From Deinococcales bacterium (GTDB taxonomy: Bacteria > Deinococcota > Deinococci > Deinococcales > JAAFIG01), in assembly GCA_013298595.1 (NCBI GenBank), contig JAAFIG010000017.1, positions 1 through 64,000 of the forward strand: DNA of 64,000 nt, in the 5' to 3' direction. Under the pieces are notes generated by a model. That model saw only the letters and a list, made by a program, of their open reading frames with translations. It was not told where the DNA came from and made no database searches. Below, in pieces: positions 1 to 64,000 of this stretch. The stretch's first letter is position 1. Each line of letters starts with the position of its first letter. A program made the translations under genes and the position numbers.

Positions 1-941
1 CAGGCTACTGCTTTAGTGCTTTGTTTGCCACCTTTGGGATTGTTTATCGGTACGCTGTTTGGTTGCAACGCCCAGCCACCCAATTGTACTGGCAGCGTGG
101 TTGGAGTTTATTCTGGCAACGCGGACATCGGCTCGAGCATGGGCTATGGTTTTTTCGGGTGGCATTTGAAAAACTGATCGAGCAGCGCTTTATTTTTAAG
201 CGCTCCAAGCAACGCTGGATTGCTCATCAACTGATTTTCTGGGGTTGCTTACTGGCAATTGCGATTACTTTTCCATTATCGTTTGGATGGTTGCGTTTTG
301 AATCCAGTGCGGCTCGAGCCGATGTTTATTTAATGGTTTTATTTGGTTTCAGACTCGAGTTTACGCAATTTGTGGCGCGTTCGGTGATTGGTTGGATTAT
401 TTTTCATTTGCTCGATGTCTCGGCAGTGCTGTGCCTAGCGGGTGTTGCCATGAGCTTAGCGCGGCGAATGCGCGACGAAGCTGAAATTGTCACGCAACGC
501 GTGGACAATGATTTTATTCCCTTACTTTTGCTCTTTGCAGTTTCGGTCACGGGTTTAATGCTGACGGTTTCCAATATGTTCATGGCAGGCAAATTTTATT
601 ACTGGATCACCACCACCCACGCCGTAACCGTGATGCTGTGGTTGCTCTTTTTGCCTTTTGGCAAGTTCTTTCATATTTTCCAACGGGTTGCCAATATGGG
701 AGTCTGGTTTTACAAAGCGGCTGGGGTGCAAACCCAACAAGCCAAATGCACAAAATGCCAGACCGAATACACCAGTTTAATGCACCGTGACGACCTCAAA
801 GTCATCCTGCCGCAACTCGAGTTTAATTACGCCATGAAACCCGACTCGAGTGCCGAATCTTGGCAAGACCTTTGCCCCAGTTGTCGCCGTAAGCTCGTGA
901 CCGCCAATCAATTCCGTGTGGCTGGAAAACAATTTCTTTAA
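1..941 (+). CDS. Membrane cytochrome b-like subunit of the nitrate-reductase-like complex (5' partial)
   Basis: The frame is open from the first bases of the window, so the true start lies upstream. About five hydrophobic segments are visible. Histidines sit at membrane edges in the contexts RWIAHQ, IIFHLLD, TTHAVT and FFHIFQR, the pattern of a di-heme cytochrome b such as NarI or DsrM. The C-terminal tail is soluble and carries two CxxC pairs (CTKCQ and CPSCRR), which could hold a metal or Fe-S centre. The stop is 11 bases before the catalytic subunit, so the two are probably co-transcribed. The likely role is moving electrons from quinol to the Mo enzyme. Family assignment is by hydropathy and histidine pattern only. 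Confidence 0.6.
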   Translation, partial: GYCFSALFATFGIVYRYAVWLQRPATQLYWQRGWSLFWQRGHRLEHGLWFFRVAFEKLIEQRFIFKRSKQRWIAHQLIFWGCLLAIAITFPLSFGWLRFESSAARADVYLMVLFGFRLEFTQFVARSVIGWIIFHLLDVSAVLCLAGVAMSLARRMRDEAEIVTQRVDNDFIPLLLLFAVSVTGLMLTVSNMFMAGKFYYWITTTHAVTVMLWLLFLPFGKFFHIFQRVANMGVWFYKAAGVQTQQAKCTKCQTEYTSLMHRDDLKVILPQLEFNYAMKPDSSAESWQDLCPSCRRKLVTANQFRVAGKQFL

Positions 942-952
942 GGAGGCTCATC

Positions 953-3277
953 ATGTCAACACTGCCCAGCCCAGCAACAGCGCTACTCGAGGAATTCGGA
1001 CCGCATTTACAATACGCCCCGCCAAGTGGTTTTCAGACCAGTCTCGAGCCAGATAAATTGGTGGACACACACTGCTGTTTTTGTGGTCAGGGATGCGGCA
1101 TTACCTTGAAAGTCAAAGACAACGAAGTGATTGGTTTTGTGCCTCGAGAAGACTTTCCGTTTAACAAAGGTAAACTCTGTCCTAAAGGCGTAAAACGCTA
1201 CCTGCAAGGTGGGCATACCGACAGGTTGCTCTACCCAATGCGCCGCACCGAAGATGGATTTGAGCGCATTACGTGGGATATGGCACTCGAGGAAACCGTT
1301 ACGAAAATCAAGCAGATTCAAAATAAGTACGGACGCGATGCCTTTGCGATGCTTTCGGGTGTGAGTTTAAGCACCGAAAAAAGTTATTTGGTTGGCAAGT
1401 TTGCACGGCTCGCCTTACAAACCGCCAATCTCGATTACAACGGGCGGCTGTGCATGGTTTCAGCAGGGGCTGGCAACAAAAAAGCCTACGGTATTGACCG
1501 CTCGAGCAATTCTTGGGAAGACATTGTGGATGCCAAAGTGATCTTTGTGATTGGTGCAAATGTAGCCGAATGCGCCCCAATCACCACCGATTATATTTGG
1601 CGAGCCAGAGACAAAGGTGCAAAACTGATCTATGCCGACCCGCGCATGGTGCCAATGGCTCGGACTGCCGATTTATTCTTACCCTTAAAACCAGGTACAG
1701 ACAGCGCCTTACTGATGAGTATGCTGCACGTCATCATCCAAGAAAAACTGACCGATGATGCCTTTATTAAAAACCACACCACTGGCTTTGAAGAAGTACG
1801 CGAAGCTGTCAAGCACGCCCATCCAGAATGGGCAGAGAAACTTACAGGCATCCCCGCTTTTCAGATTCGCCAAGCCGCCCGAATGTACGCCGAAGCACCG
1901 ACAGGATTTATCCTCCACGCTCGCGGACTCGAGCATCAAACCAAAGGCGTGGACAATGTGGTCAGTTGCGCCAATCTGGCATTGGCAACAGGAAAAATTG
2001 GCAAGGCGGGTTGTGGTCACAGCACCATCACAGGACAAGGCAATGGTCAAGGTGGACGCGAACATGGTCATAAATGCGATCAGTTACCCGGCAACCGCGA
2101 CATTAGCAATCCCGAACACCGCAAGTACATCGCCAGTATTTGGGGCTGCGAAGAAACCGAGATTCCCGGTAAAGGCTTATCCGCCCAAGAAATCATGAAT
2201 GCGATTCACGCAGGCGAAATCAAAGGACTGTTATCCATCTGCTTTAACCCACTGGTCAGCTTACCCGATGCCAATTTTACTCGAGAAGCCCTCGAGAAAC
2301 TCGAGCATTACAGCGTGATAGATTTTTTCTTATCCGAAACTGCCCAACACGCCGATATTGTCTTCCCCGGCAGCCTGCACGAAGAAGACGAAGGCACAGC
2401 CACCACCGCCGAAGGACGGGTCATTCGCATCAAAGCGGCTGTATCCCCACCGGGCGAAGCCAAACTCGACTGGCAAGTGCTGCTCGAGATTGCCAAACGC
2501 TTGGGACGCGGACAGTATTTTCCATACACCAGCACCGAACAAATTTTTAATGAATTACGCCTTGCCTCCAAAGGTGGCACAGCCGATTACAGCGGCATTA
2601 CATGGGAACGGCTCGAGCAACAACAAGGAATGTTCTGGCCCGTACCACAAACCACTGAAACAGGAAAGAACGCCACTCGAGTCGAGGATTTAGACACCAA
2701 TCACACAGGTACACCACGCCTGTACGAAAACGGACGGTTTTATGACCCAGATGGCAAAGCCCACTTTAATGCCGTGCAATGGCGCGAACCTGCCGAAGTT
2801 GTGGACACAAAATACCCCATTTGGCTGACCACAGGACGAGTCATCAGCCAGTACCTCAGTGGAACACAAACCCGCCGAATCGGACCGCTTGTGGATATGT
2901 ACCCAAACCCCTTGGTGGAAATGCACCCACGATTAGCCCAAGCCCTGAACATCACCGATCAGCAATGGATAACCGTACAAACCAGACGCGGACAACTGAC
3001 CTTACGCGCCTCCGTGGTCAAAACCATACGCCCAGACACGATTTTTATCCCGTACCACTGGGGCGGCAAACAAAGCGCGAATTTACTGACCAACCGCGCC
3101 CTTGACCCCGTATCAAAAATCCCAGAATTCAAGGTTTGCGCTTGTGATGTACGCCCCGCCACACCCGAAGAAATACTCGAGGGACGTAATGCTGAACTTG
3201 ATGCAAACCGACTCGCACCAACCAAAGTATTTACCGACACCGAACTCGAGGCACGCAGACAGGAAGTGAAACGATGA
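953..3277 (+). CDS. Molybdopterin oxidoreductase, nitrate-reductase-like catalytic subunit
   Basis: This 774-residue protein belongs to the DMSO-reductase family. The N-terminus has the [4Fe-4S] pattern CCFCGQGCG followed by LCPKG (about residues 41-81). Further on there are bis-MGD-binding blocks such as [11 protein letters not shown] and the C-terminal molydopterin-dinucleotide-binding domain from about residue 640. There is no twin-arginine signal, so it should work in the cytoplasm. The start is set by AAGGAGG at 940-946. It overlaps the ferredoxin gene by four bases. Two NarK carriers nearby make nitrate the best substrate guess; formate or another oxyanion cannot be excluded from sequence. 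All ten Leu-Glu pairs are encoded CTCGAG. Confidence 0.8.
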
Positions 3278-3918
3278 GGGAACAACGCTTCTTCATAGAC
3301 CCGATACGTTGCATCGGCTGCAAATCCTGTATGCAGGCGTGCAGCGAATGCGGCACACATCGAGGCAAAAGCATGATTCACCTCGAGTACATGGAACGCC
3401 AAACCAGCACCCAAACTGTACCGATGGTCTGTATGCACTGCGACAACCCAACCTGCGCGGCAGTCTGCCCCGCCGATGCCATCAAACGCACCCCAGATGG
3501 CGTGGTACAAAGCGCCCTCAAAGAACGCTGCATAGGCTGCTCGAACTGCGTGATGGCGTGTCCGTTCGGCGTACCCCGTTACTACCCAGAAATAGACCAA
3601 ATGCTCAAATGCGATATGTGCTACGACCGCACCGCCTACGGATTACGCCCAATGTGCGCCACCGTCTGCCCATCCGAAGCCCTGTTCTACGGCACACTCG
3701 AGGAATTTGAAAAACGACGTGGCGGCACACCCGTCAATCAATTTCAATTTGGGAATCAAATCATCACCACCAAAGTCTTCATGGTGCTACCAACAGGCGA
3801 AATGCAACTCGACATGGACGTAAGCGCCCACATGACCGACCCAACATTTCACAACGATGCCTTTGACCACATCAACCCATTTGATGGTCTCGAGACATAC
3901 CAAACAGGAGCAGACTAA
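3274..3918 (+). CDS. 4Fe-4S dicluster ferredoxin electron-transfer subunit (NarH/PsrB/NrfC type)
   Basis: 214 residues with sixteen cysteines in four groups: [35 protein letters not shown] and CDMC...CATVC. This is the standard four-cluster electron wire that pairs with DMSO-reductase-family catalytic subunits. No signal peptide is present, consistent with a cytoplasmic catalytic partner. It starts inside the end of the catalytic gene (ATGA-type overlap), which indicates translational coupling. It probably passes electrons from the cytochrome b and/or Rieske subunit to the Mo subunit. Confidence 0.88.
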
Positions 3919-3919
3919 G

Positions 3920-4411
3920 ATGAAAAACACCGAGCCACACTGGAAAACCGATTTCTCGGTAGACTGGGAACAAACATCATTCATCACCCGACGCGAATTC
4001 ACCCGTTTCCTCGGACTCGGCAGTGCCGCCCTCGCCACAGGCAATGTACTCATGGTTGGCATCAACGCCACACGTACCGAAACCACCCGCCCTCGAGTCG
4101 AAATTAGCGAAGTAGACAGCATCAAACCACGCGGATACAAAACCTTTGAATACCCAGAAAAAGGCAAACACGCCATACTATTACGCCACGAAGACGGCAG
4201 CCTCAGCGCCTACTCGCAACGCTGCCCACACCTCGGATGCAGCGTCTTCTACACCGAAGAACACAACCAACTCGAGTGCGCCTGCCACGAAGGATATTTT
4301 AGCCCACGTACAGGCGAAGTGATTGCAGGACCACCACAACGCGGACTGGCAAAAATCGAACTCGAGACCATCAACGGCAAGATATTCGCTATCGGAGGCG
4401 GTGAAGGATGA
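3920..4411 (+). CDS. Rieske [2Fe-2S] protein with twin-arginine-type signal anchor
   Basis: 163 residues. The N-terminus contains TRREFTRFLGLG followed by a hydrophobic stretch, a Tat-like signal or anchor. The Rieske motifs are CPHLGC at about residue 101 and CACHEGYF about 17 residues later, giving C-x-H...C-x2-H ligands for a [2Fe-2S] cluster. The start at 3920 is chosen because AGGAG lies at 3906-3910. It sits one base after the ferredoxin stop. Its place in the operon implies a Rieske/cytochrome b electron-input module for the Mo enzyme, with the cluster on the outer face of the membrane. Confidence 0.85.
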   Translation: MKNTEPHWKTDFSVDWEQTSFITRREFTRFLGLGSAALATGNVLMVGINATRTETTRPRVEISEVDSIKPRGYKTFEYPEKGKHAILLRHEDGSLSAYSQRCPHLGCSVFYTEEHNQLECACHEGYFSPRTGEVIAGPPQRGLAKIELETINGKIFAIGGGEG

Positions 4412-4614
4412 GAGACCCTCGAGAACCCAAGCTCTGGGTGATAGACGGGATTTTTTGGTTTGTACTGGTCTTATGGACAATCCAATTATTCTTACTGATA
4501 ACAGGCTTAGATGCGTACCTAGGCGGGCAGAAAGAAATACTGTTACCCGCCGCGATTAGTTCAGTGGTTCTGGCAGTGATCAATTTCTTGTTAATACGGC
4601 AGATTCGTGGGTGA
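4408..4614 (+). CDS. Small two-helix membrane protein at the end of the nitrate-reductase-like operon
   Basis: 68 residues, with a start codon overlapping the Rieske stop (ATGA). Two hydrophobic helices (about residues 12-34 and 45-64) are separated by a short polar loop. I do not recognise the family. Overlap with the Rieske gene suggests an assembly or anchoring subunit of the same membrane complex. Confidence 0.6.
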   Translation: MRDPREPKLWVIDGIFWFVLVLWTIQLFLLITGLDAYLGGQKEILLPAAISSVVLAVINFLLIRQIRG

Positions 4615-4623
4615 TTTCTCTTT

Positions 4624-4642
4624 TCAACTATGCAGAAGTTGA
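4624..4642 (+). terminator. Possible weak terminator after the nitrate-reductase-like operon
   Basis: TCAACT and AGTTGA form a six-base-pair stem ten bases after the last stop, followed within a few bases by a T-rich stretch. The stem is short and the T run is interrupted, so this is only suggestive. The rest of 4615-4730 shows nothing. Confidence 0.25.
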
Positions 4643-4730
4643 TTGATGTTGTTTTGACCCATGACAGTGCTTGAATCTCTTTGAAAGCTTGTCCATGCAT
4701 CTTAAATTTTCTCAAGTCCAAATCTTATGC

Positions 4731-5072
4731 TTACTTCATTTCGCCTGTGCCAAAGCCGTGCAAACCACGTTTATAAGGTGCTTGAAAACCCAATACAATC
4801 CGTTCTCGAGGAATACCAGCTTCGATCAAATAATCCGCCAGAATCATATCTGTATTGTCTTGCTGTAACCAAATCAGCCCGTCTCGAATGTCTATTTGAG
4901 CAACGATACTAAATGAACGTTTTAAGTCCGTCCAACCTGTCAGTAGGATTTGGTATCGGTCATGTTCGGAATCAAACACGGGTTCGTATTTGGCATTGCC
5001 GTAAGACGGTTGGTGTTTTAAGAGCATTTCGAGTGTTTCACGAATTATTTTGCGTTCTTGGTTTATATCCAT
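4731..5072 (-). CDS. xisI: XisI family protein
   Basis: 113 residues matching XisI (fdxN element excision controlling factor family): the DRYQILLTGW core, IVAQIDIRDGLIWLQQDNTD, and the C-terminal GIPRERIVLGFQAPYKR block. It overlaps the end of xisH by ten bases, the usual xisHI arrangement. XisH and XisI were named for control of DNA-element excision in Anabaena. Most genomes carry the pair without any such element, and the actual biochemical role is unsettled. The family is most common in cyanobacteria and a few other phyla, so transfer is plausible. Confidence 0.85.
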   Translation of the reverse strand: MDINQERKIIRETLEMLLKHQPSYGNAKYEPVFDSEHDRYQILLTGWTDLKRSFSIVAQIDIRDGLIWLQQDNTDMILADYLIEAGIPRERIVLGFQAPYKRGLHGFGTGEMK

Positions 5073-5473
5073 TGTTCAATCACCTCGCTGTTGGGGTTGA
5101 ATACAATCATGCCAACTTCAATGTGGGCTAAGGCTCGAGTTGGGTAACGCCCATGAAAAAAAGTTTGGTACGTATCTGCGGGTATTGCAAGCCAGAGTTT
5201 TCGGTTGGGGTCTATTTCTCTTAGAATTAAACTGTAATTGAGTACCTGTCCCAATGCAAGGTGGAAATCTGCGACCAATGACACGCCTCCAAATACTTTG
5301 ATTTCAACGGCAATGCGTTCCGAACCAAGTTCAGCAGCAATTAATCGTTCTGCGCCTAAGTCAATGAGAAAATTGGTATCTTCTACTGGAATTTTGAGTG
5401 GGTCTGCCGTGATCTGCCAGCCTTCTTTTTGCAAGGCGCGTTTTACTGCATCGTGGTACAAGTCTCGAGCCAT
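5063..5473 (-). CDS. xisH: XisH family protein (PD-(D/E)XK-like fold)
   Basis: 136 residues beginning MARDLYHDAVKRALQKEGW. The conserved blocks are DLGAERLIAAE, IAVEIKVF and FHLALGQ. The family is predicted to have a restriction-endonuclease-like fold, with D/E...ExK residues visible in LGAE and VEIK. The start at 5473 was chosen over an upstream ATG in the same frame because the family begins here and because TACAAT lies six bases before it, the leaderless promoter arrangement. It is co-transcribed with xisI and sits between the nitrate-reductase-like operon and narK, on the opposite strand. Confidence 0.87.
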   Translation of the reverse strand: MARDLYHDAVKRALQKEGWQITADPLKIPVEDTNFLIDLGAERLIAAELGSERIAVEIKVFGGVSLVADFHLALGQVLNYSLILREIDPNRKLWLAIPADTYQTFFHGRYPTRALAHIEVGMIVFNPNSEVIEQWI

Positions 5474-5479
5474 GATTGA

Positions 5480-5485
5480 ATTGTA
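5480..5485 (-). promoter_or_regulatory. -10 box of leaderless xisH transcript
   Basis: Read on the minus strand, TACAAT is followed by six bases and then the xisH ATG. This is the TANNNT-N6-ATG layout seen at several other genes here. No clear -35 box was identified. The rest of the interval up to 5633 holds no convincing gene. Confidence 0.55.
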
Positions 5486-5633
5486 GCGTTTTCCATTGGT
5501 TTTGTCTGCAATGGTTTGTGGAGTCTCGAGGTTTTTCTTCTCGAATTTCCCGTAATGCTGTGGTAATTCTCGCATCAAATAATCCCGCATCTACCAGTGT
5601 TTCCTTCTCTGGTGAGAATTGGGGGTTTTACTC

Positions 5634-6977
5634 ATGCAGCTTGGTCATTTGGCGGTTCAAGATTCTTCCTCGAGTGTTGGCTCGAGCAACGCGGTTTTGT
5701 GGCTTTCCACGCTTGGTTTCACGGTGATGTTCGCGGTTTGGTTGATGTTTGGTGTGCTTGGCATTCCGATTCGCACAGAATTTGGTTTGTCCGATGTGCA
5801 GTTGTCGTGGCTTACGGCTGTGGCGGTACTGAATGGTGCTATTTGGCGTTTGGGTTTTGGGATTTTAACGGATCGGATCGGTGGGCGTTTGGTGTTTACG
5901 CTGATGCTGCTGGTCACGGCAATTCCTGCTTTTCTGATCTCGAGGGTCAGTTCGTATCCACAGTTGTTGCTGTTGGCGTTCTGGGTCGGTTTAGCAGGTA
6001 ATGCTTTTGCGGTTGGTATTGCGTGGAATAGCGCTTGGTTTCCTAAGGAGCGTCAAGGGTTTGCCCTTGGTTTGTTCGGTGCGGGTAATGTCGGTGCGTC
6101 GGTCACAAAACTAATTGGTCCTGCTTTAATTACTTTTGTTCCTGCTGCTGGTTTCTTAGGTGGGTTTATTCCGGGTGGTTGGCGTTTTGTACCAATGTTG
6201 TATTCCGTGTTGTTGGTTGTTATGGCAGCACTTGTTTGGTTTGGTACGCCGAGTGTGGATAAGAGGCCCGGTCAGGGTCGTAGTTTAGGCATAATGCTCG
6301 AGCCTTTGCGCCAAGTTCGTGTTTGGCGTTTTAGTTTGTATTACCTCGTGGTTTTTGGTGCGTATGTCGCATTGGCGGCGTGGTTGCCGAAGTATTACGT
6401 GGATGTCTATGCTTTGCCGTTGCATGAAGCTGCTTTGCTGACTGCTTTGTTTATTTTTCCTGCCAGTTTGCTGCGTCCTCTTGGTGGTTTTTTATCGGAT
6501 CGTTTTGGGGCTAGACGCATGATGTACGGCACGTTTGCCTTGATGCTGTTTGCTACGGGTGTCCTGATGATGCCCGAAGGTCATGTGGTTCTCGAGTTGC
6601 CCAGTGGTTCGCGGGATGTTCTGCCGTGGCATTTGAATGTTTGGTTGTTTACTGCGCTGGTTTTTTTGATTGGTGTGGCGATGGGCATTGGTAAAGCGGC
6701 TGTTTATAAGCATATCCCTGAGTATTTCCCTAAGGATGTTGGGGCTGTCGGAGGTTTGGTTGGTTTGCTTGGCGCTCTGGGTGGTTTTTTCTTACCGCCT
6801 TTATTTGCCTATGCCCAAAGCTGGACGGGTTTTCCGCAGAGTACCTTTTTTATTTTGTTTGTTCTGACTTTGGTTTCGGCGCTTTGGATGCACTTAACCG
6901 TGGTCAAGTTATTGCAACGGGCAGCCCCGCGTCTCGAGCATGATTTTGAGCATCATCTTCCCAGCAGTACCGATTAG
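5634..6977 (+). CDS. narK: Nitrate/nitrite transporter, NarK family (MFS), first copy
   Basis: About 447 residues with twelve hydrophobic segments. The N-terminal block LWLSTLGFTVMFAVWLMFG and the FGLSDVQLSWLTA loop are typical of NarK. There are two glycine-rich nitrate-signature-like segments, GNAFAVGIAWNSAWFPKERQGFALGLFGAGNVG and GIGKAAVYKHIPEYFPKDVGAVGG in parts. The ATG at 5634 is used; an in-frame TTG at 5619 is possible. The second narK follows after 11 bases. NarK proteins exchange nitrate and nitrite or import nitrate with protons, which fits the reductase operon upstream. The two copies may divide import and export. Confidence 0.85.
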   Translation: MQLGHLAVQDSSSSVGSSNAVLWLSTLGFTVMFAVWLMFGVLGIPIRTEFGLSDVQLSWLTAVAVLNGAIWRLGFGILTDRIGGRLVFTLMLLVTAIPAFLISRVSSYPQLLLLAFWVGLAGNAFAVGIAWNSAWFPKERQGFALGLFGAGNVGASVTKLIGPALITFVPAAGFLGGFIPGGWRFVPMLYSVLLVVMAALVWFGTPSVDKRPGQGRSLGIMLEPLRQVRVWRFSLYYLVVFGAYVALAAWLPKYYVDVYALPLHEAALLTALFIFPASLLRPLGGFLSDRFGARRMMYGTFALMLFATGVLMMPEGHVVLELPSGSRDVLPWHLNVWLFTALVFLIGVAMGIGKAAVYKHIPEYFPKDVGAVGGLVGLLGALGGFFLPPLFAYAQSWTGFPQSTFFILFVLTLVSALWMHLTVVKLLQRAAPRLEHDFEHHLPSSTD

Positions 6978-6988
6978 GAGGTTTTATT

Positions 6989-8338
6989 ATGGCTTTGCAA
7001 CAACATTCGCGTCCCTCGAGTACATGGCTTCCCGATTGGACTCCAGAACTGGCTGGTTTTTTTGCTGGTGATAATCGGGCTTTGGCGTGGCGTACCCTTT
7101 GGGTAACAACCTTTAATCTCACTTTGGCGTTTATCACTTGGTTTGTGGTCAGTGCTTTGGTGGTACGCCTTCCCAATGTTGGTTTTGCTTTGGATACCAC
7201 GCAATTGTTTTGGCTGACTGCCATGCCGGGTTTGGCTGGTGGTTCGTTGCGTTTGGTCTGGACGTTCTTACCGCCATTGGTTGGTACGCGGCATCTGATT
7301 ACTTTTTCGACACTGCTTTTGCTGGTGCCGCTTTTGGGGTGGGGTTTTGCCGTGCAGAACACCGCCACACCTTTTTGGGTACTGATGATTCTGGCTTTTC
7401 TGGCTGGCATTGGTGGTGGGAATTTCTCGGGGTTTATGCCCAGTACCAGTTATTTCTTTCCTAAAAAAGCCCAAGGTACAGCCCTTGGTTTACAAGCTGG
7501 CATTGGGAACTTTGGTGTTAGTGTGGTGCAATTTGTTACGCCTTGGATCATTGGTTTTTCTTTACTGGGTGGGTTGTTCGGCAGTCCTCAGACGTTTACC
7601 AAAGGTGCTGTGACGCATCCAATTTTTTTGCAAAACGCAACTCTTATTTATGTACCATTGGTGCTTATTGGCGCGTTGTTGGCATGGGTCACGCTTCGTA
7701 GTATTCCTGTTCGGGCTAATTTCAAAGAGCAATTCGATATTTTTAGTAACAAACACACTTGGATCATGACTTCGTTGTACATCATGACGTTTGGTTCGTT
7801 CGCTGGTTTTTCTGGAACGTTTGCGCTTCTTATTCGTGATTTATTTGGTAAATTCGATGGTGCGCCAGACCCACTCGCTTATATTTTTCTTGGTCCGTTG
7901 ATTGGTTCGGCGGCTCGAGTCTTGGCAGGTCCTTTGGTGGATCGGTTTGGCGGGGCGAAACTGACCCAAGTCAGTGGCATTGGATTGCTCTTTTCCACCA
8001 TTTTTGTGGCGCTGTACAGCCAACCCTCGAGTCTCGAGTCATTCCCGATGTTCCTTGGTGGAATGCTTTCGATTTTTCTTTTTACTGGTATTGGTAATGC
8101 CAGCGCCTTTAAGCAAATGCCGATGATTTTTCCACCGCGTCAAGCTGGTGGGGTGATTGGTTTTACTGGTGCTATCGCAGCTTACGGACCTTTTGGTTTT
8201 AGTTTAATTTTTGGTGCTTTGATTGCAGCTACGGGTATAACCACGGTTTTTTTCTATGGAGCAGCCATTTTTTACTTATTCAACATTGGTCTGAATTGGT
8301 TTTTCTATGTTCGCAACGGCGCAGAAATTCCTTGTTAA
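6989..8338 (+). CDS. narK: Nitrate/nitrite transporter, NarK family (MFS), second copy
   Basis: 449 residues and twelve predicted membrane helices. It starts after TAGGAGG at the stop of the first copy. The signature-like segments are GIGGGNFSGFMPSTSYFFPKKAQGTALGLQAG and GIGNASAFKQMPMIFPPRQAGGVIGFTGA in parts. It is a diverged paralogue of the first copy, not a recent duplication. Tandem NarK1/NarK2 pairs occur in Thermus and other nitrate respirers. A perfect palindromic terminator follows at once. Confidence 0.85.
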   Translation: MALQQHSRPSSTWLPDWTPELAGFFAGDNRALAWRTLWVTTFNLTLAFITWFVVSALVVRLPNVGFALDTTQLFWLTAMPGLAGGSLRLVWTFLPPLVGTRHLITFSTLLLLVPLLGWGFAVQNTATPFWVLMILAFLAGIGGGNFSGFMPSTSYFFPKKAQGTALGLQAGIGNFGVSVVQFVTPWIIGFSLLGGLFGSPQTFTKGAVTHPIFLQNATLIYVPLVLIGALLAWVTLRSIPVRANFKEQFDIFSNKHTWIMTSLYIMTFGSFAGFSGTFALLIRDLFGKFDGAPDPLAYIFLGPLIGSAARVLAGPLVDRFGGAKLTQVSGIGLLFSTIFVALYSQPSSLESFPMFLGGMLSIFLFTGIGNASAFKQMPMIFPPRQAGGVIGFTGAIAAYGPFGFSLIFGALIAATGITTVFFYGAAIFYLFNIGLNWFFYVRNGAEIPC

Positions 8339-8352
8339 ATTGAAAGAAATTT

Positions 8353-8384
8353 GAATGCAGAGGATAAATTTATCCTCTGCATTC
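8353..8384. terminator. Bidirectional palindromic terminator between narK and usp
   Basis: Bases 8353-8384 form a perfect 32-base palindrome (arms GAATGCAGAGGATAA and its complement). It sits between two convergent genes, narK ending at 8338 and the usp gene ending at 8399. A run of mixed A/T flanks each side, so it can serve both directions. Confidence 0.8.
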
Positions 8385-8398
8385 TTCTCGAGTAACTT

Positions 8399-9352
8399 CT
8401 AAACTTTAGTTGTAAGTGCAACATTCATTGCTTTAGGTACAACTGTTTTTGCGCGTTCTACACCTCGAGTGAGTAATACTGGTACATGGGCATGGTGTGC
8501 CACAGCTTGTGCCACGCTGCCGAGTAGAATCCGTTCAAATCCGCCATAACCGTGTGTCCCTAGCACAATCAATTCTGCATGATGGGTTTTCGCTATCTCG
8601 AGAATTTTGTCGGCAATGCGCTTTCCTTTAGCTGACTCGAGGATGAATTCTTTGCTCGAGATATCTTCTAGTTTAGCTTCGGCATTTTTGAGAACGTGTT
8701 TGCCTTCATTCATGTAATCGGTGGCTAAGTCAGAGTAATCTATTGCTGGCATAAACGAATCGTAATTCATGGGTACATCTGGAACCACATGGAGTACTTG
8801 AATACTGGCAGGTAGTTGTTTGGCTAACGCCCGAGTTACATCGAGTGCTTCGCCCGTGGCTTGGCTTCCATCTACTGCAACCAGTATTCGGTCGCAATCA
8901 AATGGTTTAGCAGTGGGTACGAGTCCATCTCGAAACAGCATCACGGGTAAACTCGAGTGTCGAGTCACTGCTTCGGCTACACTGCCTAAGAGGATGCGAT
9001 TGATCCCTTCGTAAGCGTGGGTTCCCATAGCAATTAAGTCGCAGTGTTCTTCTAAAGCAACTTCGGCAATGGTTTGGGCAACACTCGAGCTGCGAGCTTC
9101 GAGGGCTAATGTTGTGGCTGGTACGCTGCGGTGTTCGGCAAATTCAAGCCAAGTTTCGAGAAAGGCTTCGGTACTGAGTTGTAACTCGAGTCGGACATCT
9201 TCTTCGGTTTGTGAACGGTAAATAATTGGCATGGTGAAAACCGAGACAAACACGGCATTGGCACCTAGTTTATGCGCAAAATCGAGGGCTGCTCGAGCTG
9301 CATAAATCGAAAGTGGTTCGTTGGTGATTGGAATACAGATTTTAGTGAACAT
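8399..9352 (-). CDS. Universal stress protein with two tandem UspA domains
   Basis: 317 residues with two UspA folds (about residues 1-145 and 155-300). Each domain has a G-x2-G-x9-G(S/T)-type nucleotide motif: GTHAYEGINRILLGSVAEAV and GTHGYGGFERILLGSVAQAV. The second keeps the ATP-binding form best. The start at 9352 begins MFTKICIPI and has AAAGGAG just upstream; an in-frame extension further up lacks family similarity. It lies 19 bases downstream of another usp gene on the same strand, so the two probably form one transcript read from the divergent regulatory region at 9.83-10.0 kb. Confidence 0.85.
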   Translation of the reverse strand: MFTKICIPITNEPLSIYAARAALDFAHKLGANAVFVSVFTMPIIYRSQTEEDVRLELQLSTEAFLETWLEFAEHRSVPATTLALEARSSSVAQTIAEVALEEHCDLIAMGTHAYEGINRILLGSVAEAVTRHSSLPVMLFRDGLVPTAKPFDCDRILVAVDGSQATGEALDVTRALAKQLPASIQVLHVVPDVPMNYDSFMPAIDYSDLATDYMNEGKHVLKNAEAKLEDISSKEFILESAKGKRIADKILEIAKTHHAELIVLGTHGYGGFERILLGSVAQAVAHHAHVPVLLTRGVERAKTVVPKAMNVALTTKV

Positions 9353-9371
9353 AAAACTCCTTTGTTTGTGG

Positions 9372-9824
9372 TTACCGCATCGCTTGCTTGAGACCATCGG
9401 ATGGTAGGACAGCTGTTGCCCAACGTGCTTCAAAACCTATTTTTTTGCTTTCGGCAGGTACGATCAGCACAGGAATTCGGGCTTGCACTGCCACATCGCG
9501 TGCCACACTGCCAATGGCTTGGCGCTCGAGGTGTGCATCTACGTGTGTGCCAATGAGAATTAATTCGCTGTGTTCATGTTCGGCTAATAAAACCAAGGTC
9601 TTGGCTAAGTTTTCTTGCATTGGCTCGAGGATCAGGTTTGGGGTTTGTCTGGTGTAAGACAAAAACTGCTCGAGTAATTCTTGGGCAGCTTGTGAAGAGT
9701 GACCTTCGTAAATATGGGCTAAGGAGAGTTGACTACCCCAGGCTCGGCATAGCCGAGCAGCTAATGCCACTGCAGCCCGACTGCAAGGACTCGAGTCTAC
9801 GGGTACAAGAATGTGTTGAAACAT
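9372..9824 (-). CDS. Universal stress protein, single UspA domain
   Basis: 150 residues, starting MFQHILVPVDSSPCSRAAVALAARL. It has the UspA C-terminal nucleotide motif GTHVDAHLERQAIGSVARDVAV, with G-x2-x-x9-GS partly altered from the ATP-binding consensus. The start is supported by GGAGGCTTC just upstream. It is the first gene of a two-gene usp unit that diverges from the BTAD regulator gene. Usp proteins respond to starvation, oxygen limitation and damage; the link to nitrate metabolism is by neighbourhood only. Confidence 0.83.
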   Translation of the reverse strand: MFQHILVPVDSSPCSRAAVALAARLCRAWGSQLSLAHIYEGHSSQAAQELLEQFLSYTRQTPNLILEPMQENLAKTLVLLAEHEHSELILIGTHVDAHLERQAIGSVARDVAVQARIPVLIVPAESKKIGFEARWATAVLPSDGLKQAMR

Positions 9825-9856
9825 AAGAAGCCTCCAAGGTGTAGTTTGCACAGACT

Positions 9857-9910
9857 GCATTACCACAGCGTTACGGCTCGAGTAAGCTGTGTTTGACATT
9901 GTGGTAATGC
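9857..9910. promoter_or_regulatory. 11-bp inverted repeat (GCATTACCACA / TGTGGTAATGC) in the usp-BTAD divergent promoter
   Basis: GCATTACCACA at 9857-9867 and its exact complement TGTGGTAATGC at 9900-9910 bracket 32 bases between the divergent usp and BTAD genes. A near-identical half site, TGCGGTAATGC, lies at 10844-10854, about 50 bases before the third usp start. Three occurrences before usp or regulator genes point to a regulator-binding site. Which protein binds is unknown; the adjacent BTAD regulator is the first candidate. Confidence 0.6.
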
Positions 9911-10004
9911 CTTGGTAATCAAGAGGCTGATACTGAGGATGTGATAAGATTCAGCTTCAGGAGCTTAGTTGTTCAGGCATGCAAGGCTGTCACAAGGAGG
10001 TCGT

Positions 10005-10862
10005 ATGAATCTCGAGATTGCTACCCTTGGAACCCATCAAATACTTGTGAATGGTGCAGAAGCTCAATTTAAGAGTAAGACCGCCGAGGAACTTTTTTTC
10101 TACTTATTAGCCCACCCTGAAGGCAAGCAAAAAGAAGAAATTCTCGAGCAACTCTGGCAAACCGAACCCAATAAGGAAAGCAACAATCGTTTCCGAGTAA
10201 CAGTGCATCGGATTCGTCATGCCTTAGAATCCAACGATGCTTTGCTCGAGCAACACAATCGTTATCGTTTACATGCCGATGTTTTAGCTGCCACGGATTT
10301 AAACCAAATGTACAAAGCGCTCGAGCAAGCCCATGATGCCCCAACCGAGGAATTAAAGTTACGGGCTTTTCAAAGTCTGATTCGCTTATACAAAGGTGAT
10401 TTTTTACCAAGCGTAACGGCTTCTTGGGCAAACGAACTGCGAGAAGAATTGCGAGGAGTTTACGTTCGGGCAAACCTCGAGATTTCATTATTGCATTGCG
10501 GAACGGGTGCTTGTGCAGGAGCGGTCAGTGCTTTAGTCAGAGCTTTGCACATTGATCCGTATATTGGCGAGAATTACCATCAAAAACTGATGACTTGTTT
10601 ATCGGTAGTTGAAGATAAATACGCTTCAATAGAACACTATCGCAGGTTTATTCATTTTTTACGTGTAGAACTCGAGGATTCACCCATGCCTGAAACGCTG
10701 ATCCTAGCCGAACGTATCAAAAATGGTGAAAAAATCTGTAATCGTGCGCCAATGCAAATCACAGCCAACTGCCCATTCTCGAGCGACGGCGCTTGTGTCG
10801 GGCAACATAATCAAGTGCTCGAGGCATTAGCCACGTATGATACTGCGGTAATGCAGCCGTAA
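10005..10862 (+). CDS. BTAD-type transcriptional regulator with a cysteine-rich C-terminus
   Basis: 285 residues. The N-terminal 95 residues form an OmpR-like winged helix of SARP type (LGTHQILVNG, EELFFYLLAHPEG, ILEQLWQTEPNKESNNRFRVTVHRIRHAL in parts). A bacterial transcriptional activation domain of TPR-like helices follows (about residues 100-245). The tail carries the cysteines of KICNRA, TANCPF and DGACVGQ, plus HCGTGAC in the BTAD region. BTAD regulators act in Thermus nitrate respiration (the DnrS/DnrT group), which fits the neighbouring nar genes. An Fe-S or redox-sensing role for the cysteines is inference. The start at 10005 is set by AAGGAGG. Confidence 0.75.
   Translation: MNLEIATLGTHQILVNGAEAQFKSKTAEELFFYLLAHPEGKQKEEILEQLWQTEPNKESNNRFRVTVHRIRHALESNDALLEQHNRYRLHADVLAATDLNQMYKALEQAHDAPTEELKLRAFQSLIRLYKGDFLPSVTASWANELREELRGVYVRANLEISLLHCGTGACAGAVSALVRALHIDPYIGENYHQKLMTCLSVVEDKYASIEHYRRFIHFLRVELEDSPMPETLILAERIKNGEKICNRAPMQITANCPFSSDGACVGQHNQVLEALATYDTAVMQP
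10844..10854 (+). promoter_or_regulatory. Third copy of the GGTAATGC half site, upstream of usp
   Basis: TGCGGTAATGC differs by one base from the TGTGGTAATGC arm of the inverted repeat at 9900. It lies within the last codons of the BTAD gene, about 50 bases before the following usp start, at a position suited to control that gene. Confidence 0.4.
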
Positions 10863-10905
10863 TGTGGCACTAGTACCATCGCTCTAATAAAAAGGAGCGT
10901 GGGTT

Positions 10906-11883
10906 ATGGCATTTAAACGCATACTGATTCCAATCGCCAACGATGAACAAACCTTGGCACAAGAAGCAATCCGATCAGGTTTTCTTTTAGCGCAGCAACT
11001 CAAAGCCAGTCTTATTCTTGCCCATATCAAACACACGCACCAGTTACTCGAGGATAGCGTTGTGCAAACAGAAAGTTCAGCTTTACTCGAGCCATGGGTG
11101 CAACTCGGTCAACAGGTTGGTGTTACTACACAAACCTGTGTCTTACAAAGCGCAGATATTGCGATGGGGATTTGTACTATCGCTAAAGATGAAGCCGCTG
11201 ATCTTATTTATATGCCAACCCATGCCAGAGAAGGAATGAACCGTATTCTGCTTGGCAGTGTGGCAGAACGAGTCACCCGATTCTCAATGATTCCAGTTAT
11301 GCTCATGCGCTTGCAAGGACAGCGTTACCCATTGCGTTTTGAACATGTTATTGTGCCCGTAGACGGCAGTGAACCCAGTACCATTGCCATTCAGCAAGCA
11401 ACAGCTTTAGCTATGGCATTACAAGCTCGAGTCACGTTGTTACATATTATTCAAGATGAGCTATCCTATGTCACTGCCTTCAATACGGCTTTGCATAACA
11501 CCACAGCCGAAAAGATTCAAGCAATCATGGAACAAGAAGCAACGATTATTCTCGAGCAAGCTCGGAAAATCGCTGAACCTTACCCAGTGGCTCTGAAGGC
11601 AGTGCATCATCAAAATCAGGGCGTGGCTTACTCGATCAATGAGGAAGTACAGCAATTACACGGCGATCTCATTGTCATTGGTACCCACGGTTTACGTGGT
11701 GTGCAACGACTCCTCCTCAGCAGTGTTGCTGAAGCGGTGGCACATCATGCGCCTGTTTCAGTAATGCTGGTGAGTTCAGCCCAAAAAGCTGAACTTTGGC
11801 AACCGAGTGTGCTAGGGAAACTCGCAAAAGAAGTGACAGCAGAACGTGAACGCAAAAAACAACACCTCCCAATCAAGCAATAA
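10906..11883 (+). CDS. Universal stress protein with two tandem UspA domains
   Basis: 325 residues with two UspA domains. The nucleotide-type motifs are PTHAREGMNRILLGSVAERV and GTHGLRGVQRLLLSSVAEAV. It begins MAFKRILIPIANDEQ after AAAAAGGAGCG. It is paralogous to the two-domain Usp at 8399-9352. It follows the BTAD regulator by 43 bases and has its own GGTAATGC site, so it may form part of the same regulon. The C-terminal 30 residues are charged and not part of the fold. Confidence 0.85.
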   Translation: MAFKRILIPIANDEQTLAQEAIRSGFLLAQQLKASLILAHIKHTHQLLEDSVVQTESSALLEPWVQLGQQVGVTTQTCVLQSADIAMGICTIAKDEAADLIYMPTHAREGMNRILLGSVAERVTRFSMIPVMLMRLQGQRYPLRFEHVIVPVDGSEPSTIAIQQATALAMALQARVTLLHIIQDELSYVTAFNTALHNTTAEKIQAIMEQEATIILEQARKIAEPYPVALKAVHHQNQGVAYSINEEVQQLHGDLIVIGTHGLRGVQRLLLSSVAEAVAHHAPVSVMLVSSAQKAELWQPSVLGKLAKEVTAERERKKQHLPIKQ

Positions 11884-11948
11884 CCACTCATCCACAGTAC
11901 GAGGTTGTTATGCAAAACAAAATCCTTTCCAAAAGGAGTACAAAAATC

Positions 11949-12749
11949 ATGATTTGGTTTATCAGTGGTATCTGTGCCGTAGCGCTACTCGGTTGGCTCG
12001 GTTTACAAATACAACCCATGCCATTTCGCATGCTAAAAGCCAGTTCCCCACATCTCGAGACGATCCCCTTACCCAATAACTTGCCTATACCAGTCAGGCG
12101 ATACTACCAAACTCTCTACGGAAACCACGTGCCCATCATCCATTCAGCCGTTTTAACTGGGCGTGCCACAATGAAATTATTTGGACTAGATTTCCCAGCA
12201 AGATTTCGATTTGTCCATCAAGCAGGTCAAGCCTATCGGCATTATTTTGAAGTCACATTTTTCTTAATACCAATTTTCAAAGTCAACGAGCATTTCGTTG
12301 ATGGTCAAGCTTCACTCGAGTTGCCAATAGGAACGCAAACTGGCAGCAATATCAACCAAGCTGCCAATCTTGCTTTATGGGCAGAAACCATGTCTTTTCC
12401 CGCTGTGTTCATCACAAATCCAAATGTTCATTGGCAAACCCTGGACGATACCAGTGCTGTGTTAGTCGTACCTTACAAAGATCAATTAGAACATTTTATT
12501 GCAAGATTTGACCAAAAAACTGGTTTGCTGAACACCCTAGAAGCGATGCGTTACCGTGAAGTTAAAGATACGCAAAAGCAACTCTGGATTGCTCGAAGTT
12601 TAGATTGGACAATCCTTGAAGGACAACCCACACCTAGAATCGGCACTGCAACTTGGTTAGACCAAGGCAGACCTTGGGCTTCATTTCAAACAGAGCAGTT
12701 ACAACTCAACACTGACGTGGCAGAATACGTCAGAGCCTCTGGTATTTGA
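11949..12749 (+). CDS. DUF6544 family protein, membrane-anchored
   Basis: About 266 residues with an N-terminal membrane helix (WFISGICAVALLGWLGL). The body resembles DUF6544: VRRYYQTLYG, the RATMKLFGLDFPARF block, FVDGQASLELPIGT, WAETMSFPAVF and WLDQGRPWASF. The function of the family is unknown; the fold is likely lipid- or lipoprotein-binding. The start at 11949 follows AAAAGGAGT. An alternative ATG at 11910 would add 13 residues. It lies 65 bases after the usp gene and may be read from the same promoter. Confidence 0.65.
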   Translation: MIWFISGICAVALLGWLGLQIQPMPFRMLKASSPHLETIPLPNNLPIPVRRYYQTLYGNHVPIIHSAVLTGRATMKLFGLDFPARFRFVHQAGQAYRHYFEVTFFLIPIFKVNEHFVDGQASLELPIGTQTGSNINQAANLALWAETMSFPAVFITNPNVHWQTLDDTSAVLVVPYKDQLEHFIARFDQKTGLLNTLEAMRYREVKDTQKQLWIARSLDWTILEGQPTPRIGTATWLDQGRPWASFQTEQLQLNTDVAEYVRASGI

Positions 12750-12967
12750 AAATGATCTTGTCCAAAAACAAAGTCGTTGTAAATCTGTTTAAATCACCAC
12801 ATCAATACCTACCAGCATAGTTCATTGTGCTGGAAGCATTTGTATTTGCATTAAAATGAAGCGACCTCGTGGTTGCCCTCTCCAGTTTTGGAACGAGTTT
12901 TCTTTTATAGCAGCTCTCACTTTTCCATTCAAATCACAACAACTCATATTCACGCAATTTCGGTTTC

Positions 12968-13051
12968 ATGTCGTGGTTCTTTGACTTTTTGACAAGCAAG
13001 CACGACATAATGACAAGTATGCTTGACAAATTGCCAAGGATGATTTACACT
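12968..13051 (+). promoter_or_regulatory. Promoter with inverted and direct repeats upstream of the small basic protein
   Basis: TTGACA at 13023-13028 and TACACT at 13046-13051, 17 bases apart, form a good sigma-70-type promoter. Upstream, ATGTCGTG (12968-12975) and CACGACAT (13001-13008) are an exact inverted repeat. TGACAAG followed by A-rich and GC bases occurs twice (12990 and 13011), the second running into the -35. This looks like an operator region. The rest of 12750-12967 shows no gene, only a loose hairpin around 12815-12835 (CCAGCA/TGCTGG). Confidence 0.6.
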
Positions 13052-13087
13052 CTTTTTATTCAGCAAGACCACAAAGGAGTGACACTT

Positions 13088-13276
13088 ATGAATCACTACA
13101 CCAATCAAATCAAACTCGAGAATCTTGTCCAAGAAGCCAACAATCATGCACTCCTCGAGCCTTTGCGTTTCGCTCGAGCTAAGAATTTACGCCGTGCTTT
13201 TAAAGCTGCTAAATTTGCCATTCGTACCGCTTGGGCTGCTCTGACCAGCGCTCACCTCGAGCCACACCGCATTTAA
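13088..13276 (+). CDS. Small basic helical protein of unknown function
   Basis: 62 residues, start set by AAAGGAG seven bases upstream. The C-terminal half (RFARAKNLRRAFKAAKFAIR) is an alanine-, arginine- and lysine-rich amphipathic helix. No signal peptide is obvious. I do not recognise a family. It has its own strong promoter and operator-like repeats, and lies eight bases before the acetyltransferase gene, so it leads that transcript. Nucleic-acid or membrane binding is possible from its charge only. Confidence 0.55.
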   Translation: MNHYTNQIKLENLVQEANNHALLEPLRFARAKNLRRAFKAAKFAIRTAWAALTSAHLEPHRI

Positions 13277-13284
13277 GGAATTTT

Positions 13285-14307
13285 ATGACCCATACCATCA
13301 ATCATCGCAGTAAAACCGATTTGGATGCCGATTTTATTCGTGCACTTGTAGAGCATGGCAATCGGCATCGACTCGAGACTCGTCCTGACGATCCTGCCCA
13401 TATTGCCGAAGATATGATTGCTCAGATGCAACATTTACCACCGATTCTTGATCTCGAGTTTTGGACGGTGTCCAATGCCACTGGTATTGCTGCCAGCGCG
13501 GTTTTACAAGTCATGCACATGGAAACCAATCAGCACTTAGTCCAACTCGAGTTGATTGTCGAACCGCACTTGCGTCGGCAAGGCGTTGGTACACATTTAC
13601 TCCATCAAGCTGCGAAACATTCGCATCAGTTGGGTCGGACTTTACTGATAACAGGAAGTACAGATCGGGTAGCCGCAGGCGCAGATTTCTTGCAGCAATA
13701 CGGTTTTACCAAAGGCTTAGAAAATCATACCAATCAATTAAAACTCGAGGAAATCCCCAGTGGTTTACTCGAGCAATGGACAGCACAGACACCTGCCGAT
13801 TACAGCCTCGAGATTTGGCACAACGGTATTGCCGAATCCGATTTACAACCTTACGCAGATTTATTCCAAGTCATGAATACCGCGCCCAAAGGTGACTTGG
13901 AACTCGAAGATTTTACGGTTACACCAGATTTACTGCGCCAACAACAAACCATGAATCAAGCTGGAGGTATTCAAACCCTGGTTGCTGTGGTGCGGCATAA
14001 CAGTGGCGAATTAGTTGGCTTAAACGAACTTTCTTGGCGCAAATCTCGAGCCAGTATTGTTTCGCAAGGCAGCACAGGTGTGAAACCATCGCATCGCAAT
14101 CACGGGCTTGGGCGCTGGCTCAAAGCAGCCAACATTGTTCGGTTACTCGAGGAAAATACTGAAGCTCGAGTTATTCGCACAGGTAACGCCGACAGCAACG
14201 CACCGATGCTAAAAATCAACACCGAAATGGGCTTTAAACCCTACGTTGCCAATATCGAATGGCAAGCAAATATTGCCACCATTCTCGAGAAAGTAGGTCA
14301 GGCATGA
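13285..14307 (+). CDS. GNAT family N-acetyltransferase with two GNAT domains
   Basis: 340 residues with two GNAT folds in tandem. The first has the acetyl-CoA motif VEPHLRRQGVGTHLLHQA (about residues 90-110). The second has TGVKPSHRNHGLGRWLKAAN (about residues 265-285). The start at 13285 follows TAAGGA. It overlaps the next gene by four bases (ATGA). Double-GNAT proteins of this kind often modify aminoglycosides or small amines; the substrate here cannot be told. Confidence 0.78.
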   Translation: MTHTINHRSKTDLDADFIRALVEHGNRHRLETRPDDPAHIAEDMIAQMQHLPPILDLEFWTVSNATGIAASAVLQVMHMETNQHLVQLELIVEPHLRRQGVGTHLLHQAAKHSHQLGRTLLITGSTDRVAAGADFLQQYGFTKGLENHTNQLKLEEIPSGLLEQWTAQTPADYSLEIWHNGIAESDLQPYADLFQVMNTAPKGDLELEDFTVTPDLLRQQQTMNQAGGIQTLVAVVRHNSGELVGLNELSWRKSRASIVSQGSTGVKPSHRNHGLGRWLKAANIVRLLEENTEARVIRTGNADSNAPMLKINTEMGFKPYVANIEWQANIATILEKVGQA

Positions 14308-15431
14308 CCAGCAACGCACCTATCCTAGAAGGCGATACTCTGAAAAAAGCCCAACAGCGTGAACTCGAGAAAGTCCATATGCGTTTAATCGGGCACGCCA
14401 TCAGTATCTTCAGTTTTATTGTTTTTGTTTTCCTAGGATTCTCGAGTTATCTGCGCGACTTAACAGGTGGTGGAAACACCATTCTTTCCATGCTTGGTTT
14501 TATTGCGCTCTACTTACTGATCGAAACCATTGTGTCTTTCCCAACTTCGTTTTACTACGGCTTTATCCGTGAAAAACGCGATGAAATGTTAAAACAAAAC
14601 CTTAGTGGTTGGTTGCTTGACCAACTCAAAGAAACAGTCATGGGTTTTGCCTTAATTGGTGTTTTAATGATTGCTTTGTTCAGTGCTTTTCGCACCTTTC
14701 CGACACTGTGGTTTCCAGTCGCACTGGGTATTATTACCGTACTTTTTGCGGCTCTTTTATTCTTATCACCAAAACTAGCTCGGATGCGTTTCAAAAGTGC
14801 TCCGCTCGAGAATCCAGAACTCGAAGCTCGAGTGGCAGCTGTTTTTCAAAAAGCGGGTGTCAAACTGACCAAGGTTTCTAAATGGGTTTTTGGCGATAAA
14901 ATCAAACAAGGCAATGCCGCGCTGATACCCGATGGGCTAGGTTCGGAAGTGCTAATTTCTGACACTTTAATGGCGAGTATGGATGCCGAAGGTATCGAAG
15001 TTGTACTGGCACACGAACTCGGACACAAAGTTCATAACGATATTCGCACAGGCATGATTCTCAGTTGGTTGACGCTAGCTGCCATGATAACCGCTGCTTT
15101 TTTTGCCATGAATGCCCTAACAGGTATTGGTGGTATTCAAGGCGCAACCGATATTGCCGCCTTACCAATACTTTTATTTATTTTTAGCATCATGGGCGAG
15201 ATAACGGGCTTGTACCGCAACGCCATTGTTCGCAAAGCCGAGTACGCTGCCGACAAATACGCCCTCGAGCAAACCCAGAATTTCCCTGCTTTCGAGCGAG
15301 CATTTCGTTCGCTTGCCAAAGATAATTTATCCGACCCCAACCCACCCGAATGGATTGAATTTTGGTTACACGATCACCCTAGCATCGAAAAACGCATTGC
15401 TGCGGCTCGAGCTTGGGCAAAAACGGGGTGA
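14304..15431 (+). CDS. M48 family membrane metalloprotease (Ste24/HtpX-like)
   Basis: 375 residues with several membrane helices and the zinc motif VLAHELGHKVHNDI (HExxH, about residues 233-246). A third zinc ligand is likely in the later RKAEYAADKYAL segment, where E is in the EYxAD pattern of M48 peptidases. The layout is closer to Ste24-type CAAX proteases than to short HtpX. It is expected to degrade or process membrane proteins. It is translationally coupled to the GNAT gene. Confidence 0.82.
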   Translation: MTSNAPILEGDTLKKAQQRELEKVHMRLIGHAISIFSFIVFVFLGFSSYLRDLTGGGNTILSMLGFIALYLLIETIVSFPTSFYYGFIREKRDEMLKQNLSGWLLDQLKETVMGFALIGVLMIALFSAFRTFPTLWFPVALGIITVLFAALLFLSPKLARMRFKSAPLENPELEARVAAVFQKAGVKLTKVSKWVFGDKIKQGNAALIPDGLGSEVLISDTLMASMDAEGIEVVLAHELGHKVHNDIRTGMILSWLTLAAMITAAFFAMNALTGIGGIQGATDIAALPILLFIFSIMGEITGLYRNAIVRKAEYAADKYALEQTQNFPAFERAFRSLAKDNLSDPNPPEWIEFWLHDHPSIEKRIAAARAWAKTG

Positions 15432-15434
15432 CAC

Positions 15435-15644
15435 ATGGACAATCGAATTCGTGAACTTCGCGCCATCAAGCGCTTATCGCAAGCTGACCTTGCCGATGCG
15501 CTCGGGGTTAGTCGGCAAACCATTAACGCCCTCGAGACAGGCAAATACGACCCGAGTTTACCGTTGGCATTTAAGTTAGCCAGATTATTTAATCAAAAAA
15601 TTGAAGAGATTTTTCTCGAGGAGGAAGCCCATGTTGCAACCTAA
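15435..15644 (+). CDS. XRE family (YozG-like) transcriptional regulator
   Basis: 69 residues forming one Cro/CI-type helix-turn-helix: LRAIKRLSQADLADALGVSRQTINALETGKYDPSLPLAFKLA in parts, followed by IEEIFLEEE. These minimal regulators typically sit in front of small membrane proteins and are annotated YozG-like. It starts three bases after the protease stop and overlaps the following membrane-protein gene by 14 bases, consistent with a regulator-plus-membrane-protein unit. Confidence 0.85.
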   Translation: MDNRIRELRAIKRLSQADLADALGVSRQTINALETGKYDPSLPLAFKLARLFNQKIEEIFLEEEAHVAT

Positions 15645-16194
15645 GTATTCTGTTGATTTGAATCCTGTCTTGGTTTTTGCCTTACCTATGGTGGCTGTTT
15701 TGATGGGTCTCGAAGTTGCAGTCAGTTTCATACCTTGGTTATTTGCTTTACTGGGTGCAGCTCTGATCATTGCATTTGTGATTGGTGCAACAGTGCCAAC
15801 CACAAATTTTTCAATATCAAATAACCAACCCAAACCTCGAATGTTACACAAACCCAATCCTTTACTTGAATACCTTGCTTCGAGTTTTATTGTGCTTAGT
15901 TTTATTATTTTGGCACTGTTCGGTCAACCATTAGTTTTAAGTTTTTTTGTTCCGTTTGGTTTTTATTTTTTTGATCGAGAAGCCAAATTAATATGGGATG
16001 AATACATTTCTGATAATTTCCGCCGTGCCAATCTGCAAGCACTGACAATTGCAACCATCTTGTTATTTCTGACTGGGATTTTGCAAGTCACATTTCTCGA
16101 GCAAATCATTGTTTTTATCAGTATCTTTTTCTTTGCACTACAAGTTTATTTTTGGCGTTGGAAAGCCAACAATAGCAACAAGGAGGAAGCATGA
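15631..16194 (+). CDS. Membrane protein of unknown function, coupled to the XRE regulator
   Basis: 187 residues with about five hydrophobic helices. The start at 15631 is preceded by GAGGAGGA inside the XRE gene. It overlaps the following gene by four bases. No catalytic motif was recognised. The position directly after a YozG-like regulator is typical of DUF2178-like small membrane proteins, but I cannot assign that family from the sequence. Confidence 0.6.
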   Translation: MLQPKYSVDLNPVLVFALPMVAVLMGLEVAVSFIPWLFALLGAALIIAFVIGATVPTTNFSISNNQPKPRMLHKPNPLLEYLASSFIVLSFIILALFGQPLVLSFFVPFGFYFFDREAKLIWDEYISDNFRRANLQALTIATILLFLTGILQVTFLEQIIVFISIFFFALQVYFWRWKANNSNKEEA

Positions 16195-16958
16195 ATTTTC
16201 TGCTTGGCTTTGTCTTGTTCTGCGTTAATTTTTATCTCGTGATCTTCTTTTTATTACGAGCCATTACTTTACCTTCTGTACTGTTGGTGGTCTCTCCTAC
16301 TGCTTTGGCACGGCGTTTTATTCGCCGTTCAAGCGATGGTAAAAGCACTTGGAATGTCAATGTGGATGCCCGTAAACTCAATGACCGTTTGGCTTCGCCA
16401 AAAGTGGTGGTGCTGACCACATGTGTGACTGTGGCTGGGTTTGCTATCAGCCAACAATTTGCTTACCTCTGTATTGCTGCTGCCATGTTATTGGTGCTGT
16501 TTGGTGAACAAGACCTCATGGATGAACGCACCTTTGAAATCTGGACACGGGCATTGGCAGCCGTGTCGGATGCGGTGATTGTTGGTCTGCTGTTTTTTAC
16601 AACGATTTTTCGGATTCAAGTGGATGCTTTTAGCTTGCTGGCACTGATGTTCTTTTTCCGCGAATTGCTGCTTTTCTTTGCAAGACGTTGGCTCGAGTCC
16701 GAACCTGAATTTGAACCTTACAGCGAAGAAGAGGGTTTTACCGTTGGTATGAAAAGCGATGACGAAGAAGGCAAAACCAGAACCACATGGATCAAACTTG
16801 GGAAAGACGATTTTAGTGTAGATATGAAAGATGACCTAGAAGAAGGTAAAACGAACATTTTAGGTATTGAACTTGGTAAATCAGCACAAGAAGACTCAGA
16901 ACCTCAAAAAGAACCTGAATCCTCCTCCTCGAGTGATCCAAAAAAGACAATAACTTAA
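16191..16958 (+). CDS. Membrane protein with an acidic, internally repeated C-terminal tail
   Basis: 255 residues: about five hydrophobic helices in the first 160, then a cytoplasm-like acidic tail. The tail holds two near-repeats of about 23 residues (FTVGMKSDDEEGKTRTTWI and FSVDMKDDLEEGKTNILGI), and ends in a serine/glutamate-rich stretch. AAGGAGGA precedes the start. CTCGAG is absent from the first 500 bases of the gene. The function is unknown. Confidence 0.6.
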   Translation: MNFLLGFVLFCVNFYLVIFFLLRAITLPSVLLVVSPTALARRFIRRSSDGKSTWNVNVDARKLNDRLASPKVVVLTTCVTVAGFAISQQFAYLCIAAAMLLVLFGEQDLMDERTFEIWTRALAAVSDAVIVGLLFFTTIFRIQVDAFSLLALMFFFRELLLFFARRWLESEPEFEPYSEEEGFTVGMKSDDEEGKTRTTWIKLGKDDFSVDMKDDLEEGKTNILGIELGKSAQEDSEPQKEPESSSSSDPKKTIT

Positions 16959-17063
16959 ACTACTAACAACCTTGAGTTTCTATAGGGAATGATGTTGCGG
17001 AAAAAACCTCCATCACTATTCCTAAATGCAACTTTATTCTTCAGAGGCTCGTAAGGAAAACAT

Positions 17064-17972
17064 ATGCTTATTCTCGAAAATATAGGCAAGACTTTTCGGG
17101 CAGTTGGTCGGCAAGTCAAAGCCTTATCTGGTGTTGGTTTTGCCGTGCAAGCAAGTGAGGTAGTGGCATTACTGGGTGCAAATGGCGCTGGTAAAACCAC
17201 GACAATGCGAATCATTACTGGTTTAATGTTGCCCGATACTGGCACAGTCAGACTCGAGGGATTTGCACCTAATTCAGCAGGCTATGCAGCAAGGTTAGGT
17301 GCGCTTCTCGATACGGCTCGCTCGAGTGAAGCGAGGTTTAGTGTGCTGGAAAATCTCGAGTACGCTGCGGCTTTACGTGGTTTAGAGCCAAGATTTGCCA
17401 AATCGAGGGCATTGCAATTAACTGAAGAGTTGGGTTTAGCTGATAAACGCAACGCAGCAGCTCAAACACTTTCTAAGGGAATGCAGTCTAAGCTGGCTTT
17501 GGCAACAGCCTTAATTCATGAACCTCGCTGTATGCTGCTGGATGAACCGACACTGGGTTTGGATTTAGAAGCTTCTGATGCCTTAGAAGCTCGAGTCAAA
17601 ACCATGGCGAAAGCTGGTACAGCCGTTTTACTAACCACGCATCAGATGGAAGTAGCGCAACGTTTAGCGGATCGAGTTGTGATTCTGGTTGGAGGTGAAG
17701 TGTTACTCGATCAACCCAAAGCCGAATTACTCTCGAGTTTTGGTGCACAGACATACCGTATTACCTTGGCAGAGGTTCCTACAGATTTACAATTGGATTT
17801 TGTGTTTACACTCGAGGGTGCTGTGCTAACAGTCACATTGCCAGAACCAAGTGATTTGTATGTTTTACTCGAGGCATTACGACCACGGGTATTACAAAAC
17901 ATTGAGAAACTCGAGGCGGATTTAGGTGTGGTGTTTCGGCGATTGATGCACGGCACAGGGGTACAAGCATGA
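17064..17972 (+). CDS. ABC transporter ATP-binding protein (ABC-2 type)
   Basis: 302 residues. Walker A is GANGAGKTT (about residue 37), the signature is LSKGMQSKLALATAL, Walker B is CMLLDEPTLGLD and the switch histidine is in TTHQM. The C-terminal 80 residues are an extension typical of the drug or sodium exporter ATPases (CcmA class). The start follows AAGGA. It overlaps the permease gene by four bases. The 105-base gap upstream has no gene and may hold the promoter. Confidence 0.88.
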   Translation: MLILENIGKTFRAVGRQVKALSGVGFAVQASEVVALLGANGAGKTTTMRIITGLMLPDTGTVRLEGFAPNSAGYAARLGALLDTARSSEARFSVLENLEYAAALRGLEPRFAKSRALQLTEELGLADKRNAAAQTLSKGMQSKLALATALIHEPRCMLLDEPTLGLDLEASDALEARVKTMAKAGTAVLLTTHQMEVAQRLADRVVILVGGEVLLDQPKAELLSSFGAQTYRITLAEVPTDLQLDFVFTLEGAVLTVTLPEPSDLYVLLEALRPRVLQNIEKLEADLGVVFRRLMHGTGVQA

Positions 17973-18727
17973 AACTTTGGTATTTGTTTCGCATCGAATT
18001 TATCAAGAATTTCTGGACAATCAAACGATACCCGTTTGATACTGTAACTGGCATTATCACACTGGGTGGGTTTTTCTTTTTGCTGCTCGGCGCAGGACAA
18101 GTGATTGCAGGGGCAACACCAAGCAAAGAAGGTATCACCAGTTTAATCATTACCTATGTACTTGGGTTTTTTATTGTTGGACAAGTGCAAAACCCAACTC
18201 AAGTGGTGGCTCGAGAAGCCAGAAGTGGCATGCTCGAACAACTTTTTTTAAGTGGTCATGTATTACCAACCATTTTTATGATTCGTTCTTTAGCTGGTTT
18301 ACTCAGTACATTTTTATGGATTGGACTGATGATGGCAGCCTTGTTTTTACTGACTGGCACAGGAATTATTTGGTCAGTTCAGCTTTTTATACCACTGATT
18401 CCGATGCTCGCTGCTTCGTTAGGTGTGGGTTTATTGTTTGGAGCGATTGCCATGCTTTTTAAGGAAACCAATTCGATTTTTGGCATTCTGCAAATTCCCT
18501 TGTTTTTACTAGCTGGATTTAATGCACCAACAACTTGGTGGCAATACTTGATTCCAGTCGCTTCAAGTTCTGGATTAACTCGAGCCATTGCCCTTGGGCA
18601 AGTTGTAACGCTCGAGGCGTTGATTTTTGCCTGCCTCAGTGCCATTGTTTGGTTAGTGCTTGGTATTATTATTTTTCAATTGACGGTCAGAATCGCTCGA
18701 CAACGCGGAATCTTAGGGCATGAATAA
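17969..18727 (+). CDS. ABC-2 type transporter permease
   Basis: 252 residues with six predicted membrane helices, coupled to the ATPase by an ATGA overlap. It matches the ABC-2 permease pattern, with an amphipathic N-terminus (MKLWYLFRIEFIKNFW) and a late NAPTTWWQYLIPVASSSG segment. One ATPase and one permease would assemble as a two-plus-two exporter. The substrate is unknown; lipid, drug or polysaccharide are all possible. Confidence 0.82.
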   Translation: MKLWYLFRIEFIKNFWTIKRYPFDTVTGIITLGGFFFLLLGAGQVIAGATPSKEGITSLIITYVLGFFIVGQVQNPTQVVAREARSGMLEQLFLSGHVLPTIFMIRSLAGLLSTFLWIGLMMAALFLLTGTGIIWSVQLFIPLIPMLAASLGVGLLFGAIAMLFKETNSIFGILQIPLFLLAGFNAPTTWWQYLIPVASSSGLTRAIALGQVVTLEALIFACLSAIVWLVLGIIIFQLTVRIARQRGILGHE

Positions 18728-18759
18728 GTAAACTCATGGTCTTATGCTAAAAATAAAAC

Positions 18760-19515
18760 ATGAAAAAATTGCTTTTGTTATCTGTTCTTGCAGTGGCATT
18801 TGCCGCCTTGATTCCTATTGCTCCAACGGCTGCTATTACGCAGACACTACCTTTAATCCGAGAACAAAATGGTTTTCTAGCTACTGTCAAAATTGAAGAT
18901 AAAACCTTGAAAGTGCGAGTGCTTGATAATGGTGCACCATACAGCGGGATTGTGCATTCATACCTGATTTCTAAGAGCCTCGAGCAGTATTACTTTGAAT
19001 ACCCTGACGAAACCGATAAAGGCAGTTATGTGTTGCCTTTGCCGCCGATGGAAGCAGGTACTTACGACCTGATTCTCGAGATAACAGGTGGTAATGGGCA
19101 TGTGCATAACAATCCGCGTTTTGTGCAGGTCTACCCAGTCGGTCTCGAGGTACAAACAGCCGATCCTGCCATCGAACCAATTCGCCGTTTAGGATTAAAA
19201 GCCACTGTGCCGAATATCAAACCTGCTGGACAAGCCTCGAGTTTTGAATTGACTACGTTGCTGGATGGTGCGCCTGTGGCTTGGAATCCGTATTATGTGC
19301 ATCAATTCGTGCTTAAAACCGATTGGAGTTATTACAAACACGATCATCCCAATGCTAAAGAACTAGGCGTTGGTTCGGTGCAAAGCAATTTTGTTTTCCC
19401 CAGCGCTGGCGAATACGTGCTCTGGCAATTTCTCGAGACTGGTGTCAAAGTTGGTGGTAAAAAGTACAACCCTGTGCTGCGTTACCCCGGTGTCTTTCGG
19501 GTCGTACAACCCTAA
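18760..19515 (+). CDS. Secreted protein of unknown function
   Basis: 251 residues beginning with a clear signal peptide (MKKLLLLSVLAVAFAALIPI, cleavage near TAA-ITQ). The mature part is beta-rich, with EAGTYDLILEITGGNGHVHNNPRFVQV and a second similar unit, suggesting two Ig-like or YtkA/FixH-like domains that often bind copper. This family link is tentative. TATGCT at 18743-18748 lies 11 bases before the start and may be its -10 box. Confidence 0.55.
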   Translation: MKKLLLLSVLAVAFAALIPIAPTAAITQTLPLIREQNGFLATVKIEDKTLKVRVLDNGAPYSGIVHSYLISKSLEQYYFEYPDETDKGSYVLPLPPMEAGTYDLILEITGGNGHVHNNPRFVQVYPVGLEVQTADPAIEPIRRLGLKATVPNIKPAGQASSFELTTLLDGAPVAWNPYYVHQFVLKTDWSYYKHDHPNAKELGVGSVQSNFVFPSAGEYVLWQFLETGVKVGGKKYNPVLRYPGVFRVVQP

Positions 19516-19538
19516 GCCGATATGGTTAGATTCTGCTT

Positions 19539-20204
19539 GTGCCGTATCGTTTGAACTTAACTGCGTTATCTCATCTCGAGTCGAATCGTTTGCTCGAGCC
19601 TGCTGAACGGGCTGCGTTGTTTGTACCGCGTTTACTCAAACGCCATGTCTTATCGCCAGATCAGTACCCAGATTCGTTGGCACTCGAGGTTGCCGAAGAA
19701 GAACACTGGGATGCGCTTGGTGCCAGTGTGCAACATGCCACCACTGTTAAATCCTTTCGTGATGTTTTGATTAGTTTAGATTTTGTGCAAGTGAATGCTT
19801 ACCGCTTAAAGGATATGCCGTACCCTCGAAATTTTTTTGCTTATATTAAAGATGCCGACACGTTCGCAGCCGTGTACTTAGCCGATGCCAGTGGGATCGC
19901 ACCGTATGTTGAAATGTTTACAATATTTCCAAAGCCAATCGCAGGAAAAATCGCGGTGCTGACCTCGAGTGCGAGTTTAATCGAATTAGACCCCAGCCCC
20001 GAATTACATTTTTTGCATTTCCCAGATAAAGCTGTCGAAGCGGTTTTTCAGTTGCATCGCAGCAAAGTGGTTGAACTGAGTGCGATCAATAAACCCGCTC
20101 GTAAACCCGAGCATTTTGATGCGGCTTACTTAGAAATTTGGAATGCCAATTATCAAAACTGGATTGCTCGAGGTGTGCTGAAAAAGGTTGAGGGAACATC
20201 ATGA
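19539..20204 (+). CDS. Hypothetical protein, GTG start
   Basis: 221 residues, start GTG at 19539. TAGATT lies six bases upstream (19527-19532), the leaderless arrangement. There is no signal peptide or membrane helix. Mixed alpha/beta composition, with aromatic-rich NAYRLKDMPYPRNFFAYIKD and a C-terminal WNANYQNWIARGVL helix. I recognise no family. A repeat element lies directly downstream, before the next gene. Confidence 0.5.
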   Translation: MPYRLNLTALSHLESNRLLEPAERAALFVPRLLKRHVLSPDQYPDSLALEVAEEEHWDALGASVQHATTVKSFRDVLISLDFVQVNAYRLKDMPYPRNFFAYIKDADTFAAVYLADASGIAPYVEMFTIFPKPIAGKIAVLTSSASLIELDPSPELHFLHFPDKAVEAVFQLHRSKVVELSAINKPARKPEHFDAAYLEIWNANYQNWIARGVLKKVEGTS

Positions 20205-20231
20205 ATGCGTTAAACGCAGGGAAAACACAGC

Positions 20232-20310
20232 GGTCTGCGCCTACGATAAATCCTTTGGTTGTTTTGCTGCTTGGGAGACCACAAGGGTCTCCCCTACGAG
20301 AAATCCTTGG
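20232..20310. repeat. REP-like repeat element with hairpin
   Basis: Two imperfect copies of GGTCTnCnCCTACGAnAAATCC-TTGG occur at 20232-20258 and 20286-20310. Between them GGGAGACC (20273-20280) and GGTCTCCC (20286-20293) form an eight-base-pair hairpin. The conceptual translation contains GRPQGSPLREI, the peptide often produced by widespread bacterial REP-like repeats. The element separates the gene ending at 20204 from the one starting at 20329. Confidence 0.65.
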
Positions 20311-20328
20311 TTTGGACTCGAGGGGCGT

Positions 20329-20682
20329 ATGACCAAAGCCGATCATCCTGCGGGCGAACCAATTGCCTTTAAGCTCTTGCAAGGCTTTCTCTGGCATCCT
20401 CAGACACTTTCTGAGGGTGTTTCACTACCTACAACCTTACCAAGTGGCGCGATGATCGTTATGGACACCATCCAAGCACCTTTTGCATTCTTTGAAGATG
20501 GCACATGGACAGGTACACAAATTTTTTATCAACTGACCATCCTCGAGATTTTTGAAGATTGGCTCGAGAATGATCTGATTGCAGCTCGAGCCTTACTTGC
20601 CTCACAAGAACTCGATCCGATTCTCAATGCCACACCTACGGGTGTGGGTTGGAGTTTATCTGAGGATTTACGTCCGGCTTGA
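20329..20682 (+). CDS. Hypothetical protein downstream of the repeat element
   Basis: 117 residues, no membrane segment, no recognised family. The start at 20329 follows GAGGGG and lies just outside the repeat element. Longer frames that run through the repeat are not credible starts. Its end overlaps the end of the convergent DUF454 gene by 47 bases. The acidic helix LEIFEDWLENDLIAARALLAS is the only notable feature. Confidence 0.45.
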   Translation: MTKADHPAGEPIAFKLLQGFLWHPQTLSEGVSLPTTLPSGAMIVMDTIQAPFAFFEDGTWTGTQIFYQLTILEIFEDWLENDLIAARALLASQELDPILNATPTGVGWSLSEDLRPA

Positions 20683-21070
20683 ATAGCATTTCAACAATTT
20701 CTCGAGTAGGTACTCGAGTCCAGACGTACCAAATACCGATGCTGCCTAGCACTGCCACACCGATTTTTGCAATCAGTGGCGGAGCAGTGATAGCACTGAT
20801 AACACAAGCAATAAAAATAATGCTCACAACCACAATTTTGGTGCGGCGTTTCATACCTAACCCTGAGCGAAAGTCTTTGACCATCTGCCCAAACACAGGT
20901 AAATCAAGTACCCAAGCCTCAAATTTTGGACTCGAGCGAGCAAAGCAAGCGGCAGCAGCGACAAAGAAAACCGTGCTTGGCATGACTGGTAAAATAGCTC
21001 CAATAAAGCCCAGTGCTACACAAATCCAGCCCATTGCGAACCAAATCCAGCGAATGGGAGATTGCATCAT
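20636..21070 (-). CDS. DUF454 (YbaN) family membrane protein
   Basis: 144 residues with three to four membrane helices and the family blocks GWICVALGFIGAILPVMPST and FFVAAAACFARSSPKFEAWV. This is the characteristic YbaN N-terminal half. The family function is unknown. The start could be either of two adjacent ATG codons (21070 or 21067). The gene converges on, and overlaps, the one ending at 20682. Confidence 0.8.
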   Translation of the reverse strand: MMQSPIRWIWFAMGWICVALGFIGAILPVMPSTVFFVAAAACFARSSPKFEAWVLDLPVFGQMVKDFRSGLGMKRRTKIVVVSIIFIACVISAITAPPLIAKIGVAVLGSIGIWYVWTRVPTREIVEMLFKPDVNPQINSNPHP

Positions 21071-21144
21071 GTGCCAAGAATCTCGTGTTTAAAGCCGCAA
21101 AACGTCCCGTGTAAACTGTAACGAGCGGTACGATTGACTCAAGA

Positions 21145-21759
21145 TTATTGTTCAGCTTGATTTTTGACAAAAAACCAGCGTTGTAAACCTTCGATGTAGC
21201 CATTGCTGATTTTCACAATCATATTTTCGCCTTGGCGTTGCAAATTACCAGTCAGTGCATTCCAACCAGCAACAAATTTGACATTTGAAATTTGGGTAAG
21301 ACCATTTTCAGTACAATTTTCAACGATGCTCCCTGCTCGATTGGCATAAATCCAAACCACAGCTTTGACTCGAGTATCGCTTTCGATTTGTAAGGCATCG
21401 GCATAAGACATCGGGCGGTTACTAAGTACCAATTGCCCTAAAATTTTTTCGCCTCGAGTCACACTAAGGCTACCAAACGCAGCCAGTTTTAAACCCGGTG
21501 TGGCATCACCACAAGAATCACGGATGCTCGGGGTTTGCAGCAAGGCTTCTGGAACAGTTGGTAATTCAAATTTAAAACGCCCTGAAGTGTCTATGCTACC
21601 AACCTCGAGCGTTGTGGGTTCAACATCTGTGCTCTCTAGGGTCAGTTTAAGCTGGGCTGCTTGGTCTTTGTACCCCAACGCTTTACCACTCCAAGTCGTG
21701 CTTTGTGCGACTGCCAAGCTTAGCACCAGTGCCGTAAAAATCATCATTCCTTGAGTCAT
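21145..21759 (-). CDS. Secreted protein of unknown function
   Basis: 204 residues with an N-terminal signal peptide (MTQGMMIFTALVLSLAVAQS, likely cut after AQS). The rest is beta-rich and contains two cysteines (DSCGD and ENCTENG) that could pair. No family recognised. It is expressed from a leaderless promoter (TAAACT, seven bases before ATG) whose -10 overlaps that of the divergent allantoinase gene. Confidence 0.55.
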   Translation of the reverse strand: MTQGMMIFTALVLSLAVAQSTTWSGKALGYKDQAAQLKLTLESTDVEPTTLEVGSIDTSGRFKFELPTVPEALLQTPSIRDSCGDATPGLKLAAFGSLSVTRGEKILGQLVLSNRPMSYADALQIESDTRVKAVVWIYANRAGSIVENCTENGLTQISNVKFVAGWNALTGNLQRQGENMIVKISNGYIEGLQRWFFVKNQAEQ

Positions 21760-21766
21760 GGTCGGT

Positions 21767-21776
21767 AGTTTACAAT
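21767..21776. promoter_or_regulatory. Overlapping divergent -10 boxes of two leaderless genes
   Basis: On the minus strand TAAACT (21767-21772) is followed by seven bases and the ATG at 21759. On the plus strand TACAAT (21771-21776) is followed by six bases and the ATG at 21783. The boxes share two bases, and only 23 bases separate the two start codons. Confidence 0.6.
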
Positions 21777-21782
21777 AGCCAA

Positions 21783-23084
21783 ATGTTTGATCTTCTCATC
21801 CGTGCTAAGAATCTACAAATTGCTGTTGATGGCGAAAAAATTGTGGCAATTGCTGAAGAAATTCTCGAGCCAAGCAAAACTGAATTTGATGCTCGAGATT
21901 GGGTGGCATTGCCGGGGGTGGTGGATGCCCATGTGCATTTCAACGAACCCGGACACGAGGATTGGGAAGGCATTTACTCTGGCTCGAGTGCCTTAGCAGT
22001 AGGTGGTGGCACAGTGTTTGTGGATATGCCACTGAATTCGATTCCTGTCACGACAACAGCCGCAGCTTTGCAAAGTAAACTCAGGTGCTTAGCGGCTTCG
22101 AGCCTCACCGATTACGCTGTTTGGGGTGGGCTAACCCCCGATAGTTTGCCGCATCTCGAGGCTTTAGCAGCTGGCGGAGTGATGGGTTTTAAAGCATTTA
22201 TGAGCGGCAGTGGTTTACCCGAATTTGATCGTGCTGACGAAGATACATTACTCGAGGGGATGCGAATTGCTGCCAGACTGGGTTTGCCTGTGGCAGTGCA
22301 TGCCGAATCGGAGCAGATGACCAATCAATTAACCAGTGCCGCTCGAGCCAGTGGTAAAACAAGTGTTCGGGATTATCTGGATTCTCGTCCGATAGCAGCC
22401 GAACTCAAGGCTATTGAGAGCGCTATTGCCATGGCTGCCGAAACCAAGTGTGCCTTGCATATTGTGCATATCTCGAGTGCGGCGGGTGTGGAGTTGGTCA
22501 GTGCAGCTAAGCAAAACGGTGTGGATGTGACAGCTGAAACTTGTCCGCATTACTTGTGGTTTAACGAAACTGACCTCGAGGACATTGGAGCAATCTTAAA
22601 ATGCGCCCCACCAGTGCGAAGCCAAGCTGAACTCGAGCGTTTATGGGCGGTGCTCGAGCAGATTGATATTCTCGGCAGTGACCACTCCCCTGCCCCACCC
22701 AGTATGAAAACCGCTGCGGATTTTTTTCAGATTTGGGGAGGGATTTCAGGGGTGCAAAGTACGCTTGAAGCCATGCTGACAGCCGCTCAAACTCGGGGTA
22801 TAACGCTCGAGAGCGTGATGCAAAGACTGAGTACAAATCCTGCACAGCGCTTTGGTTTAGCCAACAAAGGCAAACTCGAGGTTGGGTTTGATGCTGATGT
22901 TACCCTGGTTGAACTCAATAAACCTTGGACGCTCGAGGCAAAGCACTTGCATTATCGTCATCGCCAAAGCCCTTACCTTGGTCAAAGCTTCTCGGCTCGA
23001 GTACAACGCACCCTTCTGCGAGGCAAAACCATTTGGGATGGACACGACCTAGGCATACCAAATGGCAAATTTTTGCGACCCTGA
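21783..23084 (+). CDS. allB: Allantoinase (cyclic amidohydrolase)
   Basis: 433 residues of the dihydroorotase/allantoinase amidohydrolase group. Visible metal-site blocks are VDAHVHFNEPG (HxH), GFKAFM (the lysine to be carboxylated), VHAE, HIVHISSA and GSDHSP (the catalytic aspartate). The GVMGFKAFMSGSGLPEF segment favours allantoinase over dihydroorotase. It would hydrolyse allantoin to allantoate in purine or ureide use. No other ureide gene is in the window, so it may act alone or be a related hydantoinase. Leaderless start with TACAAT six bases upstream. Confidence 0.83.
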   Translation: MFDLLIRAKNLQIAVDGEKIVAIAEEILEPSKTEFDARDWVALPGVVDAHVHFNEPGHEDWEGIYSGSSALAVGGGTVFVDMPLNSIPVTTTAAALQSKLRCLAASSLTDYAVWGGLTPDSLPHLEALAAGGVMGFKAFMSGSGLPEFDRADEDTLLEGMRIAARLGLPVAVHAESEQMTNQLTSAARASGKTSVRDYLDSRPIAAELKAIESAIAMAAETKCALHIVHISSAAGVELVSAAKQNGVDVTAETCPHYLWFNETDLEDIGAILKCAPPVRSQAELERLWAVLEQIDILGSDHSPAPPSMKTAADFFQIWGGISGVQSTLEAMLTAAQTRGITLESVMQRLSTNPAQRFGLANKGKLEVGFDADVTLVELNKPWTLEAKHLHYRHRQSPYLGQSFSARVQRTLLRGKTIWDGHDLGIPNGKFLRP

Positions 23085-23122
23085 ACAAGGTTGTAGCAAC
23101 CCAAAAGCACTAGACTAAAATA

Positions 23123-23656
23123 ATGCGAATCATATTCTTGACCTTAACCATACTGGCACTCTCAAGCACAGCCAGTGCTTTCTCGAGCCAAGCTGCTTTA
23201 CAAGCCAGCACAATCCTGACAGCCCCAAAAGCAACAACCCCAGAATTTAGTGTGGCTCGAGATTTTGTGTTTGGCGGACTCGAGCAAGGGTACGCTGGGC
23301 GCAGCATCTCAACTCGTTTGTTGCTGTGGTCTTTACCTTGGATGGGCGCAGCGATTCTTGGTTTGACCCTGACTACCGACGAAACCGCCAAAGGATTTTG
23401 GAGCATGAGCGGGGCTTGGGCATTTATTAACGGGGCTATTGCCATGATTGGACTACTCACCCCAGAACCCAGCCTCGATACCTTACGCACCACTTTACTG
23501 ATTAACAGCGGCATAGATGTGCTGTACATCGCAGGTGGGATTTACATGCTGACTCGAGCCGAGCCGTACTGGAGAGGTGCTGGTGTTGGTGTGATTATCC
23601 AAGGGGCTTTTTTACTGATCTTTGATTTATGGCAAGGTTTAACCATTCGTTTCTAA
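23123..23656 (+). CDS. DUF6992-like membrane protein with signal peptide
   Basis: 177 residues: an N-terminal signal peptide (MRIIFLTLTILALSSTASA), then four hydrophobic helices. The segment GFWSMSGAWAFINGAIAMIG resembles the DUF6992 core. The function is unknown. TAGACT at 23111-23116 lies six bases before ATG, giving a leaderless start. Confidence 0.6.
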   Translation: MRIIFLTLTILALSSTASAFSSQAALQASTILTAPKATTPEFSVARDFVFGGLEQGYAGRSISTRLLLWSLPWMGAAILGLTLTTDETAKGFWSMSGAWAFINGAIAMIGLLTPEPSLDTLRTTLLINSGIDVLYIAGGIYMLTRAEPYWRGAGVGVIIQGAFLLIFDLWQGLTIRF

Positions 23657-23678
23657 TCCAAGTTGCTAGACTAAACCT

Positions 23679-25064
23679 ATGTTTGCCCGAATCGCTCTTT
23701 GTTTTATATTCCTGATTGCTTTAGTCAGTTGCCCTGACAGTAATGGCATTCAAAGTGTCAAAATTATTATTCCAAGCAATAAAAATCTGGCTATCTCGAG
23801 TAGCCAACGCCTCAGTGCCAATGTCAGTGGCACAGGGGATTTAGCGGTAAATTGGTCTACAACCCAAGGTACTATCACCTCGAGTGGGCTTTTTACTGCG
23901 CCAGATACCCCAAGCACTGTGACAATCACTGCGACCAGTGTGCAAAATCCCAGTAAAAACGATAGTTTAACCCTCAACATTCTGGCTGGAGGTAGTGTCA
24001 GTGGCACTATTTTCTTTGACCAAAATAAAAATAGTACTCGAGAATCCTCGGAAATGCCCCGCGAAAATTGGGTAGTTTACGCCGACCAAGATAACAATGG
24101 TGTGGCAGATAGCACAGAACCACAAACCCTAACCAATGCAAACGGCAATTATTCCTTGGGTCTCGTTGCAGGCACATATACCATCCGCCATGAATTACCT
24201 GTTGGTTATAGCTCAAGTATTGCCGTAAGCAAACAACCCGTTTTGCAACCACAAATTGTTGGTGGCAGCACTGCCCCAGCCAACAAATACAAATCCATTG
24301 TTGCTTTGTTATTCTCGAGTAACCCAGACCCTTTTGAAGCCCAATTTTGTGGTGGTAATTTAATCGCACCAGATTGGGTTTTAACGGCAGCTCATTGTAT
24401 GTTTAATCAAAATGATGCTTTGATTGCTGCCTCGAGTATCAATGTGGCTGTTGGCTTTGTTACGCTTGCTAATCCATTGCCACGAATTGCTGTTAGTCAA
24501 ATCATTGTTCATCCGAATTATGACCCAACCAGCGACGACAACGACCTTGCCTTGCTGCGCCTCTCGAGTCAAAGTACTCAAAGCACGACTCGTCCATTAT
24601 TACCCAGTGAAGCCAGTGTTTTAGGGGCTGGTGCAAACGCAACAGTGATAGGTTGGGGCTTACTCAGAGAACTCACATCAGGCTCAAGTCCACAATACGC
24701 TTCTGATTTGCAAGAAGTGACATTACCCATTGTTGCCAATGCTCTTTGTGCCACGCAAATGCAACCACTACCAATTACCAATAACATGTTATGTGCTGGT
24801 GTTGCCAAGGGTGGCATTGATTCATGTCAAGGCGACAGTGGCGGACCGATGTACATACCTGTACAAGGCATCCCACGTCAAGCTGGCATTGTCAGTTGGG
24901 GAGTGGGTTGTGCCCGCCCCAACCGCCTAGGTGTGTATACCCGAATCAGCAATTACGATGATTGGTTGGTTTCAAAAATCGGACGTGGCACACCACCAAG
25001 CACAGCCATCACCATTGTCAGCAACGAAAATAAAATTGTTAACTTTGCTGTTCGCACACCATAA
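23679..25064 (+). CDS. Trypsin-like (S1) serine protease lipoprotein with Ig-like and SdrD-like domains
   Basis: 461 residues. The lipoprotein signal ends at the lipobox LVSC (Cys at about 20). A bacterial Ig-like domain follows (about 25-105), then an SdrD B-like repeat (GSVSGTIFFDQNKNSTRESSEM). The protease domain from about 205 starts with the zymogen-type IVGGSTAP. The catalytic triad is visible: His in TAAHC, Asp in DDNDLALL and Ser in CQGDSGGP. Disulphide-forming cysteines are kept. It is expected at the cell surface or outer membrane. TAGACT lies six bases before the start (leaderless). It is the last gene before tRNA-Thr and the defence island. Confidence 0.85.
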   Translation: MFARIALCFIFLIALVSCPDSNGIQSVKIIIPSNKNLAISSSQRLSANVSGTGDLAVNWSTTQGTITSSGLFTAPDTPSTVTITATSVQNPSKNDSLTLNILAGGSVSGTIFFDQNKNSTRESSEMPRENWVVYADQDNNGVADSTEPQTLTNANGNYSLGLVAGTYTIRHELPVGYSSSIAVSKQPVLQPQIVGGSTAPANKYKSIVALLFSSNPDPFEAQFCGGNLIAPDWVLTAAHCMFNQNDALIAASSINVAVGFVTLANPLPRIAVSQIIVHPNYDPTSDDNDLALLRLSSQSTQSTTRPLLPSEASVLGAGANATVIGWGLLRELTSGSSPQYASDLQEVTLPIVANALCATQMQPLPITNNMLCAGVAKGGIDSCQGDSGGPMYIPVQGIPRQAGIVSWGVGCARPNRLGVYTRISNYDDWLVSKIGRGTPPSTAITIVSNENKIVNFAVRTP

Positions 25065-25107
25065 GACTTGACAGGCTCGAGTTCAGCCCGTAACATTCTC
25101 GAGATGT

Positions 25108-25182
<75 letters not shown>

Positions 25183-25186
25183 AAAG

Positions 25187-25211
25187 AAACCCTGTGAGAA
25201 ACGGGGTTTTT
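25187..25211 (+). terminator. Rho-independent terminator of tRNA-Thr
   Basis: AAACCCTGT and ACGGGGTTT form a nine-base-pair stem with one G-T pair and the loop GAGAA, running into TTTTT. It starts five bases after the tRNA CCA end. Confidence 0.85.
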
Positions 25212-25222
25212 GCTTTGTAGAT

Positions 25223-25303
25223 TTAGCCAAAACAAGGATTTTGGTTCGGTTTGCAAAGTTGCAACTTTGGTGCTTTTGGATTTCGGTTCAGTGTTTTGGC
25301 TAA
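25223..25303. repeat. 81-base palindromic element with 12-bp terminal inverted repeats
   Basis: TTAGCCAAAACA (25223-25234) and TGTTTTGGCTAA (25292-25303) are exact inverted repeats. The centre holds another perfect palindrome, CAAAGTTGCAACTTTG (25254-25269). It lies between the tRNA terminator and the defence operon. The rest of the gap to 25670 holds only short frames without support. It could be a small mobile-element remnant, an attachment region or a structured RNA. Confidence 0.6.
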
Positions 25304-25670
25304 TCATCCCAAAAAAATATCGATCATTTTAATTTCCTCGCTGCTAATATGTGGGTAGATGTTGGCTGTAGTGCTGGTTTTGGCATGATTTATGCGACGA
25401 TTTTGTGATGGGCATCTTGTAGCATTAAACCAGCGCTTTGAAAAGCTACCATGAAGCTCATCTTGTAATTCAAGTTAAAGTATAACCATCTATGAAAACT
25501 TTTTACCCTCAAACTTTGCATACAGTACATGCTGTGCTGTATGCCACTTTCAATAATAACAGATATAGTAGGCTCAAAAAAGAGATTGATGTTGTAAGAC
25601 ATAAATCAATCGCCAGCAATCTGTGTTGGGTATTTACGATACAGTTCACACACAATTTCTTGGGGGTTCA

Positions 25671-28600
25671 GTGAATATTTTTGATTTCCGTGAAGGTGTG
25701 ATTAAAGATTACAGTACGTATGTAACCTCGTTTGTCCATATTCGTGATCGTGAAATTCGTGAATATGTCGAGCAGCATTTAAGCGATGGTACTTTCTGGC
25801 CCGATCCTTTGGTGCAACTCAATCCCAATTTCACCAGTGGGGGTAGCATTCAGGGTTTGGTTGACGCTGGGACTTTGCACTTGAGGTGCGCTGAATTGTT
25901 TACTACTCCTCCGCAAAACCAAGTGCCAATTCATTTACATCAGCATCAAAAAGCCGCAATTGAATTAGCCAAGCAAGGGTTGTCGTATGTGGTGACCACT
26001 GGCACAGGTTCAGGAAAGTCTTTAACGTACATCATTCCTATTGTGGATCATGTTTTGCGCCAAGGCTCTGGTCGTGGAATCAAAGCGATCATTGTTTATC
26101 CAATGAACGCGCTTGCCAACAGTCAGTCTGAAGAGTTAGAGAAGTTTATAGGCTCGAGTTCTGAAGTGCGTTTTGCGCGTTACACAGGGCAGGAAAGCGC
26201 TGAGAAGAAAAAAGAAATTATTGCTAATCCGCCCGATATTTTATTGACCAATTACATGATGCTCGAGCTGATTTTGACGCGCATGGACGAAGCTCGTTTG
26301 GTTGAGAGTGCCAAAGACTTGGCTTTTTTAGTCTTTGACGAGTTGCATACTTACCGTGGACGGCAAGGCGCTGATGTTTCGTTGCTGATTCGTCGTTTGC
26401 GTGAGCGCCTTGGAACAACCCAGACCATTTGCGTGGGGACAAGCGCTACGATGTCCTCGAGTGGTTCATTTTCGGAGCGGCAAGCGGCTGTGGCGGGTGT
26501 GGCAGCTAAAATTTTTGGTGTGCCAATCGCGGCGAACCAAGTGATTGGTGAAACCCTCGAGCGGGTGACCAAAGGGGCTGTAGGCGTTTTGGACTTAAAG
26601 CAAGCCCTTGGTGTTGATGTACCTGTGTCTTTCGAGGCGTTTATTGTTGACCCAGTGGCTTCGTGGCTCGAGCAGCAGATTGGTTTGATTGAGCGGTATG
26701 GTCGGTTGGAACGAAATGCTCCCAAAGCTATTTCTGGTAAGTCGGGTTTGGCTTCAGACCTGAGCAAATTAACGGGTATTAATCAAGGGCAATGCAAAGA
26801 CATGATCGAGCAGCGCTTGTTGAGTGGGGTAAAGTTGCGTCACCCTGTCACGGGTCGTGCGGTGTTTGCGTTTCGTTTGCATCAGTTTATTTCTAAAGCC
26901 AGCACGGTTTATGCTCCGCTGACCATGATGGTTAAGCGTTTGGAGCATCTGACCTTGCAAGGACAAATTTTTGCACCAAATTCTGACCGTGGGTTAAGGC
27001 TGTATCCGCTCGAGTTTTGTCGCAATTGTGGGCAAGAGTATTACAGTGTGCGACGCACAACGTTGGATTCACAGGACATTTTTATCGCCCGTGGTGGAAT
27101 TTTAAGCGAAGAAGGCAGCAGTGATGATGGGTATTTATTTTTGGGTGATTGGTCTGATGATGTGTCTCGTTTACCAGAACACTGGCTCGAGGAAAAAAAT
27201 GGGCAACTGAAAATCAAATCAAGTCATAAGCGCGATGTTCCTGAAATCCTGCATGTCAATGGTAAGGGCGAGGTTGGCACGGGGTTACAGGCGGCGTTTG
27301 TGTCTGCCAATTTTAAGTTTTGTTTGTGTTGCGGTGTGAGTTATGTCGGGCGCACTGGCAAAATGACCAAACTGGCTACCCTCTCGAGCGAAGGGCGTTC
27401 CACTGCCACCACCCTGATTAGCATGGCTGCCGTTCAGGGTTTGCGGCGTTCGGATTTGGCACCGAAAGCCCGTAAATTATTGTCATTTACCGACAATCGC
27501 CAAGATGCTTCGCTGCAAGCTGGGCATTTCAATGATTTTGTGTTTGTGGCTTCGCTTCGGGCTGGGCTTGCCGCAGCCTTGAAGCACCAGTCGCTCGAGC
27601 ATGACACAATTGCCAAAGCGGTGTTTGAAGCGATGCACCTCGAGTTAAATGATTTTGCTTCGGATACCAATGTGCGTTTCAGAGAGCGTGACCGTACCAT
27701 CAAAGTTGCCCAAGACGTAATTGGCTATTCGTTGTATACCGATTTAGCCGAAGGCAAACGCCTGACCTTGCCGAATCTCGAGGCGGTGGATTTGGTGCGT
27801 TTTTCGTACCCGTACTTAGAAGAAATTTGTCAGAGTGAGGAATTTTGGGTTGGCTTACATCCAGCTTTGTCACATCCTAGAGCCAATGTCGAGCAGTACC
27901 GTTATGAAGCAGCTCGAGCTTTGCTGGATTGGATGCGTCAGCATTTGGCGATTAAAATTCCGTACTTGGAACGCGAGTGGCTTTCGCGCATGGTTTTGAA
28001 CATGGGTTTGTTGCGCGAGGACAGCCCACTTTATATTCCATCGGATGAACAGAATAAACTTGATGCTGCCACCGTGGTGGCACTTGGCTCGAGAACCAGC
28101 CAGAATTATGATGTGCTGAACTTGGGTCCAATGAGTGCCTTGGGTAAGTACCTGATGCGTCCCAGCACACTCAATTGGGGTTCGCCACTCAAGCAACTAG
28201 ATGCACAGCAATTGCTCGAGGGATTGTTCAAAGCACTATCGGAGTTTATTGAAGCAGTGGATGACAATGCCTATCAACTCAAAGGCACTGCTTTTCTATG
28301 GCACGCTGGCGAGGGAACAGAGGCTTTCAGGGATACGTTGCGGGTGATTCGCCCTGAAAACAGCGACCCACCAAGGGTCAATCCATTTTTTCTTGGGTTG
28401 TACAGGCAGCCCTCGAGTCACTTTAAGAACTTACAAAGCGCTGAACACACGGCTCAGATTCGCTCAGATGAACGTGAAAAACGCGAACACCAATTTCGTG
28501 AGGGCAATCTGCCCGCGATGTTCTGTTCACCAACCATGGAACTCGGGGTTGACATTGCCGATTTGAATGTGGTGCATATGCGAAACGTGCCACCAACTCC

Positions 28601-30707
28601 AGCCAATTATGCACAGCGCTCAGGTCGAGCTGGTCGTGGTGGAGAACCTGCTTTGGTGCTGACGTATGCCACCACAGGCAATAATCATGACCAGTATTTT
28701 TTTCGTCGCCCAGCGTTGATGGTGGGTGGTGCAGTCACCACACCGCGTTTGGATTTAAGTAACCAAACCTTGTTGCGTTCGCACCTCCATGCGTTGTGGT
28801 TGGCTGAAACAGGGCAGAACTTGCCCAGTTCACTGGCTGATATTCTCGATATGAACGGCGAAGAACCCAGTTTGGAGTTGCTCGAGGAGATCAAAAAAGT
28901 ATTTGCTTCGCCACTGGTCTGGCAGCGCAGTGTGACTCGAGCAAGGCAACTGCTCGAGCATTTAGGTGTGGATTTACGCAGCACCACTTGGTTTAATGAT
29001 TCTTGGCTCGAGCAAACTTTGCAAGCCGCACCTTTTGAATTTAATAAAGCTTGTGATCGTTGGCGTGAATTGTACAAAAGTGCGTTATCGCAACTGAATT
29101 TGAACAATGGTGTGCTTGCCGATGCCAGTAAACGCCATTGGCATGAAACTGCTAAGCGTTTGCACAGTGAAGCCAACATTCAACTGGCACTACTGCGAAA
29201 TGATGAAGGTGAACAATCCGATTTTTACACCTACCGCTATTTGGCTTCGGAAGGTTTCCTGCCCGGTTATAACTTTGCAAGGTTGCCTCTCTCAGCGTAC
29301 ATTCCTGGGCGGCGAGTTGGCAAACAGGCTTCGGATAGTTATTTGTCGCGTCCAAGGTTTTTGGCAATCAGTGAATTTGGACCGAATGCAATTGTTTACC
29401 ATAACGGGGCGAAGTACGAAGCCCATAAGGTGATTGTGCCAGCCCGAGGCGAAACCAGCGAACTCCCTGTGACCAGCGCTCAGCGTTGCGAGCAGTGCGG
29501 TTACTTGCACTTTGGTACGCCCAGCGACTTGTGCCAGAATTGCCATACCAAATTGCCGCCGCCTCAAGTCAATTTGTTTCGTATGACTTCGGTGGCTACC
29601 CGTCGGCGTGAACGAATTGGTTCGGATGAAGAGGAACGTCAACGCATTGGTTTTGAAGTGCAGAGTGGTTTGCGTTTTGCAACCCGAGGTGGGCAGTCTG
29701 ACAGGCTCGAGATGCTTGCCCGAACCGACCAAACCGATTGTCTGCGTTTGACCTATGGTGATGGTGCGACCTTGTGGCGCATCAATTATGGTTGGCGTAA
29801 CCGCAGTAACAAAAACGAGCTTGGATTTTTGTTTGACCCTGAGACTTCGCAGTGGTTGACTCAGAAGAAGCTCGAGGAGAAACAACGCGATGCTGTAAAG
29901 CGCGAAGTGCATGTGCAACGGGTGATTCCCTATGTGGCGGACACCCGCAATGTGCTGCTGATCGAACCACCAACTGCCAGTGATGCCAATACCATGGTGA
30001 CCCTGATGAGCGCCTTAAAAAACGCAATTCAATTGGTCTATCAACTCGAGGACAGCGAATTGGCAGCCGAGGTGCTGCCGAATGCTCAGCAACCACGTCA
30101 GATTTTGTTGTTCGAGGCTTCTGAAGGTGGAGCTGGGGTGCTACAAGATTTGCTGTTGCAAGCAGGGAAGCTACCCGAAGTGGCTCGGCGGGCACTCGAG
30201 TTGCTGCACTTTGAGCCAAGCACAGGCGAAGACGAAGGTCATGCCCTCACCACAGGTGAGCCTTGTGTGGCAGCTTGTTATGATTGCTTGATGACTTACG
30301 GCAATCAGTCGCATCATGAAAAACTGGATCGTTTTAAGGTCAAGAATTTGTTCTTGGCACTGACCCAATGCCATCTCGAGTCAGCGCAGCCAAGCAGCAG
30401 CAGCCCGTTGGATGATTTGCAACGCGCCTGTCTGCGTCAACTCGAGCGTGATTGGTTGGATATGTTGGTGCAAAAGCGTTTGCGTTTGCCGAGCCAAGCC
30501 CAAGCGAGGCTCGAGCAGTACGATGCTACTGTGGATTTTTTGTATCACCAAGAAGCCTCCGTGATTTTCATTGGGCAGCCACAGCCTGCGCTGGTGGACA
30601 AACTCGACTTAGCGGGTTTCACCGTGATTGTCTTTGCCGAAGACCCCAACTCTTGGGCAGGCGTTTTGCAGCGTCACGCATTCTTATTTGGAGATGGTCA
30701 TGTTTGA
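25671..30707 (+). CDS. DEAD/DEAH-box helicase with C-terminal DUF1998 (DrmA-DrmB / DruE-like defence helicase)
   Basis: 1678 residues with a GTG start. (V/M)NIFDFRE at the start is the usual opening of this family, and GGGGG lies just upstream. Walker A TGTGSGKS is at about 110, the DELH box in [14 protein letters not shown] at about 222, and motif [12 protein letters not shown] at about 982. Zinc-type cysteine pairs occur (CRNCG, CLCCG, CEQCG...CQNC). A DUF1998 block with [19 protein letters not shown] is at about 1530. The last 100 residues ([19 protein letters not shown]) look like a decayed PD-(D/E)XK nuclease-like domain. It overlaps the next gene by eight bases. Domain content matches DISARM DrmA plus DrmB fused, or Druantia DruE. 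Confidence 0.82.
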
Positions 30708-33501
30708 TATTGGCGCGATGGTCAAAGCTCGAGGGCGTGATTGGGTGGTGCTGCCGGGTAGCGACAAAGATTTTTTAATCTTAAAACCACTTGGTGGCAG
30801 CGACGCTGAAATCACGGGTTTGTACGCAGGTGCGGGTGGTGAGACGGTGCAAGCGGCTTCGTTTGATTTACCGCTCGCCAATGCCTTTGGCTCTGCCAGT
30901 GGCGCGAAACTGATGGTTTCAGCCGCGAAACTAGCCATTCGCAGTGGGGCAGGACCTTTTCGTAGCCTTGGGCGTTTGGGTTTTGAGCCTCGTTCGTATC
31001 AACTTGTGCCGCTTTTAATGGCTTTGCGCCAAACCCCAGCGCGGTTATTGATTGCTGATGATGTTGGTATTGGCAAAACCGTCGAAGCCGCCCTGATTGC
31101 TCGAGAACTGTTTGACCGAGGTGAAATTACTCGTTTTGCGGTGCTTTGCCCACCGCATTTGTGTGGGCAGTGGGTGGTTGAACTAAGTCAGAAATTTGGG
31201 TTAGAAGCCGCCAGTGTGCTGCCAAACACCACCAAGCGGCTCGAGCGGGATTGCAACGTTGGACAGAGTATTTTTGAGCGTTACCCGTTTGTTGTGGTCA
31301 GCTTGGATTTGGTGAAAAGTGAACGTTGGCGCGAGGATTTTTTGCGCCATGCTCCAGAACTGATTATTGTGGACGAAGCTCACGCCAGTGCCGACAATCA
31401 GAGCGCCAGTCAACGCCATCAGCGTTACAGCTTGCTCGAGAAAATCGCGGCTGACCCTGAACGGCATTTGTTGTTGGTGACAGCCACGCCGCACAGTGGC
31501 AAAGAAGAGGCATTCACCAGTTTGTTAAAACTCCTGAACCCAGAACTGGCAGCTTTTTCACTCGAGCAGCGCAACAGCAACCAAGAACGAATCCGCACGA
31601 TTCTGGCAAGGCATTTGGTGCAACGCGGACGCAAAGATGTACAGCAATTCTTGCAGCAAGACACACCTTTTCCGCAGCGTTTGGACAGCGAAATCCAGTA
31701 CCATCTGCACCCAGAGTACGCTCGTTTGTTTGCTGATGTCCTCGAGTACGCCCGTGAAAGCGTGCAGGTGATGGGTGAAACCCAGAACCGCACCCGGATT
31801 CGATGGTGGGCAGCTTTGGGTTTGCTTCGCGCCCTCTCGAGCAGCCCGCAAGCGGCGGCTGCCACCCTGCGCGAACGGGCATTGAATGCCGATGAAACCA
31901 ATCCAGATTTGATCGAAGCTCTCGGAAGAGAATTGGTTTTTGACCCTGATTCGGAAAGCGACAACCAAGACCTTGGCTTAGGAGCGCAAACCGAAACCGA
32001 CCAAAACAGCCCTGCCACACTGCGTTTACTCGAGCTTGCCAAACGCGCCGAAGGTTTGATTGGCGAAGCGGATTATAAATTGGTGCTGCTGACCAAGCAA
32101 ATTCAGCAACTAATCAAAGAGGGGTTTGCACCGATTGTGTTCTGTCGTTTTATCGCCAGCGCCGAAGCCGTGGCAGCACATTTGGCAACCCACTACAAAC
32201 AGGCAACGGTTGGTGCTGTCACTGGGCGTTTAACCCCCGATGAACGCATGGAAGCTGTGCAGCGCTTAACCGAAGCCGAAACTCGAGTGTTGGTTGCCAC
32301 CGATTGCTTATCCGAAGGGATTAACTTGCAGCATGGATTTAACGCCGTGATTCATTACGACCTGCCGTGGAATCCCACCCGCTTGGACCAACGCGAAGGG
32401 CGGGTAGACCGTTACGGACAACGCGCCAGCACTGTTAAAGTTCTGACCCTGTACAGCCAAGACAACCGCATTGACCAACTGATTCTGGATGTCTTGGTGC
32501 GTAAACACCGCAAAATCCGTGAAACCCTCGGTACGAGCATCCCCGCACCCGAAGAAGCCGAGAGTCTGCTCGATACGCTGCTGGCTCGGTTGCTCGAGCA
32601 GCAAAACCAAGAAGCTGTACAATTGCCGCTTCTACCCGAAGTCGAAGCCTTTGAAACCAAATGGCGCAACGCTGCCGAAGGCGAGAAAAAATCTCGGAGT
32701 CGTTTTGCCCAGAACACGATTCGCCCCGAGGAAGTCAGCCAAGAACTCGAGGATGTGCGTTTGGCGCTGGGCGATCATCAAACCACCAAGGATTTTGTGC
32801 TTGGCGCATTGCAAGGCGCAAAGGTGATTGTCACACCCAAACCCGATGGCAGTTACCAAACCGATCCAAGCCAAATTGATGTGCGCCCAGAGTTCAAGGA
32901 TTTCCTGAGCAGCGCCAAGACGTTTCGATTTGATACGCAACTACAAGCCAAAGTTCAGAATTTAGGACGCAACCACCCGCTGATCGAACAACTTTCCAGC
33001 ACCGTTCTAGGGCAAGCCCTCGAGCAGCCACATGATGCTACCGCCAAACGGGTTGGTGTGATTCGTTGCGCTGTTCCAACCCAAACCACGTTGTTACTAC
33101 TGCGTCATCGGTTTCACCTGAGCGGACGCAAAGGCAACCGCACTTGGCAAACCCTATCCGAAGAACTGGACTTTGTGGCGTTCACAGGCAGAAGCGATAA
33201 TCCCACATGGTTAGACCCAATTGCCACCCAAGCCCTGCTTGAACTCGAGCCACTGGATAACCTGAGCGCAACCCAAAAAGAAGACCGCCTGACCCGTACA
33301 TTAAGCGAACTGAGCCTGCACACTCAGCACCTCAGTGCCAGAGCCGCACAACGCGCCACAACACTGCTCGAGGCGCACGAACGGGTGCGCGGCGCAGCCA
33401 AAGGCTTGGGTGTGACCTACGGCATTGAACCGCCCACCAAACCCGATGTGCTAGGTGTGTATATTTTCTTGCCCGTACCAAATCTAGGAGTTGCCTCATG
33501 A
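30700..33501 (+). CDS. SNF2-family helicase, DISARM DrmD-like
   Basis: 933 residues. The start at 30700 has GGAG six bases upstream and lies inside the end of the large helicase gene. An N-terminal SH3-like segment ([20 protein letters not shown]) precedes the SNF2 core: Walker A DDVGIGKT at about 120, DEAH in IIVDEAHAS at about 224, TATPHSG, and motif [13 protein letters not shown] at about 563. A long C-terminal region is of unknown function. The family matches the SNF2 helicase (DrmD) of class 1 DISARM, where it sits next to an adenine methylase as here. It probably translocates on foreign DNA. Confidence 0.82.
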
Positions 33502-36500
33502 ACCAGCCTTTATTGCATCATCTGACCGTGCATGGACTGGGTTTCACCACCGATTTTCTATTGCAACTCTCCGACCGAGCGCAAACCAGTAAACTCGAGC
33601 ATACCCGCCCCGAAAGTTATGACTTACCACCCAAAACCACGCTCGAGGAAGCCATTCAAGATGCTTGGGATGATGCCCGTAAACACTGGAAAAAACACCA
33701 AGACCACCAAACCGATGTCTGGACTGGCTGGCTGCGTCCACTCCTGAAAATCCTTGATTACAGCCTCATCAGCGCCCCAACAGGCACGAAATTCGCGGTG
33801 CGTTACCAAACCGAAACAGGTGAAATCCCCGTGCATTTTAGTTTATTTGACCTTGACCCTGTGAACACCGAAACAGGCTCGAGAATCAGTCCGCACGGGA
33901 TTCTGCAAGGGCATTTGAACACCACCCCCAACCAACTTTGGGGATTGGTCTGCAATACCGAAAAACTGCGTTTGCTGCGCGATAACGCCCAGATGACTCG
34001 AGCTGCGTATCTTGAATTTGACCTGAGCGAAATCATGAAAACCGAGGACACCAAAGCCTTTCGGGTGTTGTGGTTGCTGCTGCACCGCTCGAGGTTCAAG
34101 AATGCTCAGCAAAGCATCTTGGAAAACTGGAACAGCCGAGCCAACGAAGAAGGTGTCAAAGCTCGGGATGACCTGCGCGACCAAGTGAAAACCGCGATTG
34201 AACACCTCGGCACAGGTTTTTTGCAACACAACCCAGAAATCCACGCCCAAGTCAAAACCAGCAACGCCGAACTGAGCAACCTTTACCGCGAATGCCTAAA
34301 ACTGATTTACCAAATGGTGTTCTTATTTGTGACCGAAGACCGCGATTTGTTGTTTGCCAAAAAATCAGACAATACCTACACCGCCAGCGCCGAAACTCGA
34401 GAACGTGCCAAGCACTACCTGACCCGCAGCATCCGCACCAAAGCCAGCCGCACCAAAGGCAACCCCCTGCACACCGATGCCTACATGGGATGGCAAACCC
34501 TGATTGGGCATCTGCGCGGCGGATTTGCCCCACTTGGACTGCCCGCCCTCGGCAGCCATTTGTTCGCCCCAAACCGCCTCAGCGCCTTAAAGTTACCCAA
34601 CAATTTCTTTTACAGCGCCATCCACGCCCTAAGCGAAATCAGCACCGATAATACCCGCCGCCCAGTCAATTACGCAGGGCTGGACTCCGAAGAACTTGGC
34701 AGCATCTACGAAAGCCTGCTCGAACTCGTACCAAGCATCGAACCCGGAGGCAGATTAACCCTCGAGACACTGGCAGGTAACGAACGCAAAACCACAGGCA
34801 GTTATTACACCCCAAGCAGCCTGATTCAACTGCTGCTCGAGAGTGCGCTTGACCCTGTGATACAAGAAGCCACCAAAAACAAAACCACACCCGAAGCAAT
34901 TCTAGCCCTAAAAAACCTAAAAATCATAGACCCAGCTTGTGGGTCTGGACATTTTCTAATTGCTGCTGCAAGGCGAATAGGCGCAAAACTAGCCGAATTA
35001 GAAGAAGACACCAGCATCCCCAGTCCAAGCGCCCTGCGCCGCGCCACCCGCACGATCATTGCCCATTGTATTTACGGCGCGGACATCAACCCAATGGCAA
35101 TCGAACTTGCCAAAGTTGCCCTGTGGCTCGAGGCACAAGATGCGGGTAAACCACTGGCGTTCTTGGATCATCGGTTAAGAGTCGGTAACAGTTTACTTGG
35201 CACCAGCCCCGAACTGATGTTCGCACCCGACAGCATAACCGAACGAAGCAAAACCAATAAAAACGATGTTATTACCACCACCAGAACCACCCTGCATTTA
35301 CCCAACGAAGCCTTTGCCGCCATCGAAGGCGACGATAAACCAACCGTAGCCGCTTTGAAAAAAAGCAACACCAAAGAACGCGAGCATTATGTCGAACTGG
35401 CAATTAACGCCACCATGTTCGACTTTGCCCAAACCAACACCAACGCCATTTTTGCTGCTTACAAAGAACTGGATGCGATTGAACCAGATTCACTCGAGGA
35501 AGTCAAACGCCAAGAAGCCAAATTCGATGAGATTCTGCAAAAAACCGAATTACAACAAAGTAAACTGCTTGCCGATGCGTGGTGCGCTGCTTTTGTGACA
35601 CCCAAAACCCCAGACAGCCTAAAAATAACCACCACCATTCTGAACCAGTTGCTACAAAAACCAAGCGCCCCTGAACTCGAGCCAATCCGAGACTTGGTGC
35701 AAAGCACCGCCAAGCAATACCAATTTTTGCACCCGCACATAGAATTTGCTGATGTCTTCACCGCCACCCAAAAAGGCTTTGACTGCGTTCTAGGCAACCC
35801 CCCGTGGGAAGCGCCAGAAGAAAACAAAGAAAACTCAGTTTTAGAAAATAGAATTATTTATGGCTTACAACATTTTGTAAATAATTCCAATCGCTTTGAA
35901 TTGACTTCTGGAGGGAAAAATCTATATTTATTTTTTACCGAACTGTCAACTAATTTACTCAAAGAATCAGGTAATTTGGGTATTATAGTTCAAACAGAAA
36001 TAATTCAATCCAAGCCCGCAGAAAGGATTTCTAGTTACCTTGTGAAAAGTAAAATACTGAAATCTTTGTACGATTTTGAAAATAAAAAAGTATGGTTTCC
36101 TGCTATCGATTCAAGATTAAGATTTTCGCTAATTTCAATATCAAGAACAAATACTAAAAACTCACAATTTGTGTTTGATATTACGAGCCTAGATGAGATT
36201 AAACAGCCAGAACGAATCATTGACCTAAGCTACGAAATTTTTTCAAATGCTTCCCCTTCCCGCTTTAGTATTCCAGCTTTCAAGAATAGTAAGTCAGCCA
36301 AGTTGTTTTTGACTATGGCTGCTCGATTACCAATGATGGCTTCAGACAACTCAAGTCTATCTGGAACTTTGATGTTTAACTTTGAAGCCAGCGACAAAGC
36401 CATAAAAATGCAAAGTAATGGCACTCAAATTGAAAACACCTACAACACTTATGATGGCGAAAACATACACCAATTTGAGTTTCAAAGAAAAGGTTCAAAT

Positions 36501-37223
36501 GAAGCCGATGCGCCATTTGTTACTGAATTCTTAATGCCTAAACCTTTTGTTAATGAAAAATTGACAAAACTGTTTGACTGTATCCCGACTTGGATTCTGG
36601 TTTTGCGTAGGCAAGCTCGAGGCAATGATTCATTCGTAGGAATTTCGGCGATCATCCCAACTGCCGCAGTTGAAGGCAGTCTATCCGTCATTAAGATTAA
36701 AAACAACTCACCAGTTTTAGCGGCAACCACAGTGGCGAATTTTAATTCTTTCTGCTTCAATTATTTAGTCGCCTTGAGAATTTCTGGACCAAATGTGAAT
36801 AAAGGTGTTTATGAACAGATTCCAATTGTTTTTAACAACGAAACACGAATTCTTAGCTCAGTGATACCTTTTATTATTCCCCGCGTCCTCGAACTCACCT
36901 GCACCGCCCACGACCTCAACGGCTTCGCCACCGACCTCGGCTACACACAACAACCCTTCACCTGGAACACAGAACGCCGCTTCTGGCTACGCGCCGAACT
37001 CGACGCACTCTACTTTCTGCTCTACGGCATCGCTCGAGCCGACGTGGAATACATCATGGATACCTTCCCAATTGTGCGCCGCAAAGACGAAACAGCCTTT
37101 GGGGAGTACCGCACCAAAAACGCCATCCTCGAGATATTCGATGCCCTACAAGGCTTGGGCTTAGAGCGCCTGCTCGAGTATCAGAGTCGGGTGGAGAATG
37201 TGGCGGGTGGGTGGAAACCATAA
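33498..37223 (+). CDS. Eco57I-like N6-adenine DNA methylase (DrmMI-like), with a mosaic specificity region
   Basis: 1241 residues, coupled to the SNF2 gene by an ATGA overlap. Motif I is [14 protein letters not shown] at about 477 and the catalytic motif IV is LGNPPWEAP at about 766. The region before motif I is helical, as in Eco57I-type enzymes. From about residue 778 to 1124 the DNA turns AT-rich and CTCGAG nearly disappears; this stretch should contain the target-recognition domain. Composition returns to normal for the last 115 residues. It would mark self DNA for the two helicases. The frame is intact throughout. Confidence 0.85.
35825..36875 (+). other. Compositionally foreign segment inside the methylase gene
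   Basis: Just after the NPPW motif the sequence becomes AT-rich, with codons such as AAA, TTA and ATT. It stays so until about 36875, where GC-rich codons return abruptly (CCCCGCGTCCTCGAAC). Within about 1.05 kb there is a single CTCGAG (36616), against five or six per kb elsewhere. The reading frame is open across both borders. This marks an exchanged specificity segment. Confidence 0.7.
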
Positions 37224-37254
37224 TTTGATGCGGCTCGAGGACATAAGCAAAAGG

Positions 37255-37331
37255 GGGTCTACGCGGCGCAGACCCCTCCGTCTCGCTGCGCTCGCCACCT
37301 CCCACTACCTTTCGGTAGGGGAGGCTTTTTT
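37255..37331 (+). repeat. REP-like hairpin, possible terminator of the methylase operon
   Basis: GGGTCT/AGACCC forms a first stem at about 37255-37275. It is followed by CTCCGTCTCGCTGCGCTCG, a sequence typical of dispersed bacterial repeats. A second strong stem CCTCCCACTACC/GGTAGGGGAGG lies at 37298-37324 and ends in six T residues. It is placed 30 bases after the methylase stop, so it probably ends that transcript. Confidence 0.65.
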
Positions 37332-37380
37332 GAGTCAGACACGATTTTTGAGTTCACAGTAAAGCAATGAAAAACCAACC

Positions 37381-37410
37381 GTAGGGGCGGGGCTTGCCTC
37401 GCCCACTGGG
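37381..37410. repeat. REP-like palindrome GGGCGGGGC-TT-GCCTCGCCC
   Basis: GGGCGGGGC (37385-37393) pairs with GCCTCGCCC (37396-37404), with one G-T pair and a TT loop. The flanking CGTAGGGGCGGGG form is common among dispersed bacterial repeats. It is one of three GC-rich palindromes in the spacer before McrBC. Confidence 0.6.
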
Positions 37411-37472
37411 AGATTACTGCGTAGACGGACTTGAAATTGCGTTCAGTTTCGTGTATTTTTCTAAACAACAAC

Positions 37473-37514
37473 ATCCGCCACGCCCCTTTGTGGGCGCACC
37501 AGGGCGGATTTTTT
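37473..37514 (+). terminator. GC-rich hairpin followed by T run in the McrBC spacer
   Basis: ATCCGCC (37473-37479) pairs with GGCGGAT (37503-37509), and inside it CGCCC pairs with GGGCG. A run of six T follows at 37509-37514. It may be a REP copy or a terminator; no gene is close enough upstream to decide. Confidence 0.5.
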
Positions 37515-37590
37515 ATGACGACTTAGGCTGAGGCGGTACGCTCGAGCATAAATTTGGTTATGAGCAAGTTTCCACGAGTGAGCGCCGACA

Positions 37591-37713
37591 AGTATGTGCA
37601 TATTTTGCACATACTGCTTTTCTTGGAAAGACAACTGTTGCAAATTCTGCAACAGTTCAAAACCTCGAGCTTGAGGCTTTCACTCTAAATCTTATTTCAC
37701 TACTATAGTGAAA
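37591..37713. promoter_or_regulatory. Three consecutive perfect inverted repeats upstream of the mcrB cassette
   Basis: AGTATGTGCA-N5-TGCACATACT (37591-37615), AACTGTTGCA-N5-TGCAACAGTT (37633-37657) and TTTCACTA-N3-TAGTGAAA (37695-37713) follow one another. A weaker GGTGAA/TTCACC pair lies further on. They end 45 bases before the TATACT box of the mcrB-start copy. Their regular arrangement suggests operators for regulation of the following genes. Confidence 0.55.
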
Positions 37714-37757
37714 ATGACTCTTTGGTGAATTTATCAATTTTCACCTATTTGACTTGC

Positions 37758-37763
37758 TATACT
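37758..37763 (+). promoter_or_regulatory. Extended -10 box before the mcrB-start copy
   Basis: TGCTATACT is an extended -10 promoter. It lies eight bases before the ATG at 37772. The intact mcrB has TATAAT (38614-38619) at the same eight-base distance from its ATG. Confidence 0.5.
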
Positions 37764-37771
37764 CGAGCCAC

Positions 37772-37855
37772 ATGACCGAACCTGCATTGACTGCACCGCA
37801 ATTTGTTCTAAGCACTCACGGCATCAAAGCCCTTGCCGCCACTTGGTGTGCTTAA
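37772..37855 (+). pseudogene. Truncated copy of the mcrB 5' end (27 codons)
   Basis: The translation MTEPALTAPQFVLSTHGIKA closely matches the first 20 residues of the McrB at 38628 (MTEPALAAPQFVLSAYGIQA). It then ends at a stop after 27 codons. The DNA is near-identical over about 40 bases. It has its own promoter and may now act as a leader peptide for the metallopeptidase gene, which starts two bases after its stop. Confidence 0.7.
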
Positions 37856-37857
37856 AG

Positions 37858-38421
37858 ATGCAATCGCCTTTTGCTCAAAGCCTCATCAGCCAATTGAATG
37901 AACACGAAACACTGTATTTTTTGACAATACTAGAAGAAATAGGAGTAGCACATTTACTTGCACAGCACCCATTGAAAAGCCTCGAATTTTTAGAGACTGT
38001 TGAATTTGAGGGTAGGTCAGTCAATGGTATTTACAGTTTTTTTGAGCAAAGTGTACAGGTTGCCGTTCATCGGGATGAGTCTGAATTTCATGCTGTGTAT
38101 CGTAAACAAGAATTTTGGAGCATCAGCAGTTTGGCTACTACTTCTAAGGATGCCATTGCTCGTACTTTAGCGCATGAAATTGGGCATCATCTTCATCATA
38201 TTTTGGAGTTATTGCACCCGCAGTCTTTTCGCGCAACGATTCTTTATCCCCGAAGCAATGGTTTAAGCCAGTATGCCTTGCAGAGCAATCGAGAATACTT
38301 TGCGGAGTGCTTTGCCGCTTTTGTTTATCAAAGAGTCGAGCTTTTCATGGATGATGGCTTTGGCTATGCTATGATGAATCAAAGCCTGAAAGCCTTGGGC
38401 TTAGTGGTCAGGGAACGATAA
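37858..38421 (+). CDS. Predicted zinc metallopeptidase of the McrBC cassette
   Basis: 187 residues. The motif LAHEIGHHLHHILELL (HExxH at about residue 105) and a downstream glutamate in REYFAECFAAFVYQRVE (ExxxAAF) form a probable zinc site, similar in layout to ImmA/IrrE-like or lethal-factor-like peptidases. No signal or membrane helix. The start at 37858 was preferred to an in-frame TTG at 37843 that lies inside the mcrB-start copy. It contains no CTCGAG in 564 bases, suggesting recent arrival. It overlaps the next small gene by one base (TAATG). Confidence 0.65.
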   Translation: MQSPFAQSLISQLNEHETLYFLTILEEIGVAHLLAQHPLKSLEFLETVEFEGRSVNGIYSFFEQSVQVAVHRDESEFHAVYRKQEFWSISSLATTSKDAIARTLAHEIGHHLHHILELLHPQSFRATILYPRSNGLSQYALQSNREYFAECFAAFVYQRVELFMDDGFGYAMMNQSLKALGLVVRER

Positions 38422-38618
38422 TGCTAACACTCGAGAAACTGGTTGTTCAAGAAATGTCTTCTTCAGACTTGGCTAATTATGTCACCTTAGCAAGGTTAGA
38501 TGGTTCTTTAACCCGAGATGAATTTTGGCAAATTATCACAGAACTCAAGTCTCGTGGGACACATCCAGAAGTCTTGGCGGGTGTTTCAGGAGAAGTTCAT
38601 CCCAGTTGGCGTTTATAA
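38421..38618 (+). CDS. 65-residue partner protein of the metallopeptidase
   Basis: 65 residues, start overlapping the metallopeptidase stop (TAATG). It is acidic and helical, with no recognised domain. It ends ten bases before the mcrB ATG. The tight coupling to a peptidase gene suggests a cognate inhibitor or regulator; this is inference from layout only. Confidence 0.5.
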   Translation: MLTLEKLVVQEMSSSDLANYVTLARLDGSLTRDEFWQIITELKSRGTHPEVLAGVSGEVHPSWRL

Positions 38619-38627
38619 TCTTAGTTC

Positions 38628-41600
38628 ATGACCGAACCTGCATTGGCTGCGCCGCAATTTGTTTTAAGTGCTTATGGCATCCAAGCCCATGCTGAATTGC
38701 GCTCGGATGCTTTTGTGGTGCTGGCTGGCAGTGGCGCTCGGCTCGAGACAGTGCCATCTTTTGCAGTTCATATGAAAGGGTACGCTGCGTTGCGCCAGAA
38801 GTTCCTCGATTCTGGTCAACTTGTACTTGATGGTGAGCAATTGCTTTTTGTAGCTGATACAGTTTTTTCTAAGCCAAGTGCAGCAGCGTCCGTTATCATG
38901 GCAAGAGGGGCAAATGGGCATAAGGATTGGAAGGTTCTGGGGCAAGAAAAGCAGAGCTTTGGCGAGTGGTTCAAAATCAATAAAACGACGTTGACCCCAC
39001 AAGCGCTGGCGCAACTCGAGGCTTCAGAATTTACTTGGATTGCGTTTTTCAAAGAATTAGCCGTGCGTCTGCTCGAGTTTGAATCTAAGCAACCTGATTT
39101 GGTTCAGCTTCTGAAAAATGCGGCGGTCAACATCCAAGATGATGATGGTCTGCCACTGCTTGTCCTTGACCCATTTTCGTTTTTTTCTTTGGTTCTCAAG
39201 CACAAAAGCCAAGCCAAAATTTTCGAGGTTTGCTCGAGTCTGAAATCCCAATTGAATCTGCTCTCCGATGTTCCCACAGATTTGTTTGGGGTACCGAGCA
39301 GCAACGCTCAAAATGCGTGGTTCTTTGCTTTCCGCGCTCGGCGCTCGGATGCTGATTTGCCCACGCTTTGGGCGTTGGCACGCCAAGCAGTGGCGGGTGT
39401 TCTCGAGCCGCAGACTTTTGCACAGGCTTTGCAGATTCGCATGGTTGGACTTGCCAAGCTCACCCAAGGGCTTTTTTGGTTGAACCCAGAAGTGTTCTTG
39501 CCGCTTGACGCGGTGGTTTTGGGCTACCTCGAGCCTTTAGGAATTAGAAACGGAGCGAAAACCCAATCCCTGACTGAGTACCAACAGATTCTCGAGTTTG
39601 CCAGAACCATTGAACCAGATTTTGCTTTGCTTTCCTATCAGGCTTGGTTGAGTTTGCAGCCGATTGGTGCGGCGACACTCGAGGATGGCGCTTTTCCGTG
39701 GACGGCTTTCATCGCCGATGTTGCCCTGCATCAAACTGATTTTGCCAAAGGTAACATGATTTTGGATCGCAAATACGCGGCGTTGTTGCTGCAATTACTT
39801 CAGTCCGAAACTTGGCAGCAACTTGTGCCAGTCAAAGCCCCGTACAGCAATAAAGAACAATTGGCAGCTCAAGTTGATCTGGGCAAGACTGCTTTTTTCT
39901 CGGCTCGAGCCTTGCTATTTGCCGATCACAATGGTTTCGACCAAGCCCCGTTCTTGGCGGGCTTAACCTTTGAGATGCAGTTACAAGCTAACCCACAGCT
40001 CGAGTCTTTGCTTGTCCCACTACCGCATGACTTAACGCCTTCGCTGTTGGTAGGCAAACAGGCTGTGCTTTTAGAAGCCACTCAAGAAGCACAACTCAAA
40101 CTTGTACTCGAGAATCCACAAGCACCGTTGCGAATCAGGCTGAACTTAACACCAGCAGATTTAGAGGATCAATTCTTTGCCGATAAACTCGAGGCGGCTC
40201 TAAATTATTTGGATCAGATTCAATTCTTGGATGTCAGTGCCACACCACCCTTGGAGGAAGCCATCATGCCGCAATTCGAGCCACTGCCTAACGTACCACT
40301 GAATCAGATTTTTTATGGCGCTCCGGGTACAGGGAAAACATTTAAGGTGGTCAGCGAAGCGCTTCGTATCCTCGAGCCAAGTATTTTAACTGAATCTCGA
40401 GAAGTGCAGAAAAAACGCTTCGATCAGCTACTGGCAGCAGGTCAAATCAGTTTCGTGACTTTTCATCAGTCATTTGGTTACGAGGATTTTGTCGAAGGTA
40501 TCAAGCCCGTGCTGCAAAACGGTCAGATCAGTTATGAACTCGAGGATGGCTTGTTGATGCAAGCCGTCAAAGCTGCCAATGGTGTCGTGGCAGCACCAAC
40601 TCTTAGCCCAATCAAGCAAGATGGTCAAGTCTGGCGAATGTACATTGATGGCACTGTACCAGTAAGCCAATTGCGTGACCGTTGCTTGGAACGCGGCGAG
40701 ATTCGCATGGGCAGTTGGGGCAAAATCCCTTTTGATTTGAACACTGCTCCCGATGACCAACTCGAGTATCAACAAGGCTTGTTTCGGGATGCCATGCGAA
40801 TGGGTGATTTGGTGTTGCTTGCCACAGGTCAAGACCAAATTTCTGCCATTGGTGTGGTTACATCCGAATACCGTTTTGATGTATCTGACCCGCTTTTTAG
40901 TCATGATTTTGCCCATGCGCGTTCGGTGCGATGGTTGGGTAAAAATCTGGCTTGGAAACCTTCAGTTTTGGTGGGTAAAGTCTTTGCTCGACCAACTTTG
41001 CAACGGGTGTTGGATACCAAACCAGAACAATTCCTGAGCCTTCTCGAGCCAAAAACCGCACCCGTACAATCGTCTGGAATGCGTCCGCATGTGCTGATTA
41101 TTGATGAAATCAACCGTGGCAATGTGGCAAAAATCTTTGGTGAACTGATTACCCTGCTCGAGCCTAATAAACGCCTTGGAGCAGCCGAAGGCTTGCAAGT
41201 CAAATTGCCTCTGAGTAAGCGTTTGTTTGGTGTACCACAAAGCCTGTACATCATTGCGACCATGAACACGGCTGACCGCAGCCTGATGCAACTCGATGCG
41301 GCTTTGCGCCGACGCTTTGTATTTACGGCTGTAGACCCGCAACCAGAGTTGCTGCCTATTCTCACGCTCGAGGATGGCACAGCGCTTGATTTGCCTAAAT
41401 TCTTACATGCCATCAACACCCGAATCCAGCGTTTGCTCAGCCGCGATCAACTGATTGGTCATGCCTATTTCTTTGATTTTGAACCAAGCCTAAATAGTCT
41501 GTCTGACTTGTTACAAAAACGAATTCTGCCTCTGCTCGAGGAGTATTTCTTTGAGGATTGGGGCTTGATTCGTCAAGTGCTTGCCGATGACCAAAAACCC

Positions 41601-41714
41601 CAAGCGCAGCAGTTTATTCGCACTTTTGAAGACAAGCGTTTTGAGCGTAATCCAGAAGCATTTTTGGACATCGAAGCCTATGTTCGGGTTTACAGCGCTG
41701 CAAGGGATTTGTGA
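38628..41714 (+). CDS. mcrB: McrB-type AAA+ GTPase with N-terminal DUF4357 domain
   Basis: 1028 residues. A DUF4357-like domain is at about 60-115 (ARGANGHKDWKVLG). A middle helical region follows, then the AAA+ core: Walker A YGAPGTGKT at about 563 and the McrB signature Walker B IIDEINRGNVAKIFGE at about 823. Sensor-type MNTADRS and arginine-rich DAALRRRF also occur. Between Walker A and Walker B is an insert of about 150 residues (VWRMYIDGTVPVSQLRDR... and GDLVLLATGQDQISAIGVV) that resembles an EVE-like modified-base reader. McrB powers and targets cleavage of modified DNA. It overlaps mcrC by four bases (GTGA). Confidence 0.86.
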   Translation: MTEPALAAPQFVLSAYGIQAHAELRSDAFVVLAGSGARLETVPSFAVHMKGYAALRQKFLDSGQLVLDGEQLLFVADTVFSKPSAAASVIMARGANGHKDWKVLGQEKQSFGEWFKINKTTLTPQALAQLEASEFTWIAFFKELAVRLLEFESKQPDLVQLLKNAAVNIQDDDGLPLLVLDPFSFFSLVLKHKSQAKIFEVCSSLKSQLNLLSDVPTDLFGVPSSNAQNAWFFAFRARRSDADLPTLWALARQAVAGVLEPQTFAQALQIRMVGLAKLTQGLFWLNPEVFLPLDAVVLGYLEPLGIRNGAKTQSLTEYQQILEFARTIEPDFALLSYQAWLSLQPIGAATLEDGAFPWTAFIADVALHQTDFAKGNMILDRKYAALLLQLLQSETWQQLVPVKAPYSNKEQLAAQVDLGKTAFFSARALLFADHNGFDQAPFLAGLTFEMQLQANPQLESLLVPLPHDLTPSLLVGKQAVLLEATQEAQLKLVLENPQAPLRIRLNLTPADLEDQFFADKLEAALNYLDQIQFLDVSATPPLEEAIMPQFEPLPNVPLNQIFYGAPGTGKTFKVVSEALRILEPSILTESREVQKKRFDQLLAAGQISFVTFHQSFGYEDFVEGIKPVLQNGQISYELEDGLLMQAVKAANGVVAAPTLSPIKQDGQVWRMYIDGTVPVSQLRDRCLERGEIRMGSWGKIPFDLNTAPDDQLEYQQGLFRDAMRMGDLVLLATGQDQISAIGVVTSEYRFDVSDPLFSHDFAHARSVRWLGKNLAWKPSVLVGKVFARPTLQRVLDTKPEQFLSLLEPKTAPVQSSGMRPHVLIIDEINRGNVAKIFGELITLLEPNKRLGAAEGLQVKLPLSKRLFGVPQSLYIIATMNTADRSLMQLDAALRRRFVFTAVDPQPELLPILTLEDGTALDLPKFLHAINTRIQRLLSRDQLIGHAYFFDFEPSLNSLSDLLQKRILPLLEEYFFEDWGLIRQVLADDQKPQAQQFIRTFEDKRFERNPEAFLDIEAYVRVYSAARDL

Positions 41715-42934
41715 ACTATCTTCTGCGTGAATACGACACGGTGATTGATGGCTCGCGCTCGGGTTGGAATGGCACTGAATTTAGGCTCGAGACACCTGCT
41801 TTTTTGGAATTGGTAGCGCTGCTCGAGCAAGACGAGAATCTCAAAGGTGTTGCTGAATTCACCCGTATTCGAGGCAAAAACGCGGTCAAGTTCAAACAAT
41901 GGGTTGGGCTGATTCGACTACCTTGCGGTGTCACCCTCGAGATTCTACCTAAAACCCATGTATTTGGCGATTCCCCCGAAGCAAGTCGGGCTTTGTTGGT
42001 GCGAATGCTAACCCGCACCGATCAGCGTTTCCGCACTGCCCCACCTGCCGACCTCGACCCTGCTCAGATGCCACTGCTCGAGGTTTTCTTACAATTTGCT
42101 CTGGCAGGGTTTCAAAAAGCACTGCGCCGAGGCATCCCACACACCTATGTGCGAATTGAAGAGGAACGCAGCAACTTGCGTGGACGTTTGCAAATCACGC
42201 AGCAAATGCGGCAACCTGTGCATCGCAAACACTTACTGCATGTAGCTTATGATGAATACCTTGCTAACCGCCCCGAGAATCGTTTGGTGCGCTCGAGCCT
42301 AGAAGGCATTGTTAAGCTGACCCAGAACGCCAGCACCAAACGCCTTGCCAGACAGGTTTTGGGCTTGCTCGAGGATGTGCCAATTTCCAAAAACATCCAA
42401 GCTGATTTCTCGAGTTGGCGCTTGGAGCGTGGTTATTCGCACTTTGCTGGTTTAGAGCGGCTTTGTCAATTGGTGCTGTTTGAACTGAACCCCTTGATTG
42501 GCGGCGAGACGGCTCAGGGTATCAGTTTGTTATTTGACATGAATCGGTTGTTTGAAGCCTACGTTGCTCAACTGCTCAAAGACCAGCATCCAGATTGGTT
42601 AATTCGGACACAAGCCACAGATTGTTCGCTGGGCGATGTGGGTGGGAAAAGTGTTTTTAAGCTCAAACCAGATTTGCTGATTACACTACCCAATGGTGAA
42701 ATGATTGTGGCGGACACCAAATGGAAACGCTTAAAAAGCGAAGCGGGTGGGTATTATGGTGTTTCCCAAGCCGATGTTTACCAAATGCTGGCATATCGCC
42801 TGACATATCAAGCCACTCAAAGCCACTCAAGATTATGGTTGCTCTACCCAATTGCACCAGATATTCCAGCTCAACTGAATCCAATTGCCTTACCACAAAA
42901 CACAACCCTCGAGATTTGTCAGTTGGATTTGTAG
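41711..42934 (+). CDS. mcrC: McrC nuclease subunit of the McrBC system
   Basis: 407 residues, GTG start overlapping the mcrB stop. The N-terminal half binds McrB. The C-terminal PD-(D/E)XK site is visible as LKPDLLITL (about 318-326) and IVADTKWK (about 330-337). Conserved blocks include YLANRPENRLVRSSL and LLFDMNRLFEAYVAQLL. It would cleave DNA bearing modified bases on activation by McrB. The downstream gene is convergent, so the cassette ends here. Confidence 0.88.
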   Translation: MNYLLREYDTVIDGSRSGWNGTEFRLETPAFLELVALLEQDENLKGVAEFTRIRGKNAVKFKQWVGLIRLPCGVTLEILPKTHVFGDSPEASRALLVRMLTRTDQRFRTAPPADLDPAQMPLLEVFLQFALAGFQKALRRGIPHTYVRIEEERSNLRGRLQITQQMRQPVHRKHLLHVAYDEYLANRPENRLVRSSLEGIVKLTQNASTKRLARQVLGLLEDVPISKNIQADFSSWRLERGYSHFAGLERLCQLVLFELNPLIGGETAQGISLLFDMNRLFEAYVAQLLKDQHPDWLIRTQATDCSLGDVGGKSVFKLKPDLLITLPNGEMIVADTKWKRLKSEAGGYYGVSQADVYQMLAYRLTYQATQSHSRLWLLYPIAPDIPAQLNPIALPQNTTLEICQLDL

Positions 42935-42938
42935 CTTG

Positions 42939-42973
42939 TTTCAACTTGGGGCAGTTTCTTGCTTGAGTTGAAA
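42939..42973. terminator. Inverted repeat after mcrC
   Basis: TTTCAACT (42939-42946) and AGTTGAAA (42966-42973) form an eight-base-pair stem just after the mcrC stop. It lacks a clean T run in the forward direction. It may be a weak terminator between the convergent mcrC and methyltransferase genes. Confidence 0.4.
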
Positions 42974-43058
42974 GCTTTGTGAACAGATGCTGTAGAATGC
43001 TTTTTAACGGGTACAGTTTTAGGCAGAACAAAGCTGCAATTTCAGAATTTTTTATTTA

Positions 43059-43796
43059 TTAAATCCGAGCTGTGGCAACCCCGATCAAATACGAACTCGA
43101 GTCGGTTAATCTCGAGCCTACAAAATCGCCTTGCCATTCAACTCGAAAATCTCTGAGCCACCGCTCGAGTTCAAAACGTGTGTAGTAGCGTTGGGTTAAT
43201 TCAAGAATTTGTCTGTGCAAACTCGAGTCTGGTTGCATCGTATCGCAGTAATAGGTAGTGCTGCAAATCTGTGCGTTGCGGTCTATGTGTTGCCGCAAAA
43301 ACACATCTAACCGAGCGCCATGCTCGAGTGTGTATGTTTCGTTTTCATGGCGCAGTACGCCTTCTTGTCCAAAGTGTGGTTGGTATACATCAAAGGCAAA
43401 AACACCACCTATCTCGAGGTGTGTTTTGATTTGCGTTAACGCAGCATCTTGATCGGCTAGGGTGTAAAGGTGCATCAACATGTTGAATGGCGCAATGATG
43501 AATGGGAATTTTTGGTTGAGTGCAAAATCTCGAGCATCGGCTTGAACAAAATTAATTTGTACTTGTTCTCGAGTTGCGTACGCTTGAGCCAAATTCAACA
43601 TGGCTGTACTTGGTTCAAGGGCAGTTACCTCGAATCCACGACGCGCCAATGGCACACTAACCCGCCCATTGCCTGCTCCTAACTCGAGGATGCGTTGCAC
43701 CCCAAGACGTTCAGCTAATCGTGCATAAAAGGCAATATCATCGCGGTAATTGGCGTACTGCAATTCATATAATTGCGCTAGAGCATCGTAATTCAT
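43059..43796 (-). CDS. Class I SAM-dependent methyltransferase
   Basis: 245 residues. The SAM-binding motif I is RILELGAGNGRVSVPLARRG (about residues 35-54), with acidic loop LEPSTAML and QADARDF further on. It resembles the small-molecule or YcgJ-like methyltransferases. The substrate is not evident. It overlaps the zinc-ribbon gene upstream by four bases, as the last gene of the minus-strand envelope run. Confidence 0.82.
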   Translation of the reverse strand: MNYDALAQLYELQYANYRDDIAFYARLAERLGVQRILELGAGNGRVSVPLARRGFEVTALEPSTAMLNLAQAYATREQVQINFVQADARDFALNQKFPFIIAPFNMLMHLYTLADQDAALTQIKTHLEIGGVFAFDVYQPHFGQEGVLRHENETYTLEHGARLDVFLRQHIDRNAQICSTTYYCDTMQPDSSLHRQILELTQRYYTRFELERWLRDFRVEWQGDFVGSRLTDSSSYLIGVATARI

Positions 43797-44371
43797 GATT
43801 TGGCTCGAGGAAATCGCAGCACTGTGTTGGGTTTAATAAAGATGCGTTTTTGTCCAATTTGCACATGTGGTTGAACAGTTCGACCACCATCACCAGAAAC
43901 TCGAAATGTTCCCTCGAGCCAATCGTTTTCCACTCGTACTTGCAATTGCATCCAAGGTGTCAATTCCTGTCCTGCTAAAGAAAAGCGCTGCTTGCCAACC
44001 ATATTTAATCGCTTTAATCGTCCCTGATCTCGAGTTGGTGTCATACGACGTGGCTGCTGCATTTGCTCGAGGATAAGTTCACCTTTGGATTTAGCTCGGG
44101 TTGCCTCGAGAAAAGCGGGTACATCTCGGGCGTACTGTGGTTTTGCACCACCTCCACGATGAAATTGCACACCGGCTTCGATCAATAACCGCACTTTTTG
44201 CCATTGCTCGAGATCTGTTTTCTTTGGTGAACGAAACGCCTTGCCCATCTGGTACATGACTTTTTTGCACTCAGGACATGGATACCCTTGTTCAGGCATA
44301 CGTAATTGTGGTCGCTTAAAGGTTTTTCGACAATTTAAACAAGCAAATTGCATACTGTTAGTGGTGAACAT
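43793..44371 (-). CDS. Zinc-ribbon protein of unknown function
   Basis: 192 residues. A zinc ribbon of two cysteine pairs (CLNC and CPEC) is at the N-terminus. A basic linker with QPRRMTPTRDQGRLKRL follows, and a beta-rich C-terminal domain (VRVENDWLEGTFRVSGDGG). The start at 44371 has GAGG five bases upstream; an ATG six codons later is possible. It is coupled to the methyltransferase gene by overlap. Confidence 0.55.
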   Translation of the reverse strand: MFTTNSMQFACLNCRKTFKRPQLRMPEQGYPCPECKKVMYQMGKAFRSPKKTDLEQWQKVRLLIEAGVQFHRGGGAKPQYARDVPAFLEATRAKSKGELILEQMQQPRRMTPTRDQGRLKRLNMVGKQRFSLAGQELTPWMQLQVRVENDWLEGTFRVSGDGGRTVQPHVQIGQKRIFIKPNTVLRFPRAKS

Positions 44372-44409
44372 AGGAACCTCAAGGGTTAGTGCGGCTTACG
44401 CTGGTTGCT

Positions 44410-46050
44410 TTACTGCACCTGATTTTTGGGCGGATGATCTATGGATACAATTGTTCCTTGCTCGAGTTTAATAATTTGATCGGCATTTTCGATGGTACTG
44501 AGTCGGTGAGCAATCACAATAATGGTTTTTTTGCCACGTAGATTTTCGATCAATAGTTTAATCAAGCTTTCGGATTGGTGATCTAAACTCGAGGTCGGTT
44601 CATCAAAGATCAGTATTTCGCTGTTGCACAAAAGCGCTCTGGCAATTGCAAGGCGTTGTTGTTGTCCACCACTCAATCCTGCGCCGTTCTCGCCTAGCAT
44701 CAGGTCAAGGTCTGTAATTTCCGGGCGTAGTCCTGCTTCGGCAAGCACAGTCCAGAGTTCAGCATCGGTGGCTTCCTGGGCTAAGCAAAGGTTATCGCGG
44801 ATGGTACCTGGGAATAAGCTAGGGTTTTGTGGTACGAAACTAAAGGCTTTACGCCAAGCAGCTAATGAGAACATTTTTGCATTTGTATGGTTGATGCTTA
44901 GCGTACCTGAGATAGGTTCAAGTAACCTCAGTAAAACTCGAGTCAATGTGGTTTTTCCACTGCCACTTGCACCAATAATAGCGGTAAACGAACCTTTAGG
45001 AATTTCAAAACTGATTTCCTCGAGTGCTATGGCTGTACTGTAACTAGCACTGAGGTAAAATAATTTTAGAGTACCGCTCGGAATGGATTCAAGATTACCT
45101 GTTTCGGTTTCTGGTGGCATTTCTAGTACAGTTTGTAAATTACTAGCTGGAGCACGAATTGCAGCTAATCTAGCGAAGCTGCGAGCAAAAATTTGAATTG
45201 GGGCAATTCCTAATGCCAGTTGCGTTAAGTAACTGGTTAAAGCAGCTAAGCCCATTCGTCCTGCTTGTACCTCGAGCACACCTAAGCCCAGCAGTGCCAC
45301 AATGCCAGCTCCTGCAGTCAGTTGGGCGAGCGGGGCATTAAGTGCACCAAGACTCGAGCGGCGAGTCATTGCAGCGGTTGTGCGTTGATTGACCCCAGCA
45401 AAAGTTTGTTCGAGTTTGTTTTCGGCTCGGAATGCTTTAACCACCTCGAGTTTTGAAAGGGCTTCACTGAGTAAACCACTTGCCAATGCTGATTCGCGTT
45501 GTACATCAGAAAGAGCTGTCTCGAGTTTTTTGGCTAACCAATTAGAAAAAAAGATTAATGGTAAAACAACAGCGACTAAACCCAAAGTCAGTAACGGACT
45601 TGAAATAAGTAATGCAATGCCGACTGCCAATATCACCAAACCTTGTCCAATAATGGCAGTGAGTTCCGCAGCGTAGAACAACTCAAGTTCTCGAACATCA
45701 AGCGCAGCTTGGCTCGAGCGTTCAGCACTGCCAGCCCCAAGACGAACTTCAGCCCGCACAAGGGCTTTGAAAACCCCAGCTCGCATGCGTGCGCCAAATT
45801 GGGCTGCACCAATACCGAAAAACGCATCTTGTAAATACAAAGCCGCACTCGAGATGATTAAAATCAGCGCAGTAATAATTAATAAATTCGGTAGCAGGAC
45901 AAATTGTTTCTGCTCGAGAACATCCCGAAATAATGGTTGTACCACCATACTTGGTAAAAGTGTTGTAGCAATGGCTAACAATACTGAACCCAATGTGCCA
46001 ATGGCAAAAAATCGCCATTCAGAGCGGATAAATCCCAGTACAAAGGTCAT
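44410..46050 (-). CDS. ABC exporter with fused membrane and ATPase domains (MsbA/CydC-like)
   Basis: 546 residues: six membrane helices in the first 310, then an ATPase with Walker A GASGSGKTT, signature LSGGQQQRLAIARALL, Walker B ILIFDEPTSSLD and switch IVIAHRL. The length fits a half-transporter that dimerises. Its start overlaps the end of the lpxB-like gene by four bases. Coupling to lipid A genes suggests lipid A-core flipping (MsbA role), but the sequence alone does not prove the substrate. Confidence 0.8.
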   Translation of the reverse strand: MTFVLGFIRSEWRFFAIGTLGSVLLAIATTLLPSMVVQPLFRDVLEQKQFVLLPNLLIITALILIISSAALYLQDAFFGIGAAQFGARMRAGVFKALVRAEVRLGAGSAERSSQAALDVRELELFYAAELTAIIGQGLVILAVGIALLISSPLLTLGLVAVVLPLIFFSNWLAKKLETALSDVQRESALASGLLSEALSKLEVVKAFRAENKLEQTFAGVNQRTTAAMTRRSSLGALNAPLAQLTAGAGIVALLGLGVLEVQAGRMGLAALTSYLTQLALGIAPIQIFARSFARLAAIRAPASNLQTVLEMPPETETGNLESIPSGTLKLFYLSASYSTAIALEEISFEIPKGSFTAIIGASGSGKTTLTRVLLRLLEPISGTLSINHTNAKMFSLAAWRKAFSFVPQNPSLFPGTIRDNLCLAQEATDAELWTVLAEAGLRPEITDLDLMLGENGAGLSGGQQQRLAIARALLCNSEILIFDEPTSSLDHQSESLIKLLIENLRGKKTIIVIAHRLSTIENADQIIKLEQGTIVSIDHPPKNQVQ

Positions 46051-47225
46051 GCTTTGACCCGCTCGAGGATTTTTGTGGCAAGAATTCTGGCTGCACCTGC
46101 TTTTGGCATCAGTGCCTCGAGTTTTACTTGTATGGCTTGGCGTTGAGGTTCACTCGAGAGTAATTTATTAACGGTATCAGCAATCTGTTGCACAGTAACC
46201 GTGCCGCGCAACTCGGGTTGAATGGCTTGGTCGGTCAGCATATTAGGTAAACTCAGGTACTTAAATCTGGAGAGGTAGGCTTCAACAAGTTTGCGTTTAA
46301 TGGATTTACCAATAATGGGAATATGCTCTAAGTAACGCAATGGATTCTCGATGGGAATCAATTCCATTTTTTGTAATGGTGCACAAACCACACTGGGAAT
46401 TCCAGCGATGCCAAGCTCGAGCGTGTTAGTGCCTGGGCTGGTCATTGCCACAGCACAGCGTTTCATTAAACCATAGCGTTCGTTTTCGCTATGAATCTCA
46501 AGCCGAGTACCATGAGGGGTGATGGCATATTGCTGCTCGAGGCGAAGTTTTACGCCACCAAAATCTTGTGTTTTTTCGGCAGATAAAGCGATTTGCCAAG
46601 TGGCATCATCTATTAAACTTGAGCGTGCTACATGAAAAACTGCATTGGGAATTTTTTCAGCAGCGGCTGCAAAATACGAAAGCAAATGGGTAACTTGAAA
46701 ACCTCGAGAACCAGGAACTATCAGTACCTCATTCTGAGTACGGCTTTGTTCTGGCTCGAGAGCAAGCGTATCAGCCACTAAATTACCAATATTTTCTACT
46801 TTGGCTTTTGGGGTTTTTAATGCTTTTTGCAAAGTGGTTTCGTCATGGACGAATAATTTTTCCAATGAATCATTCCAGTACGGCTCGAAACTGTAACGCC
46901 AAGCTGGGTACCCCAATCTCGAACCAATCCGACCAGGAAACGCCACATCGCCACCCAATCCAATCACTAAACCACTCGAACCTCTGTACGCCTTGGGTTT
47001 GCGCCCACCAGCAATAAACTCGAGATTTTCAGCAACATTGGTTAGCTCATCTATTGGCAAGGTTTCGGCAATACCGCGCTCGTAACCCGTGGCAAATGGG
47101 CAAGGCAGTAACCCCAAGACAATGCGGGCTTGCGGTTCAAGCAAACGCAATTCTCGTAGTAAAGGACGAACCCACGTAAAAAGTTCACCCGGACCATTGA
47201 CCAACAAAATAAGTTCGGCATTCAT
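46047..47225 (-). CDS. lpxB: Lipid-A-disaccharide synthase-related glycosyltransferase (LpxB-like)
   Basis: 392 residues. The opening AELILLVNGPGELFTWVRPLLREL and the later MTSPGTNTLELGIAGIPSVV match LpxB and its relatives. It is shifted from canonical LpxB (for example NGPGE in place of AGExSGD), so it may belong to the related family. LpxB joins UDP-diacylglucosamine to lipid X. The start at 47225 has TGAGGCG just upstream. It lies eight bases after lpxA, in a lipid A operon. Confidence 0.72.
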   Translation of the reverse strand: MNAELILLVNGPGELFTWVRPLLRELRLLEPQARIVLGLLPCPFATGYERGIAETLPIDELTNVAENLEFIAGGRKPKAYRGSSGLVIGLGGDVAFPGRIGSRLGYPAWRYSFEPYWNDSLEKLFVHDETTLQKALKTPKAKVENIGNLVADTLALEPEQSRTQNEVLIVPGSRGFQVTHLLSYFAAAAEKIPNAVFHVARSSLIDDATWQIALSAEKTQDFGGVKLRLEQQYAITPHGTRLEIHSENERYGLMKRCAVAMTSPGTNTLELGIAGIPSVVCAPLQKMELIPIENPLRYLEHIPIIGKSIKRKLVEAYLSRFKYLSLPNMLTDQAIQPELRGTVTVQQIADTVNKLLSSEPQRQAIQVKLEALMPKAGAARILATKILERVKA

Positions 47226-47233
47226 TTCACGCC

Positions 47234-47992
47234 TCAAGCAAAACTCGAGAGTCCGCGTTGAGATTCGGCTCGAGCAAAAATAAATAATTGTTGGGCGAGT
47301 GGTTCGTTATCTAATGCCTGCATCGCCGCATCATCTTTGCTACGCAGGGCTTTAAAAGCTTTCAGTATAATTTGCTGATCGTGCATGGTGTACCCATCTC
47401 GAGTTAAACCCACTTTATTAATTGTGTAATGCTGAGCTGGGCTGCCATCAGCTAAACTAAAAGGCAAAATATCTCGAGACACTTTAGCGCCCATACCAAC
47501 AATACTATGCTGTCCAATACGACAGTATTGATGTACTGCTACCGAAGCACCAAATCGCACATGATTTTCAACAATCACATGCCCTGCCATTTGCATACCA
47601 TTGACAATAATTGTATGGTCACCAACCAGACAATCATGGGTGATATGCACATATGCCATGATCAAATTGTGATGCCCTATTCTGGTTAGACCACCACCAA
47701 TTGCTGTACCACGATGAATGGTGGTGAATTCACGAATGTCATTATCCGAGCCAATCTCGAGCTGTGTTACTTCACCTTGATATTTTAGATCCATAGGTTC
47801 GCCGCCAAGTAAGGCGTACTTACCAACTCGGTTACGTTCACCAAGGGTAGTGAATTGCAAAATTTGTGCGCCACTTTCCAACACACAACCTGCACCGATT
47901 TTGGTATTGGCTTCAACAATGCAAAAAGCACCAATTCGCACATCCGCTGCAATTTGGGCACTCGAGTCTATAATGGCTGTTGGGTGAATCAT
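47234..47992 (-). CDS. lpxA: UDP-N-acetylglucosamine O-acyltransferase LpxA
   Basis: 252 residues of left-handed beta-helix hexapeptide repeats starting MIHPTAIIDSSAQIA. The LpxA-specific segments are present: LQFTTLGERNRVG, GGEPMDLKYQGE, the catalytic histidine region AYVHITHDCLVGD, and KVGLTRDGYT. It performs the first acylation of UDP-GlcNAc in lipid A synthesis. It overlaps fabZ by one base, the usual fabZ-lpxA order. Confidence 0.93.
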   Translation of the reverse strand: MIHPTAIIDSSAQIAADVRIGAFCIVEANTKIGAGCVLESGAQILQFTTLGERNRVGKYALLGGEPMDLKYQGEVTQLEIGSDNDIREFTTIHRGTAIGGGLTRIGHHNLIMAYVHITHDCLVGDHTIIVNGMQMAGHVIVENHVRFGASVAVHQYCRIGQHSIVGMGAKVSRDILPFSLADGSPAQHYTINKVGLTRDGYTMHDQQIILKAFKALRSKDDAAMQALDNEPLAQQLFIFARAESQRGLSSFA

Positions 47993-48423
47993 TACCCCAC
48001 CGCAAAAAGAATATCAGCTTGTGACACAAGGACGCCATCTACTGTGGCTCTGCAATTTGTTCGTCCAAGGTTACGGCGAAAATACTCGAGTCTAGCTTCA
48101 AGGATTAACTGATCGCCTGGTACAACTGGTTTTTTAAAGCGTGCATTTTCCACACCTGTCAAAAAAGCTAACTTACCTGGTTCAAGAGCTTCCTCGAGTA
48201 AAAAAATGCCACATTGTGCCATTGCTTCGATTTGCAATACCCCAGGCATGATTGGACGACCAGGGAAATGCCCATTGCACCACGGTTCGTTCACAGTCAC
48301 ATTTTTGATGCAACGCACAAAAATCACACCATTATCTTCGCCACGCTCGAGCACTCGGTCAACCATCAAAAAAGGGTAACGATGCGGCAATGTCTCGAGA
48401 ATACCTTGGATGTCTCGTATCAT
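47992..48423 (-). CDS. fabZ: 3-hydroxyacyl-ACP dehydratase FabZ
   Basis: 143 residues. The signature LPHRYPFLMVDRV and the active-site block GHFPGRPIMPGVLQIEAMAQ hold the catalytic histidine and, after it, the glutamate. It dehydrates 3-hydroxyacyl-ACP, the same intermediates LpxA and LpxD use, which explains the grouping. Its own leaderless promoter (TAGACT, six bases before ATG) makes it the first gene of a fabZ-lpxA-lpxB-ABC transcript. Confidence 0.93.
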   Translation of the reverse strand: MIRDIQGILETLPHRYPFLMVDRVLERGEDNGVIFVRCIKNVTVNEPWCNGHFPGRPIMPGVLQIEAMAQCGIFLLEEALEPGKLAFLTGVENARFKKPVVPGDQLILEARLEYFRRNLGRTNCRATVDGVLVSQADILFAVG

Positions 48424-48429
48424 AGAAAT

Positions 48430-48435
48430 AGTCTA
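48430..48435 (-). promoter_or_regulatory. -10 box of leaderless fabZ-lpxA transcript
   Basis: On the minus strand TAGACT is followed by six bases and the fabZ ATG. This creates a second start of transcription inside the lpx cluster. No -35 was identified with confidence. Confidence 0.55.
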
Positions 48436-48496
48436 CCGCATAAAACAGTCTTCTCGAGCCAATAACAGTTTTGACTCTAAGCCAAACAGCCCTTAA

Positions 48497-49339
48497 TTAG
48501 CCATGCCGAATCAAGTTAGCAAACTTCACATGGGCTTCGTGCGAAGCACTTTCTGCAACCACATGAGCATGTAAAGGCTTACCAATTAAGTACAGATCGC
48601 CAAGCAAATCTAAGGCTTTATGACGAACTGGTTCATCCTTGCCTCGCAAAGAAAGGTTGGTGCCAACATCATCAAAAACAACTGCATTTTCGCCATCAAA
48701 ACCCATTCCCCGACCGCTCACAATTAAACGGTCAAGCAAATGATTGAAGCCAAAAGTACGCGCATCTAATAAGTTATGACAATCGGTTCGTAACCCTGTC
48801 CAAGCCTGCATACCAATACTGGGGTGCGGGAACCCAATTTTAACTGTGATTCGTAAAGGCTCGTCTGGCAGCGCAGGCTCGAGTCCAACATAGCCTTCGC
48901 GGACTTCAGCTACAGCTTCGCGGCTTGGGGTGATTGGTGTTGGCATTGGTTCGGGGGCAACACGGCGTAACATATGGTACCAGCCAAGTGCACTGCCATC
49001 TAAAATGGGGATTTCATCACCTTGGACTTCGATAACAAAACCAGTCCAATGATTGAGCACATACAAAGCAGCCAGCAAATGTTCAACGGTTGAAACTGTC
49101 ACATCCTCAACACCAATTCGGGTAGCAAGATAGGTGTCTTTGACAAAATCTGTTGTTAAAGGAATTTCGGTCTTACCGACCCGTAAACGCACAGGTGCAA
49201 GTGGATCACAATGAAAACGCACTCGGCTAGTAATGCCCGAGTGGATTCCTGGACCACTGATCCAAGCGCTTGTACCGCGTCCAGACCATGGATGTATATC
49301 GAACTTTTCGAGTCGTTGTAAGTGTTGTTCGATAACCAT
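48497..49339 (-). CDS. lpxC: UDP-3-O-acyl-N-acetylglucosamine deacetylase LpxC
   Basis: About 280 residues. Zinc-enzyme motifs are clear: GPGIHSG, the histidine in VSTVEHLLAAL, ILDGSA, and RHKALDLLGDLYLIG with the later ASHEAH. LpxC catalyses the committed zinc-dependent deacetylation in lipid A synthesis. The start is uncertain: 49339 (MVIEQHLQ) fits the family better, and an ATG at 49378 is also in frame. It is about 60 bases after lpxD. Confidence 0.9.
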   Translation of the reverse strand: MVIEQHLQRLEKFDIHPWSGRGTSAWISGPGIHSGITSRVRFHCDPLAPVRLRVGKTEIPLTTDFVKDTYLATRIGVEDVTVSTVEHLLAALYVLNHWTGFVIEVQGDEIPILDGSALGWYHMLRRVAPEPMPTPITPSREAVAEVREGYVGLEPALPDEPLRITVKIGFPHPSIGMQAWTGLRTDCHNLLDARTFGFNHLLDRLIVSGRGMGFDGENAVVFDDVGTNLSLRGKDEPVRHKALDLLGDLYLIGKPLHAHVVAESASHEAHVKFANLIRHG

Positions 49340-49401
49340 TGTGACTTCTTCCCCTCCCGCCGCTAAAAATAATAGCATTTCATGCAGTGTTCATGTTGTG
49401 G

Positions 49402-50433
49402 CTAGGTGTCCCTTTGACGGGTGACACCCACCAGTTGTTGCTCGAGTTGAAGCAAACGCTGCTCAAGTTTTTCAATGTTACGGGTTCTAGCCTCGAGTCT
49501 GAGTTGTTGTTGAATAGGTTGCGCTGGACTACCACGCCATGTTTCTCCAGCAGGAATATCTTTGGATAAGGCACTGCGAGCCGTCAAAACCGCACCTTTA
49601 CCAATACGGACATGTCCAATGGTACCTGTTTGCCCCCAAAGAATCGCATCATCTTCGATGATGACACTACCTGTCAGACCAACTGCACCAATCAAAATAA
49701 CGTTATTACCAAGTTGGTCATTATGAGCAATCACGCAATTTGGTCCAATTTTTGTGCCACTACCAATGCGGGTTGGCTCGAGTGTACCTCTGTCTACCAC
49801 AGTGTTTGCACCGATTTCAGTATCAGAGCCAATTTCAACTCCCGAGATTTGTTCTTGACGAATATAACCGTTTGCTGTGCGATGAAAACCAAAACCATCT
49901 GCGCCAATGACTGCGCCACTTTGAATCAGCACTCGAGCACCCAGATGACAATCGTGGCGAATGGTCACGCGTTCGTGTATGAGGCTATTATTACCAATAC
50001 TCGAGCGCTCAGCAATAATGCTATGAGCACCAACTCGGCTACCTGTTCCAATATGGGCATCTTGACCTATCACCACAAATGCCCCAATGTGCACATTTGG
50101 CTCGAGAATGGCTGTGCTATGAATACTTGCACTTGGGTCTATATTCGCTGGCTCGAGCGGTTGAGCATATAAACGCAGTAATGCAATCCATGCCAGTTCG
50201 ATATCAGCCACCCGAATCAGGGTTTTATCCGTTTGAACAGCAATATCTTGGGCAATCACCAGTGTTGCAGCTTTACTTTTGAGAATATCTGGCAAGGTTT
50301 TTGGACGCAACACACAAATAAAATCAGATTCAAGAGCCACTTCAGGGTCGGCTAAACGCCCCAAAACTGCATCTGTGCCTTGTAATTCCCCTTGTAAAAA
50401 TGTACTTAATTGTTGTCGTGTTTGGACGTTCAA
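49402..50433 (-). CDS. lpxD: UDP-3-O-(3-hydroxyacyl)glucosamine N-acyltransferase LpxD
   Basis: 343 residues: an N-terminal uridine-binding domain, then hexapeptide repeats (HIGAFVVIGQDAHIG, NSLIHERVTIRHDC, VIGADGFGF) and the GPNCVIAHNDQLG catalytic histidine region. The GADGFGF motif is characteristic of LpxD. The start is TTG, with GGGGAG upstream. A short coiled-coil C-terminus (IEKLEQRLLQLEQQL) is present. It lies 16 bases after the S55 peptidase gene. Confidence 0.92.
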   Translation of the reverse strand: MNVQTRQQLSTFLQGELQGTDAVLGRLADPEVALESDFICVLRPKTLPDILKSKAATLVIAQDIAVQTDKTLIRVADIELAWIALLRLYAQPLEPANIDPSASIHSTAILEPNVHIGAFVVIGQDAHIGTGSRVGAHSIIAERSSIGNNSLIHERVTIRHDCHLGARVLIQSGAVIGADGFGFHRTANGYIRQEQISGVEIGSDTEIGANTVVDRGTLEPTRIGSGTKIGPNCVIAHNDQLGNNVILIGAVGLTGSVIIEDDAILWGQTGTIGHVRIGKGAVLTARSALSKDIPAGETWRGSPAQPIQQQLRLEARTRNIEKLEQRLLQLEQQLVGVTRQRDT

Positions 50434-50449
50434 AATGATTCTCCCCTGT

Positions 50450-52048
50450 TTATTTTTTCACACTGATATCAACATACTCCCAACCCGTCACAGGAACGTC
50501 AAAACGCTCGAGTCCAATCACATCAGGGGTATCACCTAAAGTTTCGACCAATAAATCTGTGTCTTTTAACCGACTACGTAAACGCTCGAGTAATTCGTCT
50601 AAAGTTAAAATACCATCCCAAGGGTCGGGGTTATCAAGTTCGTTACGTGGACGTGATGTAGCTGCCCCACGCACCCGCAAACGATACTCGCCCTCCGTAC
50701 TTGGGGCTTTATAGGAAATGCGTTTGACACTGACAGCACTGCGGTACGCCTGCAAACGCACATTAATAAATGCCACTTCATCTGGTTTAACCACTTTTTT
50801 CTCAGGCTCGAGTTTAATCACCCGTAAACTCGAGTAAGGCAGAATTTCGATTTCTAAAACGATTTTTTTAATACGGCTTTCACGATATGGATTTTCAGCA
50901 ATCAATGCGGTCATCAAAGCGGCTCGTACCCCTGCGGCTCGAGCCACATCATCGCTGGTGACAACTTCACGCAGTGTGGTACCAACTCGATTATCAAATT
51001 CAAAGGTAATAGCTAACCGAGCTAAGCCTGGGCTAGAACCAGCCAGAATGCTTTCGATGGCACTGGCTGTACTGGCAAGCAGCACACTGGCATAAATATC
51101 TTCAACTGGAGCAAGCGAGATATTCAGGTTCTTATTAGTCGAGCCGCGCTTAACAGCAATCTCGAGTGGTATTGCTTGCATGGTTCCCAGTGTTCCAGCC
51201 AAACCTGCTGGATGATCGTTTTGAAACATACCGATCGGAGTCCCTGTGGCTTCGGCAAGTTTAAAAGGCACAACACTCGAGGGAATAATTGCACTGACAT
51301 AAGCTGGCGTGGCAATAAAACGCGCTCGTAAATCGCCAAAAACAGGATGCCCAAATGCCAAGATTTGATTCTTTTCAATGGCTGTGACAGTACCAATCGC
51401 ACCTAGTTGCACATCGCCTGTTGCCAGTTGCGCTGCAATAGCCGCACCAGGCTCGAGTTTATATGGACGATCTAAATTGTTACCCGATGAACTACCTTGT
51501 TGCAATGCCACAGTAAACCCTTTAGCTTCTAAACCCTCGAGCAATAAATTCTGCGCCTTACCAGAAAGCCCCGAGACAGCCAATGGCAAACCCAGTGGTT
51601 CGGCACAACCAATCCCCACATAACACTGAAAAGTCAACGGCATGGCAAGCTCGAGAGCCGTAGCTGGTTGCTGTGCTCGGCGCATTGCTGAAATAGGAGT
51701 AACCAAAGCCAAACGATGATCGGCATTGGGAAAACCCCCAGAAATTGCACCCATTAAACGCCCCGACACATAAACAGGGCTACCACTAAACCCCTGCCCA
51801 ATACCACCAACTGCCTCGAGAAACGCCCCTGAAGCCCGCACCAGAATCAGTGGGAAACCTCTGGCATCATCCACAAAATCCAGCACTTTAACTTCAAAGC
51901 GCCCAAGAACATTCCCCGCCCCTGCTGTAACAACCACACCCTCGAGACCAGGTTTGACATCCGCAAGTGGTAAATCCTGAGCCTGAGCCACAAAACAAAT
52001 GAGTGGAAAAACAAAACAAAAGACTCGAGCTATGGATTTTAATATCAT
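50450..52048 (-). CDS. SpoIVB-like S55 serine peptidase family protein, secreted
   Basis: 532 residues. The start at 52048 gives a signal peptide (MILKSIARVFCFVFPLICFV, cut near AQA). The catalytic-serine block GIGQGFSGSPVYVSGRLMGAISGG is the S55 signature. An earlier GLEGVVVTAGAG and a GHPVFGDL segment are also family-like. SpoIVB works in spore formation, but the family also occurs in non-sporing bacteria with unknown roles. Its place between mreB and lpxD suggests an envelope role. The C-terminal 150 residues form an additional beta-rich domain. Confidence 0.78.
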   Translation of the reverse strand: MILKSIARVFCFVFPLICFVAQAQDLPLADVKPGLEGVVVTAGAGNVLGRFEVKVLDFVDDARGFPLILVRASGAFLEAVGGIGQGFSGSPVYVSGRLMGAISGGFPNADHRLALVTPISAMRRAQQPATALELAMPLTFQCYVGIGCAEPLGLPLAVSGLSGKAQNLLLEGLEAKGFTVALQQGSSSGNNLDRPYKLEPGAAIAAQLATGDVQLGAIGTVTAIEKNQILAFGHPVFGDLRARFIATPAYVSAIIPSSVVPFKLAEATGTPIGMFQNDHPAGLAGTLGTMQAIPLEIAVKRGSTNKNLNISLAPVEDIYASVLLASTASAIESILAGSSPGLARLAITFEFDNRVGTTLREVVTSDDVARAAGVRAALMTALIAENPYRESRIKKIVLEIEILPYSSLRVIKLEPEKKVVKPDEVAFINVRLQAYRSAVSVKRISYKAPSTEGEYRLRVRGAATSRPRNELDNPDPWDGILTLDELLERLRSRLKDTDLLVETLGDTPDVIGLERFDVPVTGWEYVDISVKK

Positions 52049-52158
52049 GTCTCGAGCCTCGCAAAAGCAAATGAGTTGCACCCTAGGGCTTGTATGAGAA
52101 ATCAAGAGAAAAAGAGTTGATAAAACCATTTTTCTCTTAATTCTGCTTTGCTTGTTGT

Positions 52159-53190
52159 TTACCGTCCTAAGTAATTTTCGCTTGAATCCAAGGCATCACG
52201 CAAAATTGGAATCATATCCAAAGCTTTACCTGTACCAAGTGCCACAGCTTGAATGGCATTTGGCGCAATAATCACAGGAATACCTGTAGCTTGACGCAAA
52301 CGCTCATCGAGATTACGCAACATTGCGCCACCACCTGTGAGAATAATACCTCGGTCAATGATATCCGAAACCAACTCTGGTGGGGTTGACTCGAGCACCT
52401 GTTTAACCAAATCCACAATTTTTTGCACAGGTTCTTGTAATGCATCGGCAATATCAGCACTGGTTAATTGCACAGTTTTTGGTAAACCATTAATCAAATC
52501 GCGTCCACGCACTTCGGCAGTCAGGATGTCATCATCAGCTGTTAAAATTGCAGCGCCAATTTTAACTTTGAGTTCTTCGGAGCTGCGCTCACCAATCATC
52601 AGGTTTTCTTTACGGCGCACATAACGAATAATGGATTCATCAAATTCGTTACCCGCAATTTTAATACTGCGGCTCACCACAATACCGCCCAAGGAAATCA
52701 CAGCAATATCAGTACTACCACCACCGATATCTACAATGATGCTGCCTGTGGGTTCAGCAATTTGTACACCAGCACCAATCGCAGCAGCCATTGGCTCTTC
52801 GATTAAATACACTTTACGAGCACGTTCACGCACCGCCGAAATAATGCCACGCTTCTCGAGATTGGTGACACCACTCGGCACACCCACCATAATGGTTGGA
52901 CGTAAAAAACGCGCATAGCCAGTGATCACTTTATCTAAAAACTTTGTTAACATGCGCTTAGTCAGTTCAAAATCGGCAATCACACCATCTTTAATCGGAC
53001 GAACCGCTACGATATTACCTGGGGTACGACCAATCATACGGTAAGCTTCTTCGCCCACAGCTTTGACTTCTTTAGAATCACGCACCATCGCAATTACCGA
53101 AGGTTCTTGCAAAACAATGCCCTTACCACGAATGTAAACCAAAAAATTTGCCGTACCCAAATCAATTCCAATGTCTTCTACCAGTTTCAC
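52159..53190 (-). CDS. mreB: Rod shape-determining protein MreB
   Basis: 343 residues of the actin fold. Visible motifs are DIGIDLGTANFLVY (phosphate 1), VDIGGGSTDIAVISLGG (phosphate 2) and ILTGGGAMLRNLDE (adenosine). MreB filaments guide cell-wall growth in rods. The start is GTG at 53190 with AGGAG six bases upstream, and protein similarity begins there. Only two CTCGAG sites are seen in the gene, fewer than in most genes here, as might be expected where codons are constrained. Confidence 0.95.
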   Translation of the reverse strand: MKLVEDIGIDLGTANFLVYIRGKGIVLQEPSVIAMVRDSKEVKAVGEEAYRMIGRTPGNIVAVRPIKDGVIADFELTKRMLTKFLDKVITGYARFLRPTIMVGVPSGVTNLEKRGIISAVRERARKVYLIEEPMAAAIGAGVQIAEPTGSIIVDIGGGSTDIAVISLGGIVVSRSIKIAGNEFDESIIRYVRRKENLMIGERSSEELKVKIGAAILTADDDILTAEVRGRDLINGLPKTVQLTSADIADALQEPVQKIVDLVKQVLESTPPELVSDIIDRGIILTGGGAMLRNLDERLRQATGIPVIIAPNAIQAVALGTGKALDMIPILRDALDSSENYLGR

Positions 53191-53349
53191 GCCATCTCCT
53201 AGCACGCAGCCGCGCTGCGAAAAAAATACGATTATGATCCGCTTGACAAGAAGTCGCGGGTCTCGAGGCAGAAGTATACATCTTTATGGATGTGACCGAA
53301 CTAAGAACACAAAAACCCCTACTACCTACAAACTGTTAGACTACCACCC
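53191..53349. promoter_or_regulatory. Divergent promoter region between mreB and the dipeptide permease genes
   Basis: The 159-base gap serves two divergent genes. TAGACT (53337-53342) lies seven bases before the permease ATG at 53350, the leaderless arrangement. For mreB a TTGTCA is followed by A/T-rich sequence near 53220-53248, without a clean -10. No gene is seen. Confidence 0.5.
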
Positions 53350-54297
53350 ATGACCCTCGCTTTTCTGTTGCGACGCGTCCTTACAGCGTTCATCACGGTG
53401 TTTCTTGCCAGTTCAATGGTCTTTGTTGCCTTGCTTGCTGTACCAGGCGACCCAGTCCAACTGATTCTAGGATTGAACTACGACCCCAACCAATACGCTG
53501 TTTTACAAAAACAACTGGGTTTAGACCACCCACCCCTCGAGCGATTTGCCATCTGGTTAGCTGGTATCCCCAAAGGTGATCTTGGCAAAAGTATCTCATT
53601 ATCAAAAGACGTTGGCACTCTCATCTGGGATCGATTACCAATAACCTTGCCATTGGTTGGACTCTCGAGCTTACTAGCACTCCTGATTGCCTTACCTGCT
53701 GGCATACTGGCAGCCAGAAACAAAGGCAGCCTACTGGATGTGCTGGTGGTCACTACCACCCAACTTGGTTTAGCCATACCCAGTTTCTGGTTAGGCATTA
53801 TGTTTGTCCTGATTTTTGCAGTCAACCTCGGTTGGTTACCTGCCAATGGCTGGAGCAATTGGAGCGATGACCCCCTAAAAACCGCTCGATACTTAATTAT
53901 GCCAGTCGTTACCCTCGCATTAGGACAAGCCGCAGGGCTGGTACGCATGGTGCGCTCCAGTGTGCTCGAGACGCAAAACCAAGATTATGTCCGCACCGCC
54001 CGCAGCAAAGGCTTACTCGAGAGTGTGGTGATTCGTAAACACATTTTGCGAAACGCTGCCATTAATATTCTGACCTTGGTTGGCATTCAATTCGGGCAAT
54101 TACTGGCAGGCGGCATTGTGGTCGAAAGTGTTTTTAGTATTCCTGGGCTAGGGTTGCTGGGCTTAAATGCAGTTCGCTTTGGCGATTACCCGCTGGTACA
54201 AGGTGTTGTACTGGTCATTGCCATTATGATTGTGGTGATTAATTTAATTGTGGACGTACTTTACGGCGTTCTTGATCCGAGGATTCGTTATGACTGA
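53350..54297 (+). CDS. ABC transporter permease, dipeptide/oligopeptide type (DppB-like)
   Basis: 315 residues with six membrane helices. The N-terminal block LLRRVLTAFITVFLASSMVF and the conserved EAA-type loop (VRTARSKGLLESVVIRKHILRNA) mark the DppB/OppB permease family. The following permease overlaps by eight bases. No binding protein or ATPase gene is next to it, so these partners are encoded elsewhere or the system differs. It could carry peptides, nickel or glutathione. Confidence 0.86.
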   Translation: MTLAFLLRRVLTAFITVFLASSMVFVALLAVPGDPVQLILGLNYDPNQYAVLQKQLGLDHPPLERFAIWLAGIPKGDLGKSISLSKDVGTLIWDRLPITLPLVGLSSLLALLIALPAGILAARNKGSLLDVLVVTTTQLGLAIPSFWLGIMFVLIFAVNLGWLPANGWSNWSDDPLKTARYLIMPVVTLALGQAAGLVRMVRSSVLETQNQDYVRTARSKGLLESVVIRKHILRNAAINILTLVGIQFGQLLAGGIVVESVFSIPGLGLLGLNAVRFGDYPLVQGVVLVIAIMIVVINLIVDVLYGVLDPRIRYD

Positions 54298-55120
54298 CCT
54301 CGAGCCAAAACACACCAAGAAACTCGAGTTTAATTTATTGTTTGGTTTGGTTATTCTCTTTTTCCTCTGTGCTGCTGCTTTGCTGGGATTAATTTGGACA
54401 CCTTACGATCCTAAATTTCAGAATTTTGCAGTGCAACTCCAAGGTCCTAGTTGGGCGCATTGGCTTGGCACCGATAACCTTGGTCGTGACACCTTATCGC
54501 GGTTGCTGCTAGGCTCGAGTACCAGTGTTTTAGTAGGTGTGATTAGTGTGGGTATCGGCTCGAGTCTGGGTTTGTTACTGGGCTTAATTTCGGGTTGGCT
54601 TGGCGGCATCATAGATGACATTGTGATGCGAATTCTTGATGCCTTATCGGCATTTCCCACGATTTTACTAGCGCTGTTAATTGCTGTGGTGTTACGCCCC
54701 AATATTTGGAGTGCCATGTTAGCCGTTGGCATCTCGAGTATTCCCACCTTTGCTCGTTTAACCAGAGCAGGAGTGATCGCCACAAAAAACCTCGATTTTA
54801 TTGACAGTGCCAGAGCACTCGGCGCTCGAGATGCAAGGCTGGTATTTCGCCATGTGCTACCCAATATCGCTTCAGCTTTAATCGTCCAAGCCACCTTTGC
54901 ATTTAGTGTTGCCATCCTTGCCGAGGCTGCACTGTCGTATCTTGGGCTTGGCATTCAACCACCAGCACCAAGTTGGGGTGTGATGCTGCGCGACGCGCAA
55001 ACATTTATTTATCAGAGTTCGTGGGCAACTATTTTTCCTGGGCTAACCATTGCAATAACTGTTTTAGGGCTTAATTTACTTGGTGATGGTTTACGAGATC
55101 GGCTTGATCCAAAAAACTAA
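54290..55120 (+). CDS. ABC transporter permease, dipeptide/oligopeptide type (DppC-like)
   Basis: 276 residues with about six helices. The start at 54290 lies inside the end of the dppB-like gene. Family blocks are HWLGTDNLGRDTLSRLL and the loop DSARALGARDARLVFRHVLPN. It pairs with the preceding permease to form the membrane channel. No ATPase gene follows. Confidence 0.86.
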   Translation: MTDLEPKHTKKLEFNLLFGLVILFFLCAAALLGLIWTPYDPKFQNFAVQLQGPSWAHWLGTDNLGRDTLSRLLLGSSTSVLVGVISVGIGSSLGLLLGLISGWLGGIIDDIVMRILDALSAFPTILLALLIAVVLRPNIWSAMLAVGISSIPTFARLTRAGVIATKNLDFIDSARALGARDARLVFRHVLPNIASALIVQATFAFSVAILAEAALSYLGLGIQPPAPSWGVMLRDAQTFIYQSSWATIFPGLTIAITVLGLNLLGDGLRDRLDPKN

Positions 55121-55182
55121 TACGCAAGCTTTAAGCCGTAAAGCCGATTCATCAGATACATTGGACTCGGTAAACTCGAGAC

Positions 55183-55824
55183 ATGAAAGCCATTTTTTTT
55201 GACGTTGGCGAAACCCTGATTTCCGAAACCGAGCATTGGGGGCATTGGGCGGATATTTTACAGATTCCGCGTTTAACTTTTTTTGCAGCTTTAGGTTTTG
55301 TCATCGAACGCAATTGGCATCATCGAAAAGTATTCGAGGTTCTAGGCACCACGTATCAAACTGCTTTACAAACTCGAGAACAACTGGGTATCAAACCTCG
55401 AGAAATTCAGTTTTCAGATTTTTATGCTGATGCTCTCCCCTGTCTCGAAGCGTTGCGTAGCGCGGGTTTTAAAATTGGGATTAGTGGTAATCAACCAGAA
55501 TCGGCTGAGGTATTGTTGCGTGCCATGAATTTACCCATTGATTTTCTTGCCTCGAGCGCAACATGGGGCGTGGAAAAACCTGATGCAAAATTCTTTGAGA
55601 AAATTCTTGAAATCACTAAGCTCGAGCCGCAAGAAATTGCGTATGTTGGTGATCGGTTAGACAACGATGTTTTACCCGCCAAAGCCATTGGCATGAAAGC
55701 TGTGTTTCTCGAGCGAGGACCTTGGGGTGTGATTCATGCTCAGCGACTTGAGGTTGGACAAGCTGATGTGCATATTCGTTCCCTCGAGGATTTGCTACCT
55801 TGGTTAGAGCAAATGGCATTTTGA
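55183..55824 (+). CDS. HAD family hydrolase
   Basis: 213 residues. The core motifs are FFDVGETL (motif I; the second acidic position is E), GISGNQ (motif II) and YVGDRLDNDVLPAKAIG (motif IV). It resembles phosphoglycolate- or haloacid-type HAD hydrolases; motif I DVGET is like that of phosphatases. The substrate is not evident. TAAACT lies six bases upstream of ATG (leaderless). Confidence 0.8.
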   Translation: MKAIFFDVGETLISETEHWGHWADILQIPRLTFFAALGFVIERNWHHRKVFEVLGTTYQTALQTREQLGIKPREIQFSDFYADALPCLEALRSAGFKIGISGNQPESAEVLLRAMNLPIDFLASSATWGVEKPDAKFFEKILEITKLEPQEIAYVGDRLDNDVLPAKAIGMKAVFLERGPWGVIHAQRLEVGQADVHIRSLEDLLPWLEQMAF

Positions 55825-55832
55825 TAACGATT

Positions 55833-56579
55833 ATGATATCTCGTATGATCGAGCAAGCCCTTACCTATCTCGAGCAGCAACCACTGCAAAACATCACAGC
55901 ACTCAAAATGCTCTACACCTATCCCAAATCTTGCACAGTTCATAGCCTACCAGATGGTGTGCTGATTCTGCTCGAGCCAAATACCATGCCATATGACCGC
56001 GAAACATATCCTGACGCAGCCCAAATTGTGCTTTTATACGCGGACTCGAATCAGACTGCTCAGGCTTTGCTTGAGTTTGTGCCAGACAAGCATCCTACCA
56101 TTTGGAAAATTGTTTCTGGGTCGGTGACTCAGGAAATAAAGCAGCGCTTTGCCTTGACTCGAGAGCGGGCTTTTATTTCGTTCACAGATTCACAGCTGTA
56201 TGCCGCTGATTCAGCCGCTCTCATCAGCATTAGCCCAAGCCAAACTGCGCTAACAGCATATGCCGAACTTGGACACAAACAAGCGTGGCTTGGGGATTTA
56301 CTAGATAAGGGATTGGCTTTTTGTTGCGAAATGCCAAGCAGTGTTTGTTTTGCCTTTGCCAATCATCAAAATGTCTGGGAAGTCGGTGGAGTCTTCACCC
56401 AACCCAAGTCTCGAGGACAGGGTTTAGCAGCTCGAGTGGTCAGAACTTGCATTGCCGAGTTACAACGCCGTGGTTTACGTAGCCGTTACCAAGTGCATGA
56501 AGATAATCTGGCTTCCATTGGCTTAGCTAAACAGATTGGACTCGAGCTGGTTTGTACCATCACGCATTGGCGGTCTTAA
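55833..56579 (+). CDS. GNAT family acetyltransferase (FR47-like C-terminal domain)
   Basis: 248 residues. The C-terminal acetyl-CoA site VGGVFTQPKSRGQGLAARVVRTC (about 185-207) is typical of GNAT/FR47 proteins. The N-terminal 130 residues form a second, degenerate half. The start is ambiguous (55833 or 55845). Its end overlaps that of the convergent MFS gene by 20 bases. Confidence 0.7.
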   Translation: MISRMIEQALTYLEQQPLQNITALKMLYTYPKSCTVHSLPDGVLILLEPNTMPYDRETYPDAAQIVLLYADSNQTAQALLEFVPDKHPTIWKIVSGSVTQEIKQRFALTRERAFISFTDSQLYAADSAALISISPSQTALTAYAELGHKQAWLGDLLDKGLAFCCEMPSSVCFAFANHQNVWEVGGVFTQPKSRGQGLAARVVRTCIAELQRRGLRSRYQVHEDNLASIGLAKQIGLELVCTITHWRS

Positions 56580-57765
56580 ATTTCGGTATCATTCGCCAAG
56601 CCCAAAATACTAAGATCAGCAAAACCCCACTTTGTAGCCAGTAAAGTGCTCTTGGGCTAACAAATTCTTGTAATGCACCCATAGCAGCATAAATAGTTAA
56701 TGAAAGCAAACTCGAGACAACACCAACAATACTTTCGACCCGACCTTGAAACTCGAGATTGGTGCGTTCTTGGCTGGTGGTGCGGTACAAAATATTGCCT
56801 CGGATAAAAAAACCACCTAGTGCATATAAAACCAGCGCCACCCAAATGTTACTCGAGAAACTAAATGCCATTAAACTGATGGCGAGTAGCAACGGGCTGA
56901 GCATCATTAAACGAGCGCGACCATATTGCTGCAAGGCTTTTGCCATTAAAAAACCTGCACCAACCGCACCAACTGCCCAAGCGGCATCGATTAAACCCAG
57001 TGCGTCTGCCTCGAGATTAAGGACGTTTTTAACAAATGGTACCAGCAAAACATTCACAGTTTGAATGGTGCTAAAGAGCATTAAGCCACCAAAGTATGGA
57101 AACCAAAGTTGTGGGTTAGAACGCAGGTAGTGCCAACCTGCTTGTAAATCCTCGAGATAGGTCGTGGCTGGTTTTTCGCTTTGGGGTTTGACTTTGACTT
57201 TCATCAGTAAGGTTAGTACACCCGAAATTAAATAAGTCACGGTATTGAGTAACATCACTATCACAGGTGAAGCCGCACTGATAATAAAACCACTGGCACT
57301 GGCTCCAATAATCATGCCGAGTTGAACGGTGGTCATACTGATGGTGTTTGCCTCGAGCAATTCTTCTTTCGGCACAACTTCGCGCACCAACGCACCTCGA
57401 GTTGCCCAGTACAAAGAATCGGCAAGAGCAACGATAAAAGTCATGGCGTATAAATGCCACGCAGCAGGCGTACCAAACCAGTAAACCAAAGGCACAATCA
57501 GCATGCCAATAGCTCGGAAGAAATCGAGAAAAGCCGCTAAACTGCGGCGCTCGAGACGATCCACAAAGACACCAAGTAACGGAGCTATCAGTAAGCCCGG
57601 AATGGTTTGGGCGATCAGCACCAGCGCCGCAGCGTAGCCTTTGCCGCTGAGTTCGGTGGCAAGCCAACTGGTGGCAATAAATTGCATCCCATTACCTATA
57701 GCGCTAATTCCCCAGCCACTGACCAGTAATCGGTAATTGAGATTTTGAAGCAAGGCAAAATTCAT
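56560..57765 (-). CDS. MFS transporter (enterobactin exporter-like / DHA3 type)
   Basis: 401 residues with twelve hydrophobic helices. The opening FRLLVSGWGISAIGNGM-like block and PGLLIAPLLGVFVDRLERR match the DHA3/EntS group. The start at 57765 has TACACT six bases upstream (leaderless) with a plausible TTGATT -35. It diverges from the ArsR/DUF5937 regulator gene with 58 bases between starts, so it is probably the regulated target. Confidence 0.8.
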   Translation of the reverse strand: MNFALLQNLNYRLLVSGWGISAIGNGMQFIATSWLATELSGKGYAAALVLIAQTIPGLLIAPLLGVFVDRLERRSLAAFLDFFRAIGMLIVPLVYWFGTPAAWHLYAMTFIVALADSLYWATRGALVREVVPKEELLEANTISMTTVQLGMIIGASASGFIISAASPVIVMLLNTVTYLISGVLTLLMKVKVKPQSEKPATTYLEDLQAGWHYLRSNPQLWFPYFGGLMLFSTIQTVNVLLVPFVKNVLNLEADALGLIDAAWAVGAVGAGFLMAKALQQYGRARLMMLSPLLLAISLMAFSFSSNIWVALVLYALGGFFIRGNILYRTTSQERTNLEFQGRVESIVGVVSSLLSLTIYAAMGALQEFVSPRALYWLQSGVLLILVFWAWRMIPKFKTANA

Positions 57766-57803
57766 GGCTCGAGTGTATGCTGCTGACTTGACCAATCAAA
57801 TGA

Positions 57804-57821
57804 ATTCAAGAATCATTGAAT
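57804..57821. promoter_or_regulatory. ArsR-type operator ATTCAA-N6-TTGAAT
   Basis: A perfect 6+6+6 inverted repeat lies immediately before the regulator ATG at 57824, and about 40 bases from the divergent MFS start. ArsR-family operators often have this form (12-2-12 or ATTCAA-type repeats). It would allow one regulator to repress itself and the transporter. Confidence 0.6.
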
Positions 57822-57823
57822 CT

Positions 57824-58822
57824 ATGCCAATTGTTTATCATTTTAGCGAAACCGATTTGGGTAAAATTCGCTTTGCATTCAGCCCAATCTGGGAGTGTGT
57901 CTCGAGTTTACGGGTTTTACGTGACCCCGCGATGGGTGCAATGCATTTACCTTGGATTAAAGAAGCTCGAGCCAATACCAAGCACCTTGATCTCGAGTTG
58001 CTTTTCACCTTGGTACGTGATCCTAAAGATGCTGGTAATTACATCCCAGATTTTCTCACACCACCACCCAGCACACCGTTTCCTGATTTCAAAAGCGAAC
58101 TTACGATGGTGCGTAATACGCCGAGTGATATTGTACAGCACGACCTAGCTGTTAATTATCATGACTTGCAAACCTTACCTAAAAATGTGCAGTTATTTGT
58201 GCAACAACCACAGGTTGCCCTCGAGCAATTAACCGATTTACTCGAGCAATACTGGGAAAGCTGCTTAGCCATGCACTGGGAACGTCTCCGATTGTTACTC
58301 GAAGCTGATGTGATGTTACGCGCTCGGCAACTAGCTCTTGGTGGCAGCAGTGAGCTTTTTAATAACCTCTACTCGACCTTAACTTTTCGTAAACACAAAC
58401 AAGAATATCTGCTCGAGCAAGAAAAACATTTTACGCAACACAGGTACTTAAATGGTCGGGGATTTGTGCTGGTACCCAGTGCTTTTCTTGGAGCAAAAAT
58501 CATGAGTATGCACGACATACCGTGGCAACCAACCATGATCTACCCTGCTCGAGGAAATGCAAATTTGTGGAACGCCAGCACCGAGCCAAGTCATGCACTC
58601 GAAGCGCTTTTAGGTGATGGTTGTGCTCGGGTACTCGAGGCATTGCATGTGCCTACTGGTACAATCGAACTGGCTAAACGCTTAGCAGTTGCTCCAGGCA
58701 ATGTCTCGCATCATCTTAAACGCTTAACTCGAGCTGGGCTGGTCGAATCGCATCGTCAAGGCAGAATTGTGTATTATCGGCATTCAAACCGAGCAGAACG
58801 TATGCTGGCACTCTACGAATAA
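57824..58822 (+). CDS. ArsR family transcriptional regulator with DUF5937 domain
   Basis: 332 residues. The N-terminal DUF5937 block opens VYHFSETDLGKIRFAFSPIWE; the C-terminal 70 residues are an ArsR-type winged helix (TGTIELAKRLAVAPGNVSHHL, HRQGRIVYYR). The start at 57824 is chosen from family similarity; longer starts at 57764 and 57802 exist, but the operator lies between them and this ATG. It probably controls itself and the divergent MFS exporter. Confidence 0.82.
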   Translation: MPIVYHFSETDLGKIRFAFSPIWECVSSLRVLRDPAMGAMHLPWIKEARANTKHLDLELLFTLVRDPKDAGNYIPDFLTPPPSTPFPDFKSELTMVRNTPSDIVQHDLAVNYHDLQTLPKNVQLFVQQPQVALEQLTDLLEQYWESCLAMHWERLRLLLEADVMLRARQLALGGSSELFNNLYSTLTFRKHKQEYLLEQEKHFTQHRYLNGRGFVLVPSAFLGAKIMSMHDIPWQPTMIYPARGNANLWNASTEPSHALEALLGDGCARVLEALHVPTGTIELAKRLAVAPGNVSHHLKRLTRAGLVESHRQGRIVYYRHSNRAERMLALYE

Positions 58823-58838
58823 TTTTAGGAGAACAATC

Positions 58839-59210
58839 ATGGCGCATCCTTACCATCATGCAGTCTCGAGCAGCAAAAAACACGGTGGCATCCCCGAGGA
58901 TTACCAAAAAATTCATGATTGGTTTGACCAAACCAAAGCCCACCTTGCTGATGTGCGTCACCGTGCCATCTTGCACTCGAGTTTTGGGATTTTTATTTGC
59001 GAACAAGTTTTTGGTACCACCCTGACCAACAGCGATGGTAAAATTATTCCAACTCGAGTCATTGCCGAGCAACACGTCAAAGAAGACATGGGTGGCAGTA
59101 TTCCAACCATTCAAGATTGGCTTGGTGAATTACCGCTGCGCCCTTGGATGGCAAATGGTGCGCGGGGTCTACGAGCATCACTCGAGAAAGAAGAAAACCA
59201 TGAATCCTGA
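58839..59210 (+). CDS. DUF6915 family protein
   Basis: 123 residues. AHPYHHAVSSSKKHGGIPED, IHDWFDQTKAHLADVRHRA and the later EQHVKEDMGGSIPTIQDWLG match DUF6915. Several conserved histidines could bind metal. The function of the family is unknown. The start at 58839 follows TAGGAG, 16 bases after the ArsR gene. It overlaps the next gene by 11 bases and opens a run of four uncharacterised genes. Confidence 0.75.
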   Translation: MAHPYHHAVSSSKKHGGIPEDYQKIHDWFDQTKAHLADVRHRAILHSSFGIFICEQVFGTTLTNSDGKIIPTRVIAEQHVKEDMGGSIPTIQDWLGELPLRPWMANGARGLRASLEKEENHES

Positions 59211-59976
59211 ACAAGACGAAATACAAGCAGAAACCGAAGCACTCGATCAAAAACACGCCGCAGTGTTAAAAGAAACCGCGCAGAAACTATTGGCTCGAGA
59301 GATTCTTAAAGTGCATTTTGGTATAGATTTTGTTAACGACGATGGCGATCTTGCCGACTATGCAGTGCTCGAGTACAGTGATGGTCGAGTAGAAGAACTT
59401 GACCATTGGCTCGAGGATTTACCATACGAAACTTTTCTTTGGCATACACGTGAATGCCAACCTTATACTTTCGATACCAAGAGTGCCACAATTGATGTAG
59501 ATAAAGATGGTGGCATGATTGACGGTGCAGAAGAAATGGTGATCCGGGCTTATCACACCCAAGCCAGACGCGAAATGCTCGAGCAAGAAAGTGTCCAAGA
59601 ACCTTGGGAACTCGATGCTTTTTCTGGCTCGAATACAGATGAGTTACAAGACCTCGCGTCGGCGTTACTTATGGCTAATATAAACAAGGTTTTCTTCGGC
59701 GTGGATTACATTGAAGATTACCAGTTATCCGATTGGGTAATTGCTGAATTAACCGATCAAACCGAAGTTCCACTCGAGCAATTTGCCGAACTTGAAACAC
59801 AATTTCGTACAACGCTAGAAGGCTTTATCACTGATTATTCACAACTTGGTGCATTTTATTTTGATTGCGAAACTGCTTGGTTGTTTCCAGACCCACAAGG
59901 CGGCATAATTGACATGGGCAACGAAGTTGAACAGTCTTACCACACGGAAGAACAACGGGCTGCACTCGAGGATTAA
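59200..59976 (+). CDS. Hypothetical acidic protein with two tandem repeats
   Basis: 258 residues, very acidic. Two related units are visible: EILKVHFGIDFVNDDGDLADY...LEDLPYETFLW and NKVFFGVDYIEDYQLSDW...ELETQFRTTLEG. Each ends near AYHTQARRE or SYHTEEQRA. No family recognised. The start at 59200 lies inside the DUF6915 gene. Duplication of a domain of about 110 residues is the main observation. Confidence 0.55.
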   Translation: MNPEQDEIQAETEALDQKHAAVLKETAQKLLAREILKVHFGIDFVNDDGDLADYAVLEYSDGRVEELDHWLEDLPYETFLWHTRECQPYTFDTKSATIDVDKDGGMIDGAEEMVIRAYHTQARREMLEQESVQEPWELDAFSGSNTDELQDLASALLMANINKVFFGVDYIEDYQLSDWVIAELTDQTEVPLEQFAELETQFRTTLEGFITDYSQLGAFYFDCETAWLFPDPQGGIIDMGNEVEQSYHTEEQRAALED

Positions 59977-59982
59977 AATTAC

Positions 59983-60684
59983 ATGGATACTCTGATCACA
60001 ACAATGGCTGCTGCCCTAGCTTTTGCACAAAAACACGACCCCAATCGTCTTGTGTCACTTAGTCAAGAATTAGAAAAAATAAACAAAGCCTTAATTCAGT
60101 ATAAATTACCGCCGCTATCAGAAATTGGTATTGACGTACCAAAACTCAAAGGGCGTAGCAATTTCCCGACTGGTTATGTTCTATTGCTAAAACGAATTTA
60201 TGCACTGCAATCACTCGATCTCGAGATCACACCAGCCCATCAATACAGTCTTAAAGAACGACAAGAATTGTACAACAAAGGCAAATTTCGAGTGGCATTT
60301 AATGAGATCACACCACAAGATCAGCAATTGCTTGCAGAAGTTGGAAAAACACATCATTCGCATTTGATAATGAGTTTATTAAATAGCGCGTATTACTTAC
60401 CGCTCGAGTTTACAGAAATTATTCCAGCACCAAGCTGTGAAAGTAAAGTGCTCGGTTCAAGTCACAAATTACAACAAGAATTACTGCAAATTGCTGATGC
60501 CATTGGTATTTTCATTACAGATGGAACATTGCTCGAGTCTGAACAAGAACGCTTAGCAACAATCACTCGAGATACTACTGATTTCGGGCGCGAAAGTATT
60601 GCTTGGTTTGCTTTATTTCAAGCGACTCGAGTAAGTTTAGCTTTTCAAACTGTACTTATTGTAAAACCAGCTTTTAGTGTATAA
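59983..60684 (+). CDS. Hypothetical protein
   Basis: 233 residues, soluble, mostly helical, without recognised motif. It starts six bases after the previous stop, with GAGG just upstream, so it is co-transcribed with the acidic repeat protein. Two cysteines only. It may belong with the flanking DUF6915 and Imm26-like genes. Confidence 0.5.
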   Translation: MDTLITTMAAALAFAQKHDPNRLVSLSQELEKINKALIQYKLPPLSEIGIDVPKLKGRSNFPTGYVLLLKRIYALQSLDLEITPAHQYSLKERQELYNKGKFRVAFNEITPQDQQLLAEVGKTHHSHLIMSLLNSAYYLPLEFTEIIPAPSCESKVLGSSHKLQQELLQIADAIGIFITDGTLLESEQERLATITRDTTDFGRESIAWFALFQATRVSLAFQTVLIVKPAFSV

Positions 60685-60693
60685 ATTCTTCTC

Positions 60694-61215
60694 ATGAGCA
60701 AAAAAATACCTTACCCATTTATTGCCAAATCCACAGCCTATCTCGAGGCAGGTCAGTTCTGGGCAATTGCTTTACATGAACCAGGCTATTACGGTTGTGG
60801 ACGTGTTTTACAAACCTACCCAAGCACTGCTTCAAATGCAAAACGCTGGTTTATTGCTGGACTCATGGCATGGGTGGATACAAAACCACCAACCACTGAG
60901 AGCATTGCTAATTGCGAAATCATTCAACAAATGGATTCGCATTGCAAAGAAATCGATAGCCCCATTGTGGGTTGTCGTTCGCTCGAGCTGGATAATCTCG
61001 AGCCTTTGCTGTGGCTGAATGCCTCAGGCAGTGATGGTAGCAATCCGCATGGTCGCCCAAGTTTGATGCGAGGTGTGGACAAACTAGGCGAAGCCACCGT
61101 TGCAGAGCACAAAGAATTGGTACGTTTAGGTCGGACGTGGGCGTTGGGTAATCTCAACGTGAATCATCCTTTACTCGAGCGATTGATAATGCAACACCAA
61201 ACTCGAGTACGCTAA
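60694..61215 (+). CDS. Imm26-like (immunity 26) domain protein
   Basis: 173 residues. The N-terminal GQFWAIALHEPGYYGCGRVLQ resembles the Imm26 immunity-protein pattern (D/GxxFAIPL...YGxGRV). Imm26 proteins protect against polymorphic toxins, but no toxin gene is recognisable nearby. TAAATT lies six bases before ATG (leaderless). The assignment is tentative and rests on one segment. Confidence 0.45.
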   Translation: MSKKIPYPFIAKSTAYLEAGQFWAIALHEPGYYGCGRVLQTYPSTASNAKRWFIAGLMAWVDTKPPTTESIANCEIIQQMDSHCKEIDSPIVGCRSLELDNLEPLLWLNASGSDGSNPHGRPSLMRGVDKLGEATVAEHKELVRLGRTWALGNLNVNHPLLERLIMQHQTRVR

Positions 61216-61312
61216 CTACTTTGGCAAAAATCTAAGTACAGTCAAGTAAACTTCTGTCTATGAAATCTTTTCTCGAGCCGCAAAAATATAAAACAATAAC
61301 AAGGATTTTTTC

Positions 61313-62305
61313 ATGAAACCGATTATGGTAATTGCTGCTGCTAACGGATATATGGGACAAGTTTTGATGCAGTATTTCCGTAAGGATTACAAAATTTTTG
61401 CCCTTGTTCGTAGTCAACCAAGCCAACAAGTCTTACAAAAATTTATCAACATGCCAGTCATGGATTGGTTTGTTTGGAACGAAACAGCACAAAATCACTT
61501 TGATAGTCTGCAAGATATTTTCTTTGTGCGTTGGGATGGTAAAACCCTTGGCGATTGGGCAAAGGTATTAGATGGCGCGGATGTGCTGATTAACTTAGCT
61601 GGGCGTAGTGTCAATTGTCGGTACAACCAAACCAATAAACGCGAAATTCTCGAGTCTAGGATTGAAAGCACTGGCATTCTTGGGGAAGCAGTAGCTCGAG
61701 CCAAAAAACCACCTGCTGTTTGGTTAAATTCTTCAACAGCCACGATTTATCGTCATGCCGAAGATCGAGAAATGGATGAAATAACAGGTGAAATTGGCAA
61801 AGGCTTCTCGGTTGAAATTGCCAAAGCTTGGGAAACCACTTTTGCGGCTGCAAAAACACCTCAGACTCGTAAAGTGGATTTGCGTACTGCAATGGTGCTT
61901 GGTTTAGATGGTGGTGTTTTGCCTGTATTAGCCAAACTTGTGCGTTTTGGCGTAGGCGGTACGATGGGCAATGGAGGACAATATGTGAGTTGGGTTCATG
62001 AACACGATGTCTGCCGAGCCATTGAATTTTTAATAGCTCAGCCGCTCGAGGGTGCAGTCAATATCGCAGCTCAACCACGCCAAAACAAGGAATTTATGGC
62101 ATTGCTTCGCAAAGCACTGCGCCAACCCATCGGAATTCCCAGCACCGATTGGATGCTCGAGATTGGTGCTTTGGTATTGCAAACCGAAACCGAGTTAATT
62201 TTAAAAAGCCGCCGTGTGGTTTCTACACGACTCGAGCAGGCAGGTTTTCGATTTTCGTATCCGACATTCGAGACTGCCTTGAAAGATTTTTTTCAAGGTT
62301 CGTGA
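61313..62305 (+). CDS. TIGR01777-like NAD(P)-dependent epimerase family protein
   Basis: 330 residues. The N-terminal Rossmann motif is a degenerate AAANGYMGQVL. VLINLAGRSVNCRYNQTNKREI is the TIGR01777 signature. The C-terminal DUF1731-like block has EFMALLRKALRQPIGIP and ends in the FSYPTFETALKDFF pattern. Its reaction is not established. AAGGA precedes the start. It overlaps the SRPBCC gene by one base. Confidence 0.83.
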   Translation: MKPIMVIAAANGYMGQVLMQYFRKDYKIFALVRSQPSQQVLQKFINMPVMDWFVWNETAQNHFDSLQDIFFVRWDGKTLGDWAKVLDGADVLINLAGRSVNCRYNQTNKREILESRIESTGILGEAVARAKKPPAVWLNSSTATIYRHAEDREMDEITGEIGKGFSVEIAKAWETTFAAAKTPQTRKVDLRTAMVLGLDGGVLPVLAKLVRFGVGGTMGNGGQYVSWVHEHDVCRAIEFLIAQPLEGAVNIAAQPRQNKEFMALLRKALRQPIGIPSTDWMLEIGALVLQTETELILKSRRVVSTRLEQAGFRFSYPTFETALKDFFQGS

Positions 62306-62757
62306 TGAAAATACAGAGTACTCGACTGATTAAAGCTTCTGCTCAACAGTGCTTTGATTTACTCCGCGATATAGATGTTCATACGTACACCTCGAGAATT
62401 ATTAGCGGTAAAGCGATTGCAGGTAAAACCAGTGGCAAAAGCGAATTACACGACAGCACCACTTGGTCAGCAAAATTCTTTGGTTTACGCTTTACTTTAG
62501 CTGTCAAAATCACAGAGTACATTGCACCAACTCGTTTGGTCGAGAGCCTTGAGCAAGGATTATTCCTCGAGTTTGGGCATGTTTATACGTGCCAAGCTTT
62601 AGATGATTCCACAACCAAAGTCACAGATGCTTTTACCTTTACCAGCCCATTTGGTTTACTTGGCAGGATTTTTGATGCGCTGATTCTCGAGCCAATCATG
62701 AAACGCAACTTAGAGGCTCGTTTAGCCGATATTCAGCAGCTTGCCGAAAAAGGCTAA
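62305..62757 (+). CDS. SRPBCC (polyketide cyclase/START-like) family protein
   Basis: 150 residues. MKIQSTRLIKASAQQCFDLLRDIDVH at the start and ADIQQLAEKG at the end are typical of the SRPBCC ligand-binding fold. TIGR01777 epimerases are often adjacent or fused to SRPBCC domains, as here (TGATG overlap). The ligand is unknown. Its end overlaps that of the convergent dehydrogenase gene by four bases. Confidence 0.78.
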   Translation: MKIQSTRLIKASAQQCFDLLRDIDVHTYTSRIISGKAIAGKTSGKSELHDSTTWSAKFFGLRFTLAVKITEYIAPTRLVESLEQGLFLEFGHVYTCQALDDSTTKVTDAFTFTSPFGLLGRIFDALILEPIMKRNLEARLADIQQLAEKG

Positions 62758-63818
62758 GCGCTAACAGCTTGTATCAGAGCTTGAGTCATCTCGAGGGTAC
62801 TGGCTGTACCCCCTAAATCCTTGGTGCGAATACCATTTTGTAACACCGTACCAATGGCATACTCGAGTTTTTTAGCTGCTTGGAGTTCACCAAGATGCTC
62901 GAGCATCATAGCCGCACTCCAGACTTGTCCAATTGGATTGGCAATACCTTGTCCAACAATATCTGGGGCACTACCATGCACAGGTTCAAAACAGGAAGGA
63001 TATGTTCGTTCTGGATTGATGTTAGCACTCGCTCCAATGCCAATACTGCCGACAGTTGCAGCTCCTAAATCGGTTAGGATATCGCCAAATAAGTTGCTAC
63101 CAACAACAACACCAAATTTTTCTGGAGTAAGAATAAATTTTGCTGCCAAAGCATCTACGTGCATTTTTTCCGAAGCGATATCAGGGTACTGCAACGCGAT
63201 TTCAGCAAAAATTTCATCCCAAAAAGGCATACTATGGATAATGCCATTGGATTTTGTGGCACTGGTAACAAGTTTTTTATTTTTTGCTCGAGCCAATTCA
63301 AAGGCATAACGAATAATTCGCTCGCAACCACGCCGCGTAAAAACACTGATTTGATTGACCACTTCAAAAGGTGTGCCTTGATAAATACGTCCACCCATCG
63401 TGCTGTACTCACCTTCAGTATTTTCGCGTACCACCAAATAATCAATCTCGGTATTGGGTTTTAAAGCAAGTGGGCTAGGCACACCTGCTAATAATTTGAC
63501 GGGTCGCAAGCAAACATATTGTTCAAAACCACGGCGAATTGGAATCAGTAAACCCCATAAGGAAACATGGTCAGGCACAGTGGGGAAACCAACAGCTCCA
63601 AGCAAAATCGCATCAAAAGGGCGCAGCAACTCGAGTCCGTTAGCGGGCATCATGCTGCCTTGCTCGAGGTACCGCTGGCAACTCCAATCAAAAGTGGTAA
63701 ATTCAAGTTTGAAGCGACCATCTACGGCGGTTAGTGCATTTAGCACAGCACAAGCACTTTCGGTCACTTCTGTGCCAATACCATCACCTGGTATCGAAGC
63801 GATTTGATAGGTTTTCAT
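62754..63818 (-). CDS. Tartrate/D-malate-type dehydrogenase (isocitrate/isopropylmalate dehydrogenase family)
   Basis: 354 residues. IPGDGIGTEV at the N-terminus, the substrate loop LCLRPVKLL-like CLRPVK, YLVVRENTEGEYS and the metal-binding GDILTDLGAATVGSIG are visible. The GAVGFPTVPDHVSLWGLLIPIRRGF segment is characteristic of tartrate dehydrogenase/decarboxylase and D-malate dehydrogenase rather than LeuB. It uses NAD and Mg/Mn. AAGGAG precedes the start and overlaps the stop of the upstream hydrolase gene. Confidence 0.85.
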   Translation of the reverse strand: MKTYQIASIPGDGIGTEVTESACAVLNALTAVDGRFKLEFTTFDWSCQRYLEQGSMMPANGLELLRPFDAILLGAVGFPTVPDHVSLWGLLIPIRRGFEQYVCLRPVKLLAGVPSPLALKPNTEIDYLVVRENTEGEYSTMGGRIYQGTPFEVVNQISVFTRRGCERIIRYAFELARAKNKKLVTSATKSNGIIHSMPFWDEIFAEIALQYPDIASEKMHVDALAAKFILTPEKFGVVVGSNLFGDILTDLGAATVGSIGIGASANINPERTYPSCFEPVHGSAPDIVGQGIANPIGQVWSAAMMLEHLGELQAAKKLEYAIGTVLQNGIRTKDLGGTASTLEMTQALIQAVSA

Positions 63819-63827
63819 TGGTTCTCC

Positions 63828-64000
63828 TTATAGAAACTCGAGCAAGTTTTGGAGTAGCGCTTCAGGCGCTTCTTCTGGCAAGTAATGCCCACATAAAAGG
63901 GCTTGACCTTGGACATGATTGGCAACTTCACGCCAAGTCTCGAGTGGTGTAAAACATTTTTCGATGGTGCCGTATTTTCCCCATAATGCCAATACTGGCA
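63828..64000 (-). CDS. Alpha/beta hydrolase, C-terminal end (haloacetate dehalogenase-like), truncated by the window
   Basis: Only the last 56 residues are present. PVLALWGKYGTIEKCF and CGHYLPEEAPEALLQNLLEFL match the C-terminal end of alpha/beta hydrolases of the fluoroacetate dehalogenase type, with the catalytic histidine in CGHYLPEE. The start lies beyond the window. Its TAA overlaps the Shine-Dalgarno of the dehydrogenase gene, nine bases away, indicating one transcript. Confidence 0.7.
   Translation of the reverse strand, partial: PVLALWGKYGTIEKCFTPLETWREVANHVQGQALLCGHYLPEEAPEALLQNLLEFL

What the first reader, a model, noticed from the sequence alone, without database searches (positions are those of the whole stretch)
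1..64000. CTCGAG is a highly iterated palindrome across the whole window
I counted 19 CTCGAG sites in the first 3.3 kb, about 5.8 per kb. Chance for a 6-mer at near-even composition is about 0.24 per kb, so the excess is over twentyfold. The sites occur in all three frames (as Leu-Glu, as x-Arg-x and as Ser-Ser/Arg), in noncoding gaps, and on genes of both strands. The driver is therefore DNA-level, not protein-level. HIP1 (GCGATCGC) in cyanobacteria is the known parallel; I know of no description of CTCGAG in this role. Possible drivers are a solitary methyltransferase, biased repair, or a chromosome-organising or uptake signal.
Basis: partly seen in the sequence, partly recalled or inferred. 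Interest (0 to 1): 0.9.

Follow-up and report, generated by a model that had tools for sequence, protein, structure and literature searches.

The report
CTCGAG repeated throughout Deinococcota genomes
In this uncultured relative of Thermus and Deinococcus, one six-letter DNA word, CTCGAG, occurs about every 170 letters all over the genome, roughly thirty times more often than expected and often enough to alter the proteins, which is like the unexplained HIP1 word of cyanobacteria but in another phylum and with no matching methylation enzyme found.

Summary
The window holds 386 CTCGAG (about 4-14 expected); the genome (4.58 Mb) holds 27,159, or 5.9 per kb. The excess is in all three codon frames and between genes, 10-40 fold beyond codon usage. 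It changes proteins: Leu-Glu pairs are 2.3 times more frequent than expected, and two thirds are written CTCGAG. RpoB places the organism in Deinococcota. The excess is strongest in its own family (about 6 per kb), strong in a sister family, weaker in three other families of the order, and lost in Thermus and in one sister-family genus. Positions turn over between genera while density stays constant. Sites avoid lying within about 18 bp of each other, although ordinary inverted repeats at that spacing do not. AT-rich, probably acquired islands lack sites. No DNA methyltransferase ortholog is shared by the CTCGAG-rich genomes, so a conserved solitary methyltransferase is not supported. I file it as a new variant of the HIP kind: HIP-like, in a new phylum, about three times denser than HIP1. 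Best guess: weak selection (or biased repair) maintains binding sites for an unidentified protein with a footprint of about 20 bp. Reader protein and function are not shown.

The parts
1..64000 (.). 386 exact CTCGAG palindromes spread evenly over the window (6.0 per kb)
132..3250 (.).
25600..43000 (+). Defence gene cluster that carries CTCGAG at nearly the background density (5.1 per kb against 6.4 in the rest of the window), so it is not a recent import from a genome without the signal
33498..37223 (+). DNA methyltransferase in the window (1241 aa, Eco57I/N6_Mtase, DrmMI-like). Homologs of this long type also occur in G004, which lacks the CTCGAG signal, so it is not a good candidate for the driver
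25098..26153 (.). Longest stretch without a site inside the window (1055 bp, GC 0.42); other gaps over 700 bp are 7015-7914, 12315-13115 and 35676-36616

Best explanation
CTCGAG is a highly iterated palindrome of the Deinococcota, the counterpart of HIP1 in cyanobacteria, at its strongest in this family. Shown: a genome-wide force acting on DNA fills most slots that protein sequence allows with exactly these six bases, with little or no flanking specificity, lets positions turn over while density stays constant, and disfavours two sites within about 18 bp. Inferred: each site is the target of an unidentified sequence-specific DNA protein with a footprint of about 20 bp (chromosome organisation, repair, recombination or marking of own DNA), and weak selection for occupied sites, or repair biased toward the site, maintains it. 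The scaled strength is about ln(110) = 4.7 at synonymous Leu-Glu slots (67% filled against 1.8% predicted by codon usage outside sites) and about ln(30) = 3.4 from composition. The reader protein would be ancestral to the order and lost or changed in Thermus and in genus g4.
For: Genome-wide count. Order-wide presence with losses. All frames and intergenic DNA, against codon-usage control. Leu-Glu O/E 2.3-2.4, against 1.13 in G004. Between genera only 31-38% of aligned sites sit at the same position (49% for G002-G003), while synonymous third bases are near saturation (0.31-0.48 identical) and 37 of 43 shared Leu-Glu pairs at G000 sites are CTCGAG in G003 too. Short-range repulsion: 19 pairs within 18 bp against 50.7 +- 4.8 under random filling of Leu-Glu slots in G000; 28 against 63.6 +- 5.0 in G003; 36 against 58.1 +- 4.9 in G002, seen as too few doubly and too many singly filled slots, and in all distance classes mod 3 in G000 and G003. 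Other 6-bp inverted repeats are not depleted in this way at 9-18 bp. No flanking information beyond 6 bp in G000. Density highest just downstream of genes, the least constrained DNA. AT-rich islands lack sites.
Against: No binding protein was identified. In G002, 33 CTCGAGNCTCGAG pairs run against repulsion at distance 7. At equilibrium, selection and biased conversion give the same counts, so I cannot separate them. Frame-specific protein constraints could contribute to the repulsion, although fixed Leu-Glu pairs control for most of that.
Confidence: 0.42

Rival explanations
1. Methylation-linked HIP (Elhai's model): a CTCGAG-specific methyltransferase is present and methyl-directed mismatch repair creates and keeps the sites.
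For: In cyanobacteria every genome with an alternate HIP has a matching methyltransferase (PMC4390886). CTCGAG is a known methylation motif elsewhere, for example m5C in Halorubrum (PMC8112702). G000 has an orphan-type m5C enzyme with orthologs in G001 (74%) and G012 (59%).
Against: No methyltransferase ortholog is shared by G000, G001, G002, G003, G008 and G012. The orphan m5C enzyme is missing from G002, G003 and G008. The complete genome G006 (2.9 sites per kb) has only a TaqI-type enzyme and an HsdM, both types also found in Thermus, which lacks the signal. Short-range repulsion is not predicted.
Confidence: 0.23
2. A mutation or repair bias without selection or methylation: a repair or recombination enzyme that recognises CTCGAG preferentially resolves mismatches toward the site.
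For: Uniform density in coding and intergenic DNA; positions turn over; density is higher where constraint is low.
Against: Independent local conversion predicts independent filling of neighbouring slots, but sites repel within 18 bp. The force is strong enough to double Leu-Glu pairs, a cost that selection would have to tolerate.
Confidence: 0.17
3. A DNA uptake signal: naturally competent Deinococcota import DNA that carries CTCGAG and recombination enriches the word.
For: AT-rich islands without sites mark foreign DNA; sites are densest at gene 3' ends, where uptake words of Neisseria and Haemophilus are often placed (own knowledge). Thermus and Deinococcus are competent (own knowledge).
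Against: Known uptake words are asymmetric, 9-12 bp and about 1 per kb (own knowledge). Here the word is a 6-bp palindrome at 6 per kb. Thermus, which is highly competent, lacks the excess.
Confidence: 0.1
4. A by-product of restriction: these genomes avoid nearly all other 6-bp palindromes, and CTCGAG is the one word always protected, so it accumulates.
For: Other 6-bp palindromes are at O/E 0.32-0.48 in the CTCGAG-richest genomes and 1.03 in G004.
Against: Lack of avoidance can only bring a word back to expectation, not to 20-30 times above it. G006 has the CTCGAG excess with palindromes at O/E 0.95.
Confidence: 0.05

Closest known systems
HIP1 (GCGATCGC) and the alternate HIPs of cyanobacteria (Elhai 2015, PMC4390886)
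   Same: A short palindrome repeated genome-wide far above expectation, in coding and non-coding DNA, lineage-wide with sporadic losses; no known function.
   Different: Other phylum and other word; 6 bp with little flank extension, 67% GC; about 5,900-7,700 per Mb against 1,000-2,000 typical for HIPs; no matching shared methyltransferase; short-range repulsion and proteome-wide Leu-Glu excess shown here.
DNA uptake sequences (Neisseria DUS, Haemophilus USS)
   Same: Over-represented words that mark own DNA; more frequent just after genes.
   Different: Here palindromic, shorter, much denser, and not in excess in the competent genus Thermus.
Chi sites
   Same: Short words over-represented genome-wide.
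   Different: Chi is asymmetric and strand-biased; CTCGAG is a palindrome with no orientation.
XhoI/PaeR7I-type restriction-modification sites
   Same: Same recognition word.
   Different: Restriction sites are normally avoided, not enriched; no conserved cognate enzyme was found.

Membership tests
HIP (highly iterated palindrome) | Palindrome repeated genome-wide far above composition and Markov expectation | tested here: met
HIP (highly iterated palindrome) | Present in coding DNA in all frames and in intergenic DNA, beyond codon usage | tested here: met
HIP (highly iterated palindrome) | Genome encodes a methyltransferase matching the word (Elhai 2015) | tested here: inconclusive
   No ortholog shared by all CTCGAG-rich genomes in five informative families; specificity of single-genome enzymes cannot be read from sequence here
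HIP (highly iterated palindrome) | At least 75% GC and about 1,000-2,000 copies per Mb, as in known alternate HIPs | tested here: not met
   CTCGAG is 67% GC and about 5,900 per Mb (figures for HIPs). These describe the known examples rather than define the class
HIP1 proper | Sequence GCGATCGC in a cyanobacterium | tested here: not met
   GCGATCGC 0 in the window; RpoB is of the Thermus type
DNA uptake sequence | Asymmetric word of 9-12 bp, about 1 per kb | tested here: not met
   6-bp palindrome, no flank information in G000, 6 per kb
DNA uptake sequence | Preferential uptake of DNA with the word | not testable with these tools
   Needs transformation assays
Chi site | Asymmetric, strand-biased orientation | tested here: not met
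   The word is its own reverse complement
Restriction site under avoidance | Under-representation | tested here: not met
   30-fold over-represented by composition

The most novel reading that the evidence does not exclude
Probability: 0.38. Interest if true: 0.88.

Novelty: new variant of a known kind. Interest (0 to 1): 0.76.

Why it matters
The function of HIP1 has been open since 1995. A second, independent case in another phylum, denser, with close relatives that lost it and probably cultivable members that keep it (Meiothermus-like and Deinococcus-like genomes), makes the question testable by gene-content comparison, long-read methylation data and pull-down. It also shows that a DNA-level signal can reshape dipeptide usage across a whole proteome, which matters for codon-usage and protein-evolution analyses in this phylum.

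Tried and rejected
Cyanobacterial origin (suggested by HIP1): rejected, GCGATCGC is absent and RpoB is of the Thermus type. First relatives of a window gene pointed to Armatimonadetes, but that gene is a widely shared molybdopterin oxidoreductase, not a marker. Codon usage or high-GC Leu-Glu codons as the cause: rejected by codon-usage simulation; in Thermus the count is below that expectation. Third- and fourth-order Markov models as a null: misleading, because the site's own 4- and 5-mers carry the signal. Hairpin avoidance as the cause of repulsion: other 6-bp inverted repeats are not depleted in the same way at 9-18 bp. 10-11 bp helical phasing: no clear peak; the spectrum is dominated by the 3-bp codon period. 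Host phages with the signal: four viral scans gave mostly GC-rich phages, and the one AT-rich high-density hit was a poly-serine repeat. MT-A70 search: nothing matched even in the controls, so uninformative.

Full report
Observation. Expectation is 13.6 by base composition and 7.0 or 4.4 from first-order Markov simulation with the sites left in or masked. In 464 kb of the same genome the count is 2,747 against 49, and no other 6-bp palindrome exceeds 1.4 fold. The whole genome holds 27,159 sites in 4.58 Mb (5.93 per kb); the same letters reversed, GAGCTC, occur 15 times.

Whose genome. RpoB of this genome scores 1565 bits against Thermus RNA polymerase in the PDB and at most 1162 bits against any other group. 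A genome of the same order (G007) has an RpoB at 2179 bits, that is, a Thermus. A RpoB tree of ten order members with actinobacterial outgroups puts families f1 (own) and f2 together (support 91/94), apart from G006 plus Thermus. The window is thus from a Deinococcota family near the one I infer, from position only, to be Trueperaceae. Genera in this collection carry no names, so names other than Thermus are inferences from genome size and position.

Distribution. Across 111 genomes of the order: family f1 5.9-6.5 per kb; f2 genera g11 6.2-7.7 and g8 3.6, but g4 0.30; Meiothermus-like genera of f5 mostly 1.4-3.4; G006 of f4 2.9; G140 of f3 2.3; Thermus (g7) about 0.8. With codon-usage controls the excess is present in the frames not explained by Leu-Glu codons and in intergenic DNA for f1, g8, g11, G006, G091, G085 and G140, but not in G004 or Thermus, which lie below codon expectation. 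The simplest reading is an ancestral signal with at least two losses. Some of the moderate counts in other GC-rich genomes were not controlled and may be codon usage.

DNA-level driver. In G000 the frames hold 1355/553/421 sites against 35/34/14 predicted by codon usage outside sites, and intergenic density (5.78 per kb) equals coding density (5.93). Density is highest within 60 bp downstream of genes: 9.0, 16.3 and 9.8 per kb in G000, G002 and G003. The specificity is exactly six bases in G000, with weak flanking preferences in G003 and G002. Leu-Glu pairs are 2.3-2.4 times more frequent than expected in G000 and G003 and 1.13 times in G004, and 67-75% of them are written CTCGAG. The DNA signal therefore changes the proteome.

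Turnover and spacing. In aligned orthologs, 48 of 157 G000 sites are at the same place in G002 and 42 of 112 in G003, while third bases outside sites are only 31-39% identical. Where both keep Leu-Glu at a G000 site, 37 of 43 are CTCGAG in G003 too. Positions are not fixed elements; available slots are refilled. Sites repel each other at short range. Pairs within 18 bp are 19, 36 and 28 in G000, G002 and G003 against 51, 58 and 64 for random filling of existing Leu-Glu slots. At fixed Leu-Glu pairs 12-18 bp apart, doubly filled cases are 0.70-0.85 and singly filled 1.23-1.30 of expectation. Ordinary 6-bp inverted repeats are at 0.82-1.12 at 9-18 bp, so hairpin avoidance is not a general explanation. 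G002 has an exception, 33 CTCGAGNCTCGAG. A footprint of about 20 bp for a bound protein would explain the repulsion; this is inference.

Foreign DNA. In G000 most of the stretches of 2-4 kb without any site are AT-rich (GC 0.31-0.34) islands, consistent with recent acquisition; one (C34:124429-126892) is a gene of average GC. The defence cluster in the window is filled almost to background.

Methyltransferases. PF07669, PF01555, PF00145 and PF02384 were searched in 12 genomes and PF02086 in 15, and the hits of the first three were compared all against all. No ortholog is shared by the CTCGAG-rich genomes. G000's own set looks like separate systems: one next to a NotI-like endonuclease, one in an AT-rich island, one BREX/TaqI-like, one orphan-type m5C, one DISARM-type, one partial D12 type. 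G006, a single-contig genome with the signal, has only a TaqI-type and an HsdM enzyme, types that Thermus has too. Draft completeness (91-96%) leaves room for single misses, not for a systematic one. The finding of Elhai that each HIP genome has a matching methyltransferase is thus not reproduced, though enzyme specificity cannot be assigned here.

Mechanism. Selection on bound sites and biased conversion toward the site predict the same equilibrium counts. The repulsion favours a site-occupancy effect over independent conversion. I therefore put a protein-read, selected site first (0.42), methylation-linked creation second (0.23), methylation-free bias third (0.17), an uptake signal fourth (0.10). 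What would separate them is listed under next steps.

Novelty. Literature searches in the held open library found the cyanobacterial HIP work but nothing on CTCGAG in Deinococcota; subscription papers and REBASE were not searchable, so prior description cannot be excluded.

Noticed in passing
window 25623-42934: Defence cluster mixing DISARM-like and Dpd-like parts: DruE-like helicase (1694 aa), DpdE/DrmD-like helicase (957 aa, best model DpdE 718 bits), DrmMI-like adenine methyltransferase (1241 aa), AAA_5 plus DUF4357 protein (1028 aa) and two genes without a family match.
   Followed up: partly
L180-L199, L200-L219, L430-L449 (G000, G003, G002 samples): CTCGAG-rich, lower-GC genomes avoid most other 6-bp palindromes (O/E 0.32-0.48, 15-21 of them below a tenth of expectation), while G004 does not (1.03). 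GC content is a confounder.
   Followed up: partly
G000, G001, G002, G003, G012, G016 whole genomes: GAGCTC, the same half-sites in the other order, is nearly absent (2-25 copies per genome) in the CTCGAG-richest genomes but not in their relatives.
   Followed up: no
L430-L449, L411 (G002 sample): Intergenic CTCGAG density is about twice the genome average (12 per kb), and 33 tandem CTCGAGNCTCGAG pairs occur in unrelated contexts, against the repulsion seen elsewhere.
   Followed up: partly
L183-L184 (G000:C34:70632-83408) and L191-L192 (G000:C66:77589-81147): AT-rich islands (GC 0.31-0.34) with no CTCGAG for 2-4 kb, probably recent acquisitions; the second holds a partial-match N6_N4 methyltransferase gene.
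   Followed up: partly
L002 (genome G042): A Chthonomonas-labelled MAG strongly avoids CTCGAG: 36 copies in 5.4 Mb.
   Followed up: no
L417 (Thermus genome G007) and L415 (G005): CTTAAG is enriched in small samples (15 in 20 kb, O/E 9.9; 17 in 18 kb, O/E 4.2), possibly another iterated palindrome.
   Followed up: no
window 953-3277: A 774-aa molybdopterin oxidoreductase (formate dehydrogenase-like) whose closest database relatives are spread over several phyla at 62-69% identity.
   Followed up: no
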